Shown here piece by piece: positions 1 to 64,000 of a DNA stretch of 64,000 bases. The translations under genes and the position numbers were made by a program. Origin of the DNA: Capitulum mitella (taxonomy: Eukaryota; Arthropoda; Thecostraca; Pollicipedomorpha; Pollicipedidae); contig CP099844.1 of assembly GCA_030062745.1 (NCBI GenBank), positions 4,183,481-4,247,480 of the forward strand. The letters are read 5' to 3'. Every line of letters begins with the position of its first letter. Position 1 is the first letter of the stretch. Under the pieces are notes generated by a model. The model was not told the DNA's origin, did not search any database, and saw only the letters and a program-made list of their open reading frames with translations.

Positions 1-1369
1 CAGAGACAGGGAGGCAAAAGAGCACGGCTATCCGCGCGGGACATTTATGCATGACAACACGCTCTGCCGCACAGCGACTCATGAACGGATGATTACCGAG
101 TCCCCCCCCCCCCTCCCCTTACGCTGTACCCTTCTTACCCTGTAGACACCACTGCACAAAAATTTCAAATGCGTGCCCCTGCACGCCTCATGCACGCCTG
201 TATACCCCGGCACACTTTTCTTATGTCATTAGCGATCCTACAAAAGACTGAAGTAGATATGGGTTTAGCTTAGTGCCCTTCAACCCCTTTTATTGTGCCT
301 TGGCCCACCTCTGTCATATGTAGCAATTTTGTGTAGATGTGAACATTTCAGACAAATCATGCGGTTTTAATCCCCACATACCCCTCAGCACCGACGTACG
401 CAGCCCGTAGCGCTACCTCACAATGTTTGGCAAGCCTTCCGTTTGCCCCGCCCCGTTTGGAACAATCCCTGTCAGAGTTTTCTGTACGATGACATTAAGC
501 AGGCACATACTTAGTACACGTATTTCCTTTAGTTCAATCACAAAGTACTCTTGTGTACTCAAGGAAGTGACTATAATCACGTGGAAAAAAACACAGGCAG
601 CCAGTCGCCGAAGTTCACTGCAGGTCCCCCCAAAATCAAGCCCTGGAGTCGCATCTAGCTATGGTATTAGCTCGAAATTTTGATACAACACGTAACAAGA
701 AATCGGAGAAGTAACATACTTTTAAGGAGCTGCAACAAACCGTTTGGAAACAACAATGGAAAAGCATAAGGAGGCAGAATCTACACCCTCTCTGTCTTGC
801 ACGTAATAGGGTTAATATGCCCCCTTTAGGTTTTTCGCCTGCCATTTCTGAGCATTCTGGCGTAAAATGGTCAGTTTTGGCAACCCGTTACTGAAATTCT
901 TTTTCGCATACGCTTTGAAAAATTGAGTTTCTCACGTTATCAGAGGCGAGTCAAGGATGGAGTTTCGAGAGCACGCTAGGCCGTTTTTCGTCACTTTCGA
1001 GTCTACGGTCTCGATACGCTCTGTACGATACTATAAAAATTTAGTGATCATTTTTTGCGCTTCACCTGTCCATTTCATGCCCCATGACATATCTATTACA
1101 TTTCATGGCGGCAGTGATGGATCCAGCAAAATGAGGCAAAGAAAAATTTTCTTTTGGAAGAAGAGCTAATGAACTATATCACGTCAAGGACGTGCATATT
1201 TATCCCTCGTTGCTGTTTGTTTCGACACGTAAGGTCAAGGGAGAAAGCCAAGGGAGGGTCTAACGAGTGCCCATTTTGGTCCCTTGAACTCAAGCAACCG
1301 AACACAGCATTAAACAGGAGGGGTAGGTAAATTCCAGTTAATCCCGATATGGGATATTGTGGTAGCTAA

Positions 1370-1910
1370 CGATTCGACAGTCAATTCTGTGCGGCGTAGT
1401 CTGAGGTTATAGCGAGCAATTAGGCAGCGAATGTAAAGCGTGATTTTTTTAGTCTGTGGCGCACGATTAGAGGAAGTAAATATATAAAACGCTCCTGATA
1501 ATAGGGAACGATTGGGCGGACGGATTTAAAACGCAGCACCTTTATTTTGCAGCGTACGTCAAGGACATACAAGGCGTAATTTCAGATCGCGTCTGTTCCG
1601 TTAAAGAGCAGCGGTAGTTAATGTTACGCTCGACGGATTCTATATTAGTATATATTTTTCATATAGCGAGAACGTTATAGTGCATGAATAGGTAGGGCGA
1701 CCTTATAAAGCGCAGTTCTGGGGTGTAGCGAACGATCATATTAGGCAAATACGCACGACATACCTTTAATTGATAGCGAACGATATGACGAGGCGAATGT
1801 AGAGCACAGGTTTATTTTATAGCGAACGATTATACAAGTTTGTGTAAAATGTAGTACAGGTTACAGCGATCGACGAAGTGAACAGAACATGTAAAGCCTA
1901 GGTTTGAAAT
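1370..1910. repeat. Degenerate tandem repeat, AGCGAACGAT core
   Basis: The core AGCGAACGAT, or close variants of it, recurs at about 1411, 1727, 1776 and 1823 with a similar tail (GGCGAATGTAGAGCAC-like). Spacing is irregular, roughly 47-60 bases. The array is old and diverged. No coding potential is seen. Confidence 0.5.
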
Positions 1911-2802
1911 TTGGCAGGGATTTCGACGAGACCAATATGGATGCGCATTTTTAGATCATGTCTCTTTTGTTTAAGGGTAGCCACAATTAATGTTCCGCGG
2001 GACTGAGCTCATTTTTTCGAATTCTTGCACTTGTATTTGCTTGTCTGTGACCCTGTACCTAACCACTGTCCAAGGACGAGCGAAATTGTCCCAAGTATAT
2101 GGTCTGATATCTTATCGAGATCAACCTTCAGTGTTGTACGAAAAGTCGAAATCACACAGAAGCAAATGTTTTTTGACACGTACAGTACGGTACAATACAA
2201 TACGACATTTTGCCGGCAGTGGATCCAGGGGAAAATTGCTTGGTGACCATAAATCGTGCTGAGAACCACGGTATCGTTGATAGCGTGGCAAATAAGGGCG
2301 ATGAATGTATAAGATTCCCCCCTCCCTTTCAGACTGCTGGCATCGTCACTGGTACTTGCCATTAAGAACAGAATGCATGTTTGGTCACAAAAAATGTTCT
2401 GGACCCGTTTTGGACCCTGTCAGCATGTAAAATGGTTAATGCAAAGGCTAATGTAAAACAGATAGGCGAACATCGGCCCCGTGTGGTGCCCCGGCTACAC
2501 CATTGGTATATGCTGTGGTGTATACCACCATCCCAACCTAATGTCAGACTCAGAAGTCAGGCGGTATCCCACTGATGCTCACACCCGCACGCAATACAAA
2601 TCAGGACTAAACCCCTTCCTTCGTTTTTGGTTTCCGGTATTGCAACTATAAACTATCTACTTTTTTGTTCTATGTATTTGCAAAATATAGCAAAGGTTGC
2701 AATGGCTGGTTTCAGGCCATTCCATATGGCAACAACTCGCAAAAGTACAAACATTTAACACTGTCCACTTTGTTGTAGTCTCAGTATGCGCCAATGAGAA
2801 TG

Positions 2803-2805
<3 letters not shown>

Positions 2806-2848
<43 letters not shown>
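2806..2848. repeat. (TA)n microsatellite
   Basis: An uninterrupted alternating AT tract of about 42 bases. Confidence 0.95.
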
Positions 2849-2849
<1 letters not shown>

Positions 2850-3302
2850 ACCTTGCATGTATAGGTTAGACCCGCCGGTCCCATTTTTCTTATTCTTTTG
2901 GAACTTTCCAGCAACAATATCGGAGCCAAGAGCGACCAGCTGATAGCTCCATCGGAGTTTTTTTTTCGTTGTATTTTGAAGCTCATAAAACTGTGTACTA
3001 GGTCCCAAAGATTCGTGCGAGCCTTTTCTTAGGGAAATCGAACTTTTGGTTCCAAAGATATGAAGGGGCCGAATCAGCCCCTCTCCAGCGAGCCTCAGCT
3101 CTAAAACCCACGTTCCGGAAAAGGGTTAAGGGGCATTCCGTGTTTCTAGCTAGAAATAAATTCGCTTCATACGCAGCCCACCTGGACGTCCCAATTATAT
3201 TTGCGATATCTCCAGTTGTGCGTTGTAAAAGGGTGCTTGACCGTGGCGTTGAGGGTCTGAGACCGGCGCTGGGCTTCAGCGTCAGAGCGGCCGCCGTTTC
3301 AG

Positions 3303-3487
3303 GCCCGACACGTCCGTGAACGGCGTGGCCGTGGACCTGAACTGCGAGCTGACCTCGGCCACTGTGGAGGCCGCCGACCGCCTGCTGATCGACGTGGCCG
3401 GGTACGAGACGTTCCGTATGGAGGACCGGCCCGGCTGCAGGGACGTCCTGCCGGGCAGCTCCGGCACCTCGCCAATGGAGAGCAGAG
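3303..3487 (+). CDS. PAN domain 1, second-half exon
   Basis: The acceptor is CCGTTTCAG ending at 3302. The exon enters in phase 2 and reads 61 codons, with LNCELTS giving the PAN half-domain cysteine, then YETFRMEDRPGC in the D-T-Y-x-R position. A Gly/Ser/Pro linker follows. The donor GAG|GTAATG at 3488 leaves phase 1, matching the next exon. Beyond the donor the frame stays open to 3912 because the 42-base repeat of this exon end runs into the intron, so the exact donor is uncertain. The first half of this PAN domain is not in the window. Confidence 0.8.
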
Positions 3488-6400
3488 GTAATGACCCAAA
3501 CTCTGGCACCTCACCAATGGAGAGAAGAAGTACCGACTCACATTCCGGCACCTCACCAGTGGAGACCAGAGGTACCGACCCTCACTTCAGCACCTCACCA
3601 GTGGAGAACAGAAGTGCTGACCTGGCCCACACTCCGGCACCTCACCAGTGGAATGTAGAGGTACCGACCCATACTCCGGCACTTCATCAGTGGAGAGCAG
3701 AGGTACCGACCCGCACTCCAACACCTCACCAATGGAGTACAGAGGTACTGATGGAGAACCGACATCTCGACTCACACAAGTGGGTGGTGGTAGGGGAGGG
3801 GTCCAATTCCTACAGCTCTCCACTTCGGGGAAGAGTGCATCACATGCTGCTGAATACACCGGTCAGAAAGAGAGGGCAATGGTGCGTCCACGTCGACCTA
3901 CTTTCATTCTGATATTGTTAAATGCCATTGCACTGCATTCACTGTATTCACTGTATTGTGGTCGTATGCTGCTGGACCGTTTAACACGTGGCATTGGCGT
4001 TGTGTAAACTGTGGTAACGGTGTACGCACTGCCAAGTGATATGACGAATGCGTTGCGGCAGTATTTTGGTATTTTCGTGTATGCCAATGTATGCCTACAG
4101 TGTCTGTTGGTCCAGAATCACTGACGTGCTGGGCCTGCTCCCTATCACTGACAGACTCTGCCGGATCCGTACTCTACCGGCTCTGAATCACTGACATACT
4201 CTGCCGGCTCCTTGTCGCTATCGCCCTGGTAGACTCGTCTCAGTGTTCGTATTACTCTCAAACTGGTGTGTCAATGTGCTCCTTTTAGGAAACCCAACTC
4301 GCCGCAGACAGTTCGGTATGTCAGGTGATCGTCTGGAGCCAGTATGCGACCTTCCTCAGGGGGCTGCTTGTTGCGTCAGCCTGCGCCGCCAGATTGTTTG
4401 CTGCAAGTGTTCGTCTGCGCCGTCAGAGTGTTTGTTTCGTCAGTGTGTTTGTCTGCGCCATCAGACTGTTTCCGCCGCGTCATCACCGGCCGCCAGCTGC
4501 GTGCAGACGCTGTGCGCTACTCGCTGAGGTCCAGTTCGCTCAGCCGCTGCCAGCAGAGCTGTCTGGACGCCGACTTCTTCTGCACCGCCTTCTCCTACAA
4601 GTACGACGTCCGGCCCGGCCGAAACCAGCAGCCGATGCACGGTTGCTGTATTCCTTTCCATGACATAACTCAGGCACAATGTTCAGCTCTGCACATGCTG
4701 TGGAACGCGTTGTCATTCATCACTCTGTTCACGGCTATGGCCGTTTGGTGGCGTACTTGACTCGTTCTTTTTTTCAGTACGGCTATATGCCGCTAACATG
4801 GCGTTACGGCTATATGCCGCTAACATGGCGTCATCATGAGGTTTTCAGTAAATCCGAAAGCTGCCATGATTGAGAAATTGTTTCAGGCCAATTATCTCCT
4901 CGTCGTTACGTCGATAACAATCATGTCATCATTTTCGTGGAGACCCTGCATAAATCGTACCTTTCGACACTGCCTACCCTGTTTCACCGCTCCAAATGGT
5001 GCGTTGCGTTCAGGACCGAGTACAACACGAATGAGATCAACTGTGAGCTATCGGGAGAGTCCGGCTGGGAGCAGACCCTGGAGTCGGCCCCTCTGTTCGA
5101 CACGTACGAACGGGAGAGAACCTCTGCCTGCGGCTTCTACGGTGGATCGGGCCCCGAGACAGGCGTCCCCGGCAGAGACGGTGAGGGTAAACTCAGAAAC
5201 GGGGAGATTATACTCAGGGACGGTGAGAATGGACTCAGAGACGGTGAGAGTAAACTCAGACACGGTGAGAGTAAACTCAGGTACGGTGAGAGCAAACTCA
5301 GAAATGGGGAGGCTAAACTAAGGGACGATGAGCATAAACTTTAGGACGATGACACTTAACTAAGAGACTGTGAGAACAAATTTGAGACGGTGGGAGTAAA
5401 CTCAAAGGCGGTAAGTGTCAACTTAAAGACAGTGAGATTAAACTCGGGGACGGTGAGTCTAAATGCAGGGACAGTGAGAGTAATTCTAGGGTGATGAGAC
5501 TAAACTCAGAACCCATGAGAGTCAGCTCTGGGTGGGCGAGATTAAAGTCAGGAACGGTGTGAGAGAGTTCAGGAAATATGAAAGAAAACCCATCGACGTA
5601 AGAAAAACGCAAGGGCGATGAGATAGAACTTCGGGGTGGTGAGGAAAAACGCGGTAACGTTGTGAGGGAACTCACAGATGGTGAGAGAGACGCCAGGGAC
5701 GATGAGAGAGGGAACTCAGAGTGAGAGGGCAATTAGGAGCGATCGGATGAAGTTCAGGGAAAGTGACAAGAAACTCCGGGACGATAAAAGGAAATGCAGG
5801 AACAAGCACTACGAACCCAGCTACGGCGAGGAGAACTCAAATGTAATGAAAAGACCTCAGGGGCAGGGAAACGATGGCAAAGGTCATAGTAGGCGGAAGT
5901 AAACTCATGTATGGTGAGAGTGGGCCAAAAGGCTGTGAGACTGAGCCCAGGGGTCCGTGGCAAATAGCGTAGGGATGGTGAGCGTGATCCGAGGGACCAA
6001 GAGTGGGCACAGGGACCGCCCGCGGAAAGACCTCAGTGATGAAGAAAATGAGGTGACAGACTATGTACGCGCATTTCATGACGCTGAAAGCATCTTTAGA
6101 GACGAAGAAGAAAATCGGAGGTGGTCAATGAAACCCCGGGCCGCGGCGAGCGACGACGAAGGGGCTGTGAGATGGCAACCCGGGGAGTGTACGAGATAGT
6201 CGCAGAACCATCGAGCTGGGAAGTCACGGTCAGCGAGTGGCGCCTCAGGGACGACGACAGGGAACGGAAAGGAATCCCAGTGACAGTAGGATCTCAGGGA
6301 TGTTCACTTGGAGCTTGAGAGAGATGAGTGCATGACGGATGATGGAAGGTTGGATGCGATGAATACAGACCTGTCCTCAGGCCGTTGCTGTTCGTCTGTG

Positions 6401-9400
6401 AGCTGCCTCAGGCGGTTGCTGCCTGACCTCTTCGGGCCGGTTTGACTCGCCTGTGACCTGCCTCAGGCTGTTACCGGCTGATGGAGCGGGGTCGGGCCAT
6501 CGATGTCCAGGACGTGACTCGGCGCGTTGCCGCCTCCAGCCTGCGCCAGTGCGAGGACGCCTGCACTCAGGCGCCGTTCCGGTGCCAGGCCTTCAGTTAC
6601 AGGCAGGTTTCCTAGCCGTGGCGTCACGGCGCCGGCCTCGGAGCCTACTGGCCACTCATGGTACCGGCATTCAATGGTGATGCGGATGGAATGGTTCAGT
6701 AATGCAAGTTTGCTTTTTGAAAACGAAGTTGGACTTTTTTCCGGTTACGTTTTCGTTGCACACGGTTTTCAAAGCGGTTGCACAAGTCAGCATGCCATGG
6801 TCAAGGGACTTTGAGTTTATTTCACGACGCCTTCTGCCATAATTACCCGGAGATTACGTGGTGGGGCCATCGACCATCGGGCCATTGTCTCCTTTCACTC
6901 ATCTGTTGCTGCCCATTTCGCGGTGTATTGAATGCAGTTCGGCTCATAGCTCTATGCCAAGCCTTTTCCGCCCGAAGCCTGCTGTTGCGGAGCGGTCACG
7001 GAGGACGGAAGTGCCGGATTGTGCGGACGTACGGCCGTGCCCGTCCGGGCGGCAGGAGCCGCTGGTGACGTGACGCGTGCCTGTCCGTGTGGCTGGTGCT
7101 GTTGGTGAGACGTGCTTGTCCGTGTGGCTGGTGCCGTTGGTGAGGTGTGCCTGCCCGTGTGGCTTGTGCCGTTGGTGACGCGTGCCTGTCCGTGCGGCTG
7201 GTGCCGTTGGTGACGCGTGCCTGTCCGTGTGGCTTGTGCCGTTGGTGATGCGTGCCTGTCCGTGTGGCTTGTGCCGTTGGTGAGGCGTGCCTGTCCGTGT
7301 GGCTGGTGCCGTTGGTGACGCGTGCCTGTCCGTGTGGCTTGTGCCGTTGGTGACGCGTGCTGGGCGCTGGTAGGAGGCCGGACTACACCGCGGACCGCAA
7401 CTGTCAGCTGTCGGGCCGCCGCGGCCGGCTTCACACGGTGGCGCAGGCCGAGTTTTCCACCTACCAGCGTGGTTATGGCCGCGAGTGCTCCGGCTCCGGC
7501 TCAGGCTCAGGCTCAGGCTCCGGCTCCGGCTCCGGCTCCGGATCAACAGTTCGTGAGTTGCCACTGGCCGTCTGGCGAGGTCCCGGCGCAGATCTGATCT
7601 GCCTCGGAACCAGGCTAAAAGTCACTTCCTGTCGAAATTGATCGCGCTGTATGAGTTGGACGATACCCTTTATGGGGCTGGTATACGGCAACTTGTCGTT
7701 TTGGAACGCCTAGACACAGAGAATTCCCCTCGCGACGAAACAGTGTAAATTGTTCGCGGTCAGACGATGATTTACGGCCTTCGTTGGTGCGGTCTTCAGA
7801 ACTGTGAGCTCTGCGGTTTTCTGCAGGCTGTTTCCGCCTGAATGCGCCGGACACCCGCCTCAGAGTGAGTCTGATCATCCGCAACGTCATGACGACGACC
7901 GTTCAGAACTGCGCCTGAGGAGTGCAAAATCACCACCGACTGTCGCTCATTCAGCTACAGGTGAGGAGTGCAGACGCTGCCTGTTGCCGCTCCTTCAGCT
8001 ACAGGTGAGTTCAAAACCACCACCGACTGCCGCCCTTCATTTGCACGTAAGGCGAACTAAACCACCACCAGCTATCGACTCAGATGCAGATAAGAAATGC
8101 GAAATCGGTATTAACTCACTCACTGATTCACGGACTCCCTCACTCACGGAGACTCGGAAAGCAGTGCAAAGCTACGAGAACCATCTCGTAGAACCATCTG
8201 CACCCTTATGGCTAAGCATAAACAAGCAAACCAAATCTCATCCGGCAAGCAGTCGACTAGCTGTGCTGAGCGGGCGCCGCCAGGTCATGCGTGTGGCGGC
8301 TGGCTGTGCTGATTTTCGATTTATCTCGGCTCTGCCGCAGGCGGGACACGGCCGGCAGCCAGCTGAACTGCGAGATGTCGCGGCTGGCGGTGCGCGGCGT
8401 GGGCGACGCCAGCGTCGAGGCCGACAACCGGTACGACACCTACAGCCGCGAGTACGGGGCAGCCTGCCAGACCGGCGGCGGCGGACCGACCAGCCCCGCC
8501 CAGAACGGTACGGCACGCGCAGGCTGCACCGGACCGGCCTGGACCCGAACAGGACACTGTCTGAGCTTAGACTGGACCAGATTCAACTGGAGACTGAGCC
8601 CAGATTGCTTCGAATCTAGACTGTCCTCGTCCACATCCAGGCACAATTTAGATAGACTGAGAACAGAACCAGACGGCACAGAGTCGGTCAACAGAGCGGA
8701 CCAAACATGAAATCGATTCAGCTGAACCGATCTGGAGTGAATCAAAGCAGAGACTCCCCATAGAAATGTCCCCTTCCGCAAGTTTGGCCATTTGTTTGAT
8801 GAATGTTCAGGTGATTTTTGTCAGTGTTGCATGTGTCTCATGACCAGCCATACCACGCTCCTAGCATTTTTTTCTCGATTTCTATTGTTGCGTTTTGGAA
8901 CGTGCTGCAAGAGTTCCGGTGAAATGTGCCAATGAATGTGAAAGGACATGAAATGCTTGCGATGTCTTCATGTTGGAAGAGAACGCGTACTTTGTCATTC
9001 GCTGTGCGCAAACCATAAAACACGTCCAGACGCTCGCTCTGGTAGAGCTCAGACATTCGCAGGGGAAACGTTCGCAGGAATGTTTCCTGCGAACGTTGCG
9101 AACGAATGTTTCCTGCGAATGAGTTGGCTAAGACAAGACTGGAAGCTAGATCCCAGGGCGTTGGTCACATAAATTAAGCTACTTTATGCAATGTACAGCG
9201 GTCAGATCATCTGACAAGCAGATCCACAGAAACGCCTTTGACGGAGCGGCGGTATTCAGGCATCCGACGCAGTGGTCAGGTCAGCTGATGCAGCGGTCCA
9301 GACACCACTGACTGGGCAGTGGTCAGGTCAGCTGATGCAGCGGTCCAGACATCACTGACCGGGCAGTGGTCAGGTCAGCTGATGCAGCGGTCCAGACACC

Positions 9401-12400
9401 ACTGACCGGGCAGTGGTCAGGTCAGCTGACGGATCGGTCCAGACACCACTGACCGGGCAGTGGTCAGGTCAGCTGACGGAGCGGTCCAGACACCACTGAC
9501 CGGGCAGTGGTCAGGTCAGCTGACGCAGCGGTCCAGACACCACTGACTGGGCAGTGGTCAGGTCAGCTGATGCAGCGGTCCAGACACCACTGTCCGGGCA
9601 GTGGTCAGGTCAGCTGACAGAGCGGTCCAGACACCACTGAAGCGGTGATCAGATCAGCGCTGACGCGGCGGTCCAGACCCGGCAGCGGCGAGACAGGGCG
9701 GCCGGCGCCAGCCGTGACCGGCCGGTCGTTGGCTGCTTCTATTGTCCGCCGCGGCCGGCCCGAGGGCAGGGCTGCGTCCAAGGCGTCCGCGACCGCGGCT
9801 CGGCATTGTGTGACTGGGCAGGCTTTCTACGTGATTATAAACAGAGGCAGCGGGCCGTGCGGTGACACTGGTGCGCGGCCTGTTCGCGTCCGGCGGCACG
9901 GCGGCTTCGGCCGTGCGGGGACGGTGGCGGCACGCGCTGAGACGGTGGCGGCACTGCCAGCACGGCCACCGGCCGGGGCCCGGCAGACGACCAGAGCCTT
10001 ATAAGGCTCGGGCTGGCAGAATATAAATACCGGCAGTGTACAAATACTTTGCCGGTTAGCAGCGTCTGTGGCCAGACTGCCAGTTTCCAGAAGTCCGTGT
10101 TGTGTACACTTTCCGTCGATGGATAAACATTACACGGAACAAAATATGTCTCGTTTAAGACACTTTGCGTCCGTTTTAGGTAGACTTCTGGAACGTGTGG
10201 CACTTGCTGTTTGCTTCCCAGAGAATGCAGCATCTAGTTCATGATGTTGATACTCATCATGAATCGCATCCTGAATCGTAGCATGAATCGTATCCATCGT
10301 GAAACCTACCATTTTAACTTCCTATTCTCTGCAAGGATATAGAAACTTTTGTTTAGCACTGGTGGCCTCAAACTGCCCAGGCGTTCAACCAAAGCGGTCG
10401 TCAAGCATGACTGCCTACCTCATTAAGCCACCCACTCAAACGCCCCGGACACCGGCAATTTTACGTTCCCATAACTTTTATGGATAAATAATGGTCCGGC
10501 GATATCCACTGCCTTGTTCAGCGCAACAGTTTGGTCTCGGAACTTTTAACTGTGCTGGGCAGATCAGTCTGGCCAGCGCTAGCTTCCACGTTCCGGCGAG
10601 ATGAGTTTGTGTCGTCTCGGCGGGCGCTGTTTGGCTCGCAGGTCAGCTGGCACCTGAATGATAAAGGTTACGCGGACCACCACACGGTCATGTATGTCTG
10701 AAGATACAATAGACTTCTACCGTAAAATTATCCTGCATGTGAAGCTGCACGATAGGGTGTCGGTTCAGGTTTCATTCAATGAGCACTTCATACGAAGGGC
10801 ACTGATCCCCGAACACCACCCGAAATCATACGGACGAGGCTTACGACAAGCAAATAAACGTTTGTCTTTCATGGCAGGACTTTGCCGTGACTAGAATTCT
10901 CAACACCTTCCTGACGCCAGCTCATGCTCTGACGCCCCGAGTGGACAAATCACTGACGCATTGCTGCCCAGAAATTACAATGACGTCGTCGGAACGTTCT
11001 CGGGTACATCGCATGTCTCAAATAGAAATCGGCGAGACACATGGACTCATGCGTGATGACGACCAGATCACGATGGCTGTTGTTCAATTCATTCTCACTG
11101 ACCCGTATCTTCGTGGTGATCCCAGAACTAACGCTTCACGTCCGCGCGGCAGGCGGCTGCTACCGGCTGGTGAGCCGGGAGCAGCGGCTGCAGCGGTCCC
11201 GCATTGACGCCGTGTTCAGCGCCGCCACCCGCCAGGAGTGTGAACGAATCTGCTACATGTCTTACATGGGCTGCAGGTCGTTCAGCTTCACGTGAGTGTG
11301 CTACGGGGTGGTGACTGGAATGCATGGTTTTATTCCACAAGGCAGATTCAACAGCTCATGGTTAGAAGGGGCCGCAGATCCTTCAGGTTCACGTGAGTGT
11401 GCTATGAAATGATTAATGGTTACTGGAATGCTTGGTTTTACCCCACAAGGTAGATTCGACACTTCATAGAGTTTCGGCTGGTCCGCATTGTCGCCATTAC
11501 AGTGCCGTCTGGCTGCGATCAGTCCAAACTAAGAGACCGTGGGCCGTCCCGTGTGTCCGGGAGCCAGCAGGTGCGCAGTAACTGCGCTCTGCTCCTGAGA
11601 ATAACCCGCCGTGTGCCATGTGTCCAGGAGCCGGCAGGTGCGCAGTAACTGCGCTCTGTCCTGAGAATAACCCGCCGTGTGCCATCCAGGAGCCGGCAGG
11701 TGCGCAGTAACTGCGCTCTGTCGCGGGAGGACGCTTACATCAGTCGCCTGGAGCCGGACCGTGAGGCCGACACCTACCAGCGCGACTTCAGCCGGGCCTG
11801 CCAGTTCGGCACGGGCGAGGAGCACAACACGGACGGTACTGCCACCTACCGGCCGACTGGCCGCCGATATTGGACGAGTGGTGCTGTGATAAACCTACGG
11901 ACATCAGCCCTTGCGTTCTCGTGTCGTCCGATCCCACGTGCATGATGTCCAAGTCTGCTCGGTAGCAGCACTGTTCCACTCAAACCATCGTAATAGAAAA
12001 CTACGAAATGAATATTACTGGCGAAAGAGTTCTACAGCCAACACCAAGCCAAACCAAGGACTTAAGGACGAGTGCAACTCTTTACGCCTAACAGCACGTG
12101 GCACAAGTCATTCGCGTATTTAACCCAAACTTGGAAGATTTCTAGCATAACCGTCACTTGCAGCACTTTTATCCTGCAAGGCAATGGATACGACTTGTGT
12201 CGGCCGTTAACGATGGCGACCCATCGCTGCTGATGGCCCCGTCCAGCAGAAGCTGCCTGGTATTTAATTCAGGCGATTACCACCGTGGAGTCAGCCGTTG
12301 CCCGAACTGCTGATTGCAGTCAGTCGCTCTTGTCTGAACGTCGACCTCCTCCTCCTGCCGACAGAGTGCTTCCGACACATTTCGCGGGACATGCGCCTGC

Positions 12401-15400
12401 CCAACACGCGCACCGACGTCTCGATGCGAGCCAACAACCTGGTCTCCTGCCAGCAGGAGTGCAAACGTTCCGGCTGCAACACGCTCAGTTACAAGTGAGC
12501 CCCGAGCCTGCCAGTGAAGTGTCCGGTCCTCACCGCACCATCCTGTGCGATCGAAGCAGAGCTCGTTGCATGTTTTCGGCCGTCGCTTGTGGCCTGCACT
12601 TGAAGTGGCCATTATTGGTACCGTTTCTTAAAACGGTTCACTCGTCTACACGAGTGAACCGTTTTAGGAAAATCACGCAGGCTTCCATAGCCGAATGCGA
12701 TAGTTTTTGTCTCCGACTGATCCGGCGCGTGAAATTACGCTTCGCGTTTTTGTTCATGATTTGGCCTTGTTTGCGGCTGGTTTGTGAGTAAACTGCGTCT
12801 GCCGCGTCTGTTGCAGACTGTCGTCGCTTATGGGCAATATTGACTGCCGTGGCTGTTGCAGACTACCTTGCTTACCAGCGCTATGCTCGTTTACGGGCAA
12901 CATTAACTGCAGCGTCTGTTGCAGACTGCCTTGCTTACTGGCACTATGACCAGCTGCATCTGTTGCAGACCGTCGTCGTTCACGGGCAATATTAACTGTC
13001 GCGTCTGTTGCAGACTGCTTTGCTTACCGGTGCAATGATTTGTCGCGTCTGTTGTAGAGTGACGGTTTAATTAAGGGCGCTATGAACTGCGGCGTCTGTT
13101 GCAGACTGACTTCGTTTACGGGCGAGATGAACTGCCGCCTGAGCCGAGACCTGCTGACATCGCGCGATCTCATCTCCGACTCGGAGCACGACACGTACAT
13201 CCGGCAGGACAGCCCGCGATGCGGCTCGCCGGGTCTGCCCGGACCGTCGGGCGTCGGTGAGCACAGGCGGCGACCCAGGCAGGCGGCGGATGGACACTGT
13301 GGTCCGGGCGGGCAGGGGATCCGCCGCCGTCTCGGTCAGACCGCCTCAAACCACCTCTGACGGCGGGTTTTGTTTTTACTGCGCCTCATCAGTAACGTCG
13401 GCCACGTCCATCTGACCGGGGCCGGAGTCGGCAGTGGCTTGACTTGATCGCAGCTCGAGAAAAAGGAAACCCGGAGATTAACGAGTCAACTCGAAACCGC
13501 GAAGGCCCGGTTCAGGTCCGGACGACCGTGCGAATTTCGCTCCGGACTGCTTCTATAGTCGCCTGACTCCGCTTCATCACCAGCTTGTTCCAACGCGTTA
13601 ACAAAACCAACGAACCACTGTCGGCACCCGCTTCGATCGTGGCGCTGTGTGACCGGCGCTCGGTGCCCGCCAGGCGCCTGTTACAGGCTGGTGGGGCCCA
13701 ACCTGCGCCACCGGGACCGCTACATCCACGGGGCCGTCATGCTTACCAGCCAGCTGCAGTGCGAGGACGAGTGCTCCCGACTGCGGGGCTGCACCGCCTT
13801 CAGTTTCAGGTGAGCGCTTCATCGGGAAATACACCAACTTGAACGTCAGGTGACTTAGTAGAGAACTGCATCATCTTCGGCTCCAGGTGAGTTTTGCGAG
13901 GGTGAATACATGGCCTTCAACTTCAAGTAAGTTCCCCGAACTACCGTCAGCTTCACGTGAGCTCGCAGTAGAAGACAGTAACACGTTCAATTTCAGCTGA
14001 CCTCTAACCGTAAGGTTTTAAGACTTCTGATCTCCCCCGCCCCAACCTCACGTCTGCTGGTTCACTGAGAACCAGCTAAAAGTGGTGAGCTGTTTGTGTT
14101 GATGACAAAACAAGTAATCTCAACTGAGCCATCGCATCAGCATTTAGAAATCAGGTATCTTACAGACAAGCAGCTGAGCAATACCTACCGGGCCAACAGG
14201 GCCGGACAGAGATCAGAGGGTGAGGGAGCTGACGGTGTCAAAGGGGTCCTCGATGAGCTCGAAAGTAAAGGAAAAGTATCAAAAGACAACAAGCATGGGA
14301 ACAGTACATGAAGGGGCTAAAAGCGAGGGGCCTCCTGCATTCCTTCCCCCTCCCCGCCACGCCTGCGGCTGCCGGTCAGCAATTTTTTGTCTATCTTGCG
14401 GCCGCGTGGTACAGTGAGCAGCCGGAGACGCTGGCGTCGCTCAGTCTGGGCGGGTTTAGGGACGCAATAAAGATTCGTTCTGCTGTGTTGATGTGTTGTT
14501 GGCGTTTCGTGGTGCTGTTTTGACACTCTCTTTTTAAATGTATGGCTCTGACACAGAATGGCCACTGCTTTGCTGAGTGCTAGCACTGTGTGTGTATTTC
14601 TGTAAGCGGTCTTCACGCATAGGCAATGAAAAGGACGACATTATGGAAAGCTACGACATCTGCAAGATGCTGCTACCACGTTCTTTAGGCTCCTACCAGT
14701 ATTTACCATGATTATCGGTAATGGCTAATTCGCGGCAGCGCGATGACCATAAGCATTGAACGGCCTCTGGGGCATGAGCCGACCAGAACAACGGCTCGTT
14801 GCTGCCAACAAGGTCAGGCCAAGAGGTTAGGAAGCCACCGCCCGTGGAGCAGGCAGCGGTTACCGCACATCACGCACAGATGTCGCTACTGGCGACCATA
14901 GGGGCCGCCCACACGGGGGACGACGACATTTCGCCCGCGTCACCGATGACGAACGACCTGAGGATTTGTGCTCGCCTGGCGTACACCGTGCGGTGTCCCG
15001 GGCATCGTCGAGGACAGGACAACACTTCCCCTACACAGTCTTGTTTTTTTGGCTGGAAGGCTCTGTTGTAGTTTAAATATGTTGTTGCACCTCAGATGTG
15101 TCAATTTGTATTCTTTTGCTTGCGTCATGCCCCTCCCCCATTGTGGGTCTTGGCCCCTGCAAAGGCGATTTTAGCCCCAATATTTTTTCACTTCTCTAAA
15201 CAAGAGAAACATTGTTTGTTCTTTCGAAAATGATAAGTAAGAAATGGGAATAAAAATTTCCGCCAACAAAATTGGAGTGAGTTAAATTTGTTCACAAACC
15301 CTCATTGGGGAGGAAGTTATGTTTCCAGGCACTCGGTTCGGTACCCCCATTGACACAGAACGACACCGCTGTTGCGCCTTATTAACTTTAGTATCAGAAA

Positions 15401-18400
15401 ACAACCACTTGCTTTTCTGCCCCCGTTGAATGAAATTGGATACGTATCTGGGTAATTTAAAAACGATTAATATGCCATTATTTATACATTACATTAAAAA
15501 CATACATACATTACATTACATTAAAATTGCCCATATGAATGCTGTTTGGAGCCGACGGGCTTTGGCAATCGCCCTAGACAGCAACAAAGTATAACGCATT
15601 TGATGACAAAATATAACGCATTTAAACAATATTTTGCCGCTGAAGTCCAGTTTGATTATGTCTTGCTGAATAAACTGGTTGCAAGCGTGCCTTTTTTGCG
15701 TCTGCTGGCATTACAGTCCAGAGGTTAAATAAGCAAGGGAATTCTTGGACGGGCAAGTCAGTCACAAGTTATGTGTAATTATGTCATATCATTCATGCGA
15801 AGGCTCAGAGCAACGGAGATATTTCCCAATTTGCGCCAAACCCTGAAGGGCTGACCGTTGTGCCCCGGTGAGTGGCAGCACTGAGCGTTCGTTAAAACAC
15901 CCTGAGGAGTCCCAAATCCGTCCTGTCTGGCCCAGCACGTCACCAGGTGGCTCTGAAACGAAAGTCCGCATTGTTCATCAGTAATGATATCCGCCGCGTG
16001 TGTTTTTTAGCGAGGTCGGCTGCCTTCCGACACAAACAGGTCGTCGTAAACAGTACCAGAGCGTGCCTACGAAGGCACGCAGCCCGTCCGCGTCCCACCT
16101 GGAGGATCTGATTCATTGGTTTACGATGAGCAAAGACCCACCGTCTGGGGTGGTATACATGCAGCAAGGATTTGCTGTCTGGAGTACTGCACTCAGAGCC
16201 GAGAACCACTGTGTGGAGTGATGTACATTGATTGGGCACGGTGGGCAGCTGTACAACAAAACAGATGAACAGAACAAGGAGTACCATAATCCGACCTGAC
16301 TGCTTTGGATGAATGCTCTAGTTTGGTATGTGATGGAAAAGGAAATGAAAAATGAAGCACACGGACATGGATGGACGTTACTGCCAATGCATGAACGGGC
16401 GTGGAACCAACTAAAGAACGTATGCTGTGTGGGCAGTGAAACCCTGCCTGAACCTGTACACCGTCTGTTGTCGGGGAATCTGGGCTGCTGGCGGTGTGTG
16501 GGTCGGCTCAGATCGGTCTCAGTCTGCCGGGGATGACAACCGTGGGTCGGCTCTCTGCCGGGAACGATAGTCGTGGGTCGTCTCTCTGGCGGGGACAGTA
16601 ACCGTGGGTCGGCTCTCTGCCGGGGACGGTAACCGTGGGTCGGCTCTCTGCCGGGGACGGTAACCGTGGTTCGGCTCAGATCGGTCTCAGTCTGCCGGGG
16701 ATCATAACCGTGGGTTGGCTCTCTGCCGGGAACGATAGTCGTGGGTCGTCTCTCTGCCGGGAACGGTAACTGTGGGTTGGCTCTCTGCCGGGGACGGTAA
16801 CCGTGGGTCGGCTCTCTGCCGGGGACGGTAACCGTGGGTCGGCTCAGATCGGTCTCAGTCTGCCGGGGATCATAACCGTGGGTTGGCTCTCTGCCGGGGA
16901 CAATAGTCGTGGGTCGGCTCTTTGCCGGGGACGGTAACCGTGGGTTAGCTCTCTGCCAGGGACGGTAACCGTGGGTCGGCTCTGCCGGCGACCGTAGTCG
17001 TGGGTCGGCTCAGACCGGTCTCCGTCTGCTGGGGGCCTGTCGGACGCAGAGGAGACAAAGCCACGACACGGCCGCTGATCCCACCAGGGACGACCAGGGC
17101 TCCGTTTCCGGATTAAGGGGCCTGGAGCCCTTCATCCGTCATTTTTAGCTCCTCGCTATTGTTCTCGAGTTACAAGGACGACCCAGGAGGATTTGCAGAC
17201 TGCAAACGTTATGCCAGCGAAATAGAGCGAAGGATATTGCAGTAAGGTATGGGTGATCCCTATGTTTCATTGTTAATGTAGAGTTACATCATTTTCCTCT
17301 TTGTTCCTTCAGTTTTAGAAAAGGTCATAATCGAATGCACGAAACTACATTTTTAGAATTAACACAGATATTTATGTTAAATATAATTTCGATTCCTCGT
17401 GAGATCCTCATGCTCAAAAGGCTCACATCAGTCACCCTGTTCTGTTGATTATAATTCTGATTCAACACCTGACTGGTAGTCCAATGTATGTGCACATAAT
17501 AGTCAACCCTAGTTCAAAAACAAGGCAATACCTAAGCGCAGCTTTATAATTTATAAACAATCCTGAACCTACTCGGCTCATCAAAACGGTATTCGGACAA
17601 TGACTGAGACACGACCATTCATGGGAGTGTCCGGTGGGACGCCGGACACTCTGTGACGTCACACTGGGATACGGCCATTAATGGGAGTGGCTGCTGGGAC
17701 GGCGGGCGCTCTGTGACGTCACACTGACACACGGCCATTAATGGGAATGACTGGCGGGACGCTGGACGCTCTGTGACGTCACTTCATGTCTGCCGCCGCC
17801 AGTCTGCCGTCACTCCGTTTACTATGCGGGGGCGGCGGCGGCAGCCCCGTCCGCCGACCCAGTTCACGTGTGCTGGCGGAAAAACGGTAATACACGGTGT
17901 GGGTGGCACGTAAGTGGAGCAAAGTGTAAAGACCGGGCAGCCTGGTGGCGCGGGCTGGTGCCACACCCCTCAGGCTCACAGGCGCACCGCACCGCTGGCC
18001 GACCGTTAATTTGGCTCACTTCCATCATTTGCTGCGTGCTCGTCGTGCCCAGAACCCGAGTCCGTTTGCATTCAGGCAATCTAGTATTTCTAAGAGCATT
18101 ACACAGGGAAGGTGCGAGATGTACGGATGCAGATGGAGCGGTGAAACTGAAAACTGGAGTCGCTGAGTACTGGAAAGGGCAAAGTGACAAACCACATGGG
18201 AAATATTGATGCAGTGGTAAAGCAGTAGAGAAAGGTTCTTAACCTTGCTGGGCTGGCCTCCGGATCCATTTTCGCCAGTCGGGGGTTCATGGGAACCCAA
18301 TGCCTCCAACTTCTCGAGAACTGTAAGTCGCACGGAGAAAATAAAAGCGACGCTGGAAAGTCACTGGAGAAACTAAAAGAAAGCACTTGGATTTTGTATA

Positions 18401-20134
18401 AGGTCAAGATGATGGCAGTAAAAAGAAGGTCTGAATTACTTTTGCGGGCCGAAAAAGGCACTTTAGGCTTAATTTGACTGCTTCAATCAAAACCGAAAAT
18501 AAAACGAAAAATCGTCTTTTTTCGGGCAGGGGTCGCTTTTTTCCAAAGTTATAGGAATCTGTTTCGGCTGGAATACGCCGCAAATGTGTCTGACAAGCGC
18601 ATGAAGCCTCCAACTAACTTATTAAGGTCAAACAAGGCCAACCTAGGTCTACGTATTGACGCCTATATGGTGGGCGTTCCTTATGTCTGTCACATTATCT
18701 GCTGCATTACCACTGATTATACACGATACAGCATAAAATTCTATAGCATGGGTAATATCACACAACATATCTGTGTAACTTCCATTTTGCATGGAAGTCA
18801 CAGGTGTTTGATGGTAGTCATGATCACAATGTAAAAAACAAATATTTGGAAGGAAAGTATTTTGGCGACGGCAAGGAATTCTACTTTGGCTACCAAAAAT
18901 AAAAGGATGGGATAGTGCAAAAGCTGCAAACTGTGCGGAAAGAAGACAAGGGTGTAATTTCGGGGGATTTTTTACGAACTTTTTTACACACACTTGAACA
19001 AGATATCTGATGCTCTCAGTTACTGCTCACATTTTACGTGGGTGGTTGGTTAGACGGAGCATACTGTTTACACACTGACGCCAAATTTTCCACGACTTTT
19101 CTCCATTTGTTAATGGATTTTTTTACCTTTCTTAAATTCAAAAAAGTGTTCTTTTCGGCGTTTAAATAGTTTCCTATATATCTTTTAACCCCTCAACACT
19201 TGGAATGCAACACATTTTTCGACAATGCCAGATATACAGTTTGCCCCAAAGAGCGCAAATACGTAACACTTTAACATCCACTCGTACTCGCCCTCCTTCT
19301 AAGAAATCCACGACGACAACCCTGCGCAAAGAGAACGCCGCATCACGTTCTAGTTTCTTCCTAATTCAATACAATTCTTATTTCCCGTGGTCATACGACG
19401 TACATTCGCATTGGCAGCAAGTGCAATGTTTCGAAAGTTCAGTTCAGGCCAGTCTGTTTCAGATAGGATTGGTCACCATTGGCAGTAAGTTCATGCCATA
19501 TGTTAATACTTCCGAAGTACAAATGACTTACGAAAAACATTCCAAGACCGTAAACTAATGAACTTTATTCGGTTGCGGGTCTGAAAGTTCGGTATGAAAC
19601 GTGACCTGGCCCCAGGTCCCAGACCAGGGGTAAAATTGCATGCACGGAGAACATGAGAAGCACCAGTGTGTATATTTGAGCTTCAGAACCGTAGTGGTAT
19701 TAGCCGGCTCGCGATGACTCACCAGGGGGCGACTCGCCTCCTGTTATGAGTGAAAAAGCAGTACGTTCGAACATGAAACTGTGCTCTCTTAAAAAAAAAA
19801 ACAGACAGCCGACAGCCACACATGTTCTAGCAGCTGCCAGGAGCAACGTAGCACAGCACGTGTCTCGTATACGTGTTGACAACGCCTACGTAAAATGGAT
19901 TGCAACACCGCAAAATCACAGAACCAGATCCTCAGCCTCAGTAGCAAACGTGGAAAAGGCTGAACGTTTGGCTGACGGTCAATGACCTGGACATTTTCGA
20001 AGAATTCGAGATAGCAGACTTGTTCTAATTGTCATGTTCTATAAAAAAACAAGTTCCATGTCAGCTGATAAATCTCACAAGCTGTTGTTGCAGCGCGGTA
20101 TATGTATATATATACATATACATACATATATACA

Positions 20135-20174
<40 letters not shown>

Positions 20175-23100
20175 GGGGGTCACCCAGCCTAGTTATACCA
20201 CCTCCCATGATCTATTTGGGACAGCTGATTGCCAGTTAAAGGACATTTTTTGAGAGAGACGGCATGACAGCAGATTTGATCCTTTCCTCTTTCTCTTTGG
20301 CAACGACGAGTGGTGGGTCCGTGAAGTTTGAGTGCAAGTTTGGAATTATATTCTTGGATGAATAACGGAACTATCAATGCCGTGGAACAAAATCGGTGCT
20401 ATGCAGTGTCTCCGTTAGAATTACGTTTATTATTTTGTCAGAATAGAGGTGACATGTGAGCACGTTTCCTTTCATACGTGGCTAGTTATGGTAGAGCCAT
20501 TGCCGTTTTTACGCCACCACTTGCCCGACTTGATTGCGCCAGTGGCGCAATCGGGGCAGGACAAGGTAACGATGTGCTAATGGTTGTTCCATTGTTATGT
20601 ATGTGTGTGGGACCCATTTAAAGAGAGAATCACGGGGCGTGGCGATTCGGCTGCAAAGTGTGTACCTTGAGAGTGAGACAGACGCGTCGTCAGAGCCTCC
20701 TTAGGAGAGTTATAGCCCTCACATACACACACGGAGCCCGTTCAGCCCTCCGTCGTCCATGCGGGCCGTATAAACTAATGCAAAACATCATTTTTCCCCC
20801 TTCCCCATGTAATCAACACCCCTAAATCATGCAGGCAGCCCCAGGCCGAGAATCTTGGCAACAATTGTGGAACAAGAACCTCCTATCAATCTTGCGGGTA
20901 AAGGTTTTTCAGACTTTGGCCAGTTCATTTATAGAGGTTGGCTCACCGCTAACCATACCAACGGTGCTCTTTCGGTCGAAGCCAAATGGCGTCGCTGCGC
21001 GTTTCCCTACCGACGGATTGGACCACCCCTGCAGGAGTTTGCTCCCTAGTCGACATGTTGAAATAGACCCTGGAGGAAGACGAATGCACCTTTTTCCAAC
21101 CCCAAAACTCTTATGATTTCGGCGACCTTACTTCGACATTTGGAAAATGCAGGACCGTTTCATTTTCAGGCTTGACCCTATTCCCGGCAGGGAGGGGGCC
21201 GAATCCGCCCCCCTTCGGGTTTTTTGCTTGTCAGTCCCAGGGTTTTTGATGCAGACTTACAAAAGTTGATCGCTTTTCCTAGCTATTCTTTCTATGTACT
21301 TTGACAAAATTTCGAAACCCTATTCCGCTCAGGGGCGGAGCCAGGCAACGGTTTTGGGAGGCATCTCAGGCCATTTTCGGCCCTGTTCAGGGTAACAGGA
21401 AAATGACTACCAAAGACAGCGTTTTTGAAATGGAGCTTGAAACTTTATACGGATGTATAGCTAAATAGTGGAGCAACGTACGAACACAATGTCGCTTATC
21501 TTAGGTCACTTTACAGGGTCAGGTCAAGGTCTAAATTCAAAGTTTGGTTTTATAGTAATAATTTCGGCCCTTTTTTCAAATGCTGACCCCGGAATATATG
21601 TGACATAGAAGGGTGCCCTGTACTTGCTTGTCAAGTTTCAGCTCGATATCAGGTCGGGTCACGGAGCTATGACCTAAAATGTCAGTGCGCGTACCCTACA
21701 TCACAATAGCCGTAATTGTAGTAGCCGAATTTTTTAAATAGTGAATTCAAATCATTAAAAGCGTTTTCAGGTAATATTAAATGCATACGAGATCATTCCA
21801 AGTGACTCCAAGGTCACTGGAGGTCATTTAAGGTTAAAGGTCACAAGTTGATCTGAAGAACATGTGACCAATGCAGTTCCCCCTTTTTCATGTCCCTGGC
21901 ACCGCCTATGCTAACATTATATAAACATTGTAATACGATTTGCACTTCTTTAGCATGACATGACTAGCAAAAGCCAAAAAAGTGCCTTTACCTTTTTTGT
22001 TCATTCAGTTATTGAAAAACTTATCCTTCTATTTTTGAAACCCGTGAACGCCTATGAATTTTCTCAAACTTTCAAACATGTGCACCAGTGGTAGAAGTCC
22101 CATCCATAATCTCTCGATTCATGTCAATTTCATCGAAATCGGTCTATAAACAACGCAGATATGAGAAGTCCAAAAATACCCCCATTTTGATATTTTTCCT
22201 CCCCTGTATCCACCCCTTTCAAAATTTTGAAGACTTCTTTTTTAAAAGTGTAGTTTACGTCATGGCAAATCGATTGACGTTTGTTGTGATGAAATCGGAT
22301 GTGTAGTTTTCGAGATCTCGGGGGCCGAATTCGCCCTCCCGTGCCGGGAATCGGCCATACCGTGTAGCCCTCCGGGAATAGGGTTAAGGGCGGAACAGTT
22401 TCTGGTCACAAGAGGGGTATGATCCCCAAACCCATCAGTTGTCCCTCTGTAGCAACCCCCTCGGGGTCCTGCCATCATTGTGTCTGGGTTCCAGCACTTC
22501 TCCCAGCCAAATGAGAGATATTGGTAGAAAGAATAACTAGCACAGTTGCTCACGATACACCAGGTAGTGGTCAATTATCTTCTTTGTGACCAAAAAAAAG
22601 TATATGGAACTTCATTTTTTTATGATTGCGCATCACATCACATCACATGGCGAAAAAGCGGCACGGTTGCCGTTATCGCGCCTTTGGGGTTTCGTACTAC
22701 GTGTTAAATAAAGCAAAATAGCAGGCAAAGACTGAAGCACTAAAATGCCAGATATTCTGGTGGTAAAAATACCTTGGGAAATATACGACAATGGAATAAG
22801 ACAATTCTTGTCATATCATAATCACAGTGCCCTTTTTCGACAAGGCAAAGCAAACTGAACAGCTTCTCTCATACACCCGTACATATGCATCGGTGTTTGG
22901 CTTATGATAAAACAATAATAAAGAATGTGGCCCTGTGATCTCTGTCAATGCTTACACGGTGTAGCCTCATAATCGTGCGATTATGCATGCATCGCACCTA
23001 CACTTAACATAATAGCTATAGACATATTTCTAAGCAAACCCTCATTCTGCTCGCAGGCAGTTCTCGCTTCTTTGTAATCAGAAATTCTGTGGTCTGGCAA

Positions 23101-26100
23101 CACGTTTCGCGCACACTTTGGTACGGGCTCTGGGCACGCAATGGTAGGCCGCTCTCCCCGTTTGACAGCGCTGAAGGGAATGACGTAATACGCGGTCGGT
23201 CAGTCTCCAGAAGTGGTGGGAGCCTGTTGCTAGGTGGAAGGCATCATAATCCCGCACCATCTATCCGGGATTTAGTCTCGACATGAACCTTTTTAACATG
23301 AATTATCTATGGCGAGAAGCCTTGTTTTTCGTCCGATTTTGACAGAACGTTTTCCAGACAATGACACTTAGGTTGGAACGGCTGTCTGCAGAATTTTGCC
23401 ATCTTTGAGCCAGAAGTGTAGAAGATATCCCAAAAAATTACGGCACGGATGGTTTGACGCCGACAGTAACTGGCTGATCTAGCAAGATGAGACGCCGGCG
23501 AGTTGAAACACTGCTGATATCAACCGCCTGTTCACCATTCTAAACATTAGTCGTCCTTCAGCTAGACACATTTCTGACATCAGTTTCCGGTGGTCTAACT
23601 TTGAGATAGAGCTGCCGCAGCTCGTGCTTTACATGGACGGAGCACCGCCGACTGAGGGCGTCTTCACTGCCGCAGGGCCGGCTACGCTCGCACGGAGAAC
23701 TGCCTGCTGAGCCGCGAGGGCGGCCAGCAGATGAACCACCTGCTGGAGATGGTGCTGCAGCGCGACCCCGGCTGGAGCGTGTTCCAGCTGGACAGCACCT
23801 CCGGCCAGTGTTCGTCGCCCGTCGTCGGTCCTGGCCCCGCAGGCCCGGGCGGCGGTCGGCCCGGCTCCGCAACAGGTCAGTCCGGCCCCTCAGCCGAGAG
23901 GCGGAGAGAGAGGGTACGGGAGTTGGGGCGCGAAGGAGGGACAGCAGAGAAATGTTGGATCAAGAGAAGACGACGAAATCTGCATCCGGCGTTTGTTGTG
24001 ACGGCACGGAGGTGAAAACCGTCCAAGAACGTGGTAATTCTTCATCAGAATACGATTATATCATTATTATAGATCGTACCTTGGTACACTGTGCACGTGG
24101 AAAGCAAGACGCATTGCACTGAGTGGCGGCGAAGAAAACCGGTGTATACGTGGGGTATGCACATTCATATGTCTGCATGGGCATGGGCATTTTTTGTGCA
24201 AATCTAAGGTCGGTAAACATTGCCTTGATTGAAGTGTGCATGGAAATTTCGTTTTAGCCATCAGAAAAAAGAACTTTGTCATAGCAGAGTCGAAGTCGAA
24301 CAGGCATCACAGTTTGTTCTCTAGCTGGCTGTGAGCTAAACATTCCTCCTTTTGGGCAAATCTTCGAGATACACCCTCCTTCCCCCCAAAAAAAAAACAT
24401 TTTCACCATGCCTACCATGACTGCAAACGACCAGCACAAACGTCGCCATCGTTGATTAAATACGTTACGTTGATAAAAAGAACCATTTTCATTCCGTGTA
24501 GCACGCTATTTCTTCCATACCTAAATTGCCGCTGCCTCATCCGGGGAGTAAATTGTACACAATACTTAGAAAAACCGGTGTTCCTCCAAAGGCGAGCTGT
24601 TGCAATAACAAACAACGTTTACCCTTCACATGGTTCGGACCAATGTTCATACACTACAGAAAACTGAAATGGCGTGATATTGCAAAAACATTTTGCATAC
24701 TTTACAAAGTAAACGCGAACAGCGAATATAGCATTGGCATGAAATCAACATTTAAGACACTTTTCAAAAAGAAGTTTCGACTTTTCTCCTCCGCATACCA
24801 GGGATTAGTTAAATTGTGGCGGGACAGTAGGGATACCAGGGATTATTCGACTTTCACCTCTGTAACCAAAATTACGGAATGGCATTATGGCGTCCAGAAG
24901 TGCCCATTATCAATGATATTCTGCCATCAAAACGGAAAATTCGACGCAACATGGAAAACGCATTTCTTGCTCATGACATGCTGGATAAAACAATATAAAA
25001 CAAAAAATGAATCAGCTTAAAATTAATTGCACTGGATGGCAGAGGAAAAGGTAAAAATAACCGTAGTACTAAGAAGGCGTGCTTATGTCTTTTGGGGATT
25101 AATCTTCTGTGTGGTAATCTAAAATCTTTTCATCTCGGTTTAGGCTCGCACAGGCATTCTTAACCAGCTCTGGGGTGGCCCGCCTGACAAGCCCCTTTTA
25201 AATCTTGGTGGATCCGTCATTACCTGACAAGTTGTGTTTTCACGCTTGACACAAAGGGAAGAAATGTAACGTGCTGTCATTAACTACCAACACAACTAAT
25301 TTCAAATTAGATTTAGCGGGCAGTCGGAAGCGTCTTGTCAAGACTGCTTTCCCTTTTTTTCAACTATCGCCTTTCTCTCTCGCCAATGTTCACCATTTAG
25401 TCACCTTCAACAGTACGGGGGGAGAGGAGGGAAGGTACGACCCCCAGCCATTTACAAACTTGACGTGATGGAGCAACGAAACAAGAACGAGCGTGTAGCT
25501 TTGTCTTTTAGCTACGCGGTGACATCCTGTCTGATCCCGTTTTTGTTCACTCAGGGACCTTACAGGTGACCTCAAAGGATGCCATGTCGGCGGGTTCTGG
25601 TTTTAATGGAATCCTATGAGACATAACATGAAGAACGTTTTTCATGGGTCCAACACGACTTCTGGCGATGAATAAGGACTCAAACTACTGTTGGTATTGA
25701 TTTCTTTTCTGATTTTTCATGGTACTGTTTACATCTGTTTACATCAAACATCTGTTTACATATAGCGTTCCTGATTACATCATGGTCTTTCCAAGGTTGA
25801 TAAAAGGTCGAAAAAATCAGTGACTTCCATTCATGATTCTGCCCTTAAGATGACCTTGACCCAAGCAAAGATTGCGGTCCAGGGATCACTAACACCATGG
25901 GTGTTACCCACTTTAAGACTGAGTGAGATCTAGTACCGTAAAATACTTCAAACGTTTGTTACCCGATGAAGACCGTCGCCGTCACATTATTTCTACGTTA
26001 CACGCCCTCTATGGAGAAGTCGTATGTCAGTGACCTATGAAGCTATTGACTTCAAATTTTTCGGCAAGCCATAAAAAAGCTTGACGCTCAGGTACACGAA

Positions 26101-26426
26101 ATGCCAGATTAATTTAAAAAGTCGTTCTGGGATAACTTCCGCAAAACCACAGTGACAGAAAGCGTACTCAGGAGAGTTCACAGGGGCATTAACTTCCAGA
26201 CCTCAGCGGAGTTTTCTGCGCCGAGTGATATGCACCGGCAGGTCACATGACTCTTGGGTTCTAAGTACTTCTGATCTGTTGAGCCCATCCTTTAGCAAAC
26301 TTTGGGAAAACCGCTGGCGACCGCTGCGTGGTTGGGTGGCCGGCCCAAAAGACATTAACGTGCTCTCGGTGAAGAAGTGGGCTCTGAAACGAAAAAGAAC
26401 GGCTGAAAAGTTTTGTTTCAAAACTT

Positions 26427-26523
<97 letters not shown>

Positions 26524-29314
26524 CACATGCCTATAACAAAGTGTGAACAAATGGCTAGCATCTTCAGGCAAATGATGGATGACCCCCAAGTCAGGCTGTT
26601 GTCTCTCCGTCAGGTACTTTCTCCCGTAGTCTTTACTCTTAATGGACGTCAGGCTTGTTACCTAGACGCTCATTGAAAGGGCTGCTTCATCCCAGCCCGT
26701 TTGTCTCATTTTCAAAGTGGAAGAAAGAACCAAGGACAAATGTGTAGCGCGTGCCATTCTTTTTACTTACCTATTTCATTTGCCCATTTCAGGTCATACT
26801 GTGACCTCTGAAATTACTGGGAAACAGAGTGTTTCTTACCGTTGTTTGCTGTCCTTCTTGTCCTGTCGTAGATGTTTGGTATTTCTGCTTCAAAACCATG
26901 TTTTAAGACGTAAAATTACTTTCATGAATGAAATCAGCAGCGACAAATACTTTTGAAACTGTTCAAAGCTAGCTCAAGGTAACCTAGTGCAAACGACATC
27001 ACTTGAACTCCCAGAGGTCGCTGACGTTTCAAAAACCGAAACATACTTTAACTTCTAGGTACGTTGAGCCGTACGCCAAAGAATGACCCTGTATCTCTTC
27101 AGATTGTCAAGGAAGAAGACAAAATGCAGTTGGGATCTGGAAAAAGGCTTGCAAGCCCTTCATAATGACGCCAGAACTCTGACACAACCCTGAAAAAAAT
27201 GTTGCAAAAGACGTGTAAAAGAGGTTAAGTCAAACAGCGTAAGTTGGACTTTCCTGACGCAGCCTTTTTATCGGCAGTTCATGAGAAACTTTACAGGGCG
27301 CGATAACCACTCCCTCCCTCCTCCGGCTAGGGCTGGCATTACTAGGCGGTCGTCGCCGGCAGGCGGTGTATTTGGTCTCCGCGGTCTAAGTCTGCTTAAG
27401 GAGCTCCTGTTTTGGGTCTGTCTTCACCGAAGTTCAGCAGGGAGGGAGGGAATTTCAAACCGAGGTCGGGGTATCCTTACCATCGGCAGGTCTTTTCTTG
27501 GGAAAGGCGACTACTTGGAACCTAACCAACAACTGAAAAGCGGTAGGACGGAGATCAGTTTTTCGGCGTTTGGGAAGCCAAGCATAGCAAGGAAAGTAAG
27601 GCTTAACAGGTAAATGTGAAATGATATTTATTTCGTTCTACACAAGCCTGGGCTGTGTCACAGACTCAGTCGGAACTGTGCCATAAGTTGGGATGCTTAC
27701 TACACCTGGCATTTTAATCAGAATGTTGTCATTTCATTTGAGGACTGTTTTCCAGCTGTTTGTAATTAAACCAAATACACTACTTCAATACGTATTCATG
27801 CTCGGGTTTTATACGACGGAATGGACGTCACGCGGAATGCGCTGACGTAGTGAGTTGGCTTTAACTGCACTTTTTTTTACCCGAACTGGTCATATAGTTT
27901 TTGAGCCTTTCTCTATGGTGATTTAATACACTTGTACATGAAATACTTGACACAGAGCTATTTACTCGCAAAACAAAAAGCATTTCAGGCTTTGAAAACT
28001 ACCTACAAGTAATTATGGTGCCCGTCTTTGATGGTTTGGCAGGGCCGCCTTCCTATCCGGCTGGCACAGTGTACAGCGGGTCACATGTGTCCCGTCACAT
28101 GTGACCCGTCACGGGACCGGAGAACTGTAACGGGTGGACACACTGAGGGACGGTGACCGGTGGCACTATTTGTAGCGGGTCTGTGGCGGGTGAGTTGTGA
28201 CGGGTGAGCGCACTGCAGGACGGTGACCGGTGGTACAGTTTGTAGCGGGTCTGTGGCGGGTGAGTTGTGACGGGTGAGCGCACTGCAGGACGGTGACCGG
28301 TGGCACTATTTGTAGCGGGTCTGTGGCGGGTGAGTTGTGACGGGTTAGCGCACTGCAGGACGGTGACCGGTGGTACAGTTTGTAGCGGGTCTGTGGCGGG
28401 TGAGTTGTGACGGGTTAGCGCACTGCAGGACGGTGACCGGTGGCACTATTTGTAGCGGGTCTGTGGCGGGTGAGTTGTGACGGGTGAGCGCACTGCAGGA
28501 CGGTGACCGGTGGTACTATTTGTAGCGGGTCTGTGGCGGGTGAGCTGTGACGAGTGGACGCACTGCAGGACGGTGACCGGAGCCTGTCGGCCTTTCGTCC
28601 ATGCAGTGGCACAGCTGTGACGGCACGTTTGTTGCGCTTTGCTGGGCCCGCTGCCATTGCCAGTTAGGACCCCTATCAGCAATGCCATCTACGTCGGCAT
28701 TGTTTCCGTTCCGGCGCACATCCTGTGAGCCGGCGAAGCGGTGGGGTGGGGTGCGCTAGGCAGGGCAGTGTTATACGGATCCGTGCGGTACCGTTCAGCC
28801 CCTGCATCTGACGGGGACTGGGCAGGGCAGTGTTGTAAGGATCCGTGCGGTACCGTTCAGCCCTTGCATCTGACGGGGACTGGGCAGGGCCGTGTTGTAC
28901 GGATCCGTGCGGTACTGTTCACCCTCAGTCCTGCCTCGCTCGACGGAGTAGAACGGACTGTCGTGTGGCCGCCTGACGGCTCATTTCGGTATTCACACAA
29001 TATCGATTATGGCACTGAGTGTATGCGTGGGGGGAGGGGGGATGGAAGGTGGAGCCCCCTCCCCAGCAAATCGAAGGTCGCGACAAACCCGAGGGAGTAT
29101 CGGCCTAAACGGATCTAGCCTAACCCAACCTGATCTAATCAAACCTTACCTGGTGTGACTTTCTTAATGACTTCGAATTTTATTCTTAATGCTATACTGT
29201 ATATTATATTGCATACTGTGTATACAATACATATGCAAATGCATTATACCCATGCTGTGTATGTACCATACATGTAGTATAGGTATACATGATGATACGC
29301 AAAACGCATATTTA

Positions 29315-29383
<69 letters not shown>

Positions 29384-32300
29384 CCATAATATATCATATT
29401 TAGCATTACGCCTACCTTACAATTATAATTTCCATTAAAAATCGTGCTACCATTTCGTGACGCACCTGGTGTATGTGGATTATCCACATCGCGTCAGATC
29501 TCTTGATTCTCCGTATCGGGAATTTTCACTTATTGCGATTTTTAACTTCACACGGAAACCACAAATATAAAGAAAATATTAGGAAAGAGGCTGATAGGAA
29601 TTTGCATCAATATGCGTGTTTTGCGTCTAGAGTTCATGGAGTAGACGGGAACCTTGTATTTTTGGGGAAATTTTGGTGCATAATGGTTATGCACAATTGC
29701 CCAAAAATACATTAACTTTCTCCTGCGAGATTACGAGTTGAAAAGCTTCTTGTTTTGCGAAGTCAGAAACCTCCCGGGGCAGACGTTGATCTGTTGCTTC
29801 ATGCGTTGGCAGTTAAGTTTGTCTTGCCTACCTTATCTGACTAACAACACAGTAGGCGCATTTAAAGAGGCGCAAAATGCATACCATCTTATTCAGAATT
29901 AAACAAGCAGAAGTATGATTTAAAAACTGTATCCCTTTGATAATTATATTTAACAATTCAAGGTAACTAGTACAACTTTACATCTCGCTGTAGGTGCCCA
30001 GCCATCCGTAGTCCTGATTCGGGCACCCCAGTCATGTTTGGGACACACAGGGTATTAAAGTCACTTTTTTCAAAAACGGTCATATTTACCCAGAGACCCT
30101 GCACTGTGTTTAGTGGACAATGTTTAGTGGAGGTCATGTCTATAGCCAAATGGTAAGCATGAACGTTAATGTGGTTCCTGGCACTCCGCATGCTTGGAAG
30201 CCGAATGGCAATGTAAATGTTATGTTAAAGGGGACGTTCCCGAAATAAATGGCCACTTAGCTCACCGGCCGAACGCATAATGGCATAAGCAGCATCATCT
30301 GTTTATTTGTGCTTCCTAGTCTTCTAGTCAGCTTTCTGTCTGCTCCAAACCTTGTATAAATGCTTCCCGAAACCACGTGGAGCGGAAAGATGGCAAGTGA
30401 GAGAAAGAGCGTGTTTATAAAATCTGGCAAAATGAACGAACTGAGCTGTAAGGGGAAAAATACATAAATTTCCTGCAAGTCACATCACCAAAAGTATTTG
30501 CACACAGCTCTTCTATATACTCCATTCACTACAATTCCTTTTTTCTATTGAGAGCATACCGTGAGAAAATGAAATGTTCGGCACTGAAAATGTGATCCTC
30601 GTGCAGTCGCAATGTCACCTACCCTAGTGTTTACTTGGGTGAAATAGGAAAATTTTGGGCCGTTAGGGTTGGAGCAGAGGAAAGGTGCGAACCCCTGCCT
30701 GTTTGAGTGTCTCTGCATCTGCACCACCCAAGGCAGAGAGAGAAAGAGAGAGAGAGGGGGGGGGTAGTCAGAAAAGATGGCACTGCTATCGTCTCGCCAG
30801 CAGGTCCACACATTTGCCTCCCATCAGAACCGGAACATTTAAAACCTATACAAGCTTGGCTAGTATCGCTTTTCCTGCACTTTGCGGCAGCATACCAGGT
30901 TGCAAAGTCTATGGCTTTTCTCTTTGTATCGGACTGAAAACTTCCAGATAATAAATGTGGTTGCAAAGAGCTTAAGCAAACTTTCGCGCATTTTTCGTGA
31001 TACTTCCTGACATTTTCTGGGCATTTAGCATCACAGTGCACCGTAAAATGTGACTTTTTACGTACTGAGATCAGGAAGAGACCTCATTATGATTCATGTT
31101 TTTGGTTAATGATTACAAAATTACCGTTAGGTGCCGAGATACCAGGAGATTTAACGTTGGCAGTAACAAATAGACCGTTTCTATTGCATCCCTCCAGCAC
31201 ATTTTTCCGTTTTTTTTGGGGGGGGTTGACCAGAAAAGTCTCCGCAGGCGTTGGAATACCAGTGTTAGATCATAGTGACACAAAGGACCGTTTCCTCAGC
31301 TTTTTGCCAGTAACTCTTCGTATGCAGCACGCAGAGCTTCCTAGCCTCACTATCTAACTACTTAAACCAAGAGGGTCTCGTTCAACTAACGTTCAGCTAC
31401 CTGTCTCCGACCGGCCGAAGGCCTTCGACGTCACGACTGATGACTACCAGTGTTCGGTGATCCATAGTAATGGCATTTTACTCTTGACATTGCCACTTTA
31501 CTCTCGGTCAATCCATCGCATGGTGTTGTTCGTAGAAGTTTTTTTTTTGACCGAAGGTCGGCGTCTTTTACGTGACATAGGCCCGTGATTCGACATCATC
31601 TGAAGTTAAAAACGGTACATGATAGGCACAATGGTGCTGAAAATTCAGTGCCCTTCGTCTGCTGTTTTTTTTTTTTACTGTCACCAAAAGTCATTAAGTG
31701 GAGATGGGCATAGAAACGCCCCCCTCCCCGGTTAGGCAATGATTAATGCTGTTTCACCTGTTTCCGATATAATTGTGCAATGAAGGGCAACATGATCAGG
31801 CTTAGTGAATTTAAATGATGTCATAAATGAATAAAAACTGGCGTTTAGACAAATATATAGATATATATTTAGATCTTTTGGATTTAGATAGATTTGGACG
31901 AGATAGGCATTTAGATAAAAGTGGAACAAGTCCATTCAGTCTGATCGATAACGATAGGTGATAAAAAACCAGACAAGTGGTTTGGTCCAGCAGAAGGTAC
32001 TGCTGCTGGCCAAACCGTCGAATCATTTCTTTGGCGGTATATTTAACTTTCGCCACGAAATGAGTTATTACCAGGAATTGCTCCATCGGATGCAGACCTT
32101 AAATTTGGTGCAGCTTTGCGTAGCACGGACCTTAATCTCGAAGATTTTCCTTAAAATATATGAGTCCATAATGACATTTTTACTCAGTAGGTGATGATTC
32201 AGTTTTTTTCGGGATACACATGAGTATAAATTGCCAGTGGGATCCCACTGACGAAGGCGTTTTAAGTCGTGCAGAAACAACTGGGCTCTTTATAAGATCA

Positions 32301-35300
32301 GACCCATACATTCACGTGAACTCCGAAACAACTTAATCATTTCCATAAAATATTTCCGGATATAGGTTATCGAACCAAAATTTATTGTCTCCCGATACCG
32401 CCTCTGCTTAACTCATGAAAGTGAAGCCATTTGGATTGACACCCAGAACCCAAAAACTCATAAGAAAATCGAAGGTAAAGCACTCATCACGTTTACTTAC
32501 GATATGAAAACACGTGCATCCAGAATTTTTTTTTTGATGATGTCTTGAAAATGCATTTTCCATGTCAAATGTGCAGTTCCTCTCCCTAATCGAATATCAG
32601 CTACAGGGGACAAGGCAACAGCTGTGAAGCGTTTTCAAATTCTGAAAAACAGGAGACATCCGTCCCATCTCTCTATGTTGACCTAATCAAAAATAAGACG
32701 AAGATCATTTATATCCCATGCTTCCACATGTTTGAAAATGCTGCGTGCTGGCGAGGGAGGCAGTCGCTGAAAGCATTCAGAATTTAAGCCGACTGTACCC
32801 TGTGGAAAACGCCACATTAGCAGGTTTGGTAGGTACTATGTCTTTACGCTATTAATGACTGCCTTTCTGGTTTTCATTCCTTCGCTATCGGGCGAACAGA
32901 ATTCCAACAAGAGACAAAAATTGTATCGTCGCGTGCATTCAGATGTTTAATTCAAAATCGAAAGAAATGAAAGCGTGCTTCGCACGTTTTTAGCGAATGA
33001 GATTTCGTACATGATGGTCGCTCGGAAAAGTTCAGATCGTGGTGTTACTCAGTTAGACAGTGTGCCCAAGTTTCAGAGCGTCTAGCGCCCGAATGCGCCA
33101 GTCGATTGCGGCGCAAGTGGCACCATCGGGTGAGCCGTCTCGGCGGACAGATTGCGGTGCAGGCTTCGAAGCGTTTCACGCGATTTGGATTTGGATTTGG
33201 AAGATTGGCGTGAGCCGGACCTCTGCTGAATTCGATTAATCACGGGCAAAGATGAAACGGCGGGTGCTGTTGACTCAAGGCTTGGTGACAGTATGGGTCC
33301 CACTTGCGGGTACTTGCTTTTGTGTTCGGCACCCACATGCGATCCACGTGGCGATCCACAGGCACATGTTCCAATTTGGACTCGGGGACCTCCGAGTGCC
33401 GTCAGAAATGACCTAATTCAATGGCACTCTTTATGATAGGAGTGATTCAACGGGCTTCGTGCAACGCACGTGCGCCGCTTTTACACCCGTGTTTCTTATG
33501 GACCAATTGCCGGGACGCAAACGGCGCAGTTTGGTGCGATGTTGGCTTGAAAAGACAGATGGACAGCTGGGCGATTGATTTCGATGGATTCAGGTGGAAA
33601 CGGGGATGCGGCCTGCACGTGAAGCGCAAGGCGCCCAAGACCCGTTCCTCATTGCCGCAAAAGCTCTACCGCTGGGGTGTTGAAAACTGGCGGGCACGTG
33701 ATACGTGGCTGTCGATATATGCGTCTGTTTTAGATGTCAGTAGCTTCAGTTTGGTGTGTGCAGGATGCACGTGCTGAGGCGGACCCCTTTGTCATTCAGG
33801 CCTTTGGTTTGGGAACCGTTGATGCTGGAGGCGCCAAATTTCGTGGTGGGCTGCAAAGTCACAAACGCCATCCAGGACAAGCAAGATTTAGGACATCAGC
33901 GGCCAGATGCCATCCATGTGAGAGTGCAGGCTGTTGGACTTGGGATCCTCCGTTTGCGGGAAGTCCGTGATATCTACCTTATTACCTTTATTTAGATAAG
34001 GACACTAAGCGGGTGCACAGGTTTGCGTGCCACACAAAGCTTCGGTTTTGTCCCCATGCCAACCGTGTAACGCTTTTGTTTGCCTCCAGTGCTTCTAGTG
34101 TTTTCCGTTTTTGTTTGCCTCAGAGTGCGTGAAATGCCCAACTTTGATCTTTTTACAATCGAAATGGAAGAAAACAAAGAAAACAATACTCTGGAACAAA
34201 TAGATAAGTTCACACAAAGCCAAGTGTCAGTATCAGTATCAAAAAACGTTTATTGACATCAATAATCTGGGAGCTTTTCAACATGCAAAAGCGAGGAAAG
34301 GGTTTTTCATCCGGATCTATTATTTATTACATTGCAGTGTACCAGAACGTAGCACGGTTCTGAATTTACGTATTCCATTGATTTTCTTTATATGGCGGGC
34401 AATGAAAAGGGGGTCTAAAAAATGCTAAACGTCGCATGACTTTTAACTGATCATTTATACATCACCTACAAAGTTTTTGAACATAGCACGCGGACCAATC
34501 AGAAAACAGTAACTATGGTGCGGGAAAGATGTCTGACTGTGCTGCCGTTGCGATGGTGAGATTCGTGCTGACTTCACTGTAAGGAACGATTATCTTGGTC
34601 ATGGTTCTACGAGACGAACACAAACATCCCCAGAGCGCAGCAGATTTACAGCCGGTGGTAATGGTAACGGTCGGTGCAAACTGCGAGGCGCGGGTCTGTC
34701 AGTGGCGCAGCGGTGAAGCGGCTCGCTCGAGCCGACTCTGTAGTGACCGACTGGCCGGCGGCCCGGCCACCGGCGGTCCGGGCGACGGCGGCCGGCAAGG
34801 CCAGCCCGGCGGCCGCTATAACAGCCGGCGGCCGGGCGGCGGGCCGCCAGAGCCCTGGAGCGCGCCCGGCCGCCAGCAGCAGCAGCCGCAGCAGCGACCG
34901 GCCGACGCCATGACCGTGCTCTCCGCCGTCCGCCGCCTGACGGCCGTGCTGGCCGTGCTGGCCGTGCTGGCCGCAGCGCGCGCCGCCGACACCAAGAAGG
35001 AGAAGTCGACCGAGAAGGAGACCGGCAAGGAGAAGCGACTGCCGACCAGCGCCCTGGTCGAGCCGCGCTGGAGCTGGTCCGGCGGCCAGCGGCAGCAGTA
35101 CCAGTGCCCGCCGCCGGAATTCTTCTACGCCAGCTGCCACATGTCGGACAGCTTCACCGCCTACCGGGACGTGCACCCGCAGTACCACCTGCAGCACGAC
35201 GCCCACTTCCGGCCGATCGCCGGCCCGGCCAGCGGCGGCCTGCCCCGCGCCCCCAGACCGACGCTCGTCACTTTCGTCGCCGAGGAGGCGTCCAAGCCGG

Positions 35301-38300
35301 CACGCTACGACCCGTGGGCCCGACCGTCGGGCTACGACCGAGCCGTGGGTCCGGCTGACGATCACTGGAGGCAGAGTAAGTGGGCAGGCCCGCGCAGGAG
35401 CCGCGCATGCTGGGTAAATCGGCACCGCAGCCGCCGGAAACCAAAACCAGTTGACAGCGCTCGATTGAAGTTTACCAAGGCATTAAAGGAGACTCATTCG
35501 GAGATGGTCCTGGTGATAATGTAACGCATTCGCGTATCTTGAAAACTGGGAAATTAACATTACAACGAAGGAAAGTTTGGTATTATTTGGACCAAAACGA
35601 GCTTTCATCACATCTGGGCTGCGTAGACAAGATTAAGATAACGCAAAGTTACATTTTATCAGTGCTTCGTAATTTTGGGAATCGGTCACCATCAAAGACG
35701 ATTTATTAGACAAGATAACAGTACTAGGATTTTTTTAGCTACCATGCCGTGGACCCTGATGCTCCGTTTTCGGGACAGTCGATTAGTTTCGTGCAATGTT
35801 TTTTCGAAATTATTATAAAACTGTCTACCAAAAATCAAAACAACTTACATTCTTAACACGATTGTGCGATTATCTCGTGCATTGGCTCATGACTGTGACA
35901 TGCATCTGTGGGGTTTGTATAAACATCATCTGCCGGCCCTTAACGAAAACGTTTTCATTCTGACGGAATTTCCGATAAATCACATCACTTTCATTCATTT
36001 TAAGTGTTTTTTGGCAAATTCAGCTGGCATTGGAGCAGCCTTATGCACCAAAAGTAAAAACAGGTAACTTGTAATCCATCCTTTGCCGTTATTTAAATTG
36101 AACCTATTATGATCGCAAACGGCTGGACAAACTATGGTTCCCATCACTGGCAACGTAGAACAGGCACTGATTTTCAAAGTTTTGAAATATTTGGAGGCAA
36201 GACGGTAGGACCGTAAAATCAAAATTTCACATCACAGGATCTGTACGCATACACTGTATCGTTACAGCGTACTTTCGAAAATCATCCTTGTTAGGATGAT
36301 TTGAGCGCCGAGATGCACGACATATGTGGGAATAATCGGGAAACATCATGTAGGAAACAAAACATGCTCTTTTAGCAACAAGCTGTCATCTGAAAGTGAG
36401 AAACCACGTGCACCGGAGCACGATCTAAAGGCTCCCCTGATGTAATCGATCATCCTTCCCCTTTGTTTTGCTCATTACCAGGAAAAAAGCTTAGCATCAA
36501 TTTATATATTCAGCATTTGTGATCGAGATAATTTTGGTTGCATGCTAAATAAGAACTGCACCCGTGCCCGCTGTACGCATGCCTGTTAATTAAATAACAA
36601 TCCTTGAAATAGCGAAGGTATTGATGGCTATTTTTCTGTACTGGGTTTGGCTGATGGCTGAGCTAAACTGCATGATCCTCTAAACGAAACAAAGTTCGTG
36701 CTCGAACACTCTGAACTGAACCTGAACGGCCTGATTGTGTGATTGCAGGTCAGCTCCCGGAAATAGTGTGAGGCCCGTGCCTGAATTTGCCGGCCACCAC
36801 TGCCCGCCGGGCGCCACGCTTCGGGCCCACAATGGGCGTGCTTGTCTGCACCGCACTGTTGGCCGCCATGTGCGCACAAACCATTGCACGTGCTCAAACC
36901 GGAACGTCCGGCCTTCAGCCGAGCCAGGCTTCGTAACTTCTCTGCGGCTGTAGCCTTGCGGGAGCGGTTCTGTTGAAATGGCCCGAGAAGGGTAGTCCCG
37001 CACAGGGCGTTGATGCCAAGCTCGGAATCTCAACGTCGCGTGAGGAGAAGGCGCGGTAGACGTAGAGCTGCATTTAAGAGTTTCACGCCGGTTTTTATGT
37101 GTGCCTACGAAGGACGCCGTAGGACAGTCGCTTCGGTAAAATAACTTAAAATGACGTCTTGTTAATGCTGACAAAGCTTGAGCATAGCGTCTTTGGGTTT
37201 ACTTGCTATGCGCATGTGCTGTCACTGCATGGCCTTTGCACGACCACTTGCTTTTATTTATTAATGAGTGTTTGCAACGCTTTTGAGAATGATACTGGTA
37301 GGTAGATTCAACATGTCATGCGAGTAATTTGGTGTGGTTTTTCCTTATTGCTTCTTCCATGCATCTGTCCTTTCACTGGTGCTGACTTCCCTGCTTAGAG
37401 CGTGAATAAAGCATGCTATGGTATTTGGTTGTTTCTGCTGGTAATGTTGTCTCACCGGCGCGAAATTAACATTTCCAAAATCGGCTTATATTATAGTATG
37501 TAAAATGAAATCAATTATGTATGCTTCCGAAACTTATCGTCAACATAATAAAGTACCTTCCAAACTCCACGTGAGTTCCTGCTGACTCGGTATTTATGAC
37601 TGGTGTTTCGAAACCGAAATTTTAGTGTTGGTAAACACTTTTCAGGAGAAATCAATTACATTCGGTTGCTGTCCTCCAAATGGGGTGTGAAACATGACCT
37701 GCCCTCAGACCACCAGTCAGAAGCTAAAACAAGCGATCCGCGGGGCATAAGAAGCATCACTGCGTTCACTGAAGCTTGAAAATCATCAAACCAAACCCAC
37801 AATCCAAACGACAGGCGTAAAAAAAAAACGGGAAGTGCGTATGAACGAAAGTCTTCATACCAAAACCATCAGTCTTCTAGAACGTCACTGTCGCTTTCAG
37901 TTACGCATAACTCATACAGGATGGTTTCTACTCAGCTCATGTACTGGAACAGAAACCCCTTACTCATGCAAAAACTGTAAAGTACAAGGCGAAATTAAAC
38001 GCATCAAAGCCAGACTTCAGACACTTTAAAAACACACTGAATGACCAAACACAGTTTGACTACGTGGCGGCAGTTACGCTGCGCTTCGACACATGTTACG
38101 CTGGGGAGATTTCGGGATCCATTTCCATAAATTTCTTCTTTGTTTCATTACTGTAGCATACAAATGCCGTGTAATACGCCATGTTTCCAATTTCTTCGTT
38201 GTGAAAAAGGTTTCGAGGCCGGTCGCACTCATGTTTATTACGACCCTGGCAAACGGTTTCGACACGAACAAAATCAACTCACCACCGGCAATAATACTTT

Positions 38301-41300
38301 CCTACAAAAATGGGTGGTTTGGTTGCTCAGTGTGCCAGCTAGGAAAATTTTCAAGATTCCCAGAAAAGTCCTGAGGTGCAGGTGGAATCTAATGAAACTG
38401 ATGAAGGTTCTCGGAAATTTTGGTATTGGAAACATTAATTGACGTAAGTCGCACATCCTCTTGTTTATTTCATAGGGTCGCAACCTGGTACCCAAGTGGC
38501 CCCCTGGCTACTGCACTGCATTTACCGTTTCGTGTTTGATCAATGGTAATGCTGCAGGCAATCCGACAGAGACTAGAAACTCACGACCAACAGGAGTCGA
38601 AACTTTGACATGAGTTAACCTTGTTTAAACGTAGTGAGGTGGATGCAGACTTGATCTGCGTGCCAAACACATTTGCAAAATGTTTTAGCCAGTGTGTCCT
38701 CAATTCAGAAAAATGTGAGTCGTACCCGTGCAAACAAGTAACATTTCCCGATCGCTTTCAGCCTCATCTGAAATAATAAATTTTGACCCCAAGTGACCTT
38801 CTTCTGCGCCGTATCGTTAAAGGAGGCCTTCTTTTTACTGTTAACCCTTTGGTGGGTATATACAATTCTTTGTTACTTTTTCTTCCAAAAATGACATCAT
38901 ATGAGTTAACCTGGGGTGATCTCTGATGATATGGCATGGAATGAAAGCAAAAAAATGGATTGCTTTGGAAAGCCACAGCCTTTCCAAACTTTGTACTGTT
39001 TCTGTGATTCTTATAATTCTCGAGATTTTGGGAGGCGGTTGTCATGAATCTCCCTGCTTAGCAGAGGTGGATCCGAAAGCCAGCCTCGGCGAGGGTTAAA
39101 ACTCCCCACAAGCTGAGCCCAGATAAGTTCGGTGTGATTGCTTGCGTTAGAGGAGGGTAGTCACCAACTTTTTCCTATTCTCAAAATTTCATGAGACGCA
39201 GTCCGTTCTCATTTTGTTCTTAAAATCACGAAAAGCCTATGAACTATGCGTTCGCTTAATTGCCTCATCAAAGCAAATCAAGAAATTTTCACTAGTGACC
39301 TCGCCGTCATGTCTAAACCATTTAATATGACATTTTTAATTTTTATATTTTACCTTTCCAAAAGGCTTTTCGGGGTCGTTTGTTCATTTCGAGGCAAACT
39401 TTGGGGGAGTTCAGTAGTGCCTGCATGTGTCCTTAAGGGGGAGGAGCTCAGTGTAAACTGAAATCATACAAAAACCTCCGGCCAGGAGGACGCTGTGCAA
39501 TGATTTCCGCAAAAATCGCTGCTCTTTGGAGGGAGGGCGGCCCCCCCCCCGACCCCCTTTGGCTGCGCCTGCGCCTAGCTCTGATGCCGCTCTCCGTGTG
39601 GTGATGGCCTCTGACGCCCGGTCTCCATATGGCGATAGCCTGCTTCCCGCTCTCCAGTTGGTGATGACCTCTGGAGGCCGAAATAACAAGAAAGATCCTG
39701 TCTTGAAGCATGAGGAAAACAGTCTCCAGTCAGGCATTGCCTAATAACAAACCAACGGGAAAACAGTGGCCTTGGCTTTATTTGTCGTGATTGCACAACA
39801 GTAAAATTTGTCCCGAACTGTAGCGCGAACGTTCTGGCTGGTCTGTCACAAAAGCATCCAGCGCTTTCCCGGGATGCGTGACAGTAAGCGGTCTGCGTCG
39901 TGCTTTGACTAGAAATTCTATGTCACCTGTCTTTCAACCACGCTTGTGCTCTGACTATGCCCAGAAATCTAACAATAAGTGCTTCCATGTATGACACTTG
40001 AAAACAAAGTTAGCCCTCGCCGGGAGTAAGACCCTTCATCCACGCCCGGATGGGGGGAGCTGGTTGTTACCACCCCATCCCATTTTTCTTCTAATTGCGA
40101 CAGAGCGACGAAACAAAAACGAACATATAGCGCCGTTCTTTTTTATTCGAATGTTACCTGCTTTCATCCCTTCACCCCATCTTTTCCCTTTATCTCCCAG
40201 GTTGCGGCGAAAGAGAATAACTAATCGCCTTCTATCTCCGCTGGCATCGTACCAGTTTTATAGCATTGCGGCCGATAAATCATGCTTTTGTAGCAACGGT
40301 GTGAGTCGTTGTGGCCAGTTTTTGCTTTTATATGAGTTCAAGATATGGTCCATGAAAGGTAAATGATCATTGTCACAGCAGTCTGTTACGCGGCTAGTGC
40401 CAAAAATGATGTTTGATTGCCACATACTACGGTTCTGATCATTGAGAAAAGAAAATCGTTGTCTGTGCTGAAATTGCCACCACGAATTACCCTACGACAG
40501 GTTCAAAGTCATTTCGAGGCCATCTAAGGTCAGTTATCTCACATCACCTTGAACAGGTCATTAATCCTTCAAAACCCGACATGTTTTTAAGAACATGTTC
40601 TAACAGTTCTGCATCGAAAAGGCTCCACATGCTGTGCGATTCCTGAGGAAGGAGCCAAAATGTCGCTCAGATGTAAAAAAAAAACGGCTCGCAGGCCCTG
40701 GAGAACGACATCATAAGTCGATGACCTGACATTACACTTTTTCAAGGAGCAGAAAGAGTATAAGGTTAACTGATGCAAATGTCAGGCTCTTGACGCGTGC
40801 TGTTCATCAGCAGTCGGAGGCAGACGCAGAGGAGTGGCTACCACCTTTGTCGTCGGGAGAAAATTAAGTCTGCTAAAACAATTCATGATCTTACATAGTT
40901 TTATGTGACCCAAAGTCCGCAAGGGCCCACACAGCACGCTTTATAACCAGAAGTATACTACGCGTCTTCTGTAACAATACGCGATGACGTCTTCACAAAT
41001 AAATGAAAAATTACGGAGAACCGACAAAAAATCATTGTTATTGTTTGATATACTGTTTTGTTGCTACGCTGCTTATTCTTACAATGCTTACCCGAAATCG
41101 TGAAGATACTGTGAGTAATTATGAGGAAGAAACGAGTTTACTTTCACAACAGTTTGCTTTCACAAGACATTTCGATGCAACAAAAGACCGTATGTGCCCA
41201 TCGGGGTTGCACCGTTTTTAGCTGTATGACTCAGTGCCTGGTGCATACACGCACACATACACCTTGTGCACAAACGCACATACTCATACACCGACATCTA

Positions 41301-44300
41301 CGGTCGATATACACAATTACATATCACACAGCCACCAATATGTCACACTCTGTCCAGGCTAAATGGTGTGACGCTGGGTGACGTACCCATGATCTCTGCC
41401 GTATTTCTCTAAATTGCTCTTAAATGCTGCTAGGAAAGCATTTTCTATTACATTCTCTGGTAATCTACTCCACAAAGTTACGGCTCTTGGACTAAAGAAA
41501 CCTCGTCTTGCAAAATGTATTACCCTTCGCTTTCCTCAGTTTAAATCTATGCCTCTCTTCCGTTTTCCCTGGTCTTAATATCTGAAACATGTCATAAACG
41601 GAACATAAGGAATCCCAGCAGATTTATGAGACATGGTCATCCTGTTCTAAATCCTATGTTAGGTATCCCGTATCAAATAATGATAGTGTAAATGCGTCTG
41701 CGCAAAGTCTTTGGCACCTTTTCCGATATTTGGCATACAAGAGACGTCAGGCTTACAGGTCTGTAATTCTCACATCCTGTTTGTCACCCTTTTTTGAAAA
41801 TTTGCACAATATTCGCGCATTTCCATTCCCGAGGAATTTCTGAATGCTGTAAAGATCTGTAAAGAGTACACACAACGTTACTGCTACTTGCTCCTCCGTT
41901 TCATTCAATATTCTTGCAAGTATGTTATCTGGCCCGGCAGTTTTGCTTATTTTCTGTTCGCGTGAATGCTTCCCAATAGTGTTAACTGATATTTCGACGG
42001 TCCCTTTTCATCTTTATGATTTCCTTAATCATCTACACACTGAAAACTTTCCAGACTCCTTAGTGAAAACAGACGCAAAATGGGTACGAAAAATCCTTTA
42101 TCATGTCTTTATCTCTATACCTATGTATTTATATCTATACCATCTGCCTCCAAAGACCCAATGCCTGGGCGTTCTGCGTTAAATTTCTAAAACCTAAAAA
42201 ACGTCATTACCGTACCGGCGCAGTCTGGCCATGTTTATCTCACCTGCTCGTTTTTCCCGTCGTATGCATTTCTTTAGATTATTTCATACCTGTCCATAAT
42301 GCTCAGCATTAACAACTGACCCGTTGACCTTGAAAGTTCTAAATTCTGCCTTTTTTGTCCTCCTAGTTGCTTTCATTGTTCACTCAGCCATACCGGCCGC
42401 ACTGTTCCATTATTTGTTTACTGTTCCCTGGGCATTGTGGAAAGTCTGTGTTGCCTGGAGTATCTCTTTATATCTTGTTCATATCTCAATAGCATTCTTT
42501 GCACCCAGTTCGAGATCCCACTCTACTGCACCCAAAAGAGTGCGCATGAGGCCGTCATACCCTTTTAATGAATTTGGTACCAGTGTAGAAACCAGCAAGC
42601 GCGCATCTATGATACTGGGAGCGATTCATGAAAACATTTCATATAAAAGTAAAGAGGTAGTTGTACGGCTGTAACGCGCATATGTAAGTGGTGGCACACG
42701 GAATTAAAAAAACAGTTATTTTTGTACGTAATGAAAAGAATGGCATAATGGCACTTAGCCTTGGAGGCTGGTCACTGAGTCCCAGACATCCTTTCCATTT
42801 GCTCGGCCTTTGCCCATTGTTGCCCCGGCACCGCCCTTGAAAAATAATCGCTGCGGTTTTTGTCTCAGTAGCAGGCTATGGCTCAGATGCCCGCCCCTAT
42901 TGAACAACAACGACCCGTAGACTTTGCAGTACAAGTCACCTGGAATGGGTATTCGGCATGTGTGTCGAGTACCAGAATGAAGCGAATGCATGCTTATGCG
43001 TGCATGCGAAGAATACATGAGACGCGCTCACCGCATGATGACGTGACGCAGACACCAGACCCGCCCCAGGTCCTGGTCTAGCGGTGGGGTAAAAAGTGAA
43101 AGTGCACTGCACGGCTGGCTGAGGTTTGCGTCACGGCGGAGAGTGCGCTGAATGCGTGTGCCTCTCCTCGGTCACGGCGTACCTCTGGGCCGTCTGTCTG
43201 TCCGTCTGTCTGTCCGTCACTCCACGCACGCCGCCGACCAGAAAAACGCCACCAACAGTAACAATGCCGTGCATGGGGCGGGAGCAACAAGAGCGGCCGC
43301 ATGACTCGAGCGAACCAGGACGCTACAATAACAACGCGAATGCCTGCAGGGCACGGGGTCTACGAGGTGATCAGCGCAGTTGACGCCGTGTGAAAGCAGT
43401 GACGGTGTATTCTTTGTCGTAATCATGATGAACACGTGGGATTTCGGGCGGATCTCCACAGTCACGGACCGCTCATCGAAGCCCACCTCAGGGATACTAT
43501 CCATGTTTTCTTTGCCCCTGCAGCTAAAGGTGTCCGTTCATTTCCGTCGGACGAGGTGTTTGTTACAGCCTGATTCCTCGGAGCAGACCCCAAGGTCGGA
43601 GAACGCTGCCTCAGCCGGTGGCGCTGTCGCATTTCGGCCTATCCTGCTCGTGACGGAGGTATCAGATTTCCGTCCGACTCATCCGTAGGACAGTCCCTGG
43701 CGACTTCCTCGAGGAGGATGTATTTCAAATAACGTGGAACGCACTTTACTCGAGCTGCCCGTTTCGTAACCACGTCCGGTGATCACGTAGGCGCGGCGTC
43801 GGCTGCCGTTGTACATTTTACAGTGGCGGGCGGGGCCGCTGTCGGTATACAGTGGCAGGCGGAGCCGCTGTCGGTATACAGTGGCTGGCAGGACCGCTGT
43901 CGGCATACAGTGGCTGGCAGGACCGTCGGCCGTTAGCCGGGCTGCTCGGCTGGCGGTCTTAATTGGCGACGTATGAGTCCGGCGCAGCTCACGGTCGACT
44001 TGGTCCGAGTACCGCTGCGGCAGGCAGGAGCCGTCGCCTGCCTCGTTTGTTCCGGTGAGCTGCTCTGTGGAACTTCGAGGTCCGGCGTGGCCCAACAATG
44101 CGGTGACACCCAGAAACGGCAGCCTGTAACGGAACTCCAGCTTTCTGCCGCGGTGTCGAACTTTTCTCGCCATCGTCAAGACTGGAAGCTGGCGTCAGCG
44201 CTTCAGTCGATCTTAGCGAGCCAGACTTATAGATGCGACGTAAACGGAAGTGTCCAGAATGCAATGTCAAAAGGACCGGGAGTGCCCCCAGAAGGCCATT

Positions 44301-47300
44301 CTCACATGGCCTTGTCCTGCTGGACAACAGTCATCTGTACCCGGAACCTAAGCGTTGCCTGCCCATGTAAATCATGGTCAATGATTCTCGCATTGTCACC
44401 ACCCCAGGTCACGGTATTTCTACTCCTTAGTACGGGGGGGGGGACTGGGTGGCCACGGCTCCTTCGGCCACAGCGGTGAGAATGTTTGTGCAAGTCTGAT
44501 GTGCTACGCTTTGCGACGTTTCGATCTCACAATGGGCCATTGTCGACCCACGTCATGTCGTGATTCCCGGCTTCCAGTGCAAAACACTGATCGCGGGCGA
44601 ACCGCACGCCTGTGCCCGTGTGTATCCCATAGATATATGTTGCGTGCCTCTATGCTGACTTATGAAGTCTCCTGCCAGTGGGAATAAGTAGAAGCGGTCT
44701 GCTTCACTGCAATCCAGCTGTGTTGGGGATCACCACGGCCAGTCTCATCCTAGTCAACCATGAGTTAACTGCATTGGGCATCGCAAACCCGGTCTCGATC
44801 TCGGGCCGCTGGGTATGCGCTGCGATGGGAATCTCTGATCCAATCCTGATCCCGTGCCGCCGGTTGTTCGATGCAGCGGAAATCGCTGCAGCTGGTCTGA
44901 TCCTGGTCGCGATGCTGGGTTTCGATGCTGGTCTGATCCTGGTCGTGATGCTGGGTTATGATGCTGGTCTGATCCTGGTCCCGATGCTGGATTATGATGG
45001 TGGTCTGACCCTGGTCGTGATGTTGGGTTATGATGCTGGTCTGATCCTGGTCCCGATGCTGAATTATGATGGTGGTCTGACTTTGGTCGTGATGTCGGGT
45101 TATGACGCTGGTCCGGTCCTGGTCGTGATGCCGGATTATGACTCTGATCTGATCCCGATCGTGACGCCCAGGGTGCTACCGGCTGCAGCGCCGTGACCAG
45201 CGACTGGAGAACCACATCCTGCAGGTGATCCAGTCCCGGGAGCTCCGCGACTGCGAGGAGTCGTGCAACCGCGACCGCAGATGTGTCTCCTTCAACTTCA
45301 GGTCAGTCACGGACAGTGGCGCCGACATTGTCAATGACATTTTGAACCAATGACCCTTGACACTGCAAGCAGAGTCCTTCCGGGTTGTCAGGAGAAATTG
45401 CCCCAGGCAACTTTTCACTCCTGAAAAAGTCCGAAAAGTGTTTACGAACTGATATTCTTTATCTATCCGTCGTTGTTCTGAAACGATTTAAAAATTGGTC
45501 AAGATGAGATTCTCGATTGTTGGGAAAACATAGGTCAGCTACACGTAAAGTCATCGAGTTCAAAACCCGGCAGTGTCTGGTGTTATTGTCTGCGTGGGTC
45601 GCGTTCCTGTCGGCGTATGTGGGTCGGCAGGAGTGACCTCTGTATGGGTCGGCAGGAGCGACCGTCTGTACGAGACTCCTGAGTGACCCGGGTGTAAATC
45701 GGCAGGAGTGACCCTGTTGAGACGGTGTGCGAGCTGACCGACATGGACAGCTACGCACAGTACGCTGAGTTCCGTCCGATCGCCGGCTGGGACTTCTACG
45801 AGAAGGACGCCTCCTCCTTACTGCTCCGGTTGGGACAATAACTACTACGACACCAACAACTTTGGCTACGCGTGTGAGTTTGATGCCCCAGTTGACCCCT
45901 GTCCGATGCAGTCACACGACCGTTCGAGCAAACGTCCCAGCAGGACACATCATTGCAGCAGGACCTGTCATTGTCACAACAGTCGAGGGCAGGACAACCG
46001 GTGGGCAATCCAAACATTTGTAAATAACATTTGGTTCGTCGCCAGTGGAGTATGCGCCGCATCGTCAGTTGTTTTAAAGGCATCGCAGCCAGCCTTGGCC
46101 ACGTCCATGCTACCCGTATGTAAGACCGGCAACAGCTGAAGCCGGACAGAGCCCAGTTGTGTTGAAGAACTAAGCCCTTGATAGCGTCTCGGGTGTGTCG
46201 GCTGACCTTGACGGCGTCACCCCGCGAGCCGTGACACGAGGTCGGACGGCCGCTCGGCGCCGTGCCGTGACGTGACGGTCGGTCACGCGCTGGAGCCCCA
46301 GTGACCGGCCGCCGCGGCGCCCGCAGATTGTTCGCTGCGCGTGCGGGACAACAGCCTGCTGAGCGTGAGCGCCGTGCGACGAGACATTACGGCGCGGAGC
46401 CTGGCCGACTGCGAGCAGGCCTGCCGTGAGGAGCGCAACTTCCGCTGCGAGACCTTCTCGTTCGGGTCAGTGTAGCGGCGGCAGCGCTCCGAGCCGAAGT
46501 CTCTCTCTCTCTCTCTTTTTGGGAGGAGTTCCTTTTCTCTTCTCTTTCTCTTTATTATCTTGGGACGGTTCATCCTTCTGTCTTCTCTTCTGTCCTGCAT
46601 TTCTCTCACGGAACACTTCTGCTCTCTTCAGTACCTCACTTTTACAGCCACGTTTCAGGAATGTCAGAGCCGTTGTGATGACAGAACTTACCAGCTCGTC
46701 CGGACTTGACCTTTATGTCTACCAACACGGACAACTTACGTTGCCCTGTCGTTTCAAATGATCATTTACGCTGCGCAACGGGTATTTTGTACGTGAAAAT
46801 TTCACCATGTCTGGCAATCGATCCATACGGTTTTGCGTTGTGATTTCGGGTGATAATTCCACGCATGCACGGTCCGGCGCACTGCCAAGGTACTAGCTAT
46901 TTCGACACCGAAGGACAACCATTGCCGTAACTGCTTCACGCTGTTATCCATCAGTGCTGGATAACGCGCACGCGCTTTACTACGATGAATTAGCTCCTCT
47001 GAACCTGACAGAGCCATTTACTGGCCTTTAACTCTGGGATGTGGTGACGACAGGGGACGGACCGCCTGGAACAGTGGACCCATTGTTGTAGGACGCGCCC
47101 GCTTCTTACGGACGGAAAGGTAGAGTAATGCAGTTGTAAATATGAAGTAAATGCTCAGTCAAAAAGCATCCAAGTGGAGTCGGAAAACTCTCTGGAAGAG
47201 CACCTACCGTCACCATCGGTGACGCTCTAGCTCTTGGCCCTATGAAGACGAACTAAAAAATATCTCCATTCGTTGACAGGGTATTGGTTTTAAGTGCAGA

Positions 47301-50300
47301 GGGTCCGTGCAAGATACCAGCTGGGTTTTCAGCATAGGCGTAGTAACGATTTTCAGTTTGATGCGGACAAAACCATTTTAAGGCGATGTCTTTCCACGAA
47401 AGACATTGCAATAGAACTTGTATTAAAACTACTCATAACTTGTAGGGCTGCCGCCTTTCAAGCTCTCTGGAATGCAAGAGCAAAGATTTTCAGATTGGTG
47501 GAGTTTTACTTTCTGATGACAGCGATAAAGGAAATCCGTCCATGCCCAAGAGACCGCCGCTTGTATCTGGCTCTAAAAAGAACAAGGCAAGCAACAGAAA
47601 CACATAGAGGATCATATAAATAAAGAGGATATATAAATATAATAAAAAATGAAAGGGAACATAAATTGGGCCCAAGAGAGGCTTCCGATTATTCTTTACA
47701 AAGCCGATGCCGCGGCCCGATGGATAAAGAGCCGGACAACAGAGCCCCGCGCGTGGCACACGTTGGATTCGAGTCCAAGAACGGGTACCAGGATTTGGCC
47801 CGAGAGGGGAAAGTTCAGTCACGCACGGGGCCGCCGTGTCGTGGAGCTGCGCGGCACAACAACGATCCTCCAGCACCATTTGGTTGGGCGCCTGAGGCGA
47901 AGTTATTCCGTATTTGGGAACACTTGGGTGGCGGGGCTGGGTCCAACAAGGTCGGCTTTGCGTGGACTTGGGTCCCATCGCTACCCTTCTCAGCACGTGC
48001 GGACCACGGTTACTGAAAACAGCTTAATAAACTAAATGGAAAACTTCTGCGGACTAAATTAAGAAGGACGCCACGGATGTTTAGACCTCAATGGACTCAA
48101 GCAAGCGGTCGTGCTGTCTCTTGAGGTCCGCCGAGACGTTCATCGGCAGGTACGACACTCCGTTTCGTGAGCTTGGACAGTTGTAGAAAGAGGAGTGGAA
48201 AGCGCAGGGAACTCCTCTTGGCGTTATGAACTATAACATTGTTTTCTCTGTCAGTTTGGAAAAATTGTAAGACGCCTTTCGCATCGAGCAATTTGTTTAG
48301 AAAACGATTCATTTCTGTTGTTTGTTTTAAACATACAAATCCATCGGGATGTAAAAAATATTGGAATGGCAAACTTGAAGGGTTTCCAAAACTGTGTTTA
48401 TGCTCAAGGTGCAGATCGCTGCATTCCATTTGTACGGAAAACCCTCCGCTAATGAAGGGCATCTTTAATATGACAAAAAGACACCGCTTCCTAAAAAAAA
48501 AATCCAGGCCAGAGGTGTTCACGTCATTGGTCAAATGCTGGATCAGCCACGGAGGACAACGTCAGCGCTAGAGATTCTTTGTTTCGGCATCGGTTGATTA
48601 ACTGGTCCCAGCATCCGCTATTCTGGCCTAGTGATCTGTGTGTGGGAGGTGATTGTGTTTACTCGTTAGCGCTGTTTGTTCGTCTTGCTGAAAGGTGTTG
48701 TGATCTTACCTCCTGTGCCTGTTGATCCTGCTTAGATATTTCGCGTCTCAATCCCTGCTGTTCAGCTGTTCCTCTTCATGCGCTGTATCGGTGCCCCTAA
48801 ATACGTGTTTTATCAGTGCCGCTGTATGGTGCCGCCATATCTAGGCTGCTGTATCTTTGCCGCTGCATCAGTGCGTTGGATCGGTGGTGCTGTATCGGTG
48901 CTGCTGTGTAAATGTGCTGTATCGGTGCTGCTGTACTGATGCTGTTGTATCGGGGCTGCTGTATCGGTGCTGCTGTAACGGCCCCGATGTCTGCTCCCAG
49001 GATCCTGCCTGGCGGCCGGGCCTTCTCCTGCCACCTGACTGACCTCCGCATCAGCGAGCTCTCACCGCGAGACGTAGAGCCGCGACCCAACTTCGAGATC
49101 TACGACTTCCACGGCAACGGCCGCGAGTGCGACCGACCCAACGATCAGTACGACTACAGGTGGGCCCACAACCAGTGCGCGGTGCGCCTACGGGTGGGCA
49201 ATGCCTCGCATAGCAATGTCTCGGCCAAAACGGCAGTAGTCACCGGAAATGACTGGAACCAGGCACGTATCGAGGATTTTCCTCAGGGGGCCAGATGTCA
49301 AATTTTGCCATATCCTACTGGCAAATGACGAAATTTATCGGAAAACAGCATTTTTATGTAATTTACCCAACGCTTAATGCACAGGAAGACAGTTAATGTT
49401 TGCTTTTGCAGCATATAATGGTCATTATTATGTATTCCTGTAAAGCTGACATAGCTAGTGAGGACCACTTGGCTAGGGGGGTCATGGCCCCCATGGCTAC
49501 CCCTTGCCTGCGCCCCTGGCCAGAGCGCCGCCGTCACGATCGCCGTCCGCCGAGCCTGGCTCACGGCGCCGCCCCGGCAGGCACGGCCACCTGGAGACGT
49601 GCTCGGGACGAGCGTGCGCGCGCGGCCCGTGCCGCATCGACCGGTCGGGCGGCTACTGGTACTGCTTCACCGACAACAACGAGGCCATCTGGGACTACTG
49701 CTGCGACCCGGACAGCCCGTGCCAGCCGGACCCGCACATGGGTCTGGAGACGTGCGTACCTCGTCTGCGGGCTCTGCGCCAGTACTGAGGCCGAGCTAGA
49801 GGGCGCTGCCTGCCGCCCGGGGTGTCGGCGGACCCAGGGTTGTTGTTTGCTCCTTGGCACATGCTGCCAAGGATTACGGCCTGTTATAGGTGGTCACGGC
49901 AGGAGGATGACAACATGCTCTAGGCTTTAGAAGCGACATCTCGCCTGGTGATGGGCCCAGTCCTTTGTGTTCTGCGTCTGCGACGTCAACTGAACCGGGC
50001 CGCGAACGGTGTCAGCAGTTGCCATGAGCCGTCACTCGTCACGGGCGGACGTCAATGCTCGGAACAATGACGTCGCGCTCCTGATCGCCCGGCGTGACCC
50101 GCAGGTGTCACGTGACCCAGCGTCGCGGCCTCTACCGTAACGCCGGCCTGGACACCGCCTGGAGGCCGTGCAGCTACCGGCAGAACCGGTACGCCTACCT
50201 GACTCGCAACTCCACCGACCACATCGTGAGCGAGACCAACACCACGACGGCGGAGCCGGCGGTCGGCGGCGCCGCGCGGAACCACCTGCTCGAGACCATC

Positions 50301-50336
50301 GACCTGGAGCGCGAGCGTAGCAAAGACAAGAACTGA
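3303..50336 (+). CDS. Multi-PAN-domain secreted protein, multi-exon gene model (5' end outside window)
   Basis: This entry covers the whole model; the exons are listed separately. Seventeen exons form nine PAN/Apple domains, the first only as its second half, followed by a Cys-rich C-terminal region. Splice phases alternate strictly (phase 1 in/2 out, then phase 2 in/1 out), so every exon pair can be joined in frame. PAN domains bind proteins or carbohydrates in extracellular matrix proteins. In arthropods, multi-PAN proteins such as NompA also carry a ZP domain, but none is seen here and there is no obvious membrane segment before the stop. Seen: motifs, junctions and phases. Known: the PAN fold and its half-domain cysteines. 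Inferred: one continuous transcript. The exon at 34910 may mean that the last two PAN domains belong to a separate or alternatively initiated transcript. Exons 7827-7960 and 45706-45873 each carry one extra base. Confidence 0.75.
3464..3765 (+). repeat. 42-base minisatellite copying the 5' splice site of PAN exon 1
   Basis: The unit spans GGCACCTC-CCAATGGAGAGCAGAGGTA plus a tail and is 42 bases long where intact. The first copy holds the real exon end and donor. Later copies keep GAG|GTACCG-like donors at roughly 42-base steps and mostly stay in the exon frame, encoding a 14-residue S-G-T-S-P-x-E-x-R-x-x-D repeat. The rest of the intron to 4320 is unremarkable. Confidence 0.85.
4380..4464 (+). 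repeat. Tandem copies of the 3' splice site before PAN 2
   Basis: A CTGCGCC(g/a)(c/t)CAG segment followed by (a/g)(c/t)TGTTT occurs at AG positions 4392 and 4426 and at the real acceptor at 4464, with a partial copy at 4443. The copies are 34-38 bases apart and include the first bases of the exon (TGTTTCCGCC-like). Confidence 0.75.
4465..4600 (+). CDS. PAN domain 2, first-half exon
   Basis: The acceptor is CGCCATCAG at 4464, phase 1 in. It has 44 codons starting CFRRVITGRQL, with the PAN pair CQQSC, then FCTAFSYK. The donor AA|GTACGA at 4601 is phase 2 out. It joins in frame to the exon at 5014 (AA + G gives Lys). This CF/YR...C-x3-C...F-S-Y pattern recurs in every first-half exon of the gene. 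Confidence 0.9.
4601..5013. other. Intron between PAN 2 halves
   Basis: A 413-base intron. It contains a perfect-looking 28-base tandem pair (about 4777-4832, TACGGCTATATGCCGCTAAC core) of unknown function. Nothing else is recognised. Confidence 0.8.
5014..5180 (+). CDS. PAN domain 2, second-half exon
   Basis: The acceptor is GCGTTCAG at 5013. Phase 2 in, 55 full codons, phase 1 out at GACG|GTGAGG (5181). Motifs are INCELSGESGW and FDTYERERTSAC, the classic second-half PAN cysteine and D-T-Y-x-R pattern, followed by a Gly/Pro linker (SGPETGVPGRDG). The donor and its flanks are the founder unit of the 24-base array that fills the next intron. Confidence 0.92.
5172..6340 (+). repeat. 24-base minisatellite copying the 5' splice site of PAN exon 2
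   Basis: The unit is GACGGTGAGAGTAAACTCAG plus 4 bases. The real donor is inside the first unit. Early units (to about 5345) are regular and keep the exon frame open as an 8-residue repeat (D-G-E-S-K-L-R-x). Further on the copies decay but GACGGTGAG- and AAACTCAG-like words recur through about 6310, so nearly the whole intron descends from the junction. Confidence 0.85.
6371..6466 (+). repeat. Copies of the 3' splice site before PAN 3
   Basis: GACCTG(C/T)CCTCAG|G, or close forms, with a GTTGCTG/GTTACCGG follow-on occurs with AG ending at 6380 and 6411 and at the real acceptor at 6466. The upstream two are near-copies of acceptor plus exon start. Confidence 0.7.
6467..6602 (+). CDS. PAN domain 3, first-half exon with GC donor
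   Basis: The acceptor is CTGCCTCAG at 6466, phase 1 in, 44 codons. It begins CYRLMERGRAID and contains CEDAC and FRCQAFSYR. By analogy with all sister exons the phase 2 exit falls at TACAG|GCAGGT, a GC rather than GT donor. The nearest GT (6607) would shift the phase and break the pattern. It joins in frame to 7374 (AG + G gives Arg). Confidence 0.85.
6603..7373. other. Intron between PAN 3 halves, half minisatellite
   Basis: A putative GC-AG intron of 771 bases. The first 440 bases have nothing recognisable. The last 310 bases are the 35-base array listed separately. Confidence 0.75.
7060..7373 (+). repeat. 35-base minisatellite ending in the 3' splice site of PAN 3
   Basis: The unit is GCCGTTGGTGACGCGTGCCT plus 15 bases (GTCCGTGTGGCTTGT-like), with about eight copies. 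The last copy is modified into the acceptor: GACGCGTGC-TGGGCGCTGGTAG|G aligns with the unit. The acceptor has a poor pyrimidine tract, which fits an origin inside a repeat unit. Confidence 0.85.
7374..7552 (+). CDS. PAN domain 3, second-half exon with Ser-Gly tail
   Basis: The acceptor is GCTGGTAG at 7373, phase 2 in, 59 codons. RNCQLSGRRGRL and FSTYQRGYGREC are the PAN second-half motifs. The linker is an almost pure (Ser-Gly)n stretch from a GGCTC(C/A) hexamer run (about 7492-7541), then GSTV and the donor TTC|GTGAGT, phase 1 out. Length variation of the hexamer run would be tolerated in frame. Confidence 0.9.
7827..7960 (+). CDS. PAN domain 4, first-half exon, one-base frameshift
   Basis: The acceptor is TTTTCTGCAG at 7826, phase 1 in. 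CFRLNAPDTRLRV and TTTVQNCA are in frame. The remaining motif (EECKITTDCRSFSYR) is read in the next frame because of one extra base at about 7914-7916, which otherwise makes a TGA. The donor AG|GTGAGG at 7961 gives phase 2 once the extra base is discounted. It may be a sequencing indel or a real lesion. Confidence 0.8.
7961..8100 (+). repeat. Copies of exon end plus 5' splice site after PAN 4 first half
   Basis: The block GAGGAGTGC...TCAGCTACAG|GT is repeated. A second good copy ends at 8004 with CTACAG|GTGAGT, a stronger donor than the presumed real one. Two decayed copies follow (CACGTAAGG at about 8046 and CAGATAAG at about 8089). The period is about 44 bases. Confidence 0.8.
8341..8507 (+). 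CDS. PAN domain 4, second-half exon
   Basis: The acceptor is TCTGCCGCAG at 8340, phase 2 in, 55 codons. LNCEMSRLAVRG and RYDTYSREYGAACQ are the conserved second-half motifs. The linker is Gly/Pro/Ser-rich (TGGGGPTSPAQN). The donor AACG|GTACGG at 8508 is phase 1 out. Length and phases match the exon at 5014 exactly (167 bases). Confidence 0.92.
9067..9097. repeat. 14-base perfect inverted repeat, 3-base loop
   Basis: AACGTTCGCAGGAA and its exact reverse complement are separated by TGT. A partial further copy of the right arm (GAATGTTTCCTGCGAA) follows directly. The function is unknown. Confidence 0.9.
9255..9660. repeat. 47-base minisatellite
   Basis: The unit is GGGCAGTGGTCAGGTCAGCT plus GAtGCAGCGGTCCAGACACC plus ACTGACC. 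Units start at 9314, 9361 and 9408 and continue at 47-base spacing, about eight copies in all. The array is not next to a recognised exon. Confidence 0.9.
9997..10029 (+). promoter_or_regulatory. Possible internal promoter: CArG-like box and TATA box
   Basis: CCTTATAAGG (9997-10006) fits CC(A/T)6GG exactly, and TATAAATA (10022-10029) follows after 15 bases, directly downstream of a GC-rich stretch. A start site near 10055 would lie inside the intron and upstream of the PAN 5 exons. No downstream first exon is proven. Confidence 0.3.
11153..11291 (+). CDS. PAN domain 5, first-half exon
   Basis: The acceptor is CGCGGCAG at 11152, phase 1 in, 45 codons. It contains GCYRLVSREQRLQ, then CERIC and MGCRSFSFT. 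The donor AC|GTGAGT at 11292 is phase 2 out, a consensus donor. It is one codon longer at its start than its sister exons. Confidence 0.92.
11269..11480 (+). repeat. Tandem duplication of PAN 5 exon end, donor and intron start
   Basis: About 109 bases are repeated. GGGCTGCAGGTCGTTCAGCT...GTGAGTGTGCTA at 11269 recurs as GGGCCGCAGATCCTTCAGGT...GTGAGTGTGCTA at about 11378, including the downstream ACTGGAATGC-TGGTTTTA and CCACAAGG segments. The second copy keeps an intact donor (CAC|GTGAGT). Confidence 0.85.
11540..11720 (+). repeat. Three tandem copies of 3' splice site plus start of PAN 5 second half
   Basis: CAGGAGCC(G/A)GCAGGTGCGC followed by AGTAACTGCGCTCTG occurs at about 11561, 11628 and 11690. 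The third is the real exon start. The upstream two continue into CCTGAGAATAACCCGCCGTG, which creates TGA stops, so they are pseudo-exon starts. The period is 62-67 bases. Confidence 0.9.
11690..11835 (+). CDS. PAN domain 5, second-half exon
   Basis: The acceptor is GTGCCATCCAG at 11689, phase 2 in, 48 codons. RSNCALSREDAYISRL and ADTYQRDFSRACQF are the conserved motifs. The linker is short (GTGEEHNTDG). The donor GACG|GTACTG at 11836 is phase 1 out. Confidence 0.9.
11836..12364. other. Intron between PAN 5 and PAN 6
   Basis: A 529-base intron with a good pyrimidine-rich end (CTCCTCCTCCTGCCGACAG). No repeats or other features are recognised. Confidence 0.8.
12365..12494 (+). CDS. PAN domain 6, first-half exon
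   Basis: The acceptor is CTGCCGACAG at 12364, phase 1 in, 42 codons. It starts ECFRHISRDMRLP and contains CQQECKRSGCNTLSYK. The donor AA|GTGAGC at 12495 is phase 2 out. Confidence 0.92.
12629..12666. repeat. 17-base perfect hairpin in intron
   Basis: TAAAACGGTTCACTCGT (12629-12645) is followed by a 4-base loop (CTAC) and its exact reverse complement (12650-12666). It lies in the PAN 6 intron 134 bases after the donor. It could be a foldback transposon remnant or a structured intronic RNA. Confidence 0.9.
12795..13110 (+). repeat. 45-base array of seven 3' splice sites before PAN 6 second half
   Basis: CGTCTGTTGCAGACTG-type acceptors end at 12816, 12861, 12924, 12968, 13013, 13057 and 13104 (the last is real). 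Spacings are 45, 63, 44, 45, 44 and 47. Each copy also carries a degenerate exon start (ACTG-CTT-TTACGGGC... AACTGC), so the unit is acceptor plus about 30 exonic bases. Confidence 0.9.
13105..13256 (+). CDS. PAN domain 6, second-half exon
   Basis: The acceptor is GTCTGTTGCAG at 13104, phase 2 in, 50 codons. EMNCRLSRDLLTSRD and EHDTYIRQDSPRCG are the PAN motifs. The linker is collagen-like (SPGLPGPSGVG). The donor GTCG|GTGAGC at 13257 is phase 1 out. Any of the upstream array acceptors could in principle compete; most would add out-of-frame or stop-containing sequence. Confidence 0.9.
13257..13673. other. Intron between PAN 6 and PAN 7
   Basis: A 417-base GC-rich intron with no recognisable repeat array. 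Nothing else is seen. Confidence 0.8.
13674..13809 (+). CDS. PAN domain 7, first-half exon
   Basis: The acceptor is GTGCCCGCCAG at 13673, phase 1 in, 44 codons. It starts ACYRLVGPNLRHRD, with CEDEC and LRGCTAFSFR. The donor AG|GTGAGC at 13810 is phase 2 out. The next coding exon found is nearly 10 kb away. Confidence 0.92.
13797..14005 (+). repeat. Decayed ladder of 5' splice-site copies after PAN 7 first half
   Basis: Exon-end-like words followed by a donor recur: TTTCAG|GTGAGC (real, 13810), AACGTCAG|GTGACT (13850), GGCTCCAG|GTGAGT (13887), AACTTCAA|GTAAGT (13927), AGCTTCAC|GTGAGC (13957) and AATTTCAG|CTGACC (13997). Spacing is close to 40 bases. Between copies the sequence has largely diverged. 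Confidence 0.75.
16495..17035. repeat. 31-base minisatellite with higher-order structure
   Basis: The unit is GTGGGTCGGCTCTCTGCCGG plus GGACGGTAACC, repeated about 15 times. A longer variant containing CGGCTCAGATCGGTCTCAGT recurs at about 16505, 16675 and 16845, giving a higher-order period of about 170 bases. Confidence 0.85.
20099..20171. repeat. TA/TATG-rich microsatellite
   Basis: TATGTATATATATACATATA-type sequence passes into pure (TA)n. Confidence 0.95.
21171..22388. mobile_element. Putative non-autonomous element with terminal inverted repeats
   Basis: The left end CTTGACCCTATTCCCGG (21171-21187) and the reverse complement of the right end (22372-22388, CTTAACCCTATTCCCGG) match at 16 of 17 bases. 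A second inner inverted pair, GGGGCCGAATYCGCCC-like, lies just inside each end. The 1.2 kb interior has no long reading frame. Similar end sequences occur at about 3050-3135 and 800-845, so it is a family. No target-site duplication was identified and the superfamily is unknown. Confidence 0.65.
23676..23875 (+). CDS. PAN domain 7, second-half exon (long linker)
   Basis: The acceptor is TTCACTGCCGCAG at 23675, phase 2 in, 66 codons. ENCLLSREGGQQMN is the second-half motif. The usual D-T-Y-x-R is replaced by WSVFQLDSTSGQC, so this domain is divergent. The linker is Gly/Pro-rich and collagen-like (GPGPAGPGGGRPGSAT). The donor ACAG|GTCAGT at 23876 is phase 1 out. The next phase-1 acceptor recognised is at 45171. 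Confidence 0.88.
26429..26526. repeat. (TA)n microsatellite
   Basis: About 98 bases of alternating AT with two TATG interruptions. Confidence 0.95.
28118..28580. repeat. 70-base minisatellite, seven copies at exact 70-base spacing
   Basis: CGGTGACCGG occurs at 28151, 28221, 28291, 28361, 28431, 28501 and 28571. Each unit also holds GGCGG|GTGAGTTGTG, a consensus-like 5' splice site, and CACTGCAG, an acceptor-like word. No adjacent exon is recognised. Confidence 0.92.
28770..28930. repeat. 61-62-base tandem repeat, three copies
   Basis: GGATCCGTGCGGTAC(C/T)GTTC starts at about 28778, 28839 and 28901, with GCATCTGACGGGGACTGGGC between copies. Confidence 0.9.
29315..29383. repeat. (TA)n microsatellite
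   Basis: A near-pure alternating AT tract. Confidence 0.95.
34699..34820 (+). promoter_or_regulatory. Candidate promoter / 5' UTR region for the 34.9 kb exon
   Basis: A GC-rich island begins at about 34650 in otherwise AT-rich DNA. CTGTCAGTGG (about 34697) contains the arthropod initiator word TCAGT, and a TATAAC sits at 34817. Either could define a start for the ATG at 34910. This is inference from composition and words only. Confidence 0.3.
34910..35375 (+). CDS. First coding exon with signal peptide, alternative start or second gene
   Basis: The ATG has a favourable context (GACGCCATGACC). The first 26 residues form a signal peptide: basic MTVLSAVRR, then a Leu/Val/Ala core repeated as AVL, then ARA. 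A Lys/Glu-rich stretch (KKEKSTEKETGKEKR) follows, then a Tyr/His-rich region with ASCHMSDSF and HDAHFRPIAG. The donor CAGA|GTAAGT at 35376 is phase 1 out, compatible with the exon at 45172. ASCHMSD resembles FSCHLTD of the exon at 49001, and FRPIAG recurs in the exon at 45706, hinting that it contains a PAN-like second half. Whether it starts a separate two-PAN gene or an alternative transcript of the long gene cannot be decided here. Upstream in-frame sequence is open, so an internal exon is not fully excluded. Confidence 0.65.
41375..42110 (-). mobile_element. Degraded CR1-like non-LTR retrotransposon (reverse transcriptase relic)
   Basis: Read on the minus strand, pieces of a LINE reverse transcriptase appear in order: FASVFTKES (about 42080), then AGPDNILARILNET and KKGDKQDV (about 41930-41770), PVSLTSL-like and GFRTG.PCL words (about 41770-41640), then a jump to the C-terminal SPRAVTLWSRLPENV...AFLAAFKSNL (about 41500-41400). 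The catalytic core between GFRTG and the C-terminus is deleted, and stops and frameshifts are present. These words are hallmarks of CR1/Jockey-type RT. Confidence 0.8.
43819..43930. repeat. 29-base minisatellite, four copies
   Basis: TACAGTGGC(G/A/T)GGC(G/A)G(G/A)(G/A)CCGCTGTCGG(T/C)A units start at 43819, 43848, 43877 and 43906. Confidence 0.9.
44886..45180 (+). repeat. 36-base minisatellite ending in the 3' splice site of PAN 8
   Basis: The unit is GATGCTGGTCTGATCCTGGT plus CGTGATGCTGGGTTAT, about eight copies. The last copy (TGATCCCGATCGTGACGCCCAG|GGTGCTACCGGCTG) aligns with the unit across the acceptor and exon start, so the array and the splice site share an origin. Confidence 0.85.
45172..45301 (+). 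CDS. PAN domain 8, first-half exon
   Basis: The acceptor is GTGACGCCCAG at 45171, phase 1 in, 42 codons. It starts CYRLQRRDQRLENH, with CEESC and RRCVSFNFR. The donor AG|GTCAGT at 45302 is phase 2 out. It can receive either the exon ending at 23875 or that ending at 35375, both in phase 1. Confidence 0.92.
45302..45705 (+). other. Intron inside PAN 8 with copied 3' splice sites
   Basis: A 404-base intron. Its last 100 bases repeat TGGGTCGGCAG|GAG(T/C)G with AG ending at 45630 and 45655, before the real, slightly degraded acceptor AAATCGGCAG at 45705. The copies carry the exon start GAGTGACC(T/C). Confidence 0.8.
45706..45873 (+). CDS. PAN domain 8, second-half exon, one-base frameshift
   Basis: The acceptor is AAATCGGCAG at 45705, phase 2 in. 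VCELTDMDSYAQYAEFRP and DFYEKDASS are read in frame, then one extra T at about 45818 shifts the frame. YCSGWDNNYYDTNNFGYA continues in the next frame. The exon is 168 bases, where 167 would keep phase. The donor GCGT|GTGAGT at 45874 is phase 1 out. It may be an assembly indel. Confidence 0.8.
45874..46326. other. Intron between PAN 8 and PAN 9
   Basis: A 453-base intron. Loosely repeated CAGCAGGACA(C/T)-like words occur at about 45935-45990. Nothing else is recognised. Confidence 0.75.
46327..46465 (+). CDS. PAN domain 9, first-half exon
   Basis: The acceptor is GCGCCCGCAG at 46326, phase 1 in, 45 codons. It starts CSLRVRDNSLLSVS, with CEQAC, then NFRCETFSFG. The donor GG|GTCAGT at 46466 is phase 2 out. 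The usual F/Y-R after the first Cys is S-L-R here. Confidence 0.9.
46466..49000. other. 2.5 kb intron inside PAN 9
   Basis: A CT-rich microsatellite follows the donor (about 46500-46560). Towards the acceptor, GCTGCTGTATCGGTG-type units repeat (about 48780-48985). The middle is AT-rich. An open frame at 47294-47623 has no recognised family and is not called. Confidence 0.7.
48780..48985. repeat. Degenerate GCTGTATCGGTGCTG repeat before PAN 9 second half
   Basis: Short 15-18-base units with the GCTGTATCGG core recur at least eight times. Unlike the other introns, the unit does not clearly include the acceptor. Confidence 0.75.
49001..49159 (+). CDS. PAN domain 9, second-half exon
   Basis: The acceptor is TGTCTGCTCCCAG at 49000, phase 2 in, 52 codons. 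AFSCHLTDLRISE and FEIYDFHGNGREC fill the places of N-C-x-L and D-T-Y-x-R. It ends NDQYDYR. The donor AG|GTGGGC at 49160 leaves phase 2, unlike the phase 1 exit of the other second halves, because a different domain type follows. Confidence 0.88.
49160..49580. other. Intron before the C-terminal Cys-rich exons
   Basis: 421 bases, AT-rich in the middle. Nothing recognised. Confidence 0.75.
49581..49751 (+). CDS. C-terminal Cys-rich exon
   Basis: The acceptor is GCCCCGGCAG at 49580, phase 2 in, 56 codons. Nine cysteines: HLETCSGRACARGPC, then GGYWYCFTDNNEAIWDYCC, then DPDSPCQPD. The aromatic YWYC...WDYCC spacing faintly recalls fibronectin type II or kringle-like modules, but I cannot assign a family. 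The donor GAGAC|GTGCGT at 49752 is phase 2 out. Confidence 0.88.
49752..50104. other. Last intron
   Basis: 353 bases. It ends with GGCGTGACCCGCAG|G. No repeats recognised. Confidence 0.8.
50105..50336 (+). CDS. Last coding exon of the PAN gene
   Basis: The acceptor is GTGACCCGCAG at 50104, phase 2 in, 76 codons and TGA at 50334. It completes the Cys-rich module (CHVTQRRGLYRNAG, AWRPCSYRQN) and then runs into a hydrophilic tail with TRNSTD, a possible N-glycosylation site, and an acidic/basic end (ETIDLERERSKDKN). No membrane segment or GPI-like tail is seen, consistent with secretion. Confidence 0.9.
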
Positions 50337-53110
50337 TCCAGTCCGGGGCCTGCCCGGCTGTAGCGGCATTACGTGCACAGTACATAGACTGAGAGACGGC
50401 GCGCCCGGGCAGGCGACGCGACGCAGCCATGTCCGTGCTGCCATCTGGCGGACTTTTATGTAAGCTCCGTTTGACTGGTCGTGCGCTCTCGCTTGATTTC
50501 CTAGTTCTGTTGCCGTATTGGTAAACAAGATAAGCCAAAGCAGACTATGCGGTAAAATTACGAAGTTTTTATTGGTGGTGGCAGTGTGCACCTAAGTGTT
50601 TGTAAATAGTGTATTGAGGCACACTCTGAGTGAGGGCCTTGACGCGAAAGAATGGCGGTTAATCTCGTGCACTGCCGAAGAGATAATCGTGATTCCAGTC
50701 AGATATCTCTTGTTCCATATACACTATAGCGCTAGCTCTGCGTAAACCGTGTGTAGGGTTCCAGAAAGTCCGTGAAATAGCCCAACGAATTTTCAGAGAT
50801 GTTTCTGTTCCGCAAAAGAGGTGCAGCGCTTTTCGTAGCTGCATGAACATTGAAACCTTACCGCAGAACAGACAGGCGATCTGTCTCAATACAGCCAATC
50901 ATGATTCTTCTACAAAGGCCTCTGGAGACGTCATAGACCATGACTGGAAACGCGTCGTCTTGCGAAAGAGGAACGGTGCGTAAACGAGAAGGGACAGGCG
51001 TGCGCTAAAATTTGCTAACGTATCCCTTCATTTACGTCCGACCAAAAGGTACATGATTCTCAGGATACGCCCATTTGAACTATGGCGTAGCAGGAAAGAT
51101 TCCGATGTAGGAACATCTGCTCTGCATTTCTGATCATCTTTCTGTGTCGCGCCGGATACGACCACGAAATAAATCCCAAACACTGGACAGTCGGTCAGTC
51201 CCCCGGTCGTCCGAGAACGGCTGACGCCTATCAGCCATCCCGAGACCGCCAGTCGCGAGGCGCGGTGTCCGCAGCTCTATCGCGGGACGTCTGCACGGAG
51301 TGAGGACACCGTTGTCGATAACAGGCCGCTGGGACGCCGACGTCGTTGGCGGCGTCTGAGCGCTCGGCCAGGGGTGACTGCGTTTTGTGTTCTGTGCTCC
51401 CTGTGTTCTGTCTGCCGGTGTTCAGTGTTCTCTGCGTTCCGTCGTCCGCCTCCGGGTGCATCCTACCGGAGAGTGCCCAGAACACACGGCTGCGCCGAGC
51501 CCAGGCCCCTGATAAACACTCACAGCGGGCACGGCTGTCCGAAGCCCGGATCAACACGCGCCGCACGTCACAGCGAGCTGAGCTCTGAGCTCATCGTCGT
51601 TCCTCTATTCGTTGAAGGGAAAACCGGTCTTTTCTCCGAATGGGGCTCGTTGCGCTTCTGCGGTGGCACTTGGCTGCGGTCGCCTCTGTCCGTTCGAGGT
51701 ATGCGATAAGGTCGGGCCTCAAGATGAACCCCAGCGCCGCGCGGCGACCAGCCGCTGCAGTCCGATGGGCCGGCCCTGATGGCACCGCCCGGCCGGTGAA
51801 AGTGCACTCTCACGGTGACCAGCCGCGTCGCAGTCGAGACGACCCCAGATCTGCGATGGCGGACTCAGGCCTTCATGCGGAGAAACAAACACCGGGTTAT
51901 CGAAGACCGTCACGCTCAGAACGGGTGAACATGCAGGGCATTGAAGTGAGACGGGCGGAAGCATCCCCGACAGAATTATTAGGAGTTCTTAGGCGCCAAA
52001 TATTGTCATAAATAACACGGTTTCCTGGAGGTGCCCGATTGTACGAGTATTTCATCACGGGGACGGACAATAACATGTTGCGAAGTCCTTTGATATTGTG
52101 AGCGCCATTTCTAAAAGGGAGGAAGCCGCTCCGTACCTCTCTTCTGTTCCCTATTCCACAGCCCTTGTGGCTTACCTTCTACCAATGAGTCACCCACCGG
52201 TCGAATGCGGTCTGTGGCTGTTCGAAAAATGAGGTGATTTTTTTTCTTTCACGTGGAAATACACCATATAAAATTGGAAAGCTCATTCCAATCCTTCACC
52301 TCTGCATATGCATCAGATCAATATGCATATGCATATTGATCTACATCTATACGCCTTGCCGCCTTGGCTTGTATTGAAGAGTGGGTCGCGTTATAAGGTA
52401 ATTTTCCTGCAAACCAGATTAAGAAAATCTTCAGCAAAACGACCGCTTTGAAAAAAAAACATGAAAAACCCATGACTGCACCAGCCCTAGGTCGTTCGGC
52501 CTGCCCGCAGGGACGGCGGATTGCATTTTCGGCTGGGGGGGGGCAAGCTCTGTCGGATCAACAACCGACCTCATTTGCGTTACCTGCTTTCCCCATCCCG
52601 AAAAAATAACTGAATTTCGTTCTTTTTACTATCGCCCAGTTTTTATTTCAATAAGCAAACCTTTTTCCCAGGTTTTGGCGCTAGCGCACAGTTGTGTTCT
52701 CCAAAATGCATGGATTTTTCTATTCAGGTCTGTACCAGTTGCCATTTTTCAGGTCTTTGCCATTGGGCATCCATCTACATAATGGCGAATGATGCAAACT
52801 TCTGCTTGTTATTATGTTTGCATTTACATCACGAATTCCAATCATCATAAATACATTTTTAAACGGTTGAAAGGCAGTTTCCTTCCATAACATTCAATTA
52901 TAACTCGACGCTTAGTAACAAAGCTCTTACAGACTATCACACGAGAACGAAATCATTATCTCAAGCACTTGCCAAAGCAGCTTTGCCTGTCCCCCACACA
53001 CGCATAATTGTAACAATGCCAGCACAAATCTCTGACATAATGGACCAGGGGCGTAGCCAGGATTCCGCCCAGGGGGAAGGAAAACTGTATCAAGGGGACC
53101 CTCGAAACTC
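50337..53110. other. 3' UTR and intergenic DNA
   Basis: The 3' UTR of the PAN gene begins here. A canonical AATAAA at 51168-51173 could end it, giving about 0.85 kb. A GC-rich stretch (51190-51960) carries several overlapping open frames without recognised homology. The remainder is AT-rich with nothing supported. Confidence 0.5.
51168..51173 (+). terminator. Candidate polyadenylation signal AATAAA
   Basis: An AATAAA hexamer found downstream of the stop at 50336. Use is unproven. Confidence 0.3.
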
Positions 53111-53119
53111 ATGGGAGCC

Positions 53120-55500
53120 CTCGCGTAGGGCGGATCCAGGGTTTCGCTAAGGCGGGGAAGGGGTGGAGGCAAATGGTCAGCGCGGGACCCCCATTGTTGC
53201 CCTTCAGATATGGAAAATGATATAATTTTGCTTTTGCGATATAAAATTGACCGAAAAAATTCAAACGTGTCACCTTGTTTGAGACAATTCTGCGTTTTGT
53301 TTCCGAACAAGGTGCCCGAAATATGATAAAAACGGCGAGATTTTAGGCGGTTCCGTCCCCCCCCCTTCATTTGAAATGTCGTGTCTGTATCTGGTCCAGG
53401 TCCCGTCTGTCCGCCCCCAATCCCGTAGCTTCTGGAATTTTTTAGTTAAGGTTAGTTTAGTTTAGTTTAGTTTAGCTTAGGTCAGCTTAGTTTAGGTTCC
53501 CTCTTGCAGTTATAGGGGCACTTTTGGTGGTCTCGGGCCGTCTGCCGTGTCAGGATCCTCTAGTGGTCTCAGGTTCCTTTTACAGTTTCACGTGTCCCGC
53601 GGGACGTCTCAGGCGCTCCTTTGGCAGTTTCAGGAGCACCTCGGACAGTCTCAGGGACCCATCTGGCAGTTTCAGGGACGCTTAAACCATCTCGGATTCC
53701 TTCCTGTCGTCCCTGGGACGTTTTTGCCGTCCAAGGAGCCCCTCAGGCACTAAAAAAGGCCCTGTGTAATTCTCTCTGCTGTGACAGGGGCGCTTCTTAC
53801 AATCGTCTAAGTCCTTTGGCCGTTTCACGAGCAGTCTGGACGTCTCAAGGTCTAGTAGTTTCAGGAGCCCCTTTGGTCGTCTCAGGGGCCCCTATTGCTA
53901 AAGACTTCTAGTTAGCAGTCTCAAAGATCCCTCTCTAGCAGTATCAGTGGAACCCCTGCGGTCCTGGCTACCCTCTTGTCGTCTCTGGGAAACATTTTTG
54001 CCATCTCAGGGATCCTCTGGCAGTTACAAAAGACCTTTTGGCAATTTCAGGGCCCCTGTGCAGAGCCTAGACCCTCTGAACGTCCCCAGTGGTCCCCATG
54101 GCTGTATCAGGGGTCTTCCTCTGTTACATGAGGTGCATCTGGCAGTCTTTTAGGGTCCCTCTAGCCGCAACAACTCTAGCCGTTTTGTTGGCACTTCATG
54201 GGCCTCACTGGCAGTCTCAGGGGGATCTTGCCCGTGCCAGGAGCCCGCTTATTACATTCGGGGTGGTATATTCCTCTGGTCGCCCAGCGCCCCGTCAAGT
54301 CCAAATACCGTCTCAGAGGCACTCTTATTGACATTGTCTCGCAGGGGTCCTGCGGCCTTTTTGGAGGTCTCAGGAGTCATCTGCGGTGTACAAGCCCATC
54401 TTGCCGTCCCAGAAACCACCTGACAGCATCAAAACCCCCAAGGTTTCAAAAAGGCCAATGTAGCCCATTTGTGGCTTCTCTCGGAACTGAGTAGGTTACC
54501 GACGAATCCCCTTTCAGGTGGCCGCTCTGGCTGACCAGGGTCTCCTTATGCCGTGCCAGGCACCATCTAAGGTTCATTCCGTCTCAGGTGCCTCTCTGGC
54601 AATGTTAGCGGTCTCATGGACCCTTGCTATGTTGGGGTCCCTTGCGGTTCCAGGGGCCCTCGAAGAGCTCCAAGGACCCTTCTTTCTATCTTAGGGGCCA
54701 TCTTACCATGTCAGGGTCTCATTAACCCTCCCGGAGGCCCTCTGACTACATCAAGAACCTTCAGCTTTTTACTCACAGGGGCCCCCTAGGGACTCAGTCC
54801 TCATCTTCGCCGTCTCAGGGGCCCTATGAGCCATTCAGCTGTCTCAGGGACACCCTGCCGTGTTGGGGTCCTGTTGTGGTCTCAGGAGCCCTCTGGGAGC
54901 TTCAGGGGCCCTCTATGCGCCTCAGAGGTCATCTAGCCCTCCAGGGGGCCTCTCTGACTGCATCAAGGGCCCGTCAGGTTCTTATAGACCCCGTGAAGCT
55001 CATTCGGGCCCCTTTTAAATCTGACAGGGACCCCTTCTCAGTCCTAAGGGGGAGGGGCGGTCACCCCAATTGCTTCCCCTTTGGATCCGCGCCTGGCCCT
55101 CGGCATCAGTGGGGTCCCATGTAGCTAAAATTACTGTCAGTTTGTAAAGGGGCTCCGCTGAAGTGTATAGGGGGTCCACGCTCGCCTGTAAAGACGTTCC
55201 TGGCGACCTGGCGGTGCCTGTTACAGGTCGGCAGGGACATCTTTACAGGTAAGCAGGGGCTCCTGAATGATCGTTTAGGGGCACCTGTTGGTCAGGGGGG
55301 TCAATGGCTGTCTGTAGAGGGCACCCTATCTGTCTGTAAAGGGCCCCTGTCGACCTCTGGAGGCACGGACAGGACCCTTTTTCCAGACCGAAAGGAGATT
55401 CCTTCAGAGGCTGGCAGGGGTCCTTTATGGGTCTATATGAGGCCCTCCTCAAACAAGCAGTGAATTCCCCTACAAGCTAGCAGGGGCCCCTAAACGCTCA
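53120..55500 (+). mobile_element. Repeat element, left copy (plus orientation) with internal CAGTCTCAGGGGCCC array
   Basis: It begins with GGCGGATCCAGGGTTTCGC and continues through a segment with CTGCGTTTTGTTTCCG and GATTTTAGGCGGTTCCGTCC. A long field of loosely repeated, roughly 30-base CTGGCAGTYTCAGGGGCCCC units follows. A GTTTA-type run lies at 53450-53500. The same segments occur in reverse order and strand at 58.05-59.5 kb. No coding frame is recognised. Confidence 0.7.
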
Positions 55501-55859
55501 TTCAGACCACAGGCCTCTCTTCATAGCACAAAGCCTTCTTGTGTATTCGGAGTACGTTTTCTTTCGGTTCGTAGATCGATTTTTTTCTCTTTTTCTGATA
55601 GCGTAAGGTTGATTTTTTACGATTTTGTTTGGTGCAGTGACCAAATTTCTGGGGGGGCAAAAACATAGTTTTTCCCCCCAACCGCCAGGCTGGGGGGTCG
55701 GCCGCCCCTCCTGCCCCCCTTTTCCGCCGCCACTGCCTGCCCGTCATTAGCGCACGAAATTCTGAATACGCCGCTGTTTGCATATCGATAAAAATGAACA
55801 GTCTTTGATTGTATCGCAAACAAAAATCAACGGAGGTTTAAGGATTACTGTATTCCTCC

Positions 55860-56010
55860 AGGCATGTGGTCAATGGTCAGATACTATTGGTGTGCCAGAC
55901 TTTGTACGCACGTGCGCAGTGTCACGCTCTTCGCACGCCGAAAGCCCATTCAACTCTGTGCTGCAAAACATGCCAGAACACGTTCAACGCAAGACCAAAA
56001 CCGACATACC
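55860..56010. repeat. Dispersed repeat, copy A
   Basis: Shared words in the same order and strand with 63850-63995: CCAGACTTT, GCGCAGTG, CACGCTCTTCGCACG, TTCAACTYTGTGCTGC, CCAGAACAC and CAACGCAAGACCAAAACCGA. It lies just 3' of the fax copy (on its strand). Confidence 0.85.
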
Positions 56011-56089
56011 GAAGACGACCATGCAAAAGCCGACTGATCGCTTTGTCACTACTACAGGGGAGGAGAGTTCGGCACGCCGGTGGCGCCAT

Positions 56090-57008
56090 CTACTCTGCGC
56101 GACACTGCTCCCAGTCAGGCCAGAACTTGGCCTTCATGCGCTCGTGGTACTGCACCAGCAGGTCGTGGTTGTCGCGCACGTAGCGCTCCACCTCCGGGGC
56201 GCAGCCGTAGATGACCTGGGTCATCTCAGCGAACACGGCGGCGTCGTAGACGGTCGGCGAGCTGTCCAGCAGGAAGGGCTTGTCGCCGAGGAATGTCCTC
56301 GATGGCGCGCAGGTCACGGCGCAGGAAAAACAAAGCTTCTTCCTCCGTGAAACGGCCCATCCCCATGATGTACATCATCTTCCTTATGTGGCCAATAACC
56401 ATCGGCTTCATCAAAGTTATGGCACCACGGTACACCTTTGGGAAGCAGGCCAGGATGTAGGACATGCGATCGATAACGTAGCGCTTGTAGGCTACAGCCA
56501 TGATAAGGTGCTCATCGACCATGACTTGGACAGCGCGCCCGACTGCGTGCTCCGACGGAGACAGCTTTTCCTGCAGCGGCTTGTTGAAGTGCTTCGTCAG
56601 GAAGTTGATGATGAGCTCCGAGTCGGACAATTCCTGGCCGTTGATCGTGATCCACGGACATTTGTTCCTCGCGGGCCCCTGGGGCTCCTCCGTGTCCACC
56701 ACGTACTTGATGCCGGCCATGCGCAGGAACGTCTCCAGCTTGAGCGCGAACGGTGACAGGTTGGGCGTGTTGGTGGCCCGCTCGAACTGGTGCAGCACCA
56801 CCACGTCCCTGCCGGCCTGGTTCCAGCGCTGCCGGCGCTGCCGCCGCTTGTAGGCGTTGTACAGCTTGACGCCGAGCCCCAGCAGCGCGGCTCCCAGCAC
56901 CACCTTACCCAGGCGGCGACCGGCCGTGGTACGCGCGCATCCCGACACCTCCCTCCACACGACGCCGGGACGGAACGCCGGCAGCGACACGCGCTCCGCG
57001 TACGCCAT
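56090..57008 (-). CDS. fax: Failed axon connections-like (FAXC family) protein, intronless copy with one-base frameshift
   Basis: FAXC/fax proteins are metaxin-like, GST-fold proteins linked to axon development. The ATG at 57008 starts about 305 residues, near family length. An N-terminal hydrophobic segment (KVVLGAALLGLGVKLYNAY) with flanking basic residues is followed by the thioredoxin-like half: VVVLHQFERA, NLSPFALKLETFLRMAGI and CPWITINGQELSDSELIINF. The helical half has VDEHL, GIGRF-like MGMGRFTEEEA and RRDLRAIEDI. One extra base at about 56290-56291 then shifts the frame, and LGDKPFLLDSSPTVYDAAVF to KFWPDWEQC and a TAG at 56092 follow in the next frame. The gene has no introns where relatives usually have several, so it is either a retrocopy or an intron-poor paralogue. 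No poly(A) tract is seen at its 3' end. The frameshift could be an assembly error. Confidence 0.88.
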
Positions 57009-57210
57009 GTTGGACGCCTGCAGTGTTCACGCCTCGTGCTACTTACACCACTCCAGACCCCTGACTGGCACTGTGGCCGGGTGCCGTCATCAGCTGACGA
57101 CACGGCCGGCGCAGGCGCTCTGTCGACCAGTGAGCCCTTTCGCCGATCAGGGGCGGCTCCAGCAAACGCAGATCGTCCGCTCCTCTGCGCCAGTGGTGGC
57201 GTCAAAGCGT

Positions 57211-57850
57211 AGCCAATGTAGGCATTGTTTACCCATTCAAGGAACATGCGTTTTGGTGATCCTTTTCACCGTAGAAACGGTGCTAGGGCTAGCAGCAATT
57301 ACACTGAATCCTGAGGCAAAGTTCTTCAAACTTGTCTTACAACCACTTTTCAGTTTGGAGACCACAGAAAAGGAGAAAACTGCTGCACTGATTACTTCGC
57401 GGGGGTTAGAAAAATAACTGCTGTCCGTATGGTTCTTACTGAGTGCCACCGGTCACGTCTGTACTTTGCAACAAGTTACAGATTGGAAAAACATTGTTTC
57501 CGTCATAAGCCGTGAAACGAAATTTGCTTGAAGTAGATTTAGTAGCAGCCTTCAGTTAGAGCCCATGTAAAGATTTACCCATTGAGAGAACATATGTTTG
57601 GAGCCCTTCCACTCTGGTAACAGTGCTAATGAAAGCAGCAATTAAATTGAATCTTGAGACAAAGTTCTTCAAACTTTTCTAGCAACTCTTCTTCGGTATC
57701 GAGATCACAGAGAAAAAGAAAGAGAAAAAAACGTTGCTGCACTGCTTTCTTGGCGCTGACTAGAAGACGACTGTTTTTTTTCAATTTGATTCTTATTACA
57801 TCCCACTGGTCACGTCTGTACTTTGCAACAAGCTGTATATTGCAAATAAC
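57211..57850. repeat. Direct duplication of about 275 bases upstream of fax
   Basis: Copies at about 57211-57487 and 57561-57850 share TTTACCCATT, GCAGCAATTA, CAAAGTTCTTCAAACTT and GGTCACGTCTGTACTTTGCA CAAG in order. The offset is about 346 bases and divergence is moderate. The pair lies 0.2-0.85 kb 5' of the fax start codon, so it may overlap its promoter. Confidence 0.85.
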
Positions 57851-58049
57851 GTTATTACCGCCATAAGGCGTTAACCCGGCCCCGACTGGGGTTGACCGCC
57901 CCAACCCCGGAGGTTTTCCAAGATTGCGAGAGAACAAATAAACGCAGCGTCACGAAATTTTGTGTACCTTTTGCTTATTGATTTGCATACCAGTTTTGAC
58001 CTCAGGTCAAGACATGTGTATGACCTAGGTCAAGTCACGTGGACCTATG

Positions 58050-59520
58050 TCCAAAAAAGTCCAAAAAGGGTCAGGTGGGTCCTGAGACGGCAAAATGGGA
58101 CCCTACACGACAGATGGCCCCTGAGACCGCCAAAGAGGTCTGAGAAGCCGTGCGAGGCAAAGACGATAAGATGTCCTTTTAGGCGGTATGAGGTTTTCGA
58201 ACGGCCAGAGAGTCGCGGGTGTGCTAAGCGGGCTCTTGGCATAGAAAAGGTCCGCCTGAGACTGCTAGTGAGACCCCGACTGCCAGATATACCCAACGTA
58301 ACAGAGGAAGACCCCTGATACTGCCATGGAAACTACCGGAGGTGTCCAGAGGGCCCATGACACTGCATAGGGGATTTGAAATCGCCAAAAGATCTTTTGT
58401 AACTGCCAGAGGACCCATGAAACGACAATAATGGTCTCCAGAGTCGACAAGAGGTGCACCTAGGAAAACAGGGGGTCCATTGAGACTGCTAGAGAGGGGC
58501 CATTGGGGTCTCTGAGACCGCTCACCAGCAGTCTCTAGCAGGGACCACTGAGATGACCAGTGAGGCCTGTGAAACCACTTAGCCTTGAGACGTCCAGACA
58601 GCTCCTGAAACGGCCAAAAGAGCTTAAGCATTGCCAGGGACGCCTCTGTCACGGCAGGGAGAGACTTACGGAGGGCCCTTGTTACTGCCTGAGGGACTTG
58701 CCAGGCGGCAAAAATTCTCCAGGGACGAGAGGAGGAAACCCGAGATCGCTTAAGTGTCTGTGAAGCCACCAGATGGGTTCCGCCCTAAGTGTCTGTAAAA
58801 TGAATGAGACCACTAAAGGGCCCCGACTCGGCAGACGATCCGAAACCACCAGGAAGCCGACAAAAAGTCTCCAGAAGCTACGTTGCGCCACCGGAAGCAC
58901 CTGAAGCGCCAACAAGTGCCCCGAATACGGCTTGAGAGACTTAAGACTGCTAGATATATCCAGTGTAACAGAGTAAGACCCCTGATACAGCCATGGAGGC
59001 TACGGGAGACGTTCAAAGGGCCCATGACACTGCACAGGGGCCCTAAAATCGCCAAAAGGTCTTTTGTAACTGTCAGAGGCCCCTGAGATGGCAATATGTT
59101 CCCCAGAGACCAATGTTCCACCAAAAACCTAGCAAAAAAGTCTCAAGAAGCTACGAGGGGACAGAGGGGCTCCTGGACAACAGAAACGACATTTCAAGTA
59201 GGGACAGGGACGCAACCGCCTAAAATCCCACCGTTGTTGTCATATTTCGGCCACTTTGTACGGGAACAAAACGCAGCATTTTTTTAAATGAGTTGACGTG
59301 CTTGACATTTGTCGCTTACTTTATAGTACAGAAAGCGCAGAATTATATTATTATTCGGATATTCCAGCCAGAATTATATAATTATTCGGATATTCCAGCC
59401 AACAACCGAGCAGATCAAGGTTTTTTCATATCTGAAGAGCCAAAAAATGCGGGCCAAGGCCGGGAGGGGAGCTCCGCGTTGACCATTCCCCTCCCCCTGG
59501 CGAAATCCTGCATCCGCCTT
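58050..59520 (-). mobile_element. Repeat element, right copy (minus orientation)
   Basis: This is the reverse-strand counterpart of 53120-55500. The reverse complement of 59421-59520 matches GGCGGATNCAGGRTTTCGC and the CTTCAGATATG segment; 59200-59290 matches the CTGCGTTTTGTTYCCG and GATTTTAGGCGGTT segment. The rest is the CAGTCTCAGGGGCCC-type field. Within it, 58265-58460 and 58935-59120 are two copies of one block (GTAACAGAG-AAGACCCCTGA, CATGACACTGCA-AGGGG, AAAAG-TCTTTTGTAACTG) that also occurs inverted at about 53995-54150. Confidence 0.7.
59338..59401. repeat. 32-base tandem pair
   Basis: CAGAATTATATTATTATTCG plus GATATTCCAGC occurs twice in a row with one difference. Confidence 0.9.
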
Positions 59521-59639
59521 TGCCACTCACAGATACCATGCCTGTGCCTGTCTGGTCCCAGTCCACCTCTCTGTTCCGTTTCATTACCATTGTTAACCTA
59601 TTTCGAGTTTCGAGACTGTTGAGTTTTAGTTAATCTTTC

Positions 59640-62090
59640 AGAGACGTCATATTTCACGACGCGTTCGGAACCGTCGATCTTACTGTCTTAGAGGCTGACG
59701 TTGATCTGTCTCATGAAGATGCTCCGTGCTTTGACATCGTGCTAGTTGTGCAGGCTGTGGGTAACTCCATGGCTTTAGGCGATTATTTTGGGGAAGATGT
59801 GTTGTTTCAAAGGTACAAAACGCCTTGGATCGGGCTATTTTTTCATTGCGCGTCTTTTGGTGTCAATATGGTCCGACAACTACGCGGACTTCTGGAGTTA
59901 TGAGAGGTGTGAAGCCTGCGCTTAGAATATCGTGGCAATGGCCTTAAATTGGGATTGGCAGCACAGGGCAGGCATGATTTGAGTGGTGCCTTATGACCTA
60001 CCAGTACCTGCCAATGCTGTGATGTTTCCGTGGCATTTTATAACAACATTAAAGGCTTGTGATTGTGGCCATACCTATTGCATCAAAGTGTTGGTGGCTA
60101 ATGCATTGTTGTATCCTTCATTTCATATTTGAGCTGGCAAGCAAAGATACCAACGAATTGTGCTGTGTTCACTTGTTGATTGCGGGTTGGTGGTAAACAT
60201 AAATTCCAAGAGCCTAGTTTGTCCTTGTTTTGATTTTCAAAAGAAGAAGGCACTAGGATACCATGGGTGCACAAGTGTGTTAGAGTAGAGAAATCTAACA
60301 TAGCTAATGCAGCAATTTGCTTGAAATACTTTGTGGAGGAAAATTGTGGCCCATTATATCTTGTGAAGAAGAGTGGTTGCCATTATGAAATCTGTGCTGA
60401 GAAGTTATGCATTGTTATCCAAAAATCTTTCATTATGCATGTCAAGGTATTAGATTTGTGGCCAAAGGTGGATCCAGAGCACTGGTGTTTGGCAGTCTGG
60501 GGGGCCAGATTCCAAAAAGGTGTACTGGTTTAAAAAAAAAAAACATTGGATTCTGCCTGATTTTACTTTGAAGACTGTTGTAAAGCAAACTTCTTCATAA
60601 AAGCTGCTTAGATTTCCTTTGGATTCCAGACCTGCATCAACTTGCCTGTTTTTTCTGTTGGGGGGGGGGCATGGTCCTCTTGCCCCCCTTGATCCATTAT
60701 TATGTGTGGTACTACTTGGGTAGCAACTGACATATTTGTTTAGATGTGTTAGTGCTAGCTTAGCCACTAATTTATTGTCATATAGGGAAAGGTTTGCTAT
60801 TCCCTTGGTATAACAACCTTTTGGTGCCAATTTGCAAGTAGATATCACCTATCAATCCCAGTAGGTACAGCACACTAAGAACAATAATTCATTGCTTGGA
60901 TATTCATGTGGCATATGCCAAAAGGCGAAATTGGTCAAAATAATGCATCGGTGATGCCAGTGAAAATGCATTTTATCTGATAAGCCTCTGAGTTATCTGC
61001 AGCTTTTCATTCTGCAAACAACAGTTTCCAGTCACTCAGGTCAGTCAGTCAGTCATGCGTTCAGTTGGCAGTACAGTCAGTATGTCTTTATGCAGTACCC
61101 CAAGGCGAGTTTGTGGGAACGGTCGGGGACCGTCACGGGCATTGGCTGGCCACGAAATTACCCGGTACGCATGCCCAGCGAGCGCACATACTGGCGCAAC
61201 AGCCGGTATCTCCGGCCCCCGCGACCGCTCGTGACGGTCTCGCAAGGTGGCGGCAGAAATTGAGACAACGGCGACGACAGCTGCCTCGATTCCGGCGGCC
61301 GCCACGGCGGCGACGGCGGCATTAAGGGCAAGGCGGCCTTCGCGCCAACGGCGTTGAGTGTGGCAGCGACCGCATGGGCGCTAGACCTCCGGCAGTGCTG
61401 CCCGCGAGGCGGGCTGCAGACTGCACTCGGGCTGCGAGGACGCCAGCAGCCCCAGAAACTCTCGGTTAACTGGTCCGAGCCAGTGTATCGTTACGTGTGA
61501 AAGGTACGGCAGCAGAGTAGTAGCCAGACCAAGCAGAGATGATCGGTTTCGTGGGGGTGGCTGTATTGTTATTGACTGTTGCTTTGTTCTGTTTGCGGTG
61601 GTGTGTATGGTCGGACGTATGGGTTGGTCTCCTCCACGTCTTAGGGTGAGGTGGTGTGTAGCCATGACTGCGCTGGGCTCGGACGCCGGCGCCTGCAGCC
61701 CCCTGACCCGGCGGGCCTTCGCGGCCGACCGGTTGACCGTATCTAGCTTTGGACGGTGGTTGTACCACCCCACCTGACATGTGCGCTTGTCGGGAGGAAC
61801 CGAATACAGTCTCAAGAGAGAGCCCAGCTTTAAGAGGTGTCCCGGTCTGCTGCGGTGCTCGGAAAAGTGTCCCGGCCTGCCGCTCCACTCGGAGATACGT
61901 CATGGCCTCAACGATAAATGTTAAAATGTATCACCGTGTTTCACGTCTATTTACTCTCATTATTAAAAGAAAAAAATGATGCAAATGGTTCGCTGAGGTC
62001 TAAAGCCAGAGCCCGTGCTGAGCGGTGATTGTGTAGACGGCCATGCACCGGGTCACGCTATGCCAACCTAATTGCATAATTCAGAGGCAA
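59640..62090. other. Intergenic DNA, no supported gene
   Basis: 59.6-61.0 kb is AT-rich with a G-run repeat end at about 60655-60690. 61.06-61.95 kb is GC-rich with overlapping short open frames on both strands (for example a plus-strand ATG at 61663 and a minus-strand frame ending at 61381), but no recognisable domain. It could contain exons of a gene continuing outside the window. Confidence 0.5.
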
Positions 62091-62094
62091 AAGT

Positions 62095-62258
62095 TTTACG
62101 TGCGGGTGTGACCCACACGTTCGCAAGGTAGTGAGCATCTTCTTCTATGGGTCGCTTGGAACGTTAAGTTGCCTCCAGGAGAAAAGGCGAGAGCCGAGAC
62201 GATTGAACCGTAGTGGGCAGCGGCAGTAGACGTTTAACCAACTGAGCCACCGAGACGA
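62095..62258 (-). mobile_element. tRNA-derived SINE
   Basis: On the minus strand the head GTCTCGGTGGCTCAGTTGG holds an A box (TGGCTCAGTTGG), followed about 30 bases later by a B box (GGTTCAATC at about 62202-62210). There is no acceptor-stem pairing or proper anticodon arm, so it is a SINE rather than a tRNA gene. The body continues to about 62095. Confidence 0.65.
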
Positions 62259-62699
62259 CAGTCGCAAAAATACATGCACCTTTCTTACGGATCACCATTT
62301 TGTTTTCATGAAAACATGGCATACCGCATGATACTGTGTCCGTTAAAATCAGGGTGAAGACGAAGCACAAGCGTCCGACGGCCGAGATCTGGGCTGCTTA
62401 TTCAATGCCCATGGCGGGCGCCGACAGAGTAACTCCCAGTGACGTCACACAGCGGCTTGGGCAGAGTGTAAACAAATCACTTCGTGACCATACCTCCTAT
62501 AGAGGGCCTTGGTCTTGACTGAGTATTTCAAGTTCAGGTCATTGACCTATGATGTTATTTTTTCTTCTGCTGCATATCAGATTTCCAGCACACGGGACAG
62601 CTTGAGCGTACATGAGGGCGCTTCACGAATCTTTTGGCTTATTTTCGGTGAAGGTAGCCAACATCGGTATATCTGACCACTCCTAGCGTTTATATTATA

Positions 62700-63235
62700 T
62701 ATATTTAACATGAGTATTAGTGCGTCAAACGTGTTCGTAATAGGGTCCATGAATGCATATTTCATACAAATCGACATATTGCAAAGAAAATGTGAACCAG
62801 ATCACAAAATAGTTTCCCTTGACCTTCAATGACCGACTTGAAATGACCCTGGTATATAAAAACGTATCCATGTGCTTACATGTGTTTCGATTAGGGTGAC
62901 TGAATGCATATTTCATGCAAGTCGACATGTCACAAAACAAATCTGGACCAGATCACAAGATATTTGACCTTGACCTTTGATAACCTTTACCTTCACTGAC
63001 CATGGTATATGTAAGCGTAGCAGCGTGCGCACACGTGTTTTTATTGCGGTCTTTGAATGCATATTTCATGGGCGCCGAATGACCCTGCAGTCGGTGCGCC
63101 CCTAAGCCCCAATAACCAACCAATGACCAACCGAAAGCATATTTCACACAAACCGACATGTTGCAAAACAAATCTAGATAACGCACAAACTGGTTAACCT
63201 TCACCTTTGATGGCCTTGACCCTTATTGATCCTGT
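62700..63235. repeat. About 152-base tandem satellite, three copies
   Basis: GAATGCATATTTCATxCAA-TCGACAT, (T)GAACCAGATCACAA and TTGACCTTGACCTT(T/C) words recur from 62751, 62902 and 63055. Copy three is interrupted by a small insertion at 63069-63136. Confidence 0.85.
63069..63136. mobile_element. 68-base insertion with 10-base target duplication in satellite
   Basis: GCATATTTCA occurs at 63059-63068 and again at 63137-63146, once per copy elsewhere. The intervening 68 bases contain GGGCGCCGA and TCGGTGCGCCC, an imperfect hairpin, then a TAAGCCCCAATAACCAACC tail. The structure fits a tiny transposed or reverse-transcribed fragment. Confidence 0.7.
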
Positions 63236-63239
63236 CTTT

Positions 63240-63849
63240 GGTTTTTGTTTATCCATGACTTATGCCCGAATGACGTCGCGTGACTGTGTTCAAACGGTAA
63301 TCTGACGTACAACGCTAATCCTTTCACAAAGTTCCCATTTGTGAACGACAGCCGTTGTTTTCGTTGTGTTTGCCTGACTTCAAACGCTTGAAACTTCAAA
63401 AATTTCCGGCCGATTTCCGATGTTTCTGCGTCAATCGACGCATTGTTTAATTTCCATCAACGTCACAAAGTAGCAGTAACGAGCTCTGATCCGTTCTCGA
63501 GATTTTCAAGAAAAACAGGTCGGGAGCGCAAAATGACTGCCAACTTATATTGGGGCAAACAGACATTATCTAGGCAACATTTCAACCTCCGGCCTTCACG
63601 CTCATTTAAGCTCTACCTGTTTCAATGAACCGCAAAAATACACCATATGCCCCTCAATCGATTCATATACCTTTCACGATAGTCGGGAAACCGATGAAAC
63701 GACAAGTCCGGACACTTGCTTTTATGATTAGAGCAGTTTATGGCTCCACAACACATGCTTCCGTCATGGTGCGTGGCCATGGCTGAAGTCTGACCTTATC
63801 GAGAGACGCGGCGCACTCGTCTTGCGCCGGGTACGTCAAATCAGCCGAG
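63240..63849. other. Intergenic DNA
   Basis: No gene or repeat is recognised in this stretch. Confidence 0.6.
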
Positions 63850-63995
63850 TTTCCAAGCCAGGCATACGTCATCCATGGCCAGACTTTACGCACCTGCGCA
63901 GTGGCACGCTCTTCGCACGTCGAACACCCTCTACAGATTCAACTTTGTGCTGCTAAGCATTCCAGAACACTTCAACGCAAGACCAAAACCGACAC
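63850..63995. repeat. Dispersed repeat, copy B
   Basis: The second copy of the segment at 55860-56010, same strand, with words such as CACGCTCTTCGCACG and CAACGCAAGACCAAAACCGA preserved. It runs to the window edge and may continue. Confidence 0.85.
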
Positions 63996-64000
63996 ACAAA

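Follow-up and report, generated by a model that had tools for sequence, protein, structure and literature searches.

We report here that arrays at splice junctions of the arthropod Capitulum mitella match mirage-type minisatellites, that is, local tandem duplications confined to the intron side of the junction, with a unit that differs from junction to junction. In this genome, which yields 150 cuticle-domain matches in keeping with an arthropod, they are apparently widespread across unrelated gene families. The window, as we call the whole stretch of DNA analyzed, comprises 64,000 nucleotides (contig CP099844.1, positions 4,183,481 to 4,247,480) and contains PAN-domain genes. Its relevant features are as follows, in window coordinates.

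3303..3487, forward strand: exon B0 of PAN gene 1, encoding the latter half of a PAN domain; donor GTAATG at 3488.
3459..3748, forward strand: 42-base array across donor 3488; about 29 exon bases per unit; GT in 6 of 6 aligned copies.
4406..4471, forward strand: array across the acceptor of exon A1 (4465-4600).
5173..5483, forward strand: 21-base array across donor 5181 of exon B1 (5014-5180); 8 exon bases per unit.
6395..6485, forward strand: acceptor of exon A2 (6467-6602) present in duplicate, with a copy lying about 55 bases upstream.
7070..7360, forward strand: 35-base array ending 13 bases before the acceptor of exon B2 (7374-7552); junction outside the unit.
7925..8060, forward strand: copies of exon end plus donor, 3' of exon A3 (7827-7960).
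11270..11400, forward strand: duplicated donor region of about 100 bases, 3' of exon A4 (11153-11291).
11552..11722, forward strand: 62-base array across the acceptor of exon B4 (11690-11835).
12824..13120, forward strand: array of 44- to 63-base units that reproduce the acceptor of exon B5 (13105-13256).
13800..14000, forward strand: degenerate copies of exon end plus donor, 3' of exon A6 (13674-13809), from the post hoc 18-base probe.
13850, 13887, 13927 and 13957, forward strand: donor-like sites in the array 3' of exon A6.
23676..23875, forward strand: PAN gene 1 exon B6; no junction-spanning copies seen with an acceptor probe off by one base.
34910..35375, forward strand: first exon of PAN gene 2, with a signal peptide-like start.
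44891..45164, forward strand: 36/72-base array ending 7 bases before the acceptor of exon A7 (45172-45301); junction outside the unit.
45620..45720, forward strand: 25-base array reaching the acceptor of exon B7 (45706-45873).

The junctions concerned had been ascribed to a single PAN gene. However, the window holds two PAN genes, as the exon at 34910-35375, whose start we take to resemble a signal peptide, opens a second gene containing junctions 45171 and 45705. The initial annotation had further listed twelve junctions at which the neighboring minisatellite copies the splice site itself. A 32-base probe centered on each junction (16 bases on either side) was aligned to the 600 bases on the intron side, with a cut-off score of at least 14, which about 6% of window positions reach. 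The 36 probed positions include 34910, the site of a start codon rather than an acceptor, as well as the acceptor of exon B6 and the E1 donor, for both of which the probe was off by one base. Nine positions passed, all of them among the twelve: donors 3488, 5181, 7961, and 11292, and acceptors 4464 (exon start 4465), 6466 (6467), 11689 (11690), 13104 (13105), and 45705 (45706). Copies of the junction on the exon side reached the cut-off at none of the 36 positions. Donor 13810 scored 9 with this probe (15% of background), below the cut-off of 14, and can be added to the nine only post hoc, by an 18-base probe that found four degenerate copies of exon end plus donor within 260 bases against 0.11 expected. 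The remaining two acceptors, 7373 and 45171, failed the 32-base probe (scores of 6 and 4, respectively); here, the array merely adjoins the junction, stopping 13 and 7 bases short of the 3' splice site, and its unit does not include the junction.

The traits of mirage minisatellites recur in these arrays. Tandem units span the exon-intron boundary at 9 of 36 window positions and in kinase and Ras genes, 5' and 3' boundaries are both affected (four donors and five acceptors in the window), and AG or GT splice signals are present in many copies, with a mean dinucleotide identity of 0.79 to 0.93 depending on probe and position. The period is locus-specific and ranges from 21 to 104 bases (median, 55; 21 events), and the unit takes in 6 to 36 exon bases (median, 20; 21 events). 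The proposal that many separate local events, rather than one spreading element, produced the arrays is borne out: blastn revealed no relatedness among window arrays of different junctions, except for a short common piece in the pair 11292/13810. These two arrays both lie at the ends of homologous PAN exons. Of two window array regions searched genome-wide with very common words skipped, one matched only itself and the other itself plus two partial 73% matches; thus, neither behaved as a dispersed or transposon-derived repeat, whose unit would occur at many unrelated places.

Contrary to the view that the phenomenon is limited to the introns of one gene, junction arrays were also detected outside the window, at 16 of 312 predicted splice junctions (about 5%) in a set of kinase, Ras, and other PAN genes. 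Exons beyond the window were predicted with a small finder that had been trained on window and kinase exons; for the pooled counts, exons scoring below 25 were removed, with an exemption for Ras exons overlapping a Ras match. We left out P450 and trypsin genes because many of their matches represented whole domains in one open frame. Kinase genes carried junction arrays at 4 of 125 donors and 10 of 123 acceptors. At one kinase donor (L015), a 33-base unit occurs about 38 times, and at two kinase loci (L012 and L014), junction copies were found at acceptors of a GSK3-like exon. An exon found by the Ras profile (L044) has copies at both its ends. Among the 14 kinase events, L004 and L006 have their copies at distances of 456 and 539 bases, and these are probably due to chance; both events were kept in the pooled counts. 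In other PAN genes, none of 32 junctions had arrays at an exon score of at least 25, and 1 of 44 did (L033) at a score of at least 20; L033 is therefore absent from the pooled 16 of 312.

To what extent the border itself is favored was judged against oriented intron points matched by GC content and locus. These replaced the whole-window background, which was dropped as the sole control because array density varies between regions. We scored as an edge event any array whose outermost unit straddles the junction. Outside the window, the 16 edge events at 312 junctions compare with 7.3 expected, a 2.2-fold excess (locus bootstrap, 1.1 to 3.4), in line with the suggestion that the border is over-represented as an array edge, and the 14 strong-copy edge events compare with 3.35 expected, a 4.2-fold excess (1.8 to 7.1). 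Across 32- and 40-base probes, the excess in genes outside the window was 2.1- to 5.0-fold with a locus bootstrap above 1, whereas the 24-base probe gave 4.8-fold (2.3 to 8.3) at the strict cut-off and 1.8-fold (0.8 to 2.8) at the lax one. The excess of edge units was present both with and without matching for GC and locus. As GC content goes up, so does the edge rate, from 0.6% to 2.7%. GC matching brings the weak-copy excess down to about 2-fold (14 vs 5.1 to 5.6) with a lower bound of 1.1, so that an unmatched factor could explain it. Copies were found for 9 to 10% of points at +24 to about +100, for 7.3% at the junction, and for less than 3% once the point is 40 bases or more inside the exon; among intron or flank points, 4.5 to 13.5% had a copy within 600 bases, depending on distance class.

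These data bear on the possibility that we are dealing with ordinary intronic minisatellites of a repeat-rich genome, without border preference, in a window chosen from the rich end. In 198 kb of DNA from kinase genes, TRF arrays make up 8.4% (1.5 to 28.9% by stretch), and the PAN region, at 18%, lies at the high end of this range. It had been reasoned that arrays occurring equally often away from junctions would speak against a junction-bound process. This is partly what we see, since TRF coverage is flat along the distance from the junction and plain array overlap at junctions is 0.5 times that of matched intron points, a measure which ignores that exons are unable to hold arrays; edge units, by contrast, are 2- to 5-fold enriched. 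The lax 24-base result also fits ordinary minisatellites, but they leave unexplained the strict 24-base result and the excess with the longer probes in data that the initial annotation had not selected. Moreover, when arrays were shuffled within introns, as that annotation had proposed, TRF arrays crossed junctions above expectation, with 8 crossings vs 2.5 expected in 72 kinase introns and 4 vs 1.1 in 16 window introns. We therefore consider an absence of border preference rather unlikely, although it deserves to be taken seriously.

It is tempting to speculate that a transcription- or splicing-related process, such as R-loops, stalled polymerase, or exon-edge nucleosomes, initiates duplications at exon-intron borders. 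It is at the border proper that the excess is seen, and when the data are pooled it climbs with the similarity cut-off (2.2-, 4.2-, and 5.0-fold); the copies closest in sequence, presumably the youngest, show it most strongly. In the window alone, however, the ratio does not rise along the cut-off (5.4, 5.8, and 3.1). A set of 40 window junctions used in one of the edge counts includes the start codon at 34910 and a donor predicted at 50261, the latter probably spurious; the nine junctions that passed the probe test contain neither. The exon share of the unit, calculated from array periods with L004 and L006 left out, did not differ from uniform (KS P = 0.29), and there is thus no sign of fixed-point targeting. 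An earlier value suggesting a share below uniform (KS P = 0.0025) was withdrawn, because it used distances to the nearest strong copy, which are often a multiple of the period. We regard such a process as distinctly unlikely.

That selection retains the copies, whether for redundancy, as the initial annotation had contemplated, or as decoys for splicing, appears quite improbable. Donor GT was matched in 0.89 to 0.92 of copies vs 0.79 to 0.81 for other positions, and donor-like motifs survive in the otherwise diverged array after 13810. Yet preservation of the splice dinucleotides was not significant (P = 0.06 to 0.13 for donors and 0.18 to 0.59 for acceptors), splice-like sites were not generally in excess around donors, and acceptor-like sites near acceptors were, if anything, fewer. 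The window alone had an excess of splice-like sites that was not significant (P = 0.08 to 0.35), and outside the window the test for one gave a negative result. Periods were divisible by 3 in 9 of 21 events (P = 0.24), and unit length modulo 3 was likewise not significant. Splice sites in the copies are thus neither purged nor significantly preserved, which leaves selection for redundancy unsupported.

We assign a slightly smaller probability still to the idea that some of the "introns" are in fact exon, with the array translated and the true donor at its far end. The frame is open for 422 bases past 3488 and 161 bases past 5181, and for at least one unit in 14 of 22 readable events, but GC-rich arrays would be poor in stops by composition alone, and a stop interrupts the frame before one unit is complete in 8 of the 22 readable events, where splicing at the next copy would yield a truncated protein. 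Least probable is intron gain via tandem duplication of AGGT-bearing exon pieces (Rogers-type model), which would account for exon sequence duplicated around splice signals and has a parallel in a potato intron made by a duplication across an intron-exon boundary (PMC4974935), but the A/B introns share one codon position and phase in seven window A exons with the frame intact, and are therefore older than the arrays, and the window arrays flank a single junction and do not constitute an intron, so that no new-position intron bounded by two duplicates was found.

Overall, mirage-type tandem duplications that are tolerated at the border and born more often at GC-rich exon edges probably provide the best explanation. 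A local tandem duplication, of a kind common in this genome's introns, would take in the splice junction together with 6 to 36 exon bases as its first unit. It might be tolerated because the exon-proximal copy would still be spliced and the remainder would become intron, and an equivalent duplication deeper in the exon would presumably be removed by selection. GC-rich exon edges may spawn duplications more often than the intron interior, giving rise to the border excess; of these steps, this is the least certain. A bolder and doubtful reading is that exon-intron borders, with about 1 in 20 junctions affected here, are a general tandem-duplication hotspot in some animals, owing to a splicing- or transcription-linked mechanism. 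If so, the process would have been at work in both lancelets and arthropods, where it would extend introns at their ends and provide additional splice sites.

The initial annotation knew of no named system that matches. However, the lancelet mirage minisatellites do, as described in PMC3087553 and PMC3902484 for Adh3, the globins BflGb6 and BflGb9, TnC, and PGBD5: tandem units of tens to about 160 bases across the 5' or 3' exon-intron border, many copies of which bear an AG or GT signal. Lancelet mirages were reported in few genes and proposed as a possible source of new introns; they are described as leaving normal splicing undisturbed and as showing length polymorphism between haplotypes and somatic instability. 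In open-licence PMC text, we found no arthropod for which minisatellites spanning a splice junction had been reported. That unrelated gene families of one arthropod have mirages, with about 5% of the predicted junctions sampled affected and the border excess measurable, makes it possible to ask of existing genomes whether exon borders are tandem-duplication hotspots and how the spliceosome chooses the right site among near-identical ones. Ordinary intronic minisatellites (VNTRs) likewise form local tandem arrays with a place-specific unit, but the unit here contains the junction and exon bases. The potato case cited above shares the duplication of splice-signal sequence at an intron-exon boundary, but introns here predate the arrays and no new intron was seen. 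Splicing and length instability were tested in lancelets, whereas the arrays described here are known from the sequence of one assembly; they differ further in belonging to another phylum, the arthropods, in affecting unrelated gene families, and in being measured against matched intron points, and they resemble the lancelet mirages in their border-spanning units, in the involvement of both border types, in the splice signals within copies, and in unit size.

The twelve junctions (exon-intron borders) initially ascribed to one gene, at 3488, 4464, 5181, 6466, 7373, 7961, 11292, 11689, 13104, 13810, 45171, and 45705, fall in two PAN-domain genes, whose exons were called from splice sites, reading frame, and homology among PAN repeats:

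3303 to 23875, forward strand: exons found of PAN gene 1
34910 to near 50335, forward strand: PAN gene 2

Pfam PAN_1 scored above its curated cut-off in two of the four typed window proteins, and another gave PAN_4 and PAN_2 matches, both below the curated cut-off. The fourth, the first exon of gene 2 (34910-35375), had no Pfam match; it directly follows a GC-rich upstream stretch and is presumably a signal-peptide-like start. Exons A3 (7827-7960) and B7 (45706-45873) carry a frame shift in the homologous reading in this assembly, which may represent assembly error, an allele, or decay. The donor after exon A2 (6603) is GC instead of GT (GCAGGT), and in exon B2 a six-base repeat (7487-7541) encodes Gly-Ser repeats. 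The window belongs to contig C6 (CP099844.1) of a 477-Mb assembly in 16 contigs. A profile search of this genome gave at least 150 matches to Chitin_bind_4, a domain of arthropod cuticle, each with E <1e-11 (150 scored of 627 candidates); by sequence, this is read as pointing to an arthropod genome rather than a lancelet.

Alignment of the 32 bases across each junction to the neighboring 600 intron bases, with a cut-off reached by about 6% of window positions, identified nine junctions with intron-side copies among 36 positions tested (four donors and five acceptors), and none of the 36 passed on the exon side. All nine belong to the twelve for which the border itself had been proposed as the repeat unit. 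Donor 13810 was recovered by a shorter probe only, post hoc (four degenerate copies versus 0.11 expected), and at 7373 and 45171 an array merely ends near the junction. Array units vary (42, 21, 62, 25 bases and so on), the arrays are mutually unrelated with the exception of one pair, and the two searched genome-wide were not dispersed, which upholds the view of separate units and not one spreading element. Other repeats of the window include a hierarchical array in a long intron (16498-17034; 31 bases per unit, grouped into a 168-base higher-order unit), an array with 6.5 copies of a 70-base unit near a 62-base array with no exon found nearby (28126-28921), and a short TTTAG / TTTAGGTTAG-like tract resembling degenerate telomere repeats (53441-53498).

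Border copies are not confined to the PAN genes of the window, since kinase and Ras genes also carry them. Exons elsewhere were predicted from codon usage and a splice matrix trained on window and kinase exons; this finder recovered most window exons, themselves part of its training set. In 30 stretches around kinase exons (20 totaling 198 kb and 10 totaling 40 kb), 14 of 248 usable predicted junctions had an intron-side copy and 0 of 248 an exon-side copy. After one kinase donor (L015), a 33-base unit recurs about 38 times. In L012, the first 36 bases of an exon recur in the intron, and L014, its paralogue (both presumably GSK3-like), has copies at the same acceptor (L012, 4560-4830; L014, reverse complement, 4590-4870). 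Between the two, blastn alignment upstream of the exon is limited to about 100 bases, most of the intron no longer aligning; the shared copies may reflect common descent or repeated origin. Among Ras genes (six stretches, 17 kb), two of 30 junctions passed, both on a single exon (L044), where the copies repeat the coding end, which we take to be the WDTAG motif, together with its GT. Other PAN genes yielded 1/44 junctions at a lax exon cut-off and 0/32 at a stricter one. Border copies are more frequent in the window (9/40) than elsewhere (16/312), with Fisher p values of 0.0007 and 0.051 at the lower and higher cut-offs, respectively, but the window was chosen for looking rich. Junctions with copies cluster by locus (5/45 loci with two or more versus 2.5 expected, p 0.03). 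Among genome-wide trypsin and p450 matches, many are domains that each lie whole within a single uninterrupted open frame, which suggests many intronless copies.

Whether arrays prefer junctions depends on the question posed. In the 198-kb kinase set, TRF arrays make up 8.4% of the sequence (1.5-28.9% in individual stretches), evenly with distance from the junction, and arrays overlap junctions half as often as matched intron points (16 versus 32.3), which is to be expected since exons cannot hold arrays. We deemed it fairer to count points inside the outermost unit of an array, with copies on one side only. By this measure, junctions exceeded oriented intron points in kinase stretches (5.65% versus 1.3% of 44,768; 4.3-fold) and in the window (22.5% versus 2.2% of 3,324). 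Junctions are GC-richer than intron points; with GC matched, the kinase stretches gave 14 observed versus 5.1-5.6 expected (p 0.0008-0.0017). With locus and GC matched, the 45 loci outside the window gave 16/312 versus 7.3 (2.2x, bootstrap 1.1-3.4), rising to 14 versus 3.35 (4.2x, 1.8-7.1) for copies scoring >=18 and 11 versus 2.2 (5.0x, 2.1-8.5) for >=22. A 40-base probe agreed with the 32-base probe (2.1x and 4.3x), and a 24-base probe gave 4.8x at a strict and 1.8x (bootstrap 0.8-2.8) at a lax cut-off. The window alone, matched likewise, gave 9 versus 1.7, 5 versus 0.9, and 2 versus 0.6 at rising cut-offs. On shuffling within introns, as initially proposed, TRF arrays crossed junctions 8 times versus 2.5 expected in kinase genes (72 introns) and 4 versus 1.1 in the window (16 introns). 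Equal array frequency away from junctions, which the initial annotation took as counting against its reading, is thus what coverage and plain overlap display, but not the edge-unit excess.

In 21 events (L004 and L006, with copies 456 and 539 bases off, are probably chance and were omitted), array periods were 21-104 bases (median 55), with 6-36 exon bases per unit (median 20). Exon bases took up a share of the unit compatible with a uniform distribution (p 0.29), and 9/21 periods were multiples of three (p 0.24). Splice dinucleotides in copies were kept about as well as, or slightly better than, the rest of the unit, not significantly, and splice-like sites were not enriched near junctions in introns outside the window. 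Therefore, cryptic sites are not purged, nor can they be shown to be favored, and the suggested selection for redundant splice sites finds no backing. Of 22 readable events, 8 have a frame that ends before one unit is complete, and splicing there should use the exon-proximal copy; in the other 14 the frame remains open over at least one unit (422 bases after donor 3488), and other copies may be in use.

Most likely, duplication is tolerated across the border and removed within the exon. Tandem duplication is common in this genome. Where a duplication crosses a border, the exon would retain its end and extra copies would become intron, with nothing lost as long as the exon-proximal splice site still wins. 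Exon definition implies that the exon body past the overhang, absent from the copies, would favor that site, and the same duplication deeper inside the exon would be eliminated. Two sources could lie behind the remaining 2-5 fold border excess: GC-rich exon edges may give rise to duplications more often than GC matching accounts for, or a process tied to transcription or splicing may be at work. One-sided decay, with the exon copy constrained, should enrich for weak copies of greater age, but it is the strong copies that show the greatest pooled excess.

Intron gain by tandem duplication, which we take to be the Rogers-type model, is disfavored, as A/B introns share one codon position in seven intact A exons. 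The initial annotation knew of no named system; however, the anatomy matches that of mirages, minisatellites with border-spanning units described from lancelets, with units of 10-72 and 150-160 bases, at both kinds of border, with splicing undisturbed and with length and somatic instability (PMC3087553, PMC3902484). The anatomical features of mirages recur here. No report of a junction-spanning minisatellite in an arthropod was found in open PMC text. The mirage kind itself is thus already known, and what is new is its breadth and the border excess in an arthropod.
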